From Liolophura sinensis (lineage: Eukaryota > Mollusca > Polyplacophora > Chitonida > Chitonidae), in the NCBI RefSeq assembly GCF_032854445.1, contig NC_088302.1, positions 56,396,237-56,460,236 on the forward strand: a stretch of 64,000 nt of DNA, written 5' to 3'. Below, one piece after another: positions 1 through 64,000 of the stretch (positions within the stretch are counted from its first letter, which is position 1; each line of letters opens with the position of its first letter). Made by a program: the position numbers and the translations under genes. The notes below the pieces were generated by a model. It ran no database searches. It worked only from the letters and a program-made list of their open reading frames with translations, and was not told the DNA's origin.

Positions 1-3000
1 CACTGTCCTCGTCGCCCCACACGTTGTGTGTGATCAGATACCAAATATCGCACTGTACTCGCCGCCTGAGCCGTTGTGTGTAACCAGATACCAACTATCG
101 CACTGTCCTCACCGCCTCACACGTTGTGTGTGACCAGATATCAACTATCGCACTGTCCTCACCGCCCCACACGTTGTGTGTGACCAGATACCAACTATCG
201 CACTGTACTCGCCGCCTGAGCCGTTGTGTGTAACCAGATACCAACTATCGCACTGTCCTCGCCACCTCACACGTTGTGTGTGACCAGATACCAATTATTG
301 CACTGTCCTCGCCGCCTCACACGTTGTGTGTGACCACATACCAACTCTCGCACTGTCCTCGCCGCCCCACACGTTGTGTGTAACCAGATACCAACTATCG
401 CACTGTCCTCACCGCCTCACACGTTGTGTGTGTAACCAGATACCAACTATCGCACTGTCCTCACCGCCTCACACGTTGTGTGTAACGAGATACCAACTAT
501 CGCACTGTCCTCGCCGCCCCACACGTTGTGTGTGACCAGATACCAACTATCGCACTGTCCTCACCGCCTCACACGTTGTGTGTGACCAGATATCGACTAT
601 CGCACTGTCCTCACCGCCCCACACGATGTGTGTGGCCAGATACCAACTATTGCACTGTCCTCACCGCCCCACACGATGTGAGTGACCAGACACCAATTAT
701 CGCACTGTCCTCGCTGCCTCACACGTTGTGTGTAACTAGATATCAACTATCGCACTGTCCTCACCGCCCCACGCGTTGTGTGTAACCAGATACCAACTAT
801 CGCACTGTCCTCACCGCCTCACACGTTGTGTGTGACCAGATACCAACTATCGCACTGTCCTCGCCGTCTCACACGTTGTGTGTGACCACATACCAACTAT
901 CGCACTGTCCTCGCCGCCTCACACGTTGTGTGTAACCAGATACCAACTATCGCACTGTCCTCACCGCCTCACACGTTGTGTGTGACCAGATACCAGCTAT
1001 TGCACTGTCCTCGCCGCCTCACACGTTGTGTGTGACCAAATACCAACTATCGCACTGTCCTCGCCGCCTCACACGTTGTGTGTGATCAGATACCAACTAT
1101 CGCACTGTACTCGCCGCCCCACACGATGTGTGTGACCAGATATTAACTATCGCACTGTCCTCACCGCCTCACACGTTGTGTGTGACCAGTTATCAACTAT
1201 CGCACTGTCCTCACCGCCCCACTCGATGTGTGTGACCAGATACCAACTATCGCAATGTCCTCGCCGCCTCACACGTTGTGTGTGACCAGATATCAGCTAT
1301 CGCACTGTCCTCACCGCCCCACACGATGTGTGTGACCAGATATCAACTATTGCACTGTCCTCACCGCCCCACACGATGTGTGTGACCAGATACCAACTAT
1401 CGCACTGTCCTCACCGCCCCACACGATGTGAGTGACCACACACCAACTATCGCACTGTCCTCGCCGCCTCACACGTTGTGTGTGACCAGATACCAGCTAT
1501 CGCACTGTCCTCGCCGCCTCACACGTTGTGTGTAACAAGATACCAACTCTCGCAATGTCCTCGACGCCTCACACGTTGTGTGTGACCAGATACCAACTCT
1601 CGCACTGTCCTCACCGCCTCACACGTTGTGTGTAACCAGATACCAACTATTGCATTGTCCTCGCCGCCTCACACGTTGTGTGTGTAACCAGATACCAACT
1701 CTCGCACTGTCCTCGCCGCCTCACACGTTGTGTGTAACGAGATACCAACTATCGCACTGTCCTCGCCGCCCCACACGTTGTGTGTGACCAGATACCAACT
1801 ATTGCACTGTCCTCACCGCCTCATACGTTGTGTGTGACCAGATATCGACTATCGCACTGTCCTCACCGCCCCACACGATGTGTGTGACCAGATACCAACT
1901 ATTGCACTGTCCTCACCGCCCCACACGATGTGAGTGACCAGACACCAACTATTGCACTGTCCTTGCTGCCTCACACGTTGTGTTTAACTAGATATCAACT
2001 ATCGCACTGTCCTCACCGCCCCACTCGTTGTGTGTAACCAGATACCAGCTATGGCACTGTCCTCACCGCCTCACACGTTGTGTGTGACCAGATACCAACT
2101 ATCGCACTGTCCTCGCCGTCTCACACGTTGTGTGTGACCACATACCAACTATCGCACTGTCCTCGCCGCCCCACACGTTGTGTGTAACCAGATACCAACT
2201 ATTGCACTGTCCTCACCGCCTCACACGTTGTGTGTGACCAGATACCAACTCTCGCACTGTCCTCGCCGCCTCACACGTTGTGTGTGACCAAATACGAACT
2301 ATCGCACTGTCCTCGCCGCCTCACACGTTGTGTGTGACCAGATACCAACTATCGCACTGTCCTCGCCGCCCCACACGATGTGTGTGACCAGATATTAACT
2401 ATCGCACTGTCCTCACCGCCCCACACGTTGTGTGTGACCAGTTATCAACTATCGCACTGTCCTCACCGCCCCACTCGATGTGTGTGACCAGATACCAACT
2501 ATCGCACTGTCGTCGCCGCCCCACACGATGTGTGTGACCAGATATTAACTATCGCACTGTCCTCACCGCCCCACACGTTGTGTGTGACCAGATATCAGCT
2601 ATCGCACTGTCCTCACCGCCCCACACGATGTGTGTGACCAGATATCAACTATTGCACTGTCCTCACCGCCCCACACGATGTGTGTGACCAGATACCAACT
2701 ATCGCACTGTCCTTACCGCCCCACACGATGTGAGTGACCACACACCAACTATCGCACTGTCCTCGCCGCCTTACACGTTGTGTGTGACCAGATACCAGCT
2801 ATCGCACTGTCCTCGCCGCCTCACACGTTGTGTGTAACAAGATACCAACTCTCGCACTGTCCTCGACGCCTCACACGTTGTGTGTGACCAGATACCAACT
2901 CTCGCACTGTCCTCACCGCCTCACACGTTGTGTGTAACTAGATACCAACTATCGCACTGTCCTCGCCGCCTCACACGTTGGGTGTGACCAGATATCAACT

Positions 3001-6000
3001 ATCGCACTGTCCTCACCGCCTCACACGTTGTGTGTGACCAGATACCATTTATCGCACTGTCCTCACCGCCCCACACGTTGTGTGTGACCAGATACCAACT
3101 ATCGCACTGTCCTCGCCGTCTCACACGTTGTGTGTGACTAGATACCAACTATCGCACTGTCCTCGCCGTCTCACACGTTGTGTGTGACCACATACCAACT
3201 ATCGCACTGTCCTCGCCGCCTCACACGTTGTGTGTAACCAGATACCAACTATCGCACTGTCCTCACCGCCTCACACGTTGTGTGTGACCAGATACCAGCT
3301 ATTGCACTGTCCTCGCCGCCTCACACGTTGTGTGTGACCAAATACCAACTATCGCACTGTCCTCGCCGCCTCACACGTTGTGTGTGATCAGATACCAACT
3401 ATCGCACTGTACTCGCCGCCCCACACGATGTGTGTGACCAGATATTAACTATCGCACTGTCCTCACCGCCTCACACGTTGTGTGTGACCAGTTATCAACT
3501 ATCGCACTGTCCTCACCGCCCCACTCGATGTGTGTGACCAGATACCAACTATCGCAATGTCCTCGCCGCCTCACACGTTGTGTGTGACCAGATATCAGCT
3601 ATCGCACTGTCCTCACCGCCCCACACGATGTGTGTGACCAGATATCAACTATTGCACTGTCCTCACCGCCCCACACGATGTGTGTGACCAGATACCAACT
3701 ATCGCACTGTCCTCACCGCCCCACACGATGTGAGTGACCACACACCAACTATCGCACTGTCCTCGCCGCCTCACACGTTGTGTGTGACCAGATACCAGCT
3801 ATCGCACTGTCCTCGCCGCCTCACACGTTGTGTGTAACAAGATACCAACTCTCACAATGTCCTCGACGCCTCACACGTTGTGTGTGACCAGATACCAACT
3901 CTCGCACTGTCCTCACCGCCTCACACGTTGTGTGTAACCAGATACCAACTATTGCATTGTCCTCGCCGCATCACACGTTGTGTGTGTAACCAGATACCAA
4001 CTCTCGCACTGTCCTCGCCGCCTCACACGTTGTGTGTAACGAGATACCAACTATCGCACTGTCCTCGCCGCCCCACACGTTGTGTGTGACCAGATACCAA
4101 CTATCGCACTGTCCTCACCGCCTCATACGTTGTGTGTGACCAGATATCGACTATCGCACTGTCCTCACCGCCCCACACGATGTGTGTGACCAGATACCAA
4201 CTATTGCACTGTCCTCACAGCCCCACACGATGTGAGTGACCAGACACCAACTATTGCACTGTCCTCGCTGCCTCACACGTTGTGTGTAACTAGATATCAA
4301 CTATCGCACTGTCCTCACCGCCCCACTCGTTGTGTGTAACCAGATACCAGCTATGGCACTGTCCTCACCGCCTCACACGTTGTGTGTGACCAGATACCAA
4401 CTATCGCACTGTCCTCACCGTCTCACACGTTGTGTGTGACCACATACCAACTATCGCACTGTCCTCGCCGCCCCACACGTTGTGTGTAACCAGATACCAA
4501 CTCTCGCACTGTCCTCGCCGCCTCACACGTTGTGTGTGACCAGATACCAACTATCGCACTGTCCTCGCCGCCCCACACGATGTGTGTGACCAGATATTAA
4601 CTATCGCACTGTCCTCACCGCCCCACACGTTGTGTGTGACCAGTTATCAACTATCGCACTGTCCTCACCGCCCCACTCGATGTGTGTGACCAGATACCAA
4701 CTATCGCACTGTCCTCGCCGCCCCACACGATGTGTGTGACCAGATATTAACTATCGCACTGTCCTCACCGCCCCACACGTTGTGTGTGACCAGATATCAG
4801 CTATCGCACTGTCCTCACCGCCCCACACGATGTGTGTGACCAGATATCAACTATTGCACTGTCCTCACCGCCCCACACGATGTGAGTGACCAGATACCAA
4901 CTCTCGCACTGTCCTCGCCGCCTCACACGTTGTGTGTAACCAGATACCAATTATTGCACTGTCCTCACCGCCTCACACGTTGTGTGTGTAACCAGATACC
5001 AACTCTTGCACTGTCCTCGCCGCCTCACACGTTGTGTGTTACGAGATACCAACTATCGCACTGTCCTCGCCGCCCCACACGTTGTGTGTGACCAGATACC
5101 AACTATCGCACTGTCCTCACCGCCTCACACGTTGTGTGTGACAAGATATCGACTATCGCACTGTCCTCACCGCCCCACACGATGTGTGTGACCAGATACC
5201 AACTATTGCACTGTCCTCACCGCCCCACACGATGTGAGTGACCAGACACCAACTATCGCACTGTCCTCGCCGCCTCACACGTTGTGTGTAACTAGATATC
5301 AACTATCGCACTGTCCTCACCGCCCCACGCGTTGTGTGTAACCAGATACCAGCTATCGCACTGTCCTCACCGCCTCACACGTTGTGTGTGACCAGATACC
5401 AACTATCGCACTGTCCTCGCCGTCTCACACGTTGTGTGTGACCAGATACCAACTATCGCACTGTCCTCGCCGCCTCACACGTTGTGTGTAACCAGATACC
5501 AACTATCGCACTGTCCTCACCGCCTCACACGTTGTGTGTGACCAGATACCAACTATCGCACTGTCCTCGCCGCCTCAAACGTTGTGTGTGACCAAATACC
5601 AACTATCGCACTGTCCTCGCCGCCTCACACGTTGTGTGTAACCAGATACCAACTATCGCACTGTACTCGCCGCCCCACACGATGTGTGTGACCAGATATT
5701 AACTATCGCACTGTCCTCACCACCCCACACGTTGTGTGTGACCAGTTATCAACTATCGCACTGTCCTCACCGCCCCACTCGATGTGTGTGACCAGATACC
5801 AACTATCGCACTGTCCTCGCCGCCTCACACGTTGTGTGTGACCAGATATCAGCTATCGCACTGTCCTCACCGCCCCACACGATGTGTGTGACCAGATATC
5901 AACTATTGCACTGTCCTCACCGCCCCACACGATGTGAGTGACCAGACACCAACTATCGCACTGTCCTCACCGCCTCACACGTTGTGTGTGACCACATACC

Positions 6001-9000
6001 AGCTATCGCACTGTCCTCGCCGCCTCACACGTTGTGTGTAACAAGATACCAACTCTCGCACTGTCCTCGACGCTTCACACGTTGTGTGTGACCAGATACC
6101 AACTCTCGCACTGTCCTCACCGCCTCACACGTTGTGTGTGACCAGATACCAACTCTCGCACTGTCCTCGCCGCCTCACACGTTGTGTGTAACTACATGTA
6201 GATACCGACTATCGCACTGTCCTCGCCGCCTCACACGTTGTGTGTGACCAGATACCAACTATCGCACTGTCCTCGCCGCCTCACACGTTGTGTGTGACCA
6301 GATACCACTCTCACACTGTCCTCACCGCCTCACACGTTGTGTGTAACCAGATACCAACTATCGCACTGTCCTCACCGCCTCACACGTTGTGTGTGTAACC
6401 AGATACCAACTATCGCACTGTCCTCGCCGCCTCACACGTTGTGTGTGACCAGATACCAACTCTCGCATTGTCCTCGTCGCCTCACACGTTGTGTGTAACC
6501 AGATACCAACTATCGCACTGTCCTCGCCGCCTCACACGTTGGGTGTAACCAGATATCAACTATCGCACTGTCCTCACCGCCTCACATGTTGTGTGTAACG
6601 AGATACCCATTATTGCACTGTCCTCGCCTCCTCACACGTTGTGTGTGACCAGATACCAACTCTCGCACTGTCCTCGCCGCCTCACACGTTGGGTGTAACC
6701 AGATATAAACTATCGCACTGTCCTCACCGCCTCACACGTTGTGTGTAACAAGATATCAACTATCGCACTGTCCTCGTCGCCCCACACGTTGTGTGTGACC
6801 AGATACCAAATATCGCACTGTACTCGCCGCCTGAGCCATTGTGTGTAACCAGATACCAACTATCGCACTGTCCTCACCGCCTCACACGTTGTGTGTGACC
6901 AGATATCAACTATCGCACTGTCCTCACCGCCCCACACGTTGTGTGTGACCAGATACCAACTATCGCACTGTACTCGCCGCCTGAGCCGTTGTGTGTAACC
7001 AGATACCAACTATCGCACTGTCCTCGCCACCTCACACGTTGTGTGTGACCAGATACCAATTATTGCACTGTCCTCGCCGCCTCACACGTTGTGTGTGACC
7101 AGATATCAGCTATCGCACTGTTCTCACCGCCCCACACGATGTGTGTGACCAGATATCAACTATTGCACTGTCCTCACCGCCCCACACGATGTGTGTGACC
7201 AGATACCAACTATCGCACTGTCCTCACCGCCCCACACGATGTGAGTGACCAGACACCAACTATCGCACTGTCCTCACCGCCTCACACGTTGTGTGTGACC
7301 ACATACCAGCTATCGCACTGTCCTCGCCGCCTCACACGTTGTGTGTAACAAGATACCAACTCTCGCACTGTCCTCGACGCTTCACACGTTGTGTGTGACC
7401 AGATACCAACTCTCGCACTGTCCTCACCGCCTCACACGTTGTGTGTGACCAGATACCAACTATCGCACTGTCCTCGCCGCCTCACACGTTGTGTGTGACC
7501 AGATACCACTCTCACACTGTCCTCACCGCCTCACACGTTGTGTGTAACCAGATACCAACTATCGCACTGTCCTCACCGCCTCACACGTTGTGTGTGTGAC
7601 CAGATACCAACTCTCGCACTGTCCTCGCCGCCTCACACGTTGGGTGTAACCAGATATAAACTATCGCACTGTCCTCACCGCCTCACACGTTGTGTGTGAC
7701 CAGATATCAACTATCGCACTGTCCTGACCGCCCCACACGTTGTGTGTGACCAGATACCAACTATCGCACTGTACTCGCCGCCTGAGCCGTTGTGTGTAAC
7801 CAGATACCAACTATCGCACTGTCCTCGCCACCTCACACGTTGTGTGTGACCAGATACCAATTATTGCACTGTCCTCGCCGCCTCACACGTTGTGTGTGAC
7901 CACATACCAACTCTCGCACTGTCCTCGCCGCCTCACACGTTGTGTGTAACCAGATACCAACTATCGCACTGTCCTGACCGCCTCACACGTTGTGTGTGTA
8001 ACCAGATACCAACTATCGCACTGTCCTCACCGCCTCACACGTTGTGTGTAACGAGATACCAACTATTGCACTGTCCTCGCCGCCCCACACGTTGTGTGTG
8101 ACCAGATACCAACTATCGCACTGTCCTCACCGCCTCACACGTTGTGTGTGACCAGATATCGACTATCGCACTGTCCTCACCGCCCCACACGATGTGTGTG
8201 GCCAGATACCAACTATTGCACTGTCCTCACCGCCCCACACGATGTGAGTGACCAGACACCAATTATCGCACTGTCCTCGCTGCCTCACACGTTGTGTGTA
8301 ACTAGATATCAACTATCGCACTGTCCTCACCGCCCCACGCGTTGTGTGTAACCAGATACCAACTATCGCACTGTCCTCACCGCCTCACACGTTGTGTTTG
8401 ACCAGATACCAACTATCGCACTGTCCTCGCCGCCTCACACGTTGTGTGTAACCAGATACCAACTATCGCACTGTCCTCACCGCCTCACACGTTGTGTGTG
8501 ACCAGATACCAGCTATTACACTGTCCTCGCCGCCTCACACGTTGTGTGTGACCAAATACCAACTATCGCACTGTCCTCGCCGCCTCACACGTTGTGTGTG
8601 ATCAGATACCAACTATCGCACTGTACTCGCCGCCCCACACGATGTGTGTGACCAGATATTAACTATCGCACTGTCCTCACCGCCTCACACGTTGTGTGTG
8701 ACCAGTTATCAACTATCGCACTGTCCTCACCGCCCCACTCGATGTGTTTGACCAGATACCAACTATCGCAATGTCCTCGCCGCCTCACACGTTGTGTGTG
8801 ACCAGATATCAGCTATCGCACTGTCCTCACCGCCCCACACGATGTGTGTGACCAGATGTCAACTATTGCACTGTCCTCACCGCCCCACACGATGTGTGTG
8901 ACCAGATACCAACTATCGCACTGTCCTCACCGCCCCACACGATGTGAGTGACCACACACCAACTATCGCACTGTCCTCGCCGCCTCACACGTTGTGTGTG

Positions 9001-10776
9001 ACCAGATACCAGCTATCGCACTGTCCTCGCCGCCTCACACGTTGTGTGTAACAAGATACCAACTCTCGCAATGTCCTCGACGCCTCGCACGTTGTGTGTG
9101 ACCAGATACCAACTCTCGCACTGTCCTCACCGCCTCACACGTTGTGTGTAACCAGATACCAACTATTGCATTGTCCTCGCCGCCTCACACGTTGTGTGTG
9201 TAACCAGATAGCAACTCTCGCACTGTCCTCGCCGCCTCACACGTTGTGTGTAACGAGATACCAACTATCGCACTGTCCTCGCCGCCCCACACGTTGTGTG
9301 TGACCAGATACCAACTATCGCACTGTCCTCACCGCCTCATACGTTGTGTGTGACCAGATATCGACTATCGCACTGTCCTCACCGCCCCACACGATGTGTG
9401 TGACCAGATACCAACTATTGCACTGTCCTCACCGCCCCACACGATGTGAGTGACCAGACACCAACTATTGCACTGTCCTCGCTGCCTCACACGTTGTGTG
9501 TAACTAGATATCAACTATCGCACTGTCCTCACCGCCCCACTCGTTGTGTGTAACCAGATACCAGCTATGGCACTGTCCTCACCGCCTCACACGTTGTGTG
9601 TGACCAGATACCAACTATCGCACTGTCCTCGCCGTCTCACACGTTGTGTGTGACAACATACCAACTATCGCACTGTCCTCGCCGCCCCACACGTTGTGTG
9701 TAACCAGATACCAACTATTGCACTGTCCTCACCGCCTCACACGTTGTGTGTGACCAGATACCAACTCTCGCACTGTCCTCGCCGCCTCACACGTTGTGTG
9801 TGACCAAATACGAACTATCGCACTGTCCTCGCCGCCTCACACGTTGTGTGTGACCAGATACCAACTATCGCACTGTCCTCGCCGCCCCACACGATGTGTG
9901 TGACCAGATATTAACTATCGCACTGTCCTCACCGCCCCACACGTTGTGTGTGACCAGTTATCAACTATCGCACTGTCCTCACCGCCCCACTCGATGTGTG
10001 TGACCAGATACCAACTATCGCACTGTCCTCGCCGCCCCACACGATGTGTGTGACCAGATATTAACTATCGCACTGTCCTCACCGCCCCACACGTTGTGTG
10101 TGACCAGATATCAGCTATCGCACTGTCCTCACCGCCCCACACGATGTGTGTGACCAGATATCAACTATTGCACTGTCCTCACCGCCCCACACGATGTGTG
10201 TGACCAGATACCAACTATCGCACTGTCCTTACCGCCCCACACGATGTGAGTGACCACACACCAACTATCGCACTGTCCTCGCCGCCTTACACGTTGTGTT
10301 GTGACCAGATACCAGCTATCGCACTGTCCTCGCCGCCTCACACGTTGTGTGTAACAAGATACCAACTCTCGCACTGTCCTCGGACGCCTCACACGTTGTG
10401 TGTGACCAGATACCAACTCTCGCACTGTCCTCACCGCCTCACACGTTGTGTGTGACCAGATACCAACTCTCGCACTGTCCTCGCCGCCTCACACGTTGTG
10501 TGTACTAGATACCAACTATCGCACTGTCCTCGCCGCCTCACACGTTGGGTGTGACCAGATATCAACTATCGCACTGTCCTCACCGCCTCACACGTTGTGT
10601 GTGACCAGATACCATTTATCGCACTGTCCTCACCGCCCCACACGTTGTGTGTGACCAGATACCAACTATCGCACTGTCCTCACCGCCTCAAACGTTGTGT
10701 GTGACCAGATACCAGCTATCGCACTGTCCTCACCGCCTCAAACGTTGTGTGTGACCAGATACCAACTATCACATTG
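1..10776. repeat. 50-bp satellite with nested higher-order repeats
   Basis: About 215 tandem copies of a 50-bp unit fill the left sixth of the window. A typical unit reads through CACTGTCCTC, CCGCCTCACACG, TTGTGTGTGACC and AGATACCAACTA. Each unit holds an inverted repeat (CACAC-GTT-GTGTG). Occasional units are 52 bp through an extra GT. Variant units recur in order: the ACTCGATG variant lies at 1221, 2473, 3523, 4675, 5777, 8737 and 9989, so higher-order blocks are about 1.05-1.25 kb. The stretch from 1221 to 2473 reappears exactly 7,516 bp later. Short open frames on both strands simply follow the repeat and are not genes. No exon is visible inside it. The array ends with decaying units just 5' of the first TEP exon, so it is either a giant intron or the flank of an assembly gap. 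Confidence 0.97.
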
Positions 10777-10833
10777 TCTTACATGCTTGGATAGGGCGAT
10801 CAGATCTTTTTCTGCTCTTTGCCATTCCTGTAG

Positions 10834-10930
10834 GTATACCTACGGCAAACCCGTCAAAGGGACAGCTAACATCAGCCTGAAATTCAAAAACTCTAAAGCT
10901 GGCTTAAACACAGTTACCCAGACGCTACAG
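10834..10930 (+). CDS. TEP exon 1 of window (MG3 start)
   Basis: Encodes YTYGKPVKG, the conserved start of MG3 in this family. Acceptor tcctgtag, donor CAG|gtaatt. It begins in phase with one base (G) of a split codon, so at least one upstream exon is required; none is seen in the satellite to its left. Confidence 0.9.
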
Positions 10931-13900
10931 GTAATTATATAAATGTTTTCGGCAAACAATGGTCGAATGATATAAGGAATTGTTGATATATCTAGTTTAA
11001 TATATATTCTATTTTCTTCTTTGTGTTTATATGTTATTAAAGTATAAATTGCACTGATATTACAGAATTCCACAAACATGGGCGTGAGGAATTAAAAAGG
11101 CACTTATAAAATGAGAGGGGGGGGGGGTACTTGGCTCAGTTGGTAAGCGCGCTAGCGCAGCGTTATGACCCAGGAGTCTCTCACCAATGCGATTCAAGTC
11201 CACCTCATGCTGGTTTCCTCTCCGGGCGTACGTGGGAAGGCCTGTCAGCAGCCTGCGGATGGTCGTGGGTTTCCCCCGCGGTTTCCACCCACCATAATGT
11301 TGGCCGCCGTCGTGTAAGTGAAATACTCTTGAGTACGGCGTAAAACACCAATCGAATAAATAATAATAAATAAATATAAAATGAGATGCACATTCTAACC
11401 CAGTGATACCTTTGCTTAACAGAATAAATCACACGTGTGTATTTCTTCATCAGTGTAGCGCATGGCAATACCCTATTAAGGTAGTTATTTGCCTAACTTG
11501 CCTGACACATGAGCTCGCTGATTCATCTCTGTCGTTAACCTTTCAGCTGGACGAAGGTGAGAAAGCCTTTAGTGTAGCCTTTTCTCAGCTGACGTCGCTC
11601 GCCCCCAACACTCTGAACGGTGCTGTGCTAGTAGCCGAGGCGAATGTCACGGAGACGCTGACGGGCGTCACCCTTAACGGCTCCTCCTCCGTGATGTATC
11701 ACCAACACGCCACCAAGCTGGACTTTAGCAGCTCCAACCCCAAAAACTTCAAACCAGGCCTGAAATACACCGCCTACGTAAGTCAATGGGAACAACTTCG
11801 TGTCTGGCTGTGTGATTAAGACGTATAAAACAAAAGAATTAGCTGTTCACCAGTTTCGATGATGCCTTTGTCATTTCTCAAAATGACGTATCACAGATGT
11901 TCTGGGTATTTGAGTCGTGTTCTTAATTGTATATTAAACCACCACAGGACTGAAGGAAAAAATATGTATCGCACTTTAGATCCAATTTTTAACAAAAAAC
12001 ATCTTGGTTACGGAATTCAAGCTATGTATGTCCCTTTAGCCACTAAAATGTAACATCGTTAGCCCATAGGTAGTGTTCTAAATTTTGAGCTGTTATTTTT
12101 GTGATAGTTGACCTCTCAGAGATGACGGAAAGCTTTTTGTGTATAATTCCAGCTAAGAGTGTCCCAGCAAGATGGCCGCCCTATTGTCGGACCGAGAAGC
12201 TCGGTTACCATTTCCGCTGTGGTGACCAATGAGAAACCTAACACCGTTTCCATTTTCCATTACCCAGTAGTCTCTACTCACAGTCTTCAAACCCAGACTT
12301 TCACAGTGCCAGAAAATGGTCTGGTGCCCATCGAAATAGATATACCCACAGACAAATACTCTACCAAAATAGCCATTAAGGTAAATCTTTAATGGTATAG
12401 TATTAACTAACTATAAAACATCCTAAGTTGCAAACTGAACAAAATGTATTTTTAAAATCAGAGTGACAAACTTACAAAAAATTCCATGCAACATCTGTAC
12501 GTGAACTATACTTAAACAAATATTAACTTTTACAATTTAATGAGTCATATCAATTTATCGTATTCCATACTTAAGGGAAAACTTTGTAGGAAAATGTTAT
12601 TCCAGTCACTAGGTAATTAATCGCACAGGACATTTCGCGTTAATATGTATACCCTTGAGATATGTCAACATTTTATACATCGGGATTATTCTGCTAGCGC
12701 AAAATATCATAATTACATAACCGTTTACCATGTATTTTGTCCAAATAATAGCCATCCATATCTGAAAAGGAACCCATAAATAGAATTGGATACACAATTT
12801 GTTTATAGTGTGGTTTTTAAATAAATATTTGAACTTTAAAGCTGATTTACATCAATGAAGTCACGAGCCATTTTCTACTGTCTAGGCTAAGTACCCGGAT
12901 GCACATGACGTCACGCTGAACATCGACCGCATGCATTCTCCAAGCAACAGTTATATCCAGATAATTCTGAAGTCAGACAAGCTACAGGTAAAAAAGTTTA
13001 AAGACCACCCACTGGTTAAGAACATATTGTTTTCCAAAGTAAATGCAATTCAGCTCTCTTTCAACTAAAACTGTTAGCTGTAAAGATAACGAAGTGTGGC
13101 TGCACTTATAAAAGTTACATGTATCTAACTAGTTTCTAATTAAGTGTTAATGTTTCAACACTCTTCAAAGGTGTTCAGTTTTTTAATCGCTGTTTCAAGT
13201 GTTTGTTTAAGATGTTTTTCATTTTAACCTGTATATACAGGTGGGCGATGAAGCCAATTTTGATCTGAAATCTACCAGTCCGATGACGTCAGTAATATAC
13301 CAGGCAAAGTATTTTCCCTTTGTTATTGTAATCTTACTTCTTGTCTTTCGTTCACTCACCTTTTATGGTAAGCCTTGGTTTTGTTTGCTAACGTATCCTA
13401 AGCGTATATAAGTTATGTATGATGTATTTAAAGAAAGCAATGAACGATTTTCGGTAATATCAGATAGACGACAGATGGTTTCAGATGAATGGAAACGCCA
13501 TACCATAACAGGTATTTTTTATATGTCTATGCTATAAATGGGAATTACTGGTTAGAGCGCCAGTCTAGTACAATGACTTAAGAGTCTCTCACAAATGCTG
13601 TCGCCGTGAGTTCAATCCAGCTCAGTTGGAAGGCAACCTACAGATGGTTCTCTGCCGTTTCCTCCCACCATAATGTTGACCGACATCACTGCGTTGAAGT
13701 CTGCGAAGTTCATTATGTTGAGTTACGTTTCACAATAATCTGGTCTTATTTAAACATGAACATTGGTTTACTTGCTCATGTTTATTTTAGTCCTAAACCT
13801 CAATAACGTTTTAACCACAACATCTCTCACAAGTAGGCCTATCCTGACCGTATCATGTCTGCAGTGTCCAGACATCGAAGTGAACATACCCACGGTCATG

Positions 13901-16900
13901 GCAGGATATGAACGATGGAACTGATCACAGGAGACTCTCAATGCCTTATACCCACTATTTACCCCTCAAGAAATGAGTGCAACAAAAAAAGGGTGAATGC
14001 AGAGTAGGGGCATAGCTAGGCGCACCCCATATAGTGGCTTATACTGAAGAATCATAACACATTTATAAAATATATAATGTCAATCAGCCTACTTCAATAT
14101 GAAAGACTCTTCGATGGATTAGGCCTAGTATCGAGACAAAGAAAGATCTTAAATTTCGTACATTTGACATTTTTATTTCGTATTTTTTGTCTCATGAGGA
14201 GATGTTGCTTTAGTTTATCCGAATGTACACATTATTGTAATTATAATGTTTTAGTACCGGTAACACACGTTACTTTTACATGAACTAGCTATCAACAAAC
14301 TTCCAGTACATACAAAGAGCCAATATTAAGTCTATACCATGCCAGTGTTAACTGATATGTGGTAAACAGTGACCAATGTTATCGGTGGGTGTAATCATTT
14401 ACGCCACCTGCCTGTTTCCAGGTTCTCTCTAGAGGTTCTATTGTATCCGCTGGGAAAGTTGACGCTTCTGGTCAGTTGACCAAAACCTTCAGTCTGACAG
14501 TCACATCTGGTATGGCCCCGACGGCCCGAATCATCGTGTACGCCGTCAGACCCGATGGGGAAATCGTCACGGAGAGCATCTCATTCAACGTCGACGGTAT
14601 TTTCCAAAATAAGGTAATGACTATTACGAGATCAAGCGATACTTGATAATGTGACATACGGTAAACGGTCACATGTATCCGGTGACATCCGACCGTTTGT
14701 CTAGAAATATTCATTATTTCTGGAGGTCTAAAGTCTTTTATAAGTGTTGGTAATTTGGAGATGTTCGACGTTAAAGTTGCTTTACATGTATCACGGTCTG
14801 TTGTACAAAAGATAAAATAATATAGTATGAATATAAAACACTGCCGGTACAACACGGAGAGTACAAACTAGAATAGCGACGACAGAGTGATTTTTGGCAA
14901 ATAGTCATCTCTAAATGGGAATATCTTCAGACGTAAGCACAGCAGACCCAAGTCTTGTGTTTTAACCACACCACACGATGGGTGTCTGTTCAGGTTGTAC
15001 AGTCTCGATTGAGTAGAAAATTGTATCATTGCTGAAATCACATTTCAGGTGTCGGTGAATTTCAACACCCCAAAAGCTCAACCAGGAGATCAAGTGGACT
15101 GTCACGTGACAGCTGACCCAGATTCTCATGTGAACATCCTGGCAGTTGACCAAAGTGTTCTACTGCTCAAGTCCGGAAATGACATCACAGAAGGGCAGGT
15201 CAGTCTTTTCTGACGTCATACATAGGTTGATTTCCGAAGGGTGACTGACATAAACAGTTAAGCCCCGTCCAGACTATTCAACATCGTTCAACTTTTGTTG
15301 AATCAACAGTTAGTTGAATGTTGTTGAATGTCCCGTTCACCCTACGAATCAGATAGGTCAGCATTGTCCAAAACTGATGTGGTGTGTTGAGCTGTGTTAT
15401 TTTAACCAAACTTTTGATAAATTGGAGGGAAATTTCCATCTTTCTCTCCACTGCATGAGACACAATGATTTTCTTTTGTCCCATCTTCGTAATCTTTAGA
15501 GTGAGTGTCGTACAGGGAAGGGTATTGTCTTGAGACCAGTTTCTCTCTTTCGCCCTTGGTGCCGCCATTTTTCCCAGGTCACGGGCCTTAAGACGCTCAC
15601 GTTATTTCTACACGGGCACTGATTAGCTAATTTCACTCAACTTGACTCAACTTGATGACAAAAAAATACACATGCACATGTCCGATTCAACAATGCTGGA
15701 TAGTGTTGAGTGTTGTTGAACGAAGTTGAAGAAGCCGTCCACACTACTCAATGCGGCTCAATTTGTTGAATCATCTTCAAGCTGAGTCAACCAAAGTTGA
15801 GGGATGTTGGATAGTTTGGACGGGGCTTTTTAGGCTATATGAAAGCACTGATCTCAGATGACTAGATAACGAATGGCTTAAAAAATGGCGCCCTCAGTTC
15901 TGGTTGTCATGACAACTATAGTTGTCGGTCATTGATTCGCCGACATTTTTATCAGTGACAAAGTCGTAAATTTTAGTTTGAATGTCCATGTAGTTCTTCC
16001 ACACAGATGGCTGTTGATATAAGGTGTATTTGACATCTTGTCATCTTCGCAATCATTGTAATACATCTTGAGTAACGTTTTGTGATGAGAATGATCCAGC
16101 CTTTTGTCATCTTTGCAATCATTGTAATACATCTTCAGTCACGTTTTGTGATGAGAATGACCCAGCCTTTTGTCATCTTTGTAATCATTGTAATACATCT
16201 TCAGTGACGTTTTGTGATGAGAATGACCCAGCCTTTTGTCATCTTTGTAATCATTGTAATACATCTTCAGTGACGTTTTGTGATGAGAATAACCCAGCCT
16301 TTTGTCATCTTTGCAGTCATTGTAATACATCTTCAGTGACGTTTTGTGATGAGAATGATCCAGCCTTTATCATCTTCGCAATCATTGTAATACATCTTCA
16401 GTGACGTTTTGTGATGAGAACGGCCCAGACTTTTGTCATCTTTGCAATCATTGTAATACATCTTCAGTGATGTTTTGTGATGAGAATGACCCAGCCTTTT
16501 GTCATCTTTGTAATCATTGTAATACATCTTCAGTGACGTTTTGTGACGAGAATGACCCAGCCTTTTGTCATCTTTGTAATCATTGTAATACATCTTCAGT
16601 AACGTTTTGTGATGAGAATGACCCAGCCTTTTGTCATCTTTGTAATCATTGTAATACATCTTCAGTGACGTTTTGTGATGAGAATGACCCAGCCTTTTGT
16701 CATCTTTGTAATCATTGTAATACATCTTCAGTGACGTTTTGTGATGAGAATGACCCAGCCTTTTGTCATCTTTGCAATCATTGTAATACATCTTCAGTGA
16801 CTTTTTGTGACGAGAATGACCCAGCCTTTTGTCATCTTTGCAATCATTGTAATACATCTTCAGTGATGTTTTGTGATGAGAATGATCCAGCCTTTATCAT

Positions 16901-19900
16901 CTTCGCAATCATTGTAGTACATCTTTAGTGATGTTTTGTGATGAGAATGGCCCAGCCTTTTGTCATCTTTGCAATCATTGTAATACATCTTTAGTGTTGT
17001 TTTGTAATGAGAATGACCCAGCCTTTTGTCATCTTTGCAATCATGTTAATACATCTTCAGTGACGTTTTGTGATGAGAATGAACCAGCCTTTTGTCATCT
17101 TTGCAATCATTGTAATACATCTTGAGTGACGTTTTGTGATGAGAGTGACCCAGCCTTTTGTCATCTTTGTAATCATTGTAATACATCTTCAGTGATGTTT
17201 TGTGATGAGAATGATCCAGCCTTTTGTCACATTTGCAATCATTGTAATACATCTTTAGTGTTGTTTTGTGATGAGAATGATCCAGCCTTTTGTCATCTTT
17301 GCAATCATGTTAATACATCTTCAGTAACGTTTTGTGACGAGAATGACCCAGCCTTTTGTCATCTTTGCAATCATTGTAATACATCTTGAGTAACGTTTTG
17401 TGATGAGAATGACCCAGCCTTTTGTCATCTTTGCAATCATTGTAATACATCTTCAGTGATGTTTTGTGATGAGAATGATCCAGCCTTTTGTCATCTTTGC
17501 AATCATTGTAATACATCTTCAGTGACGTTTTGTGATGAGAATGACCCAGCCTTTTGTCATCTTTGCAATCATTGTAATACATCTTCAGTGACGTTTTGTG
17601 ATGAGAATGACCCAGCCTTTCACAGACTTCAGCACAGTGCAATGTTTTCATGCTTTATCCGTAGGTTAATGATGAGCTCCAGACATTCGACACCATTGAC
17701 GTCTCCAAACATCGCCCGCCATTCTTCCAGTTCTGGCCGCAAATCGCTCTGCGGGGAAAAAGGATGCTTTGGTGGCCATATTACCCAGTGTATTTTGATG
17801 GATCCGACGCTAAGGAAGTATTCGAGGTGGGTGACGGCTCCAGCAAATTTAGCTTGAGGCCTACCTAAACCTAAAAAGATAAATCACATACCGTGGAACA
17901 AACTTGAATTAATACCGGTTTAGCAAAAGAAGTTATATCTTCGTTCTTACCGACGACTACCGTAGAATATATATTGATTTATATGATTGTTGTTTTACGC
18001 CATACTCAAGAATATTTCACTTATTTGGCGGTGGCCAGTATTATGATGGGAGGATACCGGGCAGATACTGGGGGAAACCCAGGACCATAAGCAGGTTACT
18101 GACAGACCTTTCCACGTATAGCCGAAGACGAAGCAAGCATATGCTGCCGTATAATATACATCTGTTGTACTTTAACCACTGTTCATTGGAGGAACGGGTA
18201 GGTACTCATGTATTTGACCGTTTTCTGTCTAAAAATACAGAGACATTCTGTGTGACAGAGTTGATAATGGAATGATATTGGATGGTCTTGATGACAGCTC
18301 GATAATATCAGTGGTAATCTTTCAGAATGCCGGCGTGATTATCATGACAGACGCTACTGTTTACCATTACAAGAAACCAGTATGTAAGTGTATTTTCATT
18401 TTTCGGCTTACACAAATTTCCCGAGGATTTTTTCAGTATATTCAGTGCCGTCGGATGTAAATTAACTGGGGGAGGGGGTGCTATCACAGAACGTAGGCCC
18501 CGGAAACTCCACGATTGTAGATTGCCGTACATGAGACCTCAGCTCTCCTGGAGCATCGAGAGACTGGGCTTTCAAAGACCTGGAGTTGTAAAAGTGACAT
18601 GCTGAAAATGAAAGTGTTTTAAAAGCCTACCCCAGCACATTAGTCGAGGGGCATGAAACACCCCGCAACCCTAAATTGTCATGGACATATTCTTGGGGAG
18701 ATATTCAAAGTTGAGACACCAAGACACGAGGTTTATAGAGTAGAGCTGTTGAAAAAAACGACATGGTTAAAACTTTTGAAAGATTAGAAATCGTGGCTGG
18801 GTGGGAGTTGGCAGTGCAAAAGTATATCCGAGCACATCAGGCGTGGGCTCAGGGGCCACATAAGCCCCTGAAGCTCCGCGACCCTAGATAGTCGATCGCA
18901 TACACGAGTTTCCATCCACTCAAAGTTAATTGATGTCCCGAGAAGTGGGTCTAAACGGAGCCGAAAACTGACAAAAAAGCATATCTGGGCCCCCACCACT
19001 TCAAAAGAGGGAGAGCTCCCCCGTTCCAACGCCACTGTAGAAGACATAGATCCACCATCCAGGAAAAATGAGCCTACTTTACGTTTTGAGTCTAAGCGAT
19101 GTTTTTCTGACCATTTGGTCTTTCCGGCATTTTTTGAGGTGGTAACTGATATAGTGTGGCGCTTGGCCCGTCATTTCGAAACGCTCTATATTGTTCAGGG
19201 CTGATCGAATGTAAATTTTTAATTCAGAACTTGCGTACGTTGTTTCATGAAATGTTTCCTCGCTCGATTCTAGATTTCCATTTCCATCACGGATTTTTTG
19301 GGGGAGGTTTTCCCAGCATTGCTAAGATATCCGGGTCTGGATTTGGTGGGATCAACAATTTGATGGGAGGTATGCATCCTAGCATAAGTCATCCACCAAC
19401 TATGGCCCCTGTCAAGCCGCCTTCCGAGAACAAGCTTCAAGAGGTGGACAGAGTCCGCAAAGTCTTCCCAGAAACTTGGTTGTGGACCAGTCAAAGTATC
19501 GGGTGAGTACACAGCGCCGTCAATAACCTGGCAATGGCTGTTGTAACGAAGAGTAGGTTGTAATCAGATGACGGTTGTTTTCATGAAGAGGTGGATGTTG
19601 TAGCCAGGCCGTGGTTGTTGTGGTCAAGAGGCGGATGTTGTAACCAGGCCGTGATTGTTGTGGCCAAGAGGCGTATGTTGTAGCCAGGCCGTGGTTGTTG
19701 TGGTCAAGAGGCGGATGTTGTAACCAGGCCGTGGTTGTTGTGGCCAAGAGGCGGATGTTGTAGCCAGGCCGTGGTTGTTGTGGCCAAGAGGCGGATGTTG
19801 TAGCCAGGCCGTGGTTGTTGTGGCCAAGAGGCGGATGTTGTAGCCAGGCCGTGGTTGTTGTGGTCAAGAGGCGGATGTTGTAACCAGGCCGTGATTGTTG

Positions 19901-22900
19901 TAGCTAACAGACAGATGTTGTAGTTAGGCCGTGGTTGTTGTGGTCAAGAGGCGGATGTTGTAACCAGGTGGTGGTTGTTGTAACCAAGAGGCGGATGTTG
20001 TAGTTAGGCCGTGGTTGTTGTGGTCAAGAGGCGGATGTTGTAACCAGGCCGTGATTGTTGTAGCTAACAGACGGATGTTGTAGTTAGGCCGTGGTTGTTG
20101 TGGTCAAGAGGCGGATGCTGTAACCAGGCCGTGGTTGTTGTAGCTAACAGACGGATGTTATAGTTAGGCCGTGGTTGTTGTTGTCAAGAGGCGGATGTTG
20201 TAACCAGGCCGTGATTGTTGTAGCTAACAGACGGATGTTGTAGTTAGGCCGTGGTTGTTGTGGTCGAGAGACGGATGTTGTAACCAGGCCGTGATTGTTG
20301 TAGCTAACAGACGGATGTTGTATTTAGGCCGTGGTTGTTGTCAACAAGAGACGGATGTTGAAACCAGGTGGTGGTTGTTGTAACCAAGAGGCGGATGTTG
20401 TAGTTAGGCCGTGGTTGTTGTGGTCAAGAGGCGGATGTTGTAACCAGGCCGTGGTTGTTGTAACTAATAGGCGGATGTTGTAACCAGGCAGTGGTTGCTG
20501 TAACTAAGAGGCGAATGTTGTAACCAGGCCGTGGTTGTTGTAACTAAGAAGCGAATGTTGTAATCAGGCCGTGATTGTTGTAACTAAGAGGCGGATGTAC
20601 TAAAAAGGCCGTGGTTGTTGACAAATTCCCTGTCAAATAATACGTCAATGTTTTATTGTGTGTTTTTATTGTTGCCCTCTCGCTGTGAGTTCAAGTACAG
20701 CTTATGCTGGCTTCCTCTGCAGCCGTAAGTGGGAAGGTCTGACAGCAACCTGCGGATGGTCGTGGGTTTCCCCCGGGCTGTGCCCGGTTTCCTCCCACCA
20801 TAATGCTGGCCGTCGTCGTATGTGTGAGATATTCTTGAGTACGGCGTAAAACACCAATCAATAAATAAATAAATATTGTTGCTCTCATAGATCAAACGGA
20901 TCCTCGGTGATCAGTACAACTGTACCAGACACGATCACATCCTGGGTGGCTAGCGCATTCGCCATTAACCATAACAGCGGATTGGGTGTGTCTCCAACGA
21001 CAGCTAAGGTATACAAACCATCAGGATTGAGTCTGTTGTTATTTCCAGTATATGGTACTTATATCTCAAGACAACAAAATTTCGTGTAGGCCTACATGAA
21101 AATGTGTGTTACTCATCACTCATGTTACGTCAATCGTCAGTCGTGTAGACCTATATTCTGTGTGTCCCATTTGTATACATAATGTGTGTGTTACAGACAG
21201 GCAAATCGTCAGTAGTGTAGACCTATATTCTCTGTGTGCCATTTGTATACATAGTCTCTGTGTTATTGATAGGTAAATCGTCAGCCCTGAAGACCTATAT
21301 CATCTGTAGACCCATTTTTATACATAAGTTTGCGTGTTGCAAATTGGCAAATCATCGGTCATGCAGACCTACATTCTCTGTGTGACATTTGTGTACATAG
21401 TGTGTGTGGTACTGATAGGCAAATCGTCAGCCGTAAAGACCTATTTTCTATGAGTGCCATTTGTATACATAGTGTGTGTGTTACTGATAGGCAAATCGTC
21501 AGTCGTGTAGACCTATTTTCTATGAGTGCCATTTGTATACATAGTATGTGTGTTACTGATAGGCAAATTCTCAGTCGTGGAGACCTATAATCTGCGTTTG
21601 CCATTTGTATACATAGTGTGTGTTACTGATAGGCAGATCGTCAGTATTGTAGACCTATGTACTCCGTGTGCCATTTGTATACATAGTGTGTGTTACTGAT
21701 AGGCAGATCGTCAGTATTGTAGACTTATATTCTCCATGTGACATTTGTATACATAGTCTGTTTGTTACTGATAGGCAAATCGTCAGTCGTGTAGACCTAT
21801 ATTCTCTGTGTGCCTTTTGTATACATAATGTGTGTGTTACTGATAGGCAAATCGTCAGTAGTGTAGACCTATATTCTCCGTGTGCCGTTTGTATACATAG
21901 TGTGTGTGTGTTGCGGATAGGCAAATCGTCACTCGTGTACACCTATATTCTCTGTGTGCCGTTTATATACATAGTGTTACTGATAGGCAAATCGTCAGTC
22001 GTGTAGACCTATTTTCTATGAGTGCCGTTTGTATACATAGTGTGTGTGTTACTGATAGGCAAATCGTCAGTAGTGTAGACTTATATTCTCCGTGTGACAT
22101 TTATATACATAGTCTGTGTGTTATTGATAGGTAAATCGTCAGTCGTGTAGACCTATGTTCTCCGAGTGCCATTTGTATACATAGTATGTCTGTTACTGAC
22201 AGGCAAATCGTCAGTCGTGTAGACCTATGTACTCCGTGTGCCATTTGTATACATAGTATGTGTGTTACTGATGGGCAAATCCTCAGCTGTGTAGACCTAT
22301 ATTCTCCGTGTGCCATTTGTATACATAGCCCGTGTGTTACTGATAGGCAAATCCTCAGTCGTGAAGACCTATAATCTGCGTTTGCCATTTGTATACATAG
22401 TGTATGTTACTGATAGGCAAATAGTCAGTAGTGTAGACTCTGTGTGACATTTGTATACATAGTCTGTGTGTTATTGATAGGCAAATCCTCAGTCCTGCAG
22501 ACCTATATTCTCTGTGTGCCATTTGTATACATAGTCTGTGTGTTGCTGATAGGCAAATCCTCAGTCGTGTAGACCTATATTCTCCGTTTGCCATTTGTAT
22601 ACATAGCCTGTGTGTTACTGATAGGCAAATCGTCAGTCGTTGAAATTGGAGGGGGGAGGGGGTCAAACCAAGCCCGACATGCATGTGTGTGTCACTAAAG
22701 AATCAACCAAAACATTTACTGTAGGTTTGCCCAAGTCATAGGCAAGTATGATTCTGAAAATGTGGACGGTCCTAAATGACACACATGGGAAGAGCATAAG
22801 AAAAAAAGGCCATTGAAAAGATGCTGGGAGCTGAATGAACCGACTAACTGGACAGTCTTGCGCCTAGAATATCTTCAGTGGCAACCATAGATATAAAACA

Positions 22901-25900
22901 AGGCCCACCCACCTTAAGAGTGTGATATACACTTGTGTAAAAAAGCTAAACCGGCCGCCATTAAAATACAATGGAAAAGGAATTAAGTGAATCAGACTCC
23001 AGGCTTAAAGTGAATACAATAATGCAAACTTTACATACAGCGTACTAACTCAACAAGGGAAAATGACTGTTCAATTATATATTTTTACGCGCTAAAAATG
23101 AAATCATTAGAAATATTAACCAGCATACTTTTTATTTTTGTCAACAGCTACAGGCTTTCCGGCCTTTCTTTGTCAGTATGAATCTCCCGTATTCGGTTGT
23201 TCGGGGAGAACAAGTCGCGTTGGAGGCCATGGTGTTCAACTACATGACAACAGATATGCAGGTGAAGTTTTGGAGAGATTAAACCAATCATATGTACCTT
23301 TTGTTGCTTACTTACCGTTTTACTTAAACTAAAGCTCAAGTAAAGCAAACACAAATATAAACACTTAATGTAATTTTAATCCCACGTTTAATTAAACCTC
23401 ATACACTGCTCAGAATCCACACTGTTCCAGTTGTCATGTAAGAAAGCAATAATACAAATTCTTTTGACATGAGTTATGAACGTTTTTAGACGTCTACATC
23501 ACCGTTGGTTTAAAAAGTATGGAACCTATGGGGCATGAGTATACAAATATATGAAACATACTTCGCCCATGGCGTCGCTGTACACTTCTGCTGCAAATTA
23601 AAGTGATAGGCGCACAATACTCAACTTTTATTATTGAAATATAGGGTTTGAAATACCTTAATTGACATCTCCACATCTTAAGCTTTTAGTAGGTTTTGAA
23701 ATATTTCACTTTACACTAGATATCTTAAGTTAGAATGTTGTCTCACAGTTTCGAACTACGTTTCAACAAAATCTATAGATAAGGTTTCAAGGTGACCTAA
23801 CACCTTAACAAAACGAGAGTTTAAGCAAGAACTAACCATTTGCCTTTCATATCTAGTGTGTGTGAAAGGACAGACAGTCATGTGCCTACAGCTGTTCGAC
23901 CATAAAAAGAGATATCAGTCCGGGATTTAGGTGTTTCAAAAACACGTCTGGATGTAGGAATGCAGATAAAATCAAATATGCGAAACCAACAATGATGAGA
24001 TTTATCATCACACAATGAAGCACAATGTTGACAATGAGGCATCAACTTTTCAATCCATTTCATGCTAGACCTAATTTAACACCTTTCTATAGTTTAACGC
24101 CTCAGACCATGGATGTTCTAAACGTTATCAAAAACTATCGGAAAATAATAAAATATTCGTCATACTTAGATCCTTTAATGTAATTTTTAAAGGACGATTG
24201 TTTAAGCTGAGCTTTATTTCTATCACAAAGATTTTTTCTAATATTTAATACTGTTAGACATGTAAAAAAATTCAATGAATGTGGAGAATTGTTTACTCTG
24301 TAGGTTGTGGTCACTCTGGAGAAATCTGCCTCCTACCGGAACCTGGTCAAAGATCAGACTGGAAATATGATGGCAACTTCTGCTCCTCAGACTCAAACCA
24401 TACACGTAAGAACAGAATACCGGTTTCTCAGTCATATCATAGTATAGGGGGCAACTGTCCCATAGAGAATAGCCATGACGCAGAACCCCAATATAGACCT
24501 TCCTATGTAACGATGGATGGAATATTTGTGGTACTGTAGGTATCATGACATTCGCGATCTTCTCCCAGTTGAATCTCTTGTTTATTAAACTCTTTCTTTT
24601 AAACAGAATAAAGTTTAAAAGTAATGCCTGTTAAGACTAAGTCTGACTTAGGCTAAGACAGCTCCTTGGTTGTGTGGTCTTATTGTGTAGGACATTAGCA
24701 TATCCTCATACTGCACAATGTCCTTGTCATACTGCCGCATCACGGACGAACTCTCATCTCCATGTTACAGATCAAGGCAGGTGATGCCAAGTCTGTGCAT
24801 TTCCCCATCATACCCGCTGTCCTGGGCCAGATAGAGATCACAATCAGAGCTCAGTCCACAGTGGCTGCCGATGCTGTCCAGAGAATGCTCCTGGTCGAAG
24901 TCAGTTTACTAAATGCTCAACATATCTATATGAACGCTTTTTATCCTAACTGATGGGTATTACATATTTATCATGAGAGCTATCCTGCTGTATGGTGACG
25001 ACAGATAAACACGCAGGCCGCCGTATTGTACTAGCAGCTTTCTTATAATAGCAACACTTTGTCTCAAATTGCATGTACATATTCCCAATGACAGCTAACT
25101 TATTGTACTAGTGAAAATCTACATCAAAGGTTTTGTGGCTGTTCCTGGCTCTGTCAACAGTGACGTGACGCATCACTTTCGTTTCCAGCCAGAAGGTGTG
25201 ACAACTTATTGTACTAGTGAAAATCTACATCAAAGCTTTTGTGGCTGCTCCTGGCTCTGTCAATAGTGACGTGACGCATCACTTTCGTTTCCAGCCAGAA
25301 GGTGTGACAACTTATTGTACTAGTGAAAATCTACATCAAAGCTTTTGTGGCTGCTCCTGGCTCTGTCAACAGTGACGTGACGCATCACTTTCGTTTCCAG
25401 CCAGAAGGTGTGACAACTTATTGTACTAGTGAAAATCTACATCAAAGGTTTTGTGGCTGCTCCTGGCTCTGTCAATAGTGACGTGACGCATCACTTTCGT
25501 TTCCAGCCAGAAGGTGTGACAACTTATTGTACTAGTGAAAATCTACATCAAAGGTTTTGTGGCTGCTCCTGGCTCTGTCAATAGTGACGTGACGCATCAC
25601 TTTCGTTTCCAGGCAGAAGGTGTCCCTCGAGAGTACAACCACGCCGTACTGGTAGATCTCACCCACAACTCGTCATTCTCCAAGGTCGTCCCCATCTCCT
25701 TCCCACCCAGCACCGTGTACGGGTCTCAGCACATCAGGGTCTCGGCTGTCGGTAAGTTCTTGGTGACTGATTAATGGACCAACGATAATTGTCTGCTTTT
25801 TGTCATCATTCGGTGACTTAAGCGCATCAATGGTTTGATCGATAAGCTTTATTCTAGCTAATATTAAGATAAGTCACCTGCTTGGAGTATTTGTGATTAC

Positions 25901-28900
25901 AAAAAAACGATCCTTAATTCTCTGAATCTGTCATTCTCGCCAAGAGGCTGTGTACAGAATGTCCCATTTCGCCATCAATTGTTATATTTATTTATTTATT
26001 TGATTGGTGTTTTACGCCATACTCAAGAATATCTCACTCATACGACGGCGGTCAGCATTATGGTTGGAGGGGAACTGGGCATAGCCCGAAGGAAACCCAC
26101 GACTATCCGCAGGTTGCAGGCAGACCTTCTCACGTACGGCCGGAGAAAACGAACTGGACTTGAACTCACAGAGACCGCATCGGTGAGAGGCTGCTGGATC
26201 ATTACGCTGCGCTATCGCGCTAACCGACTGATTACCGGTTAAAGGCGTTGTCCATTTGTTGTTTAACCAAATGTAGGAACAGTTTCTCCTGGCGATCACT
26301 GTCATTACGCTTTGGCAGAAGTATATTATCTTGTCACTTAGCTCTGGAATGTCTGGTACCGTCTATTCATTCACAGCTGTTTATTATAAAAGGCTCCTAT
26401 TTTTAAAAAGATTGCTCGCTATTTGCAAGATTGCATGACATTACATTTGCGTGATTCCCAAGGAAACTTGGCCACGGAGAAACTGGCTGGGTACGTGACA
26501 GATAAAAACTGTTTTCAGCGATGTTGAGGAAACGTAGAAGATATTCTTAGACATATTTGTCGCCCCAAAGCAAACATGTGTATCATTCATACGTTAGTTA
26601 GTGCTGTAGAATAAACAACAACAAATTAATTTACCTGAGCGTATTTTGTGTTTTCCGACCGACAGGCGATCTGATGGGACCAACAATCCATGGCTTGGAC
26701 AGTTTGCTGAGGATGCCTACCGGCTGTGGAGAACAGACCATGTTGAATTTCGCTCCTGACATTTTTGTCTCGAAGTACTTGTCCTCCACTCAGCAGCTGA
26801 CGGGCGCACTCAGACAGAAAGCGCTAGGTTTACTTGAAAAGGGTAAAGTGTACTTATACCACCATTGTCAAGGTTGAGATCAAACAAATGCTGAATACTG
26901 CACACCTTAAATAGCAAGAAAGTATCCTTATGTAATGTACCATGCCCAATGACATAAACGTAGCGAAATGTAGATGACAGATAAAATATTATTTCTGTAA
27001 TAGAATTCTTTAATATAATTTATTTTCAGGATAAGCGAGCCTAGTATGGTAAATCGGTGATGGTTTCTGTAGACAATGTTTTGTTGTTACTACATTTTTA
27101 CCTATTAGGGTATCAGCGGGAACTGACCTATCAACATAAGGATGGATCCTTCAGCGCTTTTGGTGACCGGGACAGCTCAGGAAGCATGTGGTCAGTAAAC
27201 TCATTCACTTGACAAACTGACGATTCCATACATGTCTGTCCAGATTTCTTAATTTCTTGTAAGTGACATCAAATGATCTGCTCTTGGCTTCTTTCTTTTT
27301 CATGACGTTTAGAATTAATACTCTGTCTGTTCACAGGCTAACGGCATTCGTGATCAAGTCTTTCCATCAAGCTAAACCGTTTATCTTTGTGGACGACGCG
27401 ACTCTTGTCAAAGCCATCACGTGGATTCTGAGCCATCAGAAGTCAGACGGCTCGTTCCCAGAGCCGGGCAGGATCATACATAAGAACATGCAGGTGAACG
27501 CGCGTGTGTAAGATGTACAGTTGTGCGGTGAAACATGCGTGTGCTGTGTTGTAGATTGGATAGTGTGCACCTATGAAGGTAAACATGCGTGCGTAGTGTT
27601 GTATGTTAGAAGATGTGCAGTTATGCAGGTGAACATGCGTGCGTAATGTTGTATGTTAGGTGTGCAGTTATGCAGGTAAACATGCGTGCGAAGTGTTGTA
27701 TGTTAGACCATGTGCAGTGTTATATGTTAGGTATCCAGTTATACAGGTGAACATGCGTGCGCAGTGTTGTATGTTAGGTATGCAGCTATGCAGGTAAACA
27801 TTCGTGCGCAGTGTTGTATGTTGGAAGATGTGAAGTGATACAGGTAAACATGCGTGCGCAATGTTCTACGTTAGACGGCGTGCAATTATGCAGGTAAACA
27901 TACGTGCGCAGTGTTCTATATTTGAAGGTGTGGAGTTATGTAGGTAAACATGAGTGCGTAGTGTTGTATGTTAGAAGGTGTGCAGTTGTGCAGGTGAACA
28001 TGCGTGCGTAGTGTTGTATGTTAGAAGTTATGCAGGTAAACATGCGTGCGTAGTGTTGTATGTTAGAAGGTGCGAAGTGTTCTATGTTAGAAGATGTGGA
28101 GTGATGCAGTTAAGCATGCGTGCGAAGTGTTCTATGTTAGAAGATTTGCAGTTATGCAGGTAAACAGGCGTGCGTAGTGTTGTACGTTAGAGGATGTGCA
28201 GTTATGCAGGTAAACCTGAGTGCGCAGTGTTGTATGTTAGAAGATGTGAAGTTATGCAGGTGAGCATGCGTGCGTAGTGTTGTATGTTAGAAGGTGTGCA
28301 GTTACACAGGTAAACATGAGTGCGCAGTGTTGTATGTTAGAGGGTGTGCAGTTATGCAGGTAAACCTGAGTGCGTAGTGTTGTATGTTAGAAGATGTGAA
28401 GTTATGCAGGTAAACATGCGTGCGTAGTGTTGTATGTTAGAAGGTGTGCAGCTACACAGGTAAACATGCGTGCGCAGTGTTGTATGTTAGGTTTGCAGTT
28501 ACACAGGTAAACATGCGTGCGTATTGTTGTATGTTAGAAGATGTGCAGTTGTGCAGGTGAACATGCGTGCGTAGTGATGCATGTTAGGTGTGCAGCTATG
28601 TAGGTAAACATGCGTGCGTAGTGTTGTATGTTAGAGGATGTGCGGTTATGCAGGTAAACATGAGTGCGAAGTGTTCTATGTTAGAAGATGTGCAGTGATG
28701 CTGGTAAACATGCGTGCGTAGTGTTGTATGTTAGGTGTGCAGTTATGCAGGTAAACATGCGTGCGCAGTGTTATATGTTAGAAGATGTGTAGTTATGCAG
28801 GTGAACATGCGTGCGGAGGGTTGTATGTTAGGTATGCAGTTATGCAGGTGAACATGCGTGCGGAGGGTTGTATGTTAGAACATGTGCAGTTGTGGAGGTA

Positions 28901-31900
28901 AACATGCGTGCGAAGTGTTGTATGTTAGATATGCAGTTATGCAGGTGAACATGCGTGCGAAGTGTTGTATGTTAGATATGCAGTTATGCAGGTGAACATG
29001 CGTGCGTAGTGTTGTATGTTAGGTATGCAGTTATGCAGGTAAACATGCGTGCGCAGTGTTGTATGTTAGAAGATGTGCAGTTATGGAGGTAAACATGCGT
29101 GCGCAGTGTTGTATGTTAGAAGATGTGCAGTTATGCAGGTAAACATGCGTGCGTAGTGTTGTATGTTAGAAGATGTGCAGTTATGCAGGTAAACATGCGT
29201 GCGCAGTGTTGTATGTTAGAAGATGTGCAGTTATGCAGGTGAACATGCGTGCGCAGTGCTGTATGTTAGAAGATGTGCAGTTATGCAGGTAAACATGCGT
29301 GCGTAGTGTTGTAAGGCTGTTAAGTGTTGTAAGGTAGATAGTGTACAGTAATACTTGGAAGCACAATTTGTGTGTGTTAAGTTGTGTATCTGTCATGTCA
29401 TTTTCAGAAATGGGCTGCATTCTCAAATAAATAGTACCTGATAATCATCACCCATATGAGCTAATAGAAACATTGTTGTGCAATTTGTTACTAGGGAGGT
29501 TCGGCTTCTGGCGTGGCTTTGACCTCATTTGTCCTCATCTCTCTGCTGGAGAACAGTGATCTGGACAATGTAAGTACAGGATCTATAGGGATAAAGTGTA
29601 AGTACAGGATCTACAGGGACAAACTGTGATCTGTACAGTGTAAGTACAGGATCGATAGGGACAAAGTGTGATCTGGACAGTGTAAGTACAGGATATATAA
29701 TGACAAACTGTGATGTGTACTGTGTAAGTACGGGATCTATAGGGACAAAGTGTAAGTACAGGATCTGTAGGGACAAAGTGTGATGTGGACAGAGTAAGTA
29801 CAGAATCGATAGGGACAAACTGTGATCTGGACTGTGTAAGTACAGGATCTATAAAGACAAACTGTGATCTGGACGGTGTAAGTACAGGATCTACAACTGT
29901 CTAGTTTAGTTATATGTCTTATCCAGGCTCTGAGGGTCAAGATCTGCACCGATACAGTAGAGAACAGAGAATAACTGTCTAGTTTACCTGTATGTCTTGT
30001 TTACGCCATGGAGACCAGGATCTGCACCAATACAGTAGAGAACAGAGAATTACTGTCTAGTTTAGCTGTCTTATCTAGGCTGTGTAGACCAGGATCAGCG
30101 CTGCCACGGCAAGAGCAGCGTGAAACTGTCTAGTTTACCTGTATATCTCCCCTAGGCTGGTGAGACCAAGATCAGCACTGATACAGGCGAGATCACAGAG
30201 TAACTGTAGTTTAGCTGTATGTCTTATCTAGGCTGTGTAGACCAGGATCTGCACTGATACAGCAGAGACCAGAGAGTAACTGTCTTAGATTACCTGTATG
30301 TCTTATCTAGGCTGAGGGGACCAAGATCTGCACCAATACAGTAGGGAACAGAGAGTAACTGTATAGTTCAGCTGTATGTCTTATCTAGGCTGAGGAGACC
30401 AAAATCTGCACCAATACATTAGAGAACAGAGAGTAACTGTCTAGTTTGGCTGTATGTCTTATCTACGCTGAGGGGACCAAGATCTACACCAATACATTAG
30501 AGAACAGAGAGTAACTGTCTAGTTTACATATGTGTCTTATCTAGGCTGAGGGGACCAAGTTCTGCACCAATACATTAGAGAACAGAGAGTAACTGTCTAG
30601 TTTAGCTGTATGACTTATCTAGGCTGAGGGGACCAAGATCTGCACCAATACATTAGAGAACAGAGAGTAACTGTCTAGTTTAGCTGTATGACTTATCTAG
30701 GCTGAGGGGACCAAGATCTGCACCAATACATTAGAGAACAGAGAGTAACTGTCTAGTTTACCCGTATGTCGTATTTAGGCTGAGGGGACCAAGATCTGCA
30801 TCAATACATTAGAGAACAGAGAGTAACTGTCTTAGTTTACTTGTATGTCTTATCTAGGCTGAGGGGACCAAGATCTGCACCGATACATTAGAGAACAGAG
30901 AATATCTGTCTAGTTCAGCTGTATGTCTTATCTAGACTGTGTGGGGCAGGATCTGCACTGATACAGACGAGAACAGAGAGGAACTGTCTAGTTTAGCTGT
31001 ATGTCTTATCTAGGTTGAGGAGACCAAGATCTGCACTGATACATTAGAGAACAGAGAGTAACTGTCTAGTTTACCCGTATGTCGTATTTAGGCTGAGGGG
31101 ACCATGATCTGCACCAATACATTAGAGAACAGGGAGTAACTGTCTTAGTTTACTTGTATATCTTATCTAGGCTGAGGGGACCAAGATCTGCACCGATACA
31201 TTAGAGAACAGAGAATATCTGTGTAGTTCAGCTGTATGTCTTATCTAGACTGTGTGGAGCAGGATCTGCACCGATACATTAGAGAACAGAGAGTAACTGT
31301 CTAGTTCAGCTGTATGTCTTATCCAGGCTGGGGAGACCAGGATCTGCACCGATAGATTAGAGAACAGAGAGTAACTGTCTAGTTTAGCTGTATGTCTTAT
31401 CTAGGTTGAGGAGACCAAGATCTGCACCGATACATTAGAGAACAGAGAGTAACTGTCTAGTTTGGCTGTATGTCTTATCTAGTCTGTGGGGACCAAGATC
31501 TGTGCTGATACATTAGAGAACAGAGAGTAACTGTCTAGTTTAGCTGTATGTCTTATCTAGTCTGTGGGGACCAAGATCTGTGCTGATACATTAGACAGAG
31601 TGTAGCTGTCTAGTTCAGCTGTATGCTTTATGTAGGCTGTTCGGAACAAGATCTGCACCGATACATTAGAGAACAGAGAATAACTGTCTGGTTTAGCTGT
31701 CTTATATAGGCTGTGTAGACCAGGATCAGCGCTGCCACGGCAGGAGCAGGGTGAAACTGTCTAGTTTACCTGTATATCTCCCCTAGGCTGGTGAGACCAA
31801 GATCAGCACTGATACAGGCGAGATCACAGAGTAACTGTAGTTTACCTGGATGTCCTATCTAGGCTGTGGAGACCAAGATCTGCACCGATACAGTAGAGAA

Positions 31901-34900
31901 CAGAGAATATCTGTCTTAGTTTATCTGTATGTCTTATCTAGATTGTGTGGAGCAGGATCTGCACTGATACAGACGAGAACAGAGAGGAACTGTCTAGTTC
32001 AGCTGTATGTCTTATGTACGCTGTGGGAACCAAGATCTGCACCGATACAGACGAGAACAGAGAGTAACTGTCTAGTTTGGCTGTATGTCTTATCTAGGCT
32101 GAGGAGACCAGGATCTGCACCGATACAGACGAGAACAGAGAGTAACTGTCTAGTTCAGCTGTATGTCTTATCCAGGCTGGGGAGACCAGGATCTGCACCG
32201 ATAGATTAGAGAACAGAGAGTAACTGTCTAGTTTACCTGTATGTCTTATCTAGACTGTGTAGAGAGGATCTGCACTGATACAGACGAGAACAGAGAGGAA
32301 CTGTCTAGTTCAGCTGTATGTCCTATGTACGCTGTGGGAACCAAGATCTGCACCGATACATTAGAGAACAGAGAGTAACTGTCTAGTTTGGCTGTATGTC
32401 TTATCTAGGCTGAGGAGACCAAGATCTGCACCGATACATTAGAGAACAGAGAGTAACTGTCTAGTTTGGCTTTATGTCTTATCTAGGCTGTGGGGACCAA
32501 GATCTGTGCTGATACATTAGAGAACAGAGAGTAACTGTCTAGTTCAGCTGTATGTTTTATCTAGGCTGTTCGGAACAAGATCTGCACCGATACATTAGAG
32601 AACAGAGAATAACTGTCTGGTTTAGCTGTCTTATATAGGCTGTGTAGACCAGGATCAGTGCTGCCACGGCAAGAGCAGGGTGAAACTGTCTAGTTTACCT
32701 GTATGTCTCCCCTAGGCTAGTGGGACCAAGATCAGCTCTGGAACGGCCAAGAGCAAAGCGTAACTTTCTAGTTTACCTGTATATCTCCTCAAGGTGGCTG
32801 AGACCAAGATCAGCGCTGCCACGGCCAAGAGCAGAGAGTATCTGTCTAGTTAACCTGTATATCTCCCCTAGACTGTTGAGACCAAGATCAGCGCTGTCAC
32901 GGCGAAGAGCAGAGAGTATCTTTCTAGTTTACTGGTATATCTCCCGTAGACTGTTGAGACCAAGATCAGCGCTGTCATGGCGAAGAGCAGAGAGTATCTT
33001 TCTAGTTTACCTGTATATCTCCCCTAGACTGTTGAGACCAAGACCAGCTCTGCCACGGCCAAGGACAGAGAGTATCTTTCTAGTTTACCTGTATATCTCC
33101 CGTAGACTGTTGAGGCCAAGATCAGCGCTGCCACGGCCAAGAGCAGAGAATACCTGGAGAATGAGGTAAACCATATATCTGACGACTATACCATGGCCAT
33201 CACTACCTATGCTCTGATGTTAGCCAAGAGTTCCAGAGCCCAGTCCGCGCTCATGATGTTAAACCACGAGGCTGTGGTCAAAGGTTCGTACCTCAGTCCA
33301 GCCAATTTGTATTTGATTACTGTTTCATCCTGTCGAAGGAGATTATGCGGTCTGCTTTTGACACTTTAAAGTTCTCTTGGAATAAGATTAGTCGTTCATC
33401 CTAAAATATGGTATGGCATTTATTTTTCAATGATTTACTTTATCTCGGCTTTTCACCTGTTTGTTCATTATAACTAATTCATGTAAATGTTCATCAGATA
33501 TCGTCAAATGAAGACAAGAAATCCCTACAAGTATAAATAGCCGCCTATTTATTATGTTAAATGCGAGAGAAGGGCCCTAGCCTTTCAAAAAGTATCCTGA
33601 CCAAGACGAAACACCATTATATGATACTTCATTGATCTTCGTTCTTTGTTCTTCACCCTGAACAATGAAGCTTAACTAACATTGCTTTGTATAATTTAAG
33701 ATGGCACCAAACATTGGGAAGGTCCGATAGCCAGCAAAACAACAAACATTCGGAAGTTCTGGAGAGCTCCATCCAGACAATCTCCCGCTATTGCCATTGA
33801 AACCACTGCTTACGGACTACTTTCCTACGCCGAGAAGAGGGATCTGGTAGCCGGGTTGGACATCCTAAAATGGATCACTTCACAAAGGAATGCCCATGGT
33901 GGATTCTCTTCTACCCAGGTTACCGAAATTAATATACATAAAGATTTGAAGGTGGGAAAGGGACTTATATACAATTATATCAATGAGTGCGTCGCACGTG
34001 CGTTGTACATTTTATAAAGTTCCAAATGCAGATAATGCGAAAGCTGCCCTGTGTATGGAGAAATTTAAGAACAGATATCTTAGGCACCATGTCAATTATG
34101 ATCTCTGAAAATCTAAAATTTACAGATAAAGATGGAAAGGTGCATGGGCATGTCGACAATTTTTAGGCCATGAAAGTTAAAACGGTATGAAATGAACATT
34201 CCATTTTCTTGATTAAGGACACAGTTGTGGCTCTGCAGGCTCTGTCAGAATTCGCAGAGAAGATTTTCTCTCCTACCTTTGACGTCACGGTAAAGATTTC
34301 CGATGACGTCAATAAGCACAACTTCCGGATTCAGCGGGAAAACTCTCTGGTGTTCCAGACAGCTCAGGTGAGAATGGCACTTTCCTTAGCTGCAGTGATT
34401 CGTCGCGTCTCAGTGGCGCGTATAAAGCAAGACCAGTTTCAGGAGAAAATAACTGGACAAAGAAGAAAAACCGTTTATCAACACTTCAAAAACGAGTATG
34501 TTGTTAATTTAAAAAACTTACATTTACCCTCTTTGTCCAATTTTAACAGATGAACAACGTAAGTGATCACGTGACTGTCAGCGCAACAGGGAGTGGTATG
34601 GCACTGGTTCAGGTAAGATAATCAGTTATATTTAGAACATGTCACGATGGGCAGTTTTTGAGATCATAAACTACAGAAAAAGATTTCTTCTACTGCTTTC
34701 ACCGTCAACTAGTACTGGAATACATATGACGGTTGGTGGAGGAAATGTCGCCAAGTAATAAAGACAAGGTCAAGGTTAGTCGGTGACAGGGAAACGTGGG
34801 AAAAGTGTCCAGGGGTGGGTACCTCATGGAGCTTGTATAATGAAAGAACGATTTAATTAGTTCTCTGTAACAACACTGCACCTCGAACTCATGAAACCCT

Positions 34901-37900
34901 TATGGCACTAGGTCAATAAGGAGAACATTTCAATATCCATTAGAACTAACTGTAACCTACATTAGGTCATAATGAACACTATATACATAGACCAATATCA
35001 TTACCCATAACTTCCAAACTTTCTAAGCGGACAGGGTTCACTAAGATACAGTGATCCTTACTAAAATATCCATGGGTCCACAACAGTTTAACTACCTGCT
35101 CTATCCAAATGCTATACTAAACCAGTGTCTCACCAACACTACACACATCTGCATTACAGCTAAATCCTACTGAGTGTACATTCAGTTATCTCAAAAAAAT
35201 GAACATGTAGGCCTACAGTATACATGTTAACAATAAATGCATCATTATGCAATACAATGAATTGTATAGTCTCTTAATTTGAAATAATCATCAAATATTT
35301 GCACAAAATTACCTCACTGCTCATCATGCAGACTGATCAAATCTTCAAAGGCAGGCAGAATAATGCTGGTTACAGCTACAAGAGAACAAAAATGGCATCA
35401 TGAATGGCACACATATTTTCACAGTGTAGCGGTTTTTTTACAATGTACTCAGTAACATTACATAAAACCATATGTGACTAGTTCCACGCTTACAGGGAAC
35501 TAGTGTAACCAGCAATAGCAATTAAGTCAGCAAATTAAGAAAAGAAGTTTAATTCACTATGACACTATGGTAGTAGACAATGAAGCAAATGCAGGGTGTC
35601 GACTATTGACAGCGTTCTGATTCCCTGCACAGTCACAGCAATGGTAGCGTGTTCAAACACTCACAAAACCCCCAGCAGGTCTAGACCACCTGTAAATTTA
35701 ACAAATACTTCCAGGTCAGTCTCAGCTCATGCTATATTTACCGCTACATAATTCTTGGATCTACGCATTCATGACATTTTACAAGATTTCCCGCCGTCAA
35801 CAACACCTTTACAAGAGCAAACAAGTTCCAAACAACATTATCGCTCTCTCACTACACTTTGTCAATGAAATCCGATAATGACTCGCACCATGAACAGGTC
35901 ATTTCAAATATTACAATGGTGTTTAGAGCTAGACAAACTTGAAACACTAAGAAAATAACAAAACAACAAACCTTCAAACAGCAATCCGCAATATTGAATC
36001 GGCATCTTCCACGCGCACATGACCGGCACGGATAGCACAGTTGGTGAAGCGTCCGCTTCGGGACCGGTAAATCCAGGATCAATCCTTGATCGAGTCACAC
36101 CTAAGAGTTTAAAAGAGGAAGTTGTAACTTCCTCGCTTGGCGTTCATCATGAAGGGGATAGTGGAACGACTGGTTGACCCGTATCAGTAAAATGGCTCGG
36201 GCGGGTCGGCTTACTTGCCTTCGGTAAGTCGTCTCAGTGAAGCAGCACTAAATAAAAGAGCGGTGGAAATCCGTCCTGCAACAAGGAGGCACATTACACG
36301 TACATGCACCCTAGTGATTCCTTCGTCGTCATATGACTGAAAAATTGTTGAGTACGACGTTAAACCCCACTCACTCACTCACTCCACGCGCACATGTAAG
36401 AAGGGGAGGTAACTCCACATAATCATTGTGACTGCCTGTCTCATACAGGATAGAAATAAGAAAGTATTCATGAAGGGGAATTTGTTTCTGTGCAAGACTG
36501 AATAATGTACTGTATTTGCTTATAAATGGTCTACGGTGGCACCTAGAAAACAGAGAGACGCGGGACACCTGGTTCACATCCTCGGATCAGTCATTTTTAA
36601 ATGTCATTTCCCGATATACTGATTTCAAAATCCAGAAACAATCTTTCGCCTTGCTATCCGATTTGCTGTTTATGTAGGTGTCTGTAGACTACCACGTGGA
36701 GCAGGACGACACGGCGCCGTCGTTTGACGTACAGGTTAAGCTTTTACACGAAACCATGCACTCTGTCACCATCCAAGCATGCGCTCAGTAAGTGTAACAT
36801 TAGGCCTAACTTGTTTTCATTCAGTAGAGTTACACACTAATGTTGTAGAAGAAAACATTGCCATCTTGGAAGCTGTTCATGTTAATGGTGTCTATCGTCA
36901 ATATTAATTATAACTGTCCAGAGCGAAACTTTTGCACACAATGATTTTCATTTACACAAAGTCGTCTCTGAAAACCTTAACTTTCTTGTTTTTAAGAGTA
37001 TTATGGCTCTTAAGAATTAGTCCGGAAGCCGGTTAACGCCGTCATTGTACAGTCACTTCGCAGTATCGTTCCATAGCCTCGCAGTGTCGTTTCATCGCCT
37101 AGCAGTCTCGTTCCATCGCTGCGCCGTATCGTTCCATCGCCTCCAGTATCATTCCATTGCTTCGCACTATCGTTCCGTCGCGATCGCAGTATCGTTCCAT
37201 CACCCGACGATCAAACAATAGTATGATGGTATGATGACGGCCTTAACGGACTTCCACAGATTTAACCTACACTTCATGCTGCACACAACAATGAGTGCGA
37301 TGGTTGTTGCTACAGTTCACCGCCTAAAGCAGTGACTTTGATGGCTACTGTTTTCTCCCTTGATGATTAGGTGGCTACAAGAAGGTTCTAGTGGAATGGC
37401 GGTGGAGGAAATTGGCATCCCCACGGGCTTCCAGGCTGACAGAGATAACATCACCCTGGTGGATGGTCTGAAACGGATAGAAACCTCAGACAAAAAGCTC
37501 CTCCTCTACTTTGACGAGGTACCGTGTACAAGTACTGTATATCGGCATATATCCGTATGGAGGTATTTGTGGATGGAAAAACGGCAGCCCAACTAAATAT
37601 TTAAAAAAATTAAACTAAGTATGTTTTACTGAAAACTGTGTAAGGCTTTGAGAGATGGGCATATCTAACCATGAAACCCACGAGGTGAGTGCCCAAAGCC
37701 GGCCTTGAACATCGAATTCGAAGATTTTCATTGTACGTGGGCCCTTGCTACGTGGTCGAGAATGCAGTGCCTTAATAAAACCTAAATGATGTTGAACGGG
37801 ACATGACACCTTAAGAAATCAACCAAAGATATATGTATTGGCACATGGTTTATCCAATCAGATCTCGACGACACCCACGTGCATAACGGTCAGAGCGGAC

Positions 37901-38387
37901 AGAACAGCGCTTGTGGCGAAAAGTAAACCGGCAGCCGTGAGGATCTACGATTACTATGAACCCGGTAACTTATACCCCTGTATCGTTTTAACGCCATGCC
38001 TTATGATGTGATGGAAATCATAATTGTAGCTTTACTCTCATGGGTATTGACTGAATTTGATAAACCGATGCACTTGGCAAATATGTCTTTCTTTAATATG
38101 GAAGTCACATATCTGAAAGTTACACTTGATGTTGTAGCACCTTACGTGTAAAAGAAAAGTACTCAACAACCGAAAAATGCATAGAAAAAGCTTTATACGT
38201 AATTACATTTAAGGAGATCTTAAATATGTCTCATAAACTGTGCTTTGTAGACAACCAGAAGACGGTATTCTATCAGTCCCATGTGCTAGAGGGGGCCTCT
38301 ATATGTGATGTGTGCGGAGCAGACTGTGGATGTGTACGAATTATGACATTTGTTTGCTCTTTATATGTATATTTATATTTCCCTTAA
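10834..38387 (+). CDS. TEP: Thioester-containing protein (alpha-2-macroglobulin/CD109/TEP family), 5' partial, 27 exons
   Basis: Secreted or surface-tethered protein that, in this family, covalently tags microbes or traps proteases through an internal thioester. Exons: 10834-10930, 11547-11777, 12153-12380, 12886-12987, 13241-13303, 14422-14613, 15049-15198, 17665-17826, 18326-18383, 19274-19502, 20891-21008, 23148-23261, 24304-24405, 24771-24899, 25613-25751, 26666-26842, 27109-27190, 27337-27493, 29495-29569, 33106-33283, 33701-33918, 34218-34367, 34550-34612, 36678-36787, 37371-37518, 37862-37964, 38251-38387. All join in frame to give 1,236 residues. Domains, in window numbering: MG3 1-95, MG4 96-185, MG5 186-304, MG6 with bait-like insert 305-500, MG7 505-630, CUB halves around the TED 705-1000, MG8/receptor-binding 1035-1236. 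Thioester GCGEQ is at 724-728; the probable catalytic His is 839. About 200 N-terminal residues are missing, beyond the satellite. His at the catalytic site and the C-terminal cysteines favour CD109/TEP over classical A2M. Class placement is inference; family is certain. Confidence 0.95.
10931..11546 (+). other. TEP intron with SINE-A insertion
   Basis: Apart from the complete SINE at 11117-11374 and its target duplications, this intron is plain AT-rich sequence. No other gene or repeat was seen. Confidence 0.8.
11117..11374 (+). mobile_element. tRNA-derived SINE, family A, full length
   Basis: Complete 258-bp element. The head has a tRNA-like A box (TGGCTCAGTTGGTAAGCG) and B box (GATTCAAGTCC), a conserved central part (TGCGGATGGTCGTGGGTTTC), and a tail with TTGAGTACGGCGTAAAACACC followed by (AATA)n. 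It is flanked by a perfect 12-bp target-site duplication (TATAAAATGAGA) at 11105-11116 and 11375-11386. Family A has at least six other copies in this window. It resembles tRNA-derived SINEs common in molluscs; I do not name the family. Confidence 0.93.
11547..11777 (+). CDS. TEP exon 2 (rest of MG3, into MG4)
   Basis: 77 codons in phase 0, acceptor cctttcag, donor TAC|gtaagt. It holds [10 protein letters not shown] and ends with [10 protein letters not shown], the linker that opens MG4 in A2M/C3/TEP proteins. Two N-glycosylation sequons are visible (NVT, NGS). Confidence 0.94.
12153..12380 (+). CDS. TEP exon 3 (MG4)
   Basis: 76 codons in phase 0, starting [13 protein letters not shown] and ending at KIAIK, with donor AAG|gtaaat. 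Typical MG beta-sandwich sequence; continues FKPG...AY from the previous exon without a frame change. Confidence 0.93.
12886..12987 (+). CDS. TEP exon 4 (MG4-MG5 boundary)
   Basis: 34 codons, [15 protein letters not shown]... to KSDKLQ, acceptor gtctag and donor CAG|gtaaaa, both phase 0. It matches the strand before MG5 in this family ([12 protein letters not shown] across the junction). Confidence 0.92.
13241..13303 (+). CDS. TEP exon 5 (MG5), followed by a GC donor
   Basis: 21 codons, [14 protein letters not shown] to VIYQ. The only frame-consistent join to exon 6 ([14 protein letters not shown]) uses CAG|gcaaag, a GC-AG intron. The nearby GT (AAA|gtattt, 8 bases later) would shift the frame. 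Confidence 0.9.
13304..14421 (+). other. TEP GC-AG intron, 1.1 kb
   Basis: Intron between exons 5 and 6, with a degraded SINE-A fragment at about 13545-13700. The rest is AT-rich sequence in which I see no gene, repeat or other feature. Confidence 0.75.
13545..13700 (+). mobile_element. Degraded SINE-A fragment
   Basis: Contains GTTAGAGCGCCAGTCTAGTA, AAGAGTCTCTCACAAATG, CGTGAGTTCAATCCAGCTCA and CCTCCCACCATAATGTTG, in the same order as the full-length family A copies, but with internal deletions and no tail. Confidence 0.7.
14422..14613 (+). CDS. TEP exon 6 (MG5)
   Basis: 64 codons, [17 protein letters not shown] to DGIFQNK, acceptor gtttccag, donor AAG|gtaatg. [12 protein letters not shown] and the VDG motif are typical of the MG5 end. 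Confidence 0.94.
15049..15198 (+). CDS. TEP exon 7 (start of MG6)
   Basis: 50 codons, acceptor atttcag, donor CAG|gtcagt. The hallmark [14 protein letters not shown] corresponds to the strongly conserved AVD-x-SVLLL stretch in MG6 of A2M, complement and TEPs. Confidence 0.95.
15261..15827. mobile_element. Foldback element / MITE, about 567 bp
   Basis: The two ends are inverted copies of each other over about 35 bp: the left starts AGCCCCGTCCAGACTATTCA, and the reverse complement of the right starts AGCCCCGTCCAAACTATCCA, continuing ACATC...TCAACTTT on both. The interior is rich in GTTGAA/TTCAAC motifs and codes for nothing recognisable, so it is non-autonomous. Flanks are TTA on the left and TTT on the right; a 3-bp target duplication with one change is possible. 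Superfamily not assigned. Confidence 0.8.
16035..17622. repeat. 66-bp minisatellite (about 24 copies) in TEP intron
   Basis: Unit runs through GACGTTTTGTGATGAGAATG, ACCCAGCCTTTTGTCATC, TTTGCAATCATTG and TAATACATCTTCAGT. The unit length is a multiple of three and stop-poor, which keeps frames open on both strands; those frames are not genes. The array ends 43 bp before the acceptor of exon 8. Confidence 0.95.
17665..17826 (+). CDS. TEP exon 8 (MG6)
   Basis: 54 codons from [16 protein letters not shown] to DAKEVFE, acceptor tccgtag, donor GAG|gtgggt. Aromatic-rich FFQFWPQ and WWPYYPVYF lie before the bait-like region. Confidence 0.9.
17983..18152 (-). mobile_element. SINE-A copy, minus strand, degraded
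   Basis: Reads, in reverse, the family A tail (GTTTTACGCCATACTCAAGA on the plus strand), then GTGGCCAGTATTATGATGGG and the GGGAAACCCAGGACCATAAG centre. The tRNA-like head is lost or too diverged to see. Confidence 0.8.
18326..18383 (+). CDS. TEP exon 9 (MG6)
   Basis: [19 protein letters not shown] plus one base. Two donors overlap here: gtatgt at 18380 and gtaagt at 18384. Only the second gives the phase (1) needed to join exon 10, so the end is 18383. NAG-hydrophobic-TD is the family motif. Confidence 0.88.
18384..19273 (+). other. TEP intron, 0.9 kb, no feature seen
   Basis: Contains a short G-rich tract (GGGGGAGGGGGTG near 18470) and GC-richer stretches, but no open frame with family resemblance, tandem repeat or mobile element that I can support. 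Confidence 0.7.
19274..19502 (+). CDS. TEP exon 10 (bait-like insert and FPETWLW)
   Basis: 75 codons with split codons at both ends (Tyr, Gly). First comes a Gly/His/Met/Pro-rich stretch ([22 protein letters not shown]) in the position of the bait/anaphylatoxin region, then [11 protein letters not shown], one of the most conserved motifs of the family. There are no cysteines in the insert and no anaphylatoxin-type cysteine pattern. Confidence 0.95.
19534..20622. repeat. 40-bp minisatellite (about 27 copies) in TEP intron
   Basis: Unit: TAACCAGGCCGTGGTTGTTG followed by TGGTCAAGAGGCGGATGTTG. Two subtypes alternate in the right half (AGCTAACAGACGG versus GGTCAAGAGGCGG), suggesting an 80-bp dimer. 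Starts 32 bp after the exon 10 donor. Confidence 0.95.
20679..20873 (+). mobile_element. 5'-truncated SINE-A at the exon 11 acceptor
   Basis: Begins within the B-box region (GTGAGTTCAAGTACAGC) and ends with the family A tail and (AATA)n. Flanked by an imperfect target duplication, TATTGTTGCCCTCT at 20667 and TATTGTTGCTCTC at 20874. The right duplication is the pyrimidine tract of the next exon, which starts at 20891. Confidence 0.88.
20891..21008 (+). CDS. TEP exon 11 (start of MG7)
   Basis: 39 codons, with a split Gly shared with exon 10. [20 protein letters not shown] is the canonical family motif (VPDTITSW) opening MG7. Acceptor ctctcatag, donor AAG|gtatac. Confidence 0.95.
21088..22640. 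repeat. 70-bp minisatellite (about 22 copies) in TEP intron
   Basis: Unit: TGTGTGTTACTGATAGGCAA, ATCGTCAGTCGTGTAGACCT, ATATTCTCCGTGTGCCATTT, GTATACATAG. Copies vary by substitutions and small deletions; no exon-like part was recognised. Confidence 0.95.
22641..23147 (+). other. TEP intron remainder before exon 12
   Basis: Unique sequence of about 0.5 kb with a short G-rich run (GGAGGGGGGAGGGGG near 22650). I see no gene or repeat. Confidence 0.7.
23148..23261 (+). CDS. TEP exon 12 (MG7)
   Basis: 38 codons, phase 0 at both ends. [19 protein letters not shown] is the canonical PFF-x-x-NLPYS-x-x-RGE motif of MG7. Donor CAG|gtgaag. Confidence 0.96.
23262..24303 (+). other. TEP intron, 1.0 kb, no feature seen
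   Basis: AT-rich unique sequence. No open frame with protein-family resemblance, tandem repeat or mobile element could be supported. Confidence 0.7.
24304..24405 (+). CDS. TEP exon 13 (MG7)
   Basis: 34 codons, [14 protein letters not shown] to APQTQTIH, acceptor ctgtag, donor CAC|gtaaga. Phase 0 at both ends; continues the MG7 sandwich into exon 14. Confidence 0.9.
24771..24899 (+). CDS. TEP exon 14 (MG7 end / first CUB half)
   Basis: 43 codons, [15 protein letters not shown] to RMLLVE. The motif HFPIIP...[12 protein letters not shown]...[10 protein letters not shown] corresponds to the family's strand just before the first CUB segment. Donor GAA|gtcagt. Confidence 0.93.
25095..25612 (+). 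repeat. 106-bp array: five copies of the exon 15 acceptor region
   Basis: Units start at 25095, 25201, 25307, 25413 and 25519. The first four each carry TTTCGTTTCCAG followed by CCAGAAGGTGTG, nearly identical to the true acceptor and first codons of exon 15 (TTTCGTTTCCAG|GCAGAAGGTGTC). Decoy exon starts would be 25189, 25295, 25401 and 25507; the real one is 25613. Read in the exon 15 frame, each decoy meets a stop within about 25 codons. Confidence 0.95.
25613..25751 (+). CDS. TEP exon 15 (first CUB half)
   Basis: 46 codons plus one base: [16 protein letters not shown] to RVSAV. Family counterpart is the EG-x-PRE(E/Y)...segment leading to the TED. Acceptor cgtttccag, donor G|gtaagt. The last of five copies of its own acceptor region is the real one. 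Confidence 0.94.
25986..26245 (-). mobile_element. SINE-A copy, minus strand, near full length
   Basis: Plus strand starts (TTTA)n then GATTGGTGTTTTACGCCATA, the reverse complement of the family A tail, and ends with the reverse of the tRNA-like head (ATTACGCTGCGCTATCGCGC then TAACCGACTGATTACCGG). No clean target duplication was found. Confidence 0.88.
26666..26842 (+). CDS. TEP exon 16 (thioester motif, TED start)
   Basis: 58 codons with split Gly codons at both ends. [17 protein letters not shown] carries the thioester: Cys and Gln of GCGEQ at codons 26725-26727 and 26734-26736. MPTGCGEQ is intact, so the beta-cysteinyl-gamma-glutamyl bond can form. Residues after it (YLSSTQQL) begin the alpha/alpha barrel. 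Confidence 0.98.
27109..27190 (+). CDS. TEP exon 17 (TED)
   Basis: 26 codons with split Gly and Trp: [27 protein letters not shown]. This is the GYQ-x-(E/Q)L-x-Y...DGSFSAFG-x-x-D-x-SGS-x-WLTAF motif of the thioester domain. Acceptor attag, donor TG|gtcagt. Confidence 0.97.
27337..27493 (+). CDS. TEP exon 18 (TED, catalytic His)
   Basis: 52 codons after a split Trp: [13 protein letters not shown] to GRIIHKNMQ. The His at codon 27479-27481 (residue 839, 114 after the thioester Cys) sits where C3, C4B and CD109 have the catalytic His and human A2M has Asn, so hydroxyl-directed bonding is expected. Donor ATGCAG|gtgaac; this edge is copied about 36 times in the following intron. Confidence 0.95.
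27494..29340 (+). repeat. 50-bp array built from the exon 18 donor edge (about 36 copies)
   Basis: Units of 46-50 bp: GTTATGCAGGTAAACATGCG, TGCGCAGTGTTGTATGTTAG, AAGATGTGCA. Each repeats the real exon/intron border, where the exon ends ATGCAG and the intron starts GTGAAC...GCGTG...AAGATGTACAGTTGTGC. Most copies keep CAG|GTAAAC or CAG|GTGAAC, so the intron starts with dozens of donor-like sites. Reading past the true donor hits a TAA after five codons. Confidence 0.93.
29495..29569 (+). CDS. TEP exon 19 (TED)
   Basis: 25 codons, [19 protein letters not shown] to DLDN. It follows His839 directly (IIHKNMQ-GG), as in CD109 and C3. Acceptor gttactag, donor AAT|gtaagt. Its 3' edge is copied in the next intron. 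Confidence 0.95.
29570..29896 (+). repeat. 42-bp array built from the exon 19 donor edge, nine GTAAGT sites
   Basis: GTAAGT recurs at 29570 (true donor), 29598, 29640, 29682, 29724, 29752, 29794, 29836 and 29878, at spacings of 42 bp or 28 bp (one 14-bp third lost). The bases before each (CTGTGATCTGGACAGT) copy the exon end (CAGTGATCTGGACAAT), and those after it (ACAGGATCTATAGGGACAAA) copy the intron start. Confidence 0.95.
29897..33105 (+). repeat. 78-bp array built from the exon 20 acceptor edge (about 41 copies)
   Basis: Each unit holds an acceptor-like ...TCTCCCCTAG or ...TCTTATCTAG, then a copy of the first ~16 codons of exon 20 (GACCAAGATCAGCGCTGCCA, CGGCCAAGAGCAGAGAGTAT), then spacer TCTAGTTTACCTGTAT. 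The last copies start at 32872, 32950 and 33028, exactly 78 bp apart and in register with the real exon at 33106. Similarity to the exon falls off leftward (GATCTGCACCGATACATTAG type). Read in the exon frame, each decoy runs into the TAG of the next acceptor. Confidence 0.94.
33106..33283 (+). CDS. TEP exon 20 (TED)
   Basis: 59 codons plus one base: [20 protein letters not shown], then [15 protein letters not shown], matching the family motif in which a residue pair Y-A-(I/L)-A-(I/L)-x-x-YAL follows an (Y/F)LE helix. Acceptor ctcccgtag, donor G|gttcgt. GAG|gtaaac at 33166 is an internal donor-like site but coding clearly continues. Confidence 0.93.
33284..33700 (+). other. TEP intron, 0.4 kb, no feature seen
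   Basis: Unique AT-rich sequence between exons 20 and 21. Confidence 0.7.
33701..33918 (+). CDS. TEP exon 21 (TED end)
   Basis: 72 codons after a split Asp: DGTKHWEGP to [21 protein letters not shown] and [17 protein letters not shown] (across the next junction) are the diagnostic C-terminal TED motifs. Acceptor aatttaag, donor CAG|gttacc. Confidence 0.97.
34218..34367 (+). CDS. TEP exon 22 (TED/CUB border)
   Basis: 50 codons, [16 protein letters not shown] to VFQTAQ, acceptor gattaag, donor CAG|gtgaga. The second CUB half begins after the DTVVALQAL helix. Confidence 0.95.
34550..34612 (+). CDS. TEP exon 23 (CUB to MG8)
   Basis: 21 codons, [21 protein letters not shown], phase 0. A-x-GSG-x-ALVQ is the family strand leading into the receptor-binding domain. 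A perfect GTAAGT lies inside the exon at 34559 (AAC|GTAAGT). Confidence 0.92.
34613..36677 (+). other. TEP intron, 2.1 kb, with SINE-B
   Basis: Holds the SINE-B copy at 36022-36382. The remaining sequence is AT-rich and unique; short minus-strand open frames there show no family resemblance. Confidence 0.75.
36022..36382 (+). mobile_element. tRNA-derived SINE, family B, complete (361 bp)
   Basis: Bounded by a perfect 14-bp target duplication, TCCACGCGCACATG, at 36008-36021 and 36383-36396. The head has an A box (TAGCACAGTTGGTGAAGCG) and a B box (GGATCAATCC). The tail reads TTGTTGAGTACGACGTTAAA, CCCC, then (ACTC)n. Distinct from family A in body sequence but with a related tail core. Confidence 0.93.
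36678..36787 (+). CDS. TEP exon 24 (MG8 / receptor-binding)
   Basis: 36 codons plus two bases: [18 protein letters not shown] to IQACA. (V/Q)VS-x-x-Y(N/H)V is the family MG8 start. Donor CA|gtaagt. Confidence 0.94.
36788..37370 (+). other. TEP intron with short 21-bp repeats
   Basis: Unique sequence apart from the array at 37060-37206. Confidence 0.75.
37060..37206. repeat. About seven imperfect 21-bp repeats
   Basis: Degenerate copies of CGCAGTATCGTTCCATCGCC with substitutions and small indels. Confidence 0.85.
37371..37518 (+). CDS. TEP exon 25 (MG8)
   Basis: 49 codons after a split Gln: [20 protein letters not shown] to [20 protein letters not shown] corresponds to the GM(A/T)-x-(V/I)EVG-x-PTGF signature of the receptor-binding domain. 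Confidence 0.96.
37862..37964 (+). CDS. TEP exon 26 (MG8)
   Basis: 34 codons plus one base. [34 protein letters not shown] matches the family's C-x-x-(V/F)...KPA-x-V-x-(V/I)YDYYEP motif. Split Gly/Asp codon at its end joins exon 27. Confidence 0.96.
38251..38387 (+). CDS. TEP last exon (cysteine cluster, stop)
   Basis: 44 codons and TAA at 38385-38387. After [12 protein letters not shown] comes [10 protein letters not shown], a C-terminal cysteine cluster of the type seen in invertebrate TEPs, then a short hydrophobic tail with a further Cys ([12 protein letters not shown]). A possible donor, TGT|GTACGA at 38334, would remove this tail and imply another exon that I could not find. No clear AATAAA follows within the next 400 bp. 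Confidence 0.85.
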
Positions 38388-38404
38388 ACCATAAACTAAT
38401 GGTA

Positions 38405-38817
38405 TATTTGTGGTTGAGCGGTTCATGGTTGGTTGACAGGTTCATTTGTTGTTGACAGGTTCATTTGTTGTTGACAGGTTCAAAGGTGGTTGAAAGGTTC
38501 ATTTGTGGTTGACAGATTCATTTGTTCATGGGCCCATGGGTGGTTGGCACGTTTATGGACTGTTGACAGGCTCATGGGTGGTTGACTGGTTCATGGGTTG
38601 TTGACTTGTTCATGGGTTGTTGGCTTGTTCATGGATGGCTGACAGGTTAATGGACTGTAGACAGGCTCATGGGTGATTGGCAGGTTCATGGGTTGTTGAC
38701 AAGTTTGTGGGTAGTTGACTGGTTCCTGAGTGGTTGACTGGATCATGGGTGGTTGACAGGTTTATGGACTGTTGACAGGCCCATGGGTGATTGGCAGGTT
38801 CATGGGTGGTTGACAGG
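38405..38817. repeat. About 20-bp imperfect tandem repeats
   Basis: Loose repeats of GGTTCATGGGTGGTTGACAG, starting 18 bp after the TEP stop codon and so probably within its 3' untranslated region. Confidence 0.9.
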
Positions 38818-39309
38818 TGCAGTTGAAATCGGACAGCGCACAGAGGAAACCCCCATGCCTTACCAAATAACTAATCAGTTTAACCTACAAGTACAAAATA
38901 ACGTCAACTTAGCGAAAGTATATCAGTGGTCATTAAGTAGCTTAAAGGCTTGTTCGCCTGTGCTAGAATAATGACTTCAACCACTTACCATAACCCATTG
39001 AAGAATGACATTGTACTGTACATTTACAACATACTTTCACATTTTCAGAACTAACCCATTAATGGCCAAGGTGACCGCTTCCAGAAACTAATTATCATGT
39101 ACGTGGTGTAAAATTAAAGAAAATTATTTGTGTGAAGTTGAGCATTTAGCTTCGTTTGTTTATCCCATCTGGTCTCTGCGTCAAAGGTATAGTTTGATCG
39201 TCCTAAACACATGACTCACGAGGTGTGGATTATACTCTGGCATTGCACGGGAAATTTTAAGATTCCCTGACTCTCACTGTTAGGGGGTTTGGTGGCAATA
39301 CGCGGTCGA

Positions 39310-39608
39310 CAGCGCAAGTATGGCCGACGGCCGTAATGTGGCTGATTGCCCTAGTGTGGCTGAATGAGCTAATGTGGCTGAATGCGCTAGTGTGGCCAGT
39401 TGCACTGGTGTGGCCGATTGCACTGGTGTGGCCGACGGCGCTAGCGTGGTTGATTGCGCTAAAGTGACTCATTGCGCTGGTGGGCGACGGCACTGGTGTC
39501 GACGATTGCGCTAGTGTGGCCGACGGCGTTGATGTGGCCGGCTGTGCTAGTGTGGCTGCTTGCGACAGTGTGGCTGATTGCGCTAATGTGGCGGATTGCG
39601 CAATCTCA
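39310..39608. repeat. 18-bp GC-rich tandem repeat (about 16 copies)
   Basis: Copies of GCGCTAGTGTGGCTGATT and variants. The unit length is a multiple of three, so short Ala/Ser/Thr- and Val/Ala/Asp-rich frames are open on both strands; these are by-products. Confidence 0.92.
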
Positions 39609-40236
39609 CGATCGTCCATGACCACTGACTTCCACCAATATGGTGTGCATGTCTCTAGGTGGGAAAGTTCCTAAATAACTTGCCAAAGACAGATGTTTTA
39701 CCTCGTACACTGCAGGTTTATTCATCCATAAAAGTGACCGCCACCGTATAGGAAAGTACTGCGACAATCATTCTATGAATCTATCAATCAGTTCAACCAT
39801 GGAGGCATACATAGATTTCTATCGGAAATCAGAAGCTCCGAAAACCGAATCTGCTGCATGACAGAGGTATAACAAAGAAAAAAAGGTCTTTCCTCGGCAT
39901 CCAAAATGTGTGTCTGAAACCCTCCGATATGTGGCAACCCCTAAACCAGAGTGAGAAGAATTTGAGTGTCTGGATGGTTTTGCACTGATTCATTCGTCAG
40001 ACAGGAGAATCATGTCTGATAAATACTGGACTGGATGGCCTTGACATAGATTTGCGCGAGAATACGGGAATGTGAGAATATAATTAACTGTGGCAGTCTA
40101 TGTGTTGTAACATGCTGCATCACTGTAGCATAATTCCGGAGAACGGTGACAATTTCAAGTTCAGTCATATTTCAAGTTCATATTGGGCAACAGCTGGGAA
40201 TAGCACTAAAGGCAGGATAAAGACAACATACTGCAA

Positions 40237-40452
40237 GCCTGTGTTGCTGAGTGTTTAGCGCACTAGCGCAGCACAATGACTAGAGCCTCCCACTAAAGGG
40301 CTGAGTTCAAGTCCAGCTCATGCTGCCAGCCCCCTGCAGATGGTCGTTGGTTTTCCACGGGATCTGTTCGGTTTCCTGCCGCCATTATACTCGCCGCCAT
40401 CGTACACACACATGCACGTGAAATATTCTTGAGTGTGGCGTAAAACACGTTC
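40237..40452 (+). mobile_element. SINE-A copy, diverged
   Basis: Head GTGTTTAGCGCACTAGCGCA, B box GAGTTCAAGTCCAGC, centre GCAGATGGTCGTTGG, tail TATTCTTGAGTGTGGCGTAA. Internal deletion of the CTTCCTCT-GTACGTGGG part and no A-rich tail. Confidence 0.85.
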
Positions 40453-41406
40453 TACCTTACTGGTCTTAATGCACTGCTATATTCATGAAAAGGCAAACGT
40501 AATAAAATACTGTTTAATTCTTATAACGTATACAGAACTGTTATGGACGAAAACGTTTCTATCACAGGTAAATAACACTTCCTACAAACAGCATAAGATT
40601 TAAATTTCTTATTTAAAACAAATACATTCTTAAAAAAAATACAATGAACATTAACAAATTATATAATATTTTAGATATAGACATCACCTTGTCTTCGCAG
40701 TAATAAGGACAGGTTGTAAGGAAGACTCAGTTCTTGTACAATATGATAATTACTGCATAACAGAAACACGACTACACTGTAATGCCAGTTATTCAGATTG
40801 TATGATAGGACTTCTGAAGATTTCTGTTGATTACCAGACACCACGTCGTTGTAATCAGAAAGCCTTTCAAGTGACGACATTTATTCTCATGTTGGGTCAC
40901 AGCAAGAATTATCATATTTTGCATTAACCGTCTGGCAGAGCTAACCAGTCATAAGCGTCCATACTAACAGCTGGTGATAATGGACTTGCACTGGCTCATA
41001 ACAGAGTGCTGCCTTGCCTTCGTGCAAAGGATGGGGAAATACAGCACAGACGCGGCCATAACTGCAGCGACTTCATAAGCTGAAAGCCAAGGTTCCATAG
41101 AAAAACATAAAGTTCCAATGCATGGACGCTTGGGTATCACTCGTTTCTACCCTGATACCTCGACGTGCCAGGCTAATTGGTTTATACTTTAACATAATTC
41201 TTTTATGCGTTAAAATGGCGGTTAGGATCTCGTTCTTTGTGCGCTTTAACAAAGGACAAAAATAACACACAATTATCTCTTTCTAAATCAAAAGGTCGGG
41301 TAATTTAAAGCAAACTAATAGGTTTTAAAATAATCTCCAATGAAGAAAATCCTTGAGGGTGCACCAAAACGTAAAACATTAAATGAAATATTTAGAAATT
41401 AAATTC

Positions 41407-41412
41407 TTTATT
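41407..41412 (-). terminator. Candidate polyadenylation signal for OBI1
   Basis: AATAAA on the minus strand (TTTATT on plus), 47 bp beyond the OBI1 stop codon. It is the nearest consensus signal; others farther on (for example near 40873) cannot be excluded. Confidence 0.5.
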
Positions 41413-41458
41413 AGGTACAAAGTATGTTCTTAAATATTATGCTCCACAGGTTATGAAA

Positions 41459-43739
41459 CTAAAAACTAAGTTTGGATGATTTAACAGGACTGAAGGACAT
41501 ATCTGTGTCGTCAGTATCGGTCTCAAACAGCCGTTTCTTTGGCTCTGGGAGAAAAGACCCGTCCAACGTTGACACGTTTGAATTCATAGAAGAGTTTGAA
41601 ACGTAACTATAATTGTTGACTTTTTCTGAATGCAAATGACTTGACATTGGATGGGTTGACCCACTAGATATTATAGATTGAGAAAAGGAGACACTGGATT
41701 GTTCTGGTGCGGGATAACTGTTTGACTTAGCCAAGCCAGTCTGGTTTGTCCAATTCGAAAACCCTGCTTGCCCAGAACCCCTTGGCTGGAAACCATTGGT
41801 CGAATCATTGCTTTGACCATACAAGATACCGCTGCTAACAGGCACAGCTGATGTGTACGATAAAGGGGCTAAAGAAGTCGCTCCTGGTATATTGCTGATT
41901 GGGGGAGGTAAAGTCAAGGAGACTGTTGTGAAGCTCGGAAGATGACTTCCACTTGTGAAAGGTAATGCATTTAGGGAACTCAGTCCACCTGATGCAGATG
42001 GTAACGGTGGAGCAATGGCAGATGGTAACGGTGGGGCAATGGCGGATAGTGAATACGAGGAAGTTGATGTGATGTGGGGCTCACCAATACCAGAGATGAT
42101 AGCGCCAATCTGTGTGATAGCAGGGTAAGATGTTTGTCTAGGGACATGTGAGTTAGAGGCACGGTGTGCTGCTAGAGTCTGTTCCAATTTCCACAGTGAG
42201 GAGGTCAGCGAGTCGGTGCTCTTATTATTTGTCACGACAGACTGGCTGAGGGCAGATGTGGAGTCAAATGTGCCAGGCTGTGAGCTGCTGTCGATGGCTC
42301 CATGACACCTGTACACAGCATGGTTCACAGATGACGTGGATGGCTTTGACAAGGACTGAGAGAGAAGAAACGTTGCTGAATCCATGGAAGACTTGTGCCC
42401 AGGAGCAGAAGGTTGAGTAAACTGGGGAGTAGACCTCAGCACCTGGGAAACCACACTACCAGTTATACTGGTTTTATCACCAGTGAGCAGTGCACAAGAA
42501 ACACCAGCTGTGGTGCTCTCAGAGGACAGGTGTCTGTCAGTGGTAACTCTGTCTACTCCAGAGGCGGTATAATCACCTCTTAGACTGCTCCCAAATGATG
42601 AGGACGATTGGAGAGAAGTCGGTTTGTAACTGTCCAGTGATGCCGACAGACAACTTCTGGGGTCGACTGAGGATAAACCAGTGCTTCTTTGATCAGACAT
42701 GTGGGAGCTGACGATGTGTCCAACATGATTTGAGGAGAAAGTTTGATCGGAGAGTTCTGATGGTATCGTTTGGAAGTCATTTCTCGATGAAGCCAAGCTT
42801 TTGTTAGTTTGTTTTATGGATTTATTCTTAGTAGCTTTAACAACTGGTGACGGCTGTTCCAGAGGGGAATCTGCAGAGGGTTCTCCTCTTGCTCCTCCTC
42901 CCAAGGAATTTCGTTCTTGAACTTTCCGTTCAGCCATACTAAACAGTTTCATGCAGTCCCTGAGTTCAGGAGTAACAGAAATGTCTAATTCGTCCAGCTC
43001 ATTTTCAATATCTAGAGTATCATTTAAATCTTTTGACGATGATCTAATACCTTGCTCGGAGCTAGACTTGACAGACTCTTTTGCAGTGTTCGCCTTTCTT
43101 TCGGTAGAATATTTCTCTTCAGGCACATACTTAACAATTTCTTGTTGCTTCCGTTGGTTATCCGTAGCAAATTCTGCTGATGAAGATACCACAGTGCTTG
43201 GGGTAGTTTCCTTTGATTCTGGATCGTCTGTAGAGGACTGAGAAAATGGGCTAGGCATCTCAAGGTCAAAAGAGGACATTTTAGAATTAGGAGGGGTGTC
43301 TTCAGGCAGAGCAAAGCTCACCTTCTTAGAACCTTTAGTTGGAGAATTGAAAGGTTTTGTTGAATCTTTGCTATCGTTGTTGACTAGAATACCACTCACA
43401 CTTTTTGTTTCAAGAATTTTAGCTGTGTGTCTGCTCAAGCTCTCACCAGATGGCTGTGCAACAACAACAGCCCTCTTTACATCATCATAATCCATGAACA
43501 ATTTTTTCTTGTGACTTTGCTTTTCTACAGGTTTTGCCTGGAGTTCATCTGATGGCTGTTTTGGTTTACTATCTGAGCTCTTTCCTTCCTCGCTTTCAGT
43601 TCCTCTCAATTCAGAGAGCTCTTCCTCCAGTTCCTCGATGTAACCATCACTCTTCTGAAGAGCCTTGTTCAACTGGTGCACCTCTTTCTCATATGAGTCA
43701 ATCTGCGACTGAAGAGCTGCCACAGTAGAGCGACCATAC
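41459..43739 (-). CDS. OBI1 exon 6 (coiled-coil end and disordered tail)
   Basis: One base completing Arg, then 759 codons and TAG at 41459-41461. Starts YGRSTVAALQSQIDSYEKEV with the coiled coil to about ELEEELSELRG, followed by a Lys/Ser/Pro-rich region (HKKKLFMDYDDVKRAV near its start) and a long Ser/Thr/Pro tail with low-complexity stretches (SAIAPPLPSAIAPPLPSA). Acceptor catttag. An open frame extends upstream to 44080 through the intron array. Confidence 0.95.
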
Positions 43740-46700
43740 CTAAATGTATGAACAACACAGAGAAGATAAACTTCTACATTACTGATGAAGAGTGTATACG
43801 TTGGAAGTACATTGACAATGATTAGGCATACTGCAAGTGTGTATGTTGGAAGTACACTGACAATGATTAGGCATACTGCAGGTGTATACATTGGAAGTAC
43901 ACTGACAATAATTAGGCATACTGCAGGTGTATACGTTGGAAGTACACTGACAATGATTAGGCATACTGCAGGTGTATACTTTGGAAGTAAACTGACAATG
44001 ATTAGGCATACTGCAGGTGTATACGTTGGAAGTACACTGACAATGATTAGGCATACTGCAGGCACTCCAGTTTCCTCCATACATAGACCTCACTGCCATC
44101 TACACGTGTTAAATGCTTAAATACAGTGTAAATCACCTTTATTAAATAAATAAATATTATTATACATTACAATAGGTTTGCTGGTGAAACCAGAACACGT
44201 GTGCAAGTCAAGCCTCTGTACATGTATCTGGAACCTTCTCCTGCTATGCCTTTTGCATATTTTTGTTTAAACAGAACAGCATTATTGTTGTGAAGACTTC
44301 AACCTGAACATCTTGCCCTTCAAAGTATTATGAAGTATATAGTTTGCATCCAAAATTACGTCTTCTGTGTGTAAAATACGAGTGTTAGAAAACCATTCCA
44401 ACAATCCATTACAGAGACAAACCTGTGGGGTGACCTGCTGCATATCTCCATCCTCAATCGTTGATTCTCCCTAACCAACAATCCATTACAGAGACAAACC
44501 TGTGGGGTGACCTGCTGCATATCTCCATCCTCAGTCGTTGATTCTCCCTAACCAACAATCCATTACAGAGACAAACCTGTGGGGTGACCTGCTGCATATC
44601 TCCATCCTCAGTCGTTGATTCTCCCTAACCAACAATCCATTACAGAGACAAACCTGTGGGGTGACCTGCTGCATATCTCCATCCTCAGTCGTTGATTCTC
44701 CCTAACCAACAATCCATTACAGAGACAAACCTGTGGGGTGACCTGCTGCATATCTCCATCCTCAGTCGTTGATTCTCCCTAACCAACAATCCATTACAGA
44801 GACAAACCTGTGGGGTGACCTGCTGCATATCTCCATCCTCAATCGTTGATTCTCCCTAACCAACAAATCATTCTCCTCCTTCAATTCTTCATTGGCCTAC
44901 AAAGACATCATTTACTGAATAATTTTACACTGTGGCACACAATGATTATCTAACCCTAAACCCTCAACAATATTCAAGTTTGACTACATAGCTGAAATAT
45001 GAAATCAGTCATACTGTGCCACATGACCGTCCTGTACTTGGAGCAATGTTGGATCCCGGAGAGCCATTTTATCGTCATACTGTACAATAGCAGTTAAGGC
45101 AGGCAATTTTATATGCTAAAGAATTTGGGGGTGCTGCAGTGTGCATGGTTTGCTCGCCGCATTTCAAAAACTTACAGAGGACCACTCCAGGCCAGCTGAA
45201 ACTGTAAGTGTATCAAGGTCGTCCAATGCGGATTTTCAATACAACATGGACTTGTGTCATGTACAAAACACTTCACAATGACCCAATAGAATTTAAACAC
45301 ATACAGGACACACCTGCATCTGAGCATGTGATTGTCTAGGGCTGTCTGGTGATAAAAGCCAAAAGATATTTTCAAGAACAGTGAGCAGTGTTCCATCAAA
45401 AGTCAAATCACCTAGATGTCAGTCTAATTATTACAGTCAGAGAGTGTATAAATGGCAAGTCTGAACAGTGTGTACGGTTCAAACAGTCGCAGGAGCTACT
45501 TACATCATTGAATATGCCAAAAACATACACAAAATATTTAGCAATGACCTTTTTGAACTTGTTGACTTCTTGCTTGACTTTTTCATACTGTTTGTTGGCA
45601 TCTTCAAATTTTTTAGTAATCACTGCTAAAGCATCAATGTCTGGCTCTTTTATCTGAGGCACCGCATAGTTTTTCGCAGAAGCCTTAATTTCCAACTGTT
45701 GTTGTAAGGCTGTGTTTTCAACCTTGAGGGCTTCCATCTTTGCCTGTGTGCGGGACAACTCTAACTGTAAGCAGAAAACAAAAATGTAAACCAATCACTG
45801 ACTCAAAAACTTCATCAACTTTTTTGCTGATGACAAGTGACTGAGTTCATGCTTTACAGCTTATCAGCACACGTACTGGTGGTTCACATTTGGTGAGCAA
45901 TCATTTCTAGGAATGAATATGTCTATCTTCAGGTTTAGAAAAAATCCTCATATTATCCAAAACCCTGCATAAGAGCGAAGTACAGAGACATCAGACAGGG
46001 ATGAGCAACAAACCCAGGCTTTTATACTGAGTGTGGTACCAAGTCACAAGGTAGCCTATTACCTGGGATGTGGTAACTCATGCTACAACCCAGCCTACTA
46101 TCAGAGGTGTGGTAACTCATGCTACAACCCAGCCTACTATCAGAGGTGTGGTAATTCATGCTACAACCCAGCCTACTGTCAGAGGTCTGGTAACTCATGC
46201 TACAACCCAGCCTACTATCAGGGGTGTAATAACTTAAGCTACAACCCAGCCTACTATCAGAGGTGAGGTAACTCATGCTACAACCCAGCCTACTATCAGG
46301 GGTGGGGTCTCATGCTACAACTCAGCCTACTAGCAGGGGTGTGATAACTCAAGCTACAACCCAGCCTACTATCAGAGGTATGGTAACTCATGCTACAACC
46401 CAGCCTACTATTAGGGGTGGGGTAAGTCATGCTACAACCCAGCCTACTACCAGAGGTGTGGTAACTGATGCTACAACCCACCCTACTATCTTGGGTACGG
46501 TAACTAATGCTACAACCCAGCCTACTATCAGAGGTGAGGTAACTCATGCTACAACCCAGCCTACTATCAGGGGTGGGGTAACTCATGCTACAACCCTGCC
46601 TACTATCAGGGGTGGGGTAACTCATTCTACAACTCAGCCTACTTTCAGGGGTTCGGTAACTTATGCTACAACGCAGCCTACTATCAGAGGTGTGGTAAGT

Positions 46701-49700
46701 GATGCTACAACCCACCCTACTATCTTGGGTAAGGTACCTCATGCTACAACCCAGGCTTCTATCAGAGGTGTGGTAACTCATGCCACAACTCAGCCTACTA
46801 TCAGGGGTGTGATAACTCAAGCTACAACCCAGCCTACTATCAGGGGTGGGGTAACTCAAGTTACAACCATGCCTACTATCAGGGGTGCAGTAACTCATGC
46901 TACAACCCTGCCTACTATCAGAGGTCTGGTAATTCATGGAACAACCCAGCCTACTATCTTGGGTGGAGTAACTCATGCTACAGCCCAGCCTACTATCAGG
47001 GGTGAGGTAACTCATGATACAACTCAGCCTACTATCAGGGGTGTGATAACTCAAGTTACAACCCAGCCTACCATCATAGGTGTGGTAACTCATGCTACAA
47101 CCCTGCCTACTATCTTGGGTGGGGTAACTCATGCTACAACCCTGCCTAATATCAGGGGTGCAGTAACTCATGCTACAACCCAGCCTACTAGCAGGGGTGC
47201 AGTAACTCATGCTACAACCCAGCCTACTAGCAGGGGTGAGGTAACTCATGCTACAGCCCAGCCTACTATCAGGGGTGAGGTAACTCATGCTACAACTCAG
47301 CCTACTATCAGGGGTGTGATAACTCAAGTTACAACCCAGCCTACTATCATAGGTGTGGTAACTCATGCTACAACCCACCCTATTATCTTGGGTGGGGTAA
47401 CTCATGCTACAACCCTGCCTACTATCAGGGATGTGGTAACTCATGCAAGAACCTAGCATACTATCAGAGGTGTGGTAACTCATGCCACAACCCAGCCTAC
47501 TATCTTGGGTGGGGTAACTCAAGCTACAACCCTGCCTACTATCAGGGATGTGGTAACTCATGCAAGAACCTAGCATACTATCAGAGGTGTGGTAACTCAT
47601 GCCACAACCCAGCCTACTATCTTGGGTGGGGTAACTCAAGCTACAACCCTGCCTACTATCATAGATGTGGTAACTCATGCAAGAACCTAGCATACTATCA
47701 GAGGTGTGGTAACTCATGCTACAACCCAGCCTACTATCATAGGTGTGGTAACTCATGCCACAACCCAGCCTACTATCTTGGGTGGGGTAACTCATGCTAC
47801 AACCCTGCCTACTATCATAGATGTGGTAACTCATGCAAGAACCTAGCATACTATCAGAGGTGTGGTAACTCATGCTACAACCCAGCCTACTATTAGGGGT
47901 GGGGTAACTCATGCTACAACCCAGCCTACTATCATAGATGTGGTAACTCAAGCTATAAACCAGCCTACTACCATGGAAGTGGTAACCCAAGCTAGAAACC
48001 AGCATATCATGATGGATGTGGTAACTCAATCTACAAACCAGCATATCATCATGGATGTGGTAACTCAAGCTACAAACCAGCATATCGTCATGGATGTGGT
48101 AACCCAAGCTACAAACCAGCATATCAACATGGATGTGGTAACCCAAGCTACAAACCAGCATATCATCATGGATGTGGTAACTCAAGCTACAAACCAGCAT
48201 ATCATCATGGATGTGGTAACTCAAGCTACAAACCAGCATATCAACATGGATGTGGTAACTCAAGCTACAAATCAGCATATTGTCATGGATGTGGTAACCC
48301 AAGCTACAAACCAGCATATCATGATGGATATGGTAACCCAAGCTACAAACCAGCATATCATCATGGATGTGGTAACCCAAGCTACAAACCAGCATATCAT
48401 GATGGATGTGGTAACTCAAGCTATAAACCAGTATATCAGCATGGATGTGGTAACTCAAGCTACAAATCAGCATACTGTCATGGATGTGGTAACCCAAGCT
48501 ACAAACCAGCATATCATCATGGATGTGGTAACTCAAGCTATAAACCAGCATATCATCATGGATGTGGTAACTCAAGCTACAAACCAGCATATCATGATGG
48601 ATGTGGTAACTCAAGCTACAAACCAGCATATCATCATGGATGTGGTAACTCAAGCTACAAACCAGCATATCATCATGGATGTGGTAACTCAAGCTACAAA
48701 CCAGTATATCCTCATGGATGTGGTAACTCAAGCTACAAACCAGCATATCAACATGGATGTGGTAACTCAAGCTACAAATCAGCATACTGTCATGGATGTG
48801 GTAACCCAAGCTACAAACCAGCATATCATGATGGATGTGGTAACTCAATCTACAAACCAGCATATCATCATGGATGTGGTAAACCAAGCTACAAACCAGC
48901 ATATCATGATGGATGTGGTAACTCAAGCTACAAACCAGCATATCATCATGGATGTGGTAACTCAAGCTACAAACCAGCATATCCTCATGGATGTGGTAAC
49001 TCAAGCTACAAATCAGCATATCATCATGGATGTGGTAACTCAAGCTACAAACCAGCATATCATCATGGATGTGGTAACCCAAGCTACAAACCAGCATATC
49101 AACATGGATGTGGTAACTTAAGCTACAAACCAGCATATCATCATGGATGTGGTAAACCAAGCTACAAACCAGCATATCAACATGGATGTGGTAACTCAAG
49201 CTACAAACCAGCATATCATGATGGATGTGGTAACTCAAGCTACAAACCAGCATATCCTCATGGATGTGGTAACCCAAGCTACAAGCCAGCATATCATCAT
49301 GGATGTGGTAAACCAAGCTACAAACCAGCATATCAACATGGATGTGGTAACTCAAGCTACAAACCAACATATCAACATGGATGTGGTAACTCAAGCTACA
49401 AACCAGCATATCCTCATGGATATGGTAACAAACCAGGATATCAACATGGATGTGGTAACTCAAGCTACAAACCAACATATCAACATGGATGTGGTAACTC
49501 AAGCTACAAACCAGCATATCCTCATGGATGTGGTAACCCAAGCTACAAACCAGGCTATTACCAGAGGCATAGTAAGTCAGGCTAAGACTAGTACACAGAT
49601 GTGAACATTTTACCTCATAGTCTTTAAACAGCATCTCAAACCTGGCTCTCCTCAACTCAGCTGTGTTCATACTTCCCCTGTCTTCTTCATCTACCATGCT

Positions 49701-52417
49701 GACACCACCTGTAACACACAAGTGGTCAACATTAGAAATGCTTGTCAAGTCTACACCTCACAGCGCTACTCCTCCATTCTTTGGCACACGTAGAGATGAA
49801 CTGAAGGGATAAATATACATTGAAAAGGAACTCTGAAATGAAGAAAAATCTCAGCCATAAAACCACAAAATTTTTAAGTGTATTTTACATCTTTTAATAA
49901 CCACCCTATTTTATGCATATTTTCCATCAACAGCTCCCCATTCTGACTCCACAGTCCACACTGTGGTTTTGACAGCTATCACTGTTGATGCCATGATTTC
50001 AGGCTACTTAATTCCGGGTAGACCGCTGGGGCTTTAGGAAACCTGCATTGTTTTAAGCAAAGAAGAAAAAGGTGAGACGCCATTTGGCTTTTACGACACA
50101 TCTTAAACTGTATATTAAGAAACAAAAATCAAACATTTTGTGTATCCTATTAATTCATGTACAAATAAGTGTAGGATATTAAGTTCCTATACTGGGGGCC
50201 CCCGTGGCTCAATTGGTTGGCACACTAGTGCAGCGTAATGACCCACGAGTCTCTCACCAATCCAGTCGCTGTGAGTTAAAGTCCAGCTCATGCTGGCTTC
50301 CTCTCCGGCCGTACGTGGGAATGTCTGCCAGAAACCTGCGGATGGTCGTGCGTTTCCCCCGGGCTCTGCCTGGTTTCCACCCACCATAATGCTGGCCGCC
50401 GTTGTATAAGTAAAATATTCTTGAGTACGGCATAAAACACTAATCAAATAAAATAAATAAATAAAAAATAAATTAAGTTCCTATAAATACATATCATACC
50501 TCATTCTCAGCCATGTTGTGGCTTCTTTTAGCATATGGTTGAATAGTAGCCCCTTTGTTGGATGATTCTCTTCTTCAATATTTGTATTTGAATATCATAC
50601 CCTTCACTAAGGACTAGAAGTGCAATCAATTTGTACATCTAAATTCACCCAACTTATTTGAGCCTTGTTATCAGGTTTGTGGTAGTTGTATTGAAGCAGT
50701 GAAGATGGGAGGATATCTAAACAGATCATATGCAGCCTTCAAATCAGTGATCTTTATGTCCACAAATCATGAATTACAGCCCTGTACTCTCAGCTATACA
50801 CACACTACAATTCAGACGGGCTAAATCTTTAAATTTGGCAGAATTAGCATAAGCCAAAATGCTTCCACAGGTGTGAATGAAAATTTCATGGTAACACATG
50901 AAAGGTTAACTGCATCACACACAGGTGTCCCCCAGGAAAGATATCAGTATTACAGATTACACACAAGGCAATGTACTGCCCTAAAGCAAAACTGATGTAA
51001 CCTCCAGGTGACACCGTTCAGCCATTCTCCATTTATTCACATGCCTGACACGTGTAGTGATAAATTGCAGCTGAACCTCAAATCACCTGTACCTGTCTTC
51101 ACTCGTGACACACACTATACATCTTCAATACAAGAATTGCTGAGTCATACTCTTCATTCAATGCCGAGTAACGCACAATCAACCCATTGTCAGGATTACC
51201 TCGTATTTCCCTGCATGGGTTCTCATCATCAATCGGAGTGCGACAAGCTGGGCATTGTTTGTTCCTCTCCAGCCACACTTCCATGCATGAGGAGCAGAAG
51301 ACATGGTTGTTGGGACAGAGTAATGGGTGTTTAACCTATAAAAAACAAGAGAGTTCCTAACATACTAGTGTAACAGTGCTGAATACAGGCTACACTATTA
51401 AAATGGCAAAGCGCCAAAGGTTTATTCTATAAGTTATTGGCTGATTCATAACATGCAAACAATTCATGTGGTAACAATTTATTTTATTTTACTGTTTTGA
51501 CTTCACTGTATTCCATCGTTGAAAGGAATAGATTGCCAAACATGCATGCAAATATTGCAAAAAGACGTCAGTTATTGATCTTGTTGCTTCATTTTTTCAA
51601 GGTAAAATAAGAAATTTTTTCAAACATGAATCTGTCCTCCAATGTTATCCAATGTCAAAAACACAAAATAGCTAGAAAGCTAGAAAGCCATGCAAGGACA
51701 GGATTATACTAGCTGTACCCTTGAGTGGTTCCCTACTGCATACAGACCACTTGATCTCAGAATTCCCCCTGCTCTTCCCATCATGGTCAGTATGCAATCT
51801 TACAATTCACTAGTTCTTGGTTATTAAACTGACAGAGAGATGAAAACCAGGTGGAAAAGAAACCGAAGATATATTAAATATATGATTCTCATACCTACAC
51901 ACAATATGATGCAACTTTGTTCAAGTCAGTTAAAATCAGAAGTTATAGGGAGAAACTGACAAAAAAATCTTTGGGTACAACAACTGCATGCAGATAACGA
52001 TTTCTGATTTGCTACGGTTCAACAAAGTTACATATCCTTCTTGAAACAATGTATGCAGTGAATTCTTCAGCTGAAATGAAAATGACACTTGACATTATGA
52101 AAGGAAGAAAATGAAAGTTATGTTTACATCACCTGTTCCCCATGCACAAGTGACAGACCCGTCCTGACATGTTGAGACTGCCAGGTGTACATTCGGGACC
52201 TCTTACCGACTGCAGAGGATATACAAAGAAGGGTTGGAGAGGAGCATTAGGTATTCAAAGAGGAAAAAAATAAAAGGTTTGGTAGCAAGCAAGGTTAGAG
52301 GGTATAAAGCCCGTATCAATCATCTATACACACCTTTCCCAAACAAATTTGACAAGAAATAGGCAAAGTAAAGGCGATAGTACTTGATCGCTGAGCATTG
52401 TTTACGTTTACCGCCAT
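41459..52417 (-). CDS. OBI1: ORC ubiquitin ligase 1 (RING finger protein 219 orthologue), complete, six exons
   Basis: E3 ubiquitin ligase; the vertebrate orthologue acts in the nucleus on the origin recognition complex to promote origin firing. Exons, 5' to 3': 52417-52334, 51335-51200, 49708-49614, 45764-45549, 44896-44808, 43739-41459; 966 residues, all in phase. RING (C3HC4): Cys22, Cys25, Cys35, His39, Cys42, Cys45, Cys56, Cys59. Then ENPCREIRGG, a coiled coil over about 83-245 containing YEKVKQEVNKFKK, LLVRENQRLRMEI, SRSPHRYGRSTVAALQ and KALQKSDGYIEELEEEL, each with a clear counterpart in human RNF219, and a long Ser/Thr/Pro-rich disordered tail ending in KKRLFETDTDDTD. The human protein is about 730 residues, so the tail is longer here. 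Start ATG has a good context (GCCATGG). Introns 3 and 5 carry large arrays. Divergent from SLC10A7; tail-to-tail with TEP. Confidence 0.96.
43790..44063. repeat. 45-bp minisatellite (six copies) in OBI1 intron 5
   Basis: Unit TTGGAAGTACACTGACAATG, ATTAGGCATACTGCAGGTGT, ATACG, at 43801, 43846, 43891, 43936, 43981 and 44026. On the minus strand it reads as 15-residue units (PAVCLIIVSVLPTYT), open and in frame with the last exon of OBI1. Confidence 0.95.
44401..44862 (-). repeat. 77-bp array: six copies of the 3' half and donor of OBI1 exon 5
   Basis: Six near-identical 77-bp units (44401, 44478, 44555, 44632, 44709, 44786). Each contains, on the minus strand, the exon stretch TTGGTTAGGGAGAATCAACG through TCACCCCACAG, the donor GTTTGT and 15 bp of intron. 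Only the unit at 44786-44862 is joined to the exon 5' half and acceptor. Copies differ mainly at one site (CGATTGAGG versus CGACTGAGG), so the expansion is recent. 77 is not a multiple of three: use of a decoy donor shifts frame into a TGA. Confidence 0.96.
44808..44896 (-). CDS. OBI1 exon 5 (coiled coil)
   Basis: 29 codons plus two bases: ANEELKEENDLLVRENQRLR then MEICSRSPH, with the split Arg completing SPHRYGR. The counterpart in human RNF219 is the ANKKLKLEN...LVREN-x-RL...RSPQKFGR stretch. Acceptor ttgtag, donor AG|gtttgt. Its 3' part and donor are the first of six tandem copies. Confidence 0.93.
44897..45548 (-). other. OBI1 intron 4, no feature seen
   Basis: 0.65 kb of unique sequence; includes the 45 bases that would become coding if the alternative exon 4 donor were used. 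Confidence 0.7.
45549..45764 (-). CDS. OBI1 exon 4 (coiled coil)
   Basis: 72 codons, LELSRTQAKMEALKVEN to QEVNKFKK. The end is set by homology: KFKK|ANEELKEEN matches the human coiled coil across the join, using AAG|gtcatt. A stronger donor, GAT|gtaagt, lies 45 bases farther on and is also in frame. Acceptor tgcttacag. Confidence 0.88.
46066..49587. repeat. 39-bp minisatellite (about 90 copies) filling OBI1 intron 3
   Basis: Two subfamilies: left of about 47950, GGTAACTCATGCTACAACCC + AGCCTACTATCAGGGGTGT; right of it, GTGGTAACTCAAGCTACAAA + CCAGCATATCATCATGGAT. Length divisible by three and few stops keep frames open for over 1,000 codons on the minus strand (13-residue unit SYHIHDDMLVCSL) and about 400 codons on the plus strand (unit TQATNQHIIMDVV). 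Variable positions change amino acids in both frames, which argues against selection on a protein. Confidence 0.96.
49614..49708 (-). CDS. OBI1 exon 3 (helical linker)
   Basis: Two bases completing Gly, then 31 codons: GVSMVDEEDRGSM to MLFKDYE. RRARFEMLFKDYE aligns with the RKTRLELLHKEYE helix of the human protein. Acceptor gttacag, donor GAG|gtaaaa, phase 0. The frame stays open through the whole following intron array. Confidence 0.94.
49709..51199 (-). other. OBI1 intron 2 with SINE-A
   Basis: 1.5 kb; SINE-A at 50192-50471, otherwise unique sequence without recognisable genes. Confidence 0.8.
50192..50471 (+). mobile_element. SINE-A, complete, young-looking
   Basis: Complete element with head CCCGTGGCTCAATTGGTTGG, centre GCGGATGGTCGTGCGTTTCC, tail ATTCTTGAGTACGGCATAAA and (AATA)n. 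A perfect 14-bp target duplication, ATTAAGTTCCTATA, lies at 50178-50191 and 50472-50485. The intact duplication suggests recent insertion. Confidence 0.94.
51200..51335 (-). CDS. OBI1 exon 2 (RING core)
   Basis: 45 codons plus one base. CPNNHVFCSSCMEVWLERNK then QCPACRTPIDDENPCREIR gives the remaining six zinc ligands (Cys35, His39, Cys42, Cys45, Cys56, Cys59). Acceptor tttttatag, donor G|gtaatc. Confidence 0.97.
51336..52333 (-). other. OBI1 intron 1, no feature seen
   Basis: Unique AT-rich sequence of 1.0 kb. No repeat array or mobile element recognised. Confidence 0.75.
52334..52417 (-). CDS. OBI1 exon 1 (start, first RING cysteines)
   Basis: 28 codons, MAVNVNNAQRSSTIAFTLPI then SCQICLGK. 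The LPI-x-C-x-ICLGK stretch is as in vertebrate RNF219. Donor AAG|gtgtgt, phase 0. Confidence 0.95.
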
Positions 52418-52758
52418 GGCACGATCGCACACTCTGCGCCTGTCACAACATAGGACAATTATAAAGATATTCTTACGCCGTTATACCGGCTCATAATTTT
52501 TTGTCGGCACGTTATCAATTAAGTCCTTAATTCTCAAGAATAAATAAAACATTTTTCTATTTTAACTTTAAATTGAGCATAAAGGCGGATAAAACCTCTT
52601 CTATGTCAATCTAAAGTATGCACTAATGTTTATAGCGAATGAACTGTGTAAAGTGTTATTAGGCACTTCCGCCTCGTTGGCATGTGCTCCTAGCAGACGC
52701 CTTTTTCTCAGCAAAACCGGCCACGTTATGCAGAGGGAAAACTGCAGAGTCTGACAGC
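52418..52758. promoter_or_regulatory. Candidate bidirectional promoter, OBI1/SLC10A7
   Basis: Only 341 bp separate the two divergent start codons, so both 5' untranslated regions and core promoters must fit here unless non-coding first exons lie farther away. No clear TATA box at a convincing spacing. That it is a shared promoter is inference from spacing. Confidence 0.65.
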
Positions 52759-52858
52759 ATGGTCGTTCTAAGATGGATTCGACAAAACTGGTTCCTTGTC
52801 GGCATTGTTGTTGTCATCATTTTGGCCAAGCTGGAACCAACTATCGGGGCAAAGGGTG
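52759..52858 (+). CDS. SLC10A7 exon 1 (start, TM1)
   Basis: 33 codons plus one base: [20 protein letters not shown] then [13 protein letters not shown]. First membrane helix. Donor G|gtgagt. Confidence 0.95.
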
Positions 52859-55800
52859 GTGAGTAGAACTGCTCGAATTTTGATGTTTTGTTCACTTACT
52901 GTCCTTACTTTTGTCGTCACTGTCAGTCATCTGTCACCGTCAGTCATCTGTCACTGTCAGTCATCTGTCACCGTCAGTCAAATGACACTGTCAGTCAAAT
53001 AAGTGAGTTAGTGAGTTCTTGGGGTTTAACGTCGTATTTGACAATTTTTCAGCCATATGACGACGAAGGAATCCTTAGGGTGTATGTAATGTGCCCCCTT
53101 GTTGCAGGACGGATTTCCACCGCTCTTTTGTCTAGTGCTGCTTCACCGAGACGACTTACCGAAGGCAAGTAAGCAGCCCTGCCCGAGCCATTATACTGAT
53201 ACGGGTCAGCTAGTCATTGCACTATCTCCTTCATGCTGCACGCCAAGCGAGGAAGTTACAACTTCCTCTTTGAAAGTCTTAGGTCAGTCAAATGACAATG
53301 TGAGTTCCATGCCTCATATTTATCTGTAGGCCTAGTCTGTTTTAGCTCATGTTGCGTCCAAGAACTATATACATTTTGTATACATTTTATTGATGTCAAT
53401 AATTCACTGTTAGGGCTGATACTGATCATTTTCAGCAGCTGCTATCTAAATGTCTTCCCTTATATTTGCATTCTGATATTTACCAGGTCTCTCTTGATGC
53501 TCCTGTGCCTGTCACATATATATAAACAGGATTGACATTTAACTTGTCGGCTGTTTATAATAAGTATTTGGTTATGCACCTGGCATGCCTGAAATTTGCT
53601 CAAATGCAAATGTACTATGCTTGTGTGAAAAACTCATGTTTAATACAGAATACATGTGCCACATGTATTAATAACCCAGCCAAACAGACATCTACCAAAG
53701 CCAGTGACAGTACAAGATAAATCCAGCACAAGTATTAAGCTTGATCTGTTAATTCCACCTGTATGAATTAATAAACACTTGCACCATCTTGAGGTAAAGG
53801 GGCTTCAGTAGATTAACACCCAAGTTTTTAGATGGCTGAGGATTTAAAACTCAGAGTAAAGATACTGTTAATTGCTCCTCACCACTCTTTTTTTTCCCTT
53901 TTTACTTAGTATTAAACACCTGTGTATATAACAGCAGCAGTGGTATTAAGTAAATTCCTCTCATTGTCTTATTGATTTTTGAATGTTATTGCAAACATCT
54001 GTCTCTGATAGCCAGAAGGATACTATGTAAAAATCAATTCTGCAAAGAAAATCAATATCATTTTCCTATTTACACTATGAACTGACTGTTCATTATGTGA
54101 AGCTGCTGTCCTTCACTGAAAAGAGAAAATTTAAATTATGTATATACTTAACTTCGTTGAAGTATGAAGTACAAGGCATGCAGGAGGCTATATATGAAGG
54201 AAAGATACTTTTGTTTCAACTTTCCTCCCCACCATGTAAAATTTATGTACCAAAATGTGGTGCAAAAATCGTGCAGTAGTGTTTGATATATGATACGGAA
54301 CTGTGATCAGTACCTACCAGTCATTGAATTTATTTGCTATCAACAACTTTTCAAGTTTGAAAGTGTATGTGCATAATGATGTTTTATATGTGTGGAATAA
54401 TACATGTATTTGTAAACTGGCCTGGATTTATCAGCGATTACATCTTTTTGTACATGAAAACATTAAACCTCACTATACATTCTAGTTCAGTTATAATGAT
54501 GTAAGCAATAAACCTACATGTCTTTCTGAGAAGGGAGAATTATCATTCTTAATAATAACAAAAACTTTCCTGATTTATCAGCATAATAAACTTATATATT
54601 CTTTGTTGGCTACTTCTGTATAGCAGTATGTTTATATGTTAAAAACATAAACAAGGTTTATGATAATTAATGCCTTGATCTTCAATATTCCAGGTCCCTT
54701 GATTCCGGAAATTACAGTCAAATATTTTTGTGTATCCTTAATATTTTTCAACAGCGGAGTGTCATTAAGGACTGAGGTAATTATCTGGACTGCTTTCTCT
54801 CGGTTCAAAGTTCAAAGGTCAAAGCTATTAGCAATACTTGTTTCTCTGTTATTAATCCCTTGAAAGAAATACAGTATGTTTTTATGCTTTTTTGAAGTAC
54901 ATAATGTTTTCAACGTAAAACATATTTTTGGCTTTCAGAAAGCGATGTATTTTATGAAGTTGTTTTAACTTAATTTATTGTATGGTATTTTAAGAACATG
55001 CAACTAATATTTTGAAACGTTCTGAGAGCACTATGGAGTGTAGAGAATTAAGTTGCGCCATGTTGTGAAGCTTGCGCAAGTAATTTTTTGCATCATCTGC
55101 ATAATAAATGTATGCTTAAATTCCACTGAAAAAAGTGCTTTAGTGGTTGAAAAGGTTGAAGATTTACAGTATATCATTGTATACACGTTACACATGCAAT
55201 CTGGGAGATGGTAATGAAGCAACATTTAGCAACATTCAGCAACAATCTTATTTATAATTTGCGTGTTAATTATCTGATGGCAGCAAATGTTTTGTACATG
55301 TATACTTTACTTCCAGGAAATAACCAAAGCCTTGCTACAGTTGAAGCTACACATATTTGTTCAAGGCTTTACATTTATTTTCTACCCGCTGTTTATCCAG
55401 ACAACTCTGTCTCTGCTAAGGGAAAGCCCCTTTGATCCACTACTGCTGGATGGGTAAGTCGTCAGCGGAGATGTGATAGCCAAAACAAGCTGGATGTTTT
55501 GTACCATATTCTTATAATAGTAACACTAAGATAATGTCATACATGTAATTAAAACTTCTATCATTATTCTGATGTATCAATATATTAATGTCAATGTCAG
55601 AATTTTAAAACAGCATGTATACCCTGTCCATCCATGAGTAGATGCATTATGCAGAATAGAGAAACCTGTTTCCCATTCCAGCCCTAGCAAATAATAAAAG
55701 TAGCGATGACTGAACAAAATGCGGTGGAGAAACCCGTCTACCACAGAAAATTGGGGGTTACCATTGCACTTTTTAAATCGCTCATTTTACAGGGTTTACA

Positions 55801-58800
55801 ATGATAGAAGGACAAAAAAGCAGGTGTAGTTGCATGCAGAGCAAGATGAACAAACTCTAAGCCACATGTATACATGTATACCTTTCTCTTACGGGCCTCA
55901 CTGTCTGGCTCTTGACTGTAAATTATAAGTATGAAAACTGGATGTAATGACCAAGGCAATTGTCTAAAATAAAACCTTTAATTTCCTGTACCTAATACAA
56001 GTAGAAGGCCAAGCATGTACACGTGCACAGCCCAACACACATGGACGTTGAACCTCTGACAAGTCAACAAAGTTTTTGGAACGGTCAATTATATTTAACT
56101 TTTTAAATATAATTTAACTTGCATTTGACTTTTCACAACACCGGTGTCTTCGAGAATGCCACGTTGGATTGAAGGTGTGCAGTGGTTGGCATACATTCAA
56201 TGTAACATGAATTTTAGTGCAATGTTACGCTAGAATAAAAGTACTATGACGGTATTTATTCATGTTGAGAACAAGAGGGCATCAGACGAGGAGCACAGTG
56301 ACTGTTAGTTGTGATGTAAGACACGTACAACATACTCTCATTTCACCATCCATCGCAATTTTGTGGTTGTGAGCTTTTTTTTTGCTGAGCAAAATTCAGT
56401 TTAGCATCGCATTTACAACGACTTTTGCTTAATGTAATTGTTATTTGCGAGGACTGCACTTACCAAATTACTGTTTTTCACATAGATAAAAAGGCCACAT
56501 TTTAAAGCCTGTATGTTTTTCTAAAATTGCATTTTTTACATGCCAAACTTTCTGTGACATTGTTCCCCCATATTCTTCCCTTGCAGACTAACTGTTTTAG
56601 GATGTATGCCTCCACCAGTTTCTTCTGCTGTTTTATTAACCAAGGCAATTGGAGGCAATGAGGTGAGCACATGTTCTCTTCACACGCACAGCCTCGTTGG
56701 TCAAGGGCTGGTGGTCAGGACTGACTGGATTCACACACACAACCTCATTAGTCAGAACAGACTGGATTCACACACACAACCTCATTAGTCAGAACAGACT
56801 GGATTCACACACACAACCTCATTGGTCAAGGGTTTGTGGTTAGAACAAAGTGGATTCTCACACACAACCTCATTGGTCAAAACAGACTGGATTCACACAC
56901 ACAACCTCATTAGTCAGAACAGGCTGGATTCACACTCACAGCCTCGTTGTTCAAGGGCTGGTGATCAGGACTGACTGGATTCACACGCATCCAACCTCGT
57001 TGGTCTGAACAGACTAGATTCACACACACAACCGCATTGGTCAAGGGCTAGTGGTCAGGACTGACTGGATTCAAAGACGCAACCGCATTGGTCAGAACAC
57101 ACTGGATTCACACACACAACGCCATTGGTCAAGGGCTGGTGGTCAGAGCTGACTGGATTCACACAAACAATCTCATTGGTCAGAACAGGCTGGATCCTCA
57201 CACACATCCTCAATGGTCAAGGACTGGTGGTCTGAACTGAATGGATTCACACGCATACAGCCTCATTGGTCAAGGTTTGCTGGTCAAAGCTGACTGGATT
57301 CACACACGACCTCATCTGAACTGACTGGATTCACGCACACATTCTCATTGGTCAAGGGCTGGTGGTCAGAGCTGACTGGATTCACACACACGACCACATC
57401 TGAAGTGACTGGATTCACACACACGACCACATCTGAACAGACTAGATTCACACACACATTCTCATTGGTCAAGGGCTGGTGGTCAGAGCTGACTGGATTC
57501 ACACACACGACCACATCTGAAGTGACTGGATTCACACACACGACCACATCTGAACAGACTAGATTCACACACACATTCTCATTGGTCAAGGGCTGGTGGT
57601 CAGAGCTGACTGGATTCACACACACGACAACATCTGAGCTTACTGGATTCACACATACACATGACCTTGTCCGAACAGACTCGATTCACACACACAACCT
57701 CATGTGAAATGACTGGATCCACACACACAACCTCATGTGAAATGACTGGATCCACACACACAACCTCATGTGCAATGACTGGATCCACACACACAACCTC
57801 ATGTGAAATGACTGGATCCACACACACAACCTCATGTGAAATGACTGGATCCACACACACAACCTCATGTGCAATGACTGGATCCACACACACAACCTCA
57901 TGTGAAATGACTGGATCCACACACACAACCTCATGTGAAATGACTGGATCCACACACACAACCTCATGAAATGACCGGATTCACGCACAGGACCTCATTG
58001 GTGTGAATTGAGGCAATTTGGGACACCCTGCTATTATCAGGAATACTATTGAATCAATTTATCAAGTTTGTATTGTAAATATCTAGTTCAGATCGAATAC
58101 TCTACCAAAGCCGGCCATCCGCATGTTAACCGATAAGAACAAAGGGGTTCACATATTTATGTCTTATATTGATCTGATTTTATGCCCTAATTACATGTAC
58201 ATGTATAATGTGATCATTGCCATAGATTTTTTCTCCAGAGTTTTTCAGATTTGCATTTTTATAAGCTATTTCAGTATTGTTTTCTTCTGTTTTATAGGCA
58301 GCTGCTGTTTTCAATTCAGCTTTTGGAAGTTTTCTGGTAAGCTCACTGAGCATCCTTTGATGTATTCAAGTTGTGCTGTGGAGCTGATTTCATAACACCT
58401 GGCATTAGGTGAAAATCAATATCCCCACTACATCAACTCTCCAGAGTTGTTGGCACTGTAATATTCCTGTGCCCATTTATTGTGGTACTGGTAAGGAATA
58501 GATCTACAGACAATCAGACATAAATATATAGGACTGGTAAATGATAGTTGAGGTAAACTTTATCATGGTACTGGTAAGGAATAGATCTACAGACAATCAG
58601 ACATAAAATATATAGGACTGATAAATGATAGTTGAGGTAAACTTTATCATGGTAGTGGTAAGGAATAGATCTACAGACACTCAAACACAAAATATATAGG
58701 ACTGATAAATGACAGGTGAGGTAAACTTTATTGTGGTACTGGTAAGGAATAGATCTACAGACAATCAGACATAAAATATATAAGACTGATAAATGATAGT

Positions 58801-61800
58801 TGAGGTAAACTTATTCATGGTACTGGTAAGGAATAGATCTACAGACAATCAGATACAAAATATATAGGACTGATAAATGACAGGTGAGGTAAACTTTATC
58901 ATGGTAGTGGTAAGGAATAGATCTACAGACAATCAGACATAAAATATATAGGACTGATAAATGACAGGTGAGGTAAACTTTATTGTGGTACTGGTAAGGA
59001 ATAGATCTACACACAATCAAACACAAAATATATAGGACTGATAAATGACAGGTGAGGTAAACTTTATTGTGGTAGTGGTAAGGAATAGATCTACAGACAA
59101 TCAAACACAAAATATATAGGACTGATAAATGACAGGTGAGGTAAACTTTATTGTGGTACTGGTAAGGAATAGATCTACAGACAATCAGACATAAAATATA
59201 TAAGACTGATAAATGATAGTTGAGGTAAACTTATTCATGGTACTGGTAAGGAATAGATCTACAGACAATCAAACACAAAATATATAGGACTGATAAATGA
59301 CAGGTGAGGTAAACTTTATCATGGCACTGGTAAGGAATAGATCTACAGACAGTCAGACATAAAATATATAGGACTGATAAATGATGTGAGGTAAACTTTA
59401 TCATGGTACTGGTAAGGAATAGATCTACAGACAATCAGACATAAAATATATAGGACTGATAAATGATAGGTGAGGTAAACTTTATCATGGTACTGGTAAG
59501 GAATAGATCTACAGACAATCAGACATAAAATATATAGGACTGATAAATGATAGTTGAGGTAAACTTTATCATGGTAGTGGTAAGGAATAGATCTACAGAC
59601 ACTCAAACACAAAATATATAGGACTGATAAATGATAGGTGAGGTAAACTTTATCATCGTACTGGTAAGGAATAGATCTACAAGTTTGATCATGAAGCAAA
59701 TGATGCTGTTAATAAATAAATATAACTGTCTGCTTCTGTTTGTGGTGATGAGCTTATTTTGGTGAAGGGATGAACTGACACATGGGGGACACATGGGGAT
59801 TGTGGGAATGTTTTCAGGACTAGGCCCCCACATACATACTGAGTTAATGGTACAATCTTTTGGAGCTAGTGTATTTGTAATTTTGTTTCTAAACTTTGAT
59901 GTTTTCCTTACTTGATTGCAGGGAATCATGGTGACACCAGTTTTACTCCTTTTCTCAGTAAGTACATGTTAAGTATTGTTTGTAAGTAGAAACTGACAAA
60001 TACAGGGAAGTGTTTCATACTGTTCACAAAGTCACATGTACACGTATATGTTACATGTTTTGAACATCTCCCCCCTGTGGTGTAGGTAGATTAGACAATG
60101 ACTGTAGAATTTGTGCAGGTATGCTACATGTACATAAAGTCTTTTCTAGAAGGTGTGTCTTGGCATGGCAAACTGTTTGCCAAGTTGTTAACCTGCCAAG
60201 GAATAACGTTCCCTGCAAAATATGTACTGAATCATTGAAAAATTTAAAATACCATAAACATGTCTTTTTATTGGCAGTCTTCCTCCTCCAAGGGTGAAAT
60301 GTAGATAAATCAAATCTGAAATGAATCAAGAAACAAAAATGTTCCAGTTATATAGAAGCTTATTTTATTGAGGATATGTTTTGATGGATTTGTTTATATT
60401 GTTTCAGGTGGGCTCCTCAGCTAGTGTGCCATTTTGGTCTGTGTTCGGCCAGCTGTCTGTGACAGTTGTCCTTCCTGTCTTTCTCGGCCAAGTAGTACGG
60501 TCCTATGTGAAGTCTTCGATGGAAAGGAGGAAGATACCATTTGGTGAAATAGGGAGGTGAGCATCTTCACAATTAAGGTCACAGTAGTGTTATGTCTGCT
60601 TTCTGTTATTTCTGATACTTATGATATATGGGACGTTGCCAAAGACATGTCACTGAATTTTAGGATTTACTCACTGAGCATTACTTTTTGTTTTCAGTGC
60701 AATACTTCTGATGATCATTTACACAACATTTTGTGACACGTTTTCACATTCAGAAGTGGAAATTGACAGTTTAAGTCTCATGTCCATTATTCTCATGAGT
60801 GAGTACTTCCTTATTTCGTGGCACATACATGTGAGCATGCTCTTTTTGTGGCGAATAATTTACAGTATTTAAAGTTAAAGGTGGTATTTGAATCTAATCT
60901 CATCACAGTTTACATCTCTTGAAATCAGTGGCTGACATACTTTTGAAATAAACAAGAAGTGTTTTCATTTAATGATGATCTGAATCTTAGAGGAATTTTG
61001 AATACAGAATCCTGATATTTATACATCTATGTACATATATCTGTGTTTTTTGTTGCAGTTGTTTTGTTACAGGTCTGTTTGTTACTGCTGGTGTTTTTTG
61101 TCAGCACACGATCATTCTTTCATTTTAAACCCAGTGATACAATTGCTCTTCTCTTTTGCTGTACTCATAAATCGTTGACATTAGGTAAGTTGCATTGTCT
61201 ACATACATCTGCAGGACTGATGAATAATATCTCGTCGTCATTTCTTTGCATGCAGAATGGTGTATACCGTATTTCACCTAAAGTTTGGCATGTTTAAAAT
61301 GCACTGTCAGGTTACATAAAGGTCTTGAAAATGATACTTTTGATGCCAACTTAAATTTTTCTCATCAGCAATTAATCAAACTTCACTAAAAGCTTTGAAG
61401 TGGCTGGATAAGATGGATGAATCAATCAGAACTCAGTAAAATTATGACTTGAAACATCCAAGTTTGTTTTCTAATGTTCTGTAATTCCATTTTTTTACCA
61501 TGAACAGATCAACAGATTAAAATATCATACTGTATGACTTCCATACTTTCTGTTTCTCCTTACTTTCTACTACTGTTCTCTTTGGGAAGCTGTTCAGACT
61601 TTTCTTGACTTATTCAACTTTTCCCCAACTTTTATGCGCTTTACTGCAGCAATGTCTTATATTTCAAGTAAGAAAGATTTTCTGGATCTTGTGTTGTAGG
61701 CATACCCATAATAAAGATTGTATTTAGTGGTTTTGGTGGGATATCAGTCATCTCTATCCCGCTGTTGATCTATCACCCCACCCAGATACTGTTAGGTGGT

Positions 61801-63305
61801 TTCCTGGTCCCAACCCTAAGGGGATGGCTGATGGCGACTCAGAAAATCAGGTAGGCAAAATGTGTAAGCAGCAAGAAAATAACTATGCTTGGAAAAGCCA
61901 GGTACCTTTTCCTCAACTTTTTTGCATATGAAAAAGCAACTTAAAGTGCAATTTATGCACATTTTAAAGTTGATTTTGGAGACAAAACTACATGTGTTAA
62001 AATGATCAATTTCAATACAGTGTAATTTTATTGGTCTACACAGAATAATGCCTTCAGAATATGCTTGAATAAACACCTTGCAAACATGCAAAAAGGTTGA
62101 AGAATTACAATAGTCTTGGAATGGTTAATACTGTATCTGCCTACATGTACATCTGGATCTATGTTCTGTGCTAAGCATAATACAGTTACATTCAGGTACA
62201 TTGTACAACATTAATGATATGGTGGTCATACGATATGGACAGTTGCTCATTATACCTACCAGTAGATAACTTACAGCTCAAGTTGGAGTGTGTGTTCTTC
62301 GTTCATTTTATCAAAACTGTGCTCTTACAGATCTAAGTAAACATACCTGCAATTGGACTCTGGTTTTCCAAAATAATATTTTGGAAAAATATTGCTTTAC
62401 CATAATGAATTTAAACTTGATGCATTTCTTAACCGCTTTAAATTACAGATTGACTAAAACGCTTTCCCAAAATTATGTCATGTGAATCACAGTATGTTTT
62501 TACTGATATTTACTACTCGGATCTGACTAGGGTCATTCAGTGCAACAAGATAGCTGTCCTGGTTGAGTGTGTGTTTAACAAAAACTTCCATCATGCTAGC
62601 ACCACTCTACAGTCTACAAGTCTCTGTGGCATCAGAAGAAATTATGTGTTTGAGATTGGTAACAAAGACAAACATTTCGTGGGGATAGGTACTTTACATG
62701 AGCTGTCTGCGACCTATGAAAGCAAGGGTACTATTGATATAGAAATTCACATGCATCCATTCTAGTTCTCTCTCATGCTGACTTAAATGCTGACGTGAAA
62801 CTTTCAAAATTGAACTGTAATGGTTCTACATTTACATGGCTAACTCATGTGGTGACAGTGTATCCCAGAAATGGTGATGTACTTTTCTAACTCATAGACA
62901 TTCTATTCAGCATTGTTTATGAATTTTTGACTTACGATTCGTCTTTATTGATATAGGATTATGGAATATTACTGTAACGAAAAAAAGTGTGAACCATCTT
63001 AACAAAATGGGTGCTCAAAACTGCTGCTAATTCACTTGTGCCTAGGAAGCTTGGGGGAATGATCACAAGCGGCTCCACGTAATGCTTGTTTGTGATCTAC
63101 TGTTCTGTACCAAATCACACAGTTTACCATTTCACAGAATGAACACACAGTTCATGTGAAATGGTGATCAGAACAGTGTTTTCATGGTACATGTACGCAT
63201 ACATTCCTACATAACAGTGATTTGTAATCCTATGTTTACAGCTCAGCCGAGGAAGATGACACCCATCATGCCCACATTTCACCTCATATTGATACTGTAG
63301 CCTAA
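52759..63305 (+). CDS. SLC10A7: Solute carrier family 10 member 7 (SLC10A7), complete, eleven exons
   Basis: Ten-helix membrane protein of the bile-acid-transporter-like fold; in vertebrates it sits in Golgi/plasma membrane and is needed for calcium balance and glycosaminoglycan/bone formation, with transported substrate unsettled. Exons: 52759-52858, 54694-54776, 55317-55453, 56587-56662, 58298-58336, 59922-59957, 60408-60556, 60698-60798, 61059-61184, 61700-61850, 63242-63305; 353 residues, all phases consistent. Motifs closely matching the human protein: NWFLVGIVV...[86 protein letters not shown]. Start chosen at 52759 (ACAGCATGG context, length matches the family); an in-frame ATG at 52684 would add 25 residues unlike the family. 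Human length is about 340. Transcribed divergently from OBI1. Confidence 0.97.
52918..52998. repeat. Five 17-bp tandem repeats
   Basis: Alternating CACTGTCAGTCATCTGT and CACCGTCAGTCATCTGT, the last two copies ending in CAAAT. The SINE-B has inserted in the last copy, using GTCAGTCAAAT as its target. Confidence 0.9.
53001..53282 (-). mobile_element. SINE-B copy, minus strand, 5'-truncated
   Basis: Plus strand begins with the reversed tail (GTGAGTTAGTGAGTTCTTGG, GGTTTAACGTCGTATTTGAC) and ends within the body (AGCGAGGAAGTTACAACTTC). Flanked by an 11-bp duplication, GTCAGTCAAAT, at 52990-53000 and 53283-53293. Missing the tRNA-like head found in the copy at 36022. Confidence 0.93.
54694..54776 (+). 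CDS. SLC10A7 exon 2 (TM2)
   Basis: 27 codons after a split Gly: [15 protein letters not shown] then [15 protein letters not shown]-x-PEITV and FFNSG-x-SL are family hallmarks. Acceptor attccag, donor GAG|gtaatt. Confidence 0.97.
55317..55453 (+). CDS. SLC10A7 exon 3 (TM3)
   Basis: 45 codons plus two bases: [20 protein letters not shown] to [10 protein letters not shown], matching the human LKLH-x-FIQ-x-FTLAF helix and the following loop. Acceptor cttccag, donor GG|gtaagt. Confidence 0.95.
55454..56586 (+). other. SLC10A7 intron 3, no feature seen
   Basis: 1.1 kb of unique AT-rich sequence. Confidence 0.7.
56587..56662 (+). CDS. SLC10A7 exon 4 (PPPVSSAV motif)
   Basis: One base completing Gly, then 25 codons: [20 protein letters not shown] then IGGNE, almost identical to the human sequence at this conserved crossing region. 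Donor GAG|gtgagc. Confidence 0.98.
56680..57985. repeat. CA-rich minisatellite in SLC10A7 intron 4
   Basis: Left part: irregular units of ACTGGATTCACACACACAAC, CTCATTGGTCAAGGGCTGG, with a 117-bp higher-order repeat at about 57340-57600. Right part (57690-57970): nearly perfect 33-bp units, ATGACTGGATCCACACACAC + AACCTCATGTGAA. Lengths divisible by three keep frames open on both strands; these are not genes. Confidence 0.94.
58298..58336 (+). CDS. SLC10A7 exon 5 (39-bp exon)
   Basis: 13 codons, [13 protein letters not shown], phase 0 at both ends, nearly identical to human. Acceptor tttatag, donor CTG|gtaagc. Confidence 0.96.
58470..59690. repeat. 84-bp minisatellite (about 14 copies) in SLC10A7 intron 5
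   Basis: Unit: GGTACTGGTAAGGAATAGAT, CTACAGACAATCAGACATAA, AATATATAGGACTGATAAAT, GATAGTTGAGGTAAACTTTA, TCAT. Every copy holds CTG|GTAAGG, donor-like and sharing CTG|GTAAG with the exon 5 border, but similarity is too short to claim descent. On the minus strand it is open as 28-residue units. Confidence 0.95.
59922..59957 (+). CDS. SLC10A7 exon 6 (36-bp exon)
   Basis: 12 codons, [12 protein letters not shown], corresponding to the human GIVITPLLLLLFL helix. Acceptor attgcag, donor TCA|gtaagt. Confidence 0.95.
60408..60556 (+). CDS. SLC10A7 exon 7
   Basis: 49 codons plus two bases: [20 protein letters not shown] to [10 protein letters not shown]. Covers the next helix ([12 protein letters not shown]) and a basic cytosolic loop. 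Acceptor gtttcag, donor AG|gtgagc. Confidence 0.96.
60698..60798 (+). CDS. SLC10A7 exon 8
   Basis: One base completing Ser, 33 codons and one base: [20 protein letters not shown] to [17 protein letters not shown] is identical to human. Acceptor ttttcag, donor A|gtgagt. Confidence 0.96.
61059..61184 (+). CDS. SLC10A7 exon 9
   Basis: Two bases completing Ile, 41 codons and one base: [20 protein letters not shown] to [15 protein letters not shown] is the family signature before the last helices. Acceptor gttgcag, donor G|gtaagt. Confidence 0.96.
61185..61699 (+). other. SLC10A7 intron 9, no feature seen
   Basis: 0.5 kb of unique AT-rich sequence. Confidence 0.7.
61700..61850 (+). CDS. SLC10A7 exon 10 (last helices)
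   Basis: Two bases completing Gly, 49 codons and two bases: [37 protein letters not shown], then a basic tail. Acceptor ttgtag, donor AG|gtaggc. Confidence 0.97.
61851..63241 (+). other. SLC10A7 intron 10, no feature seen
   Basis: 1.4 kb of unique AT-rich sequence; the short open frame at about 62475-62765 has no family resemblance and no splice support. Confidence 0.7.
63242..63305 (+). CDS. SLC10A7 last exon (cytosolic tail)
   Basis: One base completing Ser, then [20 protein letters not shown] and TAA at 63303-63305. Acceptor tgtttacag. Chosen because it is the first downstream acceptor in phase giving an acidic/His-rich short tail of suitable length; family tails are not conserved, so this is the least certain exon of the gene. 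Confidence 0.75.
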
Positions 63306-63580
63306 TAACACAGGGTACAACATGTATACAGTACAGTAATACACTTAGTCTCCAGGGCTGGCTAGTTTTATGAAGCCCCTTTCCACACCCCTCTCCCCAA
63401 TCACCCCTGCACCTTGCCCCTGTACATGTACATGTGCCATTGGGTGTTCATGGGCAGTTGTATAATGGTCTAACTTTTTTGACCTAAAAGACAAATCATT
63501 TCTCGAAGCTTTACCATTAGTAAGCAGTTTATTACCTCCATGGTTAATTGTTGGTATTCCAAATGTATCATTACTATAAT
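63306..63580 (+). other. Probable SLC10A7 3' untranslated region
   Basis: Unique sequence after the stop. No consensus AATAAA was noticed before the window edge. Confidence 0.55.
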
Positions 63581-64000
63581 GTGTATGGTGCTTAACCCAG
63601 TAGAGACTGTTACATTGGTGGAGACACATGCTGTTGTGTATGTGTAAGGTGCTTAACCCAGTAGAAACTGTTACATTGGTGGAGACAGATGCTGTTGTGT
63701 ATGTGTACGGAGCCTAACCCAGTAGAGACTGTTACATTTGTGGAGACACATGCTGTTGTGTATGTGTAAGGTACTTAACCCAGTAGAAACTGTTACATTG
63801 GTGTAGACACATGCTGTTGTGTATGTGTATGGTGCTTAACCCAGTAGAAACTGTTACATTTGTGGAGACAGATGCTGTTGTGTATGTGTACGGAGCCTAA
63901 CCCAGTAGAAACTGTTACATTGGTGGAGGCACACACTGTTGTGTATGTGTAAGGTACTTAACCCAGTAGAAACTGTTACATTGGTGGAGACACATGCTGT
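63581..64000. repeat. 61-bp minisatellite running off the right edge (about seven copies)
   Basis: Unit GTGTATGTGTAAGGTGCTTA, ACCCAGTAGAAACTGTTACA, TTGGTGGAGACACATGCTGT plus one base. Copies alternate between AAGGTGCTT/AAGGTACTT and CGGAGCCTA forms, suggesting a higher-order arrangement. Continues beyond the window. Confidence 0.95.

Follow-up and report, generated by a model that had tools for sequence, protein, structure and literature searches.

The window analyzed here, a stretch of 64,000 nucleotides from the chiton Liolophura sinensis (contig NC_088302.1), carries a CD109-like TEP gene on the forward strand and a RING-finger gene on the reverse strand. The latter, which we take to be OBI1-like, matches the RING finger in Pfam, its other domain matches being weak. 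When joined, the 23 TEP exons found in the window (numbered as in an earlier sequence-only reading of this DNA) form one stop-free frame of 1071 amino acids. That reading placed five tandem arrays at exon borders of the two genes, and all five are recovered by TRF at the expected positions. The features concerned are the following, slashes marking splice junctions.

10834..34612, + strand: CD109-like TEP gene, 23 exons mapped in the window, single open frame
25097..25623, + strand: 106-bp array at the TEP exon 15 acceptor, spans the junction, 4.9 copies
25613..25751, + strand: TEP exon 15, authentic acceptor CACTTTCGTTTCCAG/GC
27337..27493, + strand: TEP exon 18, gene model
27494..29313, + strand: 50-bp array at the TEP exon 18 donor, begins at the donor, 36.2 copies
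29495..29569, + strand: TEP exon 19, gene model
29552..29893, + strand: 42/28-bp array at the TEP exon 19 donor, spans the junction, 8.0 copies of 42 bp
29570..33105, + strand: TEP intron 19, the exon 19 donor array followed directly by the exon 20 acceptor array
29895..33149, + strand: 78-bp array at the TEP exon 20 acceptor, spans the junction, 41.4 copies
33106..33283, + strand: TEP exon 20, gene model
44398..44866, - strand: 77-bp array at the OBI1-like exon 5 donor, spans the junction, 6.1 copies
44820..44896, - strand: exon 5 of the OBI1-like RING-finger gene, donor CAG/GTCACC

The unit of the exon 19 array consists of 18 exon and 24 intron bases, that of exon 20 of about 46 exon and 32 intron bases, and that of the OBI1-like gene of 47 exon and 30 intron bases. 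At exon 15 the unit has 92 intron bases and 14 bases 3′ of the AG; about 11 are exon bases, 10 of the first 11 being equal to exon 15. The exon 18 unit contains the donor region and only about 6 exon bases (16 of 18 positions match), and so this array is better described as adjoining the junction than as copying the exon edge. Among the exon 20 copies, the five closest to the authentic edge match it at 45–53 of 58 bases, and the other 35 listed copies at 32–39 of 58, with the exception of two at 45. The OBI1-like array lies between the two copies of a 7-base direct repeat, TTGTTGG, one of them exonic and the other intronic.

Similarity to the exon edge was measured by sliding 14 exon plus 16 intron bases of each junction along the adjacent intron and scoring matches out of 30. 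The TEP exon 15 acceptor scored 27/30, the exon 19 donor and the exon 20 acceptor 28/30 each, and the OBI1-like exon 5 donor 30/30. A score of 22 was reached in none of 6420 shuffles and in none of 1425 wrong-intron comparisons; in a separate shuffle run over 287 boundaries, the best of 40 shuffles got to 22 in 2 cases. At the TEP exon 18 donor the score was 18/30, not above shuffles. Hence, the proposal that all five arrays copy an exon edge with its splice site holds for four of them and fails for exon 18. An exon-edge origin was rejected for the window's 66-, 40-, 72-, 39-, 45-, and 84-bp arrays, as the boundaries of their introns, X5 excepted, all scored below 22/30. It was also rejected for a 50-bp array upstream of TEP exon 1, whose right end lies 55 bases before that exon and whose left flank has no recognizable exon.

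When the five units were joined into a 353-nt query and the 609-Mb genome was searched, each of the 99 matches fell either within the window arrays or at the corresponding boundaries of a tandem TEP paralog. This count is a lower bound, because very common words were skipped and the paralog's diverged exon 20 array was missed, so that diverged copies elsewhere would be missed too. With no unit copies found elsewhere in this lower-bound search, a dispersed satellite or mobile element was rejected as the source of the arrays. At its exon 15 edge the tandem paralog has a single copy, the pre-array state (C8:56341442-56341480). The occurrence of the units only locally and at the paralog's boundaries, together with this unrepeated edge, indicates that the arrays grew in place. 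Two arrays are common to both genes and show unstable copy number: the 42-bp array of exon 19 has 8 copies in the window gene versus 13 in the paralog, and the 78-bp array of exon 20 has 41 versus 4.

The tandem paralog has AG and GT at the matching edges of 22 of the 23 exons; for exon 10, no acceptor turned up at the position expected by extrapolation. It also has a private array from 8 bases 3′ of its exon 2 donor. Arrays starting 8–23 bases from a donor are found at exons 2 and 17 of this paralog and at exon 18 of paralog P5. With the exception of the tandem one, the other TEP paralogs tested have no junction copies at the boundaries affected in the window. Junction-spanning arrays nevertheless occur on other chromosomes, at the exon 21 donor of TEP paralog P8 (41 bp, 33 exon and 8 intron bases) and in a myosin gene (31 bp, five junction copies at 26–28/30).

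Such junction-spanning minisatellites are called mirages in lancelets, where they are reported in Adh3, the globins BflGb6 and BflGb9, PGBD5, and other genes, with regular splicing despite the copies (PMC3087553, PMC3902484). As in lancelets, the chiton units at TEP exons 15, 19, and 20 and at OBI1-like exon 5 join exon bases, a splice site, and intron bases, the arrays lie at both 5′ and 3′ intron boundaries, many copies keep their AG or GT, and copy number is unstable, as the comparison of the two tandem paralogs shows. The exon 18 array falls outside this definition of the unit. There are two mirages at acceptors and two at donors in the window, and two at donors elsewhere. The chiton mirages differ from those of lancelets in that their host is a mollusc, in that they affect several genes spread over three chromosomes and reach about 41 copies, and in that one intron combines a donor-side with an acceptor-side array. 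In the literature searched, mirages in the sense of junction-spanning minisatellites are reported for lancelets only; elsewhere, where checked, the word has another meaning.

Two other systems invite comparison. In the Rogers model of intron gain by tandem duplication, a segment with splice signals is duplicated; in the case of potato RdRp this segment crosses an intron–exon boundary (PMC4974935). The chiton arrays share with it the tandem duplication of a segment carrying splice signals, but they lengthen an existing intron and no new one is seen: the TEP exon boundaries are the same as in the TEP paralogs wherever both were mapped, and thus do not point to intron gain. Ordinary intronic minisatellites, which the same genes have in large number, are likewise local and tandem, and their units too measure tens of bases, but these units do not contain coding bases and a splice site as those of the mirages do.

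We consider it likely that the arrays are mirages that arose by neutral intron growth, with random seeding and splicing at the exon-proximal site. A short segment across an exon–intron junction would have been tandemly duplicated in place, in the OBI1-like gene apparently between the exonic and the intronic copy of TTGTTGG, and the array would then have expanded and contracted by ordinary minisatellite turnover. Such a duplication can survive because one intact splice site remains adjoining the exon. The spliceosome would keep to this outermost site and treat the remainder as intron; the probable reason is exon definition, in which an exon's closest acceptor and donor are paired with each other. 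The conserved open frame lends some support to regular splicing of this kind. Seeding would be random along the gene, events in exon interiors being lost and intronic or junction-crossing ones kept. We infer the arrays themselves to be neutral. It had been pointed out that the authentic site is always the outermost one; this is true, yet the geometry forces it, since a tandem repeat across the junction would otherwise be called exonic.

The sequence-only reading regarded five such cases as hard to put down to chance, and offered that duplication often starts at exon borders or that duplications elsewhere are purged while those leaving one good splice site survive. These alternatives were addressed by collapsing each array to one unit and placing it at random outside exon interiors. 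Spanning arrays are 6 of 27, versus 4.5 or 3.8 expected per host intron (P = 0.28 or 0.15) and 3.1 under a pooled null (P = 0.08). Adding exon 18 as a seventh lowers P to 0.13 and 0.06 per host intron and to 0.03 pooled. Outside the window, 2 of 16 arrays span a junction and 1.55 are expected, and when spanning and near-edge arrays are pooled, 9 of 25 are seen versus 6.4–7.7 expected, which is no excess. In these counts the two arrays common to the tandem paralog enter once, and arrays with a period below 20, fewer than 2.8 copies, or a score below 120 do not enter. Three more arrays were excluded: those of 21 bp in P8 and 24 bp in P9, which sit in introns mapped only in part, and the window's first one, which is open at one end. 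Split TRF rows of a single array were merged and lengths entered by hand, paralog exons whose splice sites could not be fixed were dropped, and myosin exon edges are the ends of Pfam matches, except for the mapped splice site at its array.

Placement thus shows no clear excess over random; it supports neither the argument against chance nor a preferred start at exon borders, and it fits the second alternative of the sequence-only reading. A hot spot at borders, linked for instance to transcription or to splicing intermediates, is in our view unlikely. In its favor, 4 arrays span a junction in the window alone, for which the pooled null predicts 1.57 (P = 0.057); adding exon 18 makes 5 (P = 0.012). 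These values are to be read knowing that the window was chosen because of these very arrays. This borderline result would allow a mild seeding bias, and so would the low P values obtained for all 27 arrays once exon 18 is added, as well as the finding that two diverged paralogs both have an array at their exon 18 donor, but not the same one. Against it are the near-expected number outside the window and the values conditional on the host intron, which do not fall below 0.15 for the six spanning arrays.

The copied splice sites are not purged. Counting the authentic site, AG is intact in 38/42 cases at exon 20 and 5/5 at exon 15, and GT in 35/36 at exon 18, 8/8 at exon 19, and 11/13 at exon 19 of the tandem paralog, whereas other dinucleotides in the units have a mean intactness of 0.76–0.83. 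The OBI1-like array has ten copied CAG/GT sites, and a second in-frame donor of exon 5, CAG/GTTTGT, lies 12 bases beyond the first. It had been suggested that use of a copied site would add a stop, and this is nearly always so: among 745 GT/AG sites scanned across the four TEP arrays 1 avoids a stop, and among 34 in the array of the OBI1-like gene 2 do, all three at most 36 bases from the authentic site. In the arrays of exon 18, exon 20, tandem-paralog exon 19, and the OBI1-like gene, 6–47 sites score at least as high as the authentic one. In the arrays of exons 15 and 19 none does, the authentic site there differing from the copies by one base that raises its score; this base could reflect selection against use of the copies.

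The somewhat above-average intactness of the splice dinucleotides at exons 20, 19, and 18 (slight at tandem-paralog exon 19), the many high-scoring sites, and the stop that follows almost any use of array sites speak for copies kept as decoys, by which the TEP and OBI1-like genes would be regulated in their splicing or expression; decoy regulation had also been proposed. We find this improbable. The copied GT or AG is no clear outlier within its unit, 13–59% of other dinucleotides being equally intact in the exon 20, 19, 18, and tandem-paralog exon 19 arrays; the authentic site outscores every array site at exons 15 and 19; GT is mostly lost in the tandem paralog's exon 2 array; and the non-tandem paralogs tested do without copies at these boundaries. 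Moreover, since donor copies lie at the 5′ end of an intron and acceptor copies at the 3′ end, the copies alone cannot bracket an exon. Finally, an assembly artefact is very improbable: minisatellites are easily misassembled and HiFi coverage is just 14x, but the mean HiFi read (8.3 kb) exceeds the largest array (3.3 kb), two arrays recur in the paralog with different copy numbers and sequence variants, and the copies diverge along an ordered gradient.

What is new here is the presence of mirages in a mollusc. Judging by six independent cases in 13 chiton genes, mirages may have escaped notice in animal genomes rich in repeats, and would mislead gene prediction and lengthen introns there. For the choice of splice sites they provide natural tests, since the gene has to be read correctly although its exon is confronted with a whole series of similar sites. 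The chiton mirages appear to be a routine side effect of a genome full of repeats. More speculatively, and with the odds leaning against it, introns of chitons, and perhaps of many other animals rich in minisatellites, could commonly grow by mirages and still be doing so, an appreciable fraction of them having been enlarged from their own junctions; TEP intron 19, of 3.5 kb, consists of copies of its own two ends. If introns commonly grow in this way, a site's place beside the exon would count for more in splicing than its strength, and some authentic sites would have been selected to outscore their copies, as hinted at by exons 15 and 19.

The window (C8:56396237-56460236, in a genome of 609 Mb and 632 contigs; C1, C5 and C8 are chromosomes) contains three genes.

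10834-34612, + strand: CD109-like TEP gene (best solved relatives, CD109 chains), 23 exons mapped, single open frame of 1071 aa
Minus strand: gene encoding a RING finger, putatively OBI1 and here called OBI1-like
+ strand: SBF_like gene, presumably SLC10A7

Exon 5 of the TEP gene has a GC donor (13304, CAG/GCAAAG), and the equivalent in NB, its tandem paralog, is GT (CAG/GTAAAG). TRF also finds a 50-bp minisatellite of ~43.6 kb immediately before the first mapped TEP exon, examined in two pieces (window 1-10778 and C8:56363174-56396000, which is 37174-70000 of the NB segment) lying 236 bases apart; with HiFi coverage of 14x, the length as assembled is uncertain. Intron 3 of the OBI1-like gene carries a 39-bp array (46053-49553, minus strand), whose period is divisible by three and most of which, though intronic, is crossed by a stop-free minus-strand frame of 1153 codons. 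By eye, a SINE-like element whose core recurs was recognized in several copies (25990-26240, 17950-18150, 20690-20870, and 50240-50450).

Five arrays in this window had been read as copies of exon edges, and TRF detects them all. To score junction copies, 14 exon and 16 intron bases of each boundary were slid along the adjacent intron, with at least 9 exon matches required. The test covered 12 genes (OBI1-like, SLC10A7, and 10 TEP genes) with 321 boundaries in total. Seven boundaries reach at least 22 of 30, and the next best reaches 20.

Boundaries with junction copies (best match in the adjacent intron; P8 is another TEP paralog)
Window TEP exon 15 (E15) acceptor: 27/30
Window TEP exon 19 (E19) donor: 28/30
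Window TEP exon 20 (E20) acceptor: 28/30
NB E19 donor: 28/30
NB E20 acceptor: 27/30
OBI1-like exon 5 donor: 30/30
P8 exon 21 donor: 29/30

None of 6420 shuffled controls in this run and none of 1425 comparisons with other introns reach 22; in a previous run, the best of 40 shuffles did reach 22 at 2 of 287 boundaries. Four of the five arrays are thus clear, and that at the exon 18 (E18) donor touches the junction: it starts at the donor, its unit contains only about six exon bases, and its best match, 18/30, is indistinguishable from shuffles. Two diverged TEP paralogs have different minisatellites that begin at the E18 donor or within 12 bases of it, one of 56 bp in P5 (C8:17356001-17366000, minus strand) and one of 50 bp in the window (27494-29313). 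Judged by sequence, the four clear arrays belong with the mirages, minisatellites spanning exon-intron boundaries described in lancelets (PMC3087553, PMC3902484). Among the papers checked that contain the word, "mirage" has this meaning only in these two, and in the others denotes a transposon or occurs in a cited title.

There is good evidence that the arrays arose locally and underwent ordinary turnover. The five units as a single 353-nt string have 99 genomic matches, every one of them within the window arrays or at the corresponding NB boundaries; this is a lower bound, as the NB E20 array has diverged from the given unit and is absent from the matches. The listing for the E20 array comprises 41 junction places, counting the authentic one; the five copies nearest the authentic edge share 45-53 of 58 bases with it, and the other 35 share 32-39, except two that share 45. 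The 77-base OBI1-like unit starts at an exonic TTGTTGG and the array closes with an intronic TTGTTGG, which suggests that it may have formed by slippage or end joining at this short repeat.

NB (23 mapped exons, C8:56333273-56351247) ends ~56 kb before the first mapped exon of the window gene. Excluding exon 10, the start of which is out of register, the two are 92.8% identical over 2985 exon bases (89.9% with exon 10) and differ at 74 of 464 four-fold sites. They share the E19 array (13 copies of 42 bp in NB vs 8) and the E20 array (4 copies of 78 bp vs 41). NB has a single-copy edge and no array at E15, at most one weak unit-like stretch at E18 (score 23; maximum of 300 shuffles, 22), and an array of its own starting 8 bases past its exon 2 donor. 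In window intron 19 the donor-side array is followed directly by the acceptor-side array; in NB the two are separated by 502 other bases, some of them similar to stretches of other TEP segments.

Elsewhere, P8 (C5) has a 41-bp array at its exon 21 donor, whose unit combines 33 exon bases with 8 from the intron. A myosin gene (C1), the sole unrelated gene taken and chosen because it has many exons within 9 kb, has a 31-bp array in which five copies match the donor junction at 26-28/30. Mirages are therefore present on at least three chromosomes. The same myosin segment (C1:26641501-26650500) contains similar copies of a head exon in a row (segment positions 758-806, 1184-1290, and 1787-1893; the pieces that align are 84-88% identical), which are probably alternative exons.

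The sequence-only reading held five such cases to be hard to put down to chance, a view that the counts do not favor. Of the 13 genes examined, 11 contributed arrays to the count, 27 independent ones in all. Each array was collapsed to one unit and placed at random, not wholly within an exon, spanning being defined as at least ~9 exon bases. Six are clearly junction-spanning, against 4.5 expected (P 0.28), 3.8 when the length of intron 19 is set as NB suggests (P 0.15), and 3.1 with introns pooled (P 0.08); counting E18 as a seventh gives P 0.13, 0.06, and 0.03, respectively. Within the window, the pooled model expects 1.6 of 11 and four are found (P 0.057; five with E18, P 0.012); outside it, 2 of 16 span vs 1.55 expected. 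In the set without myosin, 9 of 25 arrays span or start within 25 bases of an edge, vs 6.4-7.7 expected. Random seeding with loss of exonic hits is enough to explain the count, and a mild seeding bias toward exon borders is compatible with it. Repeat density may help explain the clustering of several cases: TRF repeats make up 45% of the window, or 34% once the first array is set aside, vs 2-12% of six paralog segments, although arrays of at least 100 bases are less uneven (2.7 vs 0.5-2.7 per 10 kb).

Splice dinucleotides, authentic site included, are intact in 38/42 E20, 8/8 E19, 35/36 E18, 11/13 NB E19, and 5/5 E15 copies, and GT is mostly lost in the NB exon 2 array. Other dinucleotides are on average 0.76-0.83 intact (0.98 in E15), and 13-94% of them are as intact as the splice dinucleotides or more. 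With a simple matrix derived from the genes under study, some array sites equal or exceed the authentic site in score in E18 (31/308), E20 (47/375), NB E19 (9/54), OBI1-like (6/34), NB E20 (2/25), and NB exon 2 (1/17), and none do in E19 (0/37) and E15 (0/27). At E15 and E19, the authentic site of the window differs from array copies and NB by one score-raising base. The E15 G is probably derived, since in a comparison with seven other TEP genes six (NB included) have C, although P5 has G; the window's AAT at E19 also occurs in P7, another paralog. Two cases do not suffice for a claim.

Decoy use was expected to add a stop, and nearly always would: among the GT/AG of four TEP arrays, 1 of 745 can be used without a stop, for the OBI1-like array the figure is 2 of 34, and all four GTAAGT copies in the myosin array bring a stop. 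The authentic site is indeed outermost, because of the geometry of the arrays. In exon definition, the nearest acceptor and donor are paired across the exon. As donor copies lie exclusively downstream of an exon and acceptor copies exclusively upstream, the authentic sites would form the nearest pair. The four clear window arrays are real, well-formed mirages, a kind already described and now seen in a new phylum, and regular splicing at the exon-proximal site is most likely how they work.
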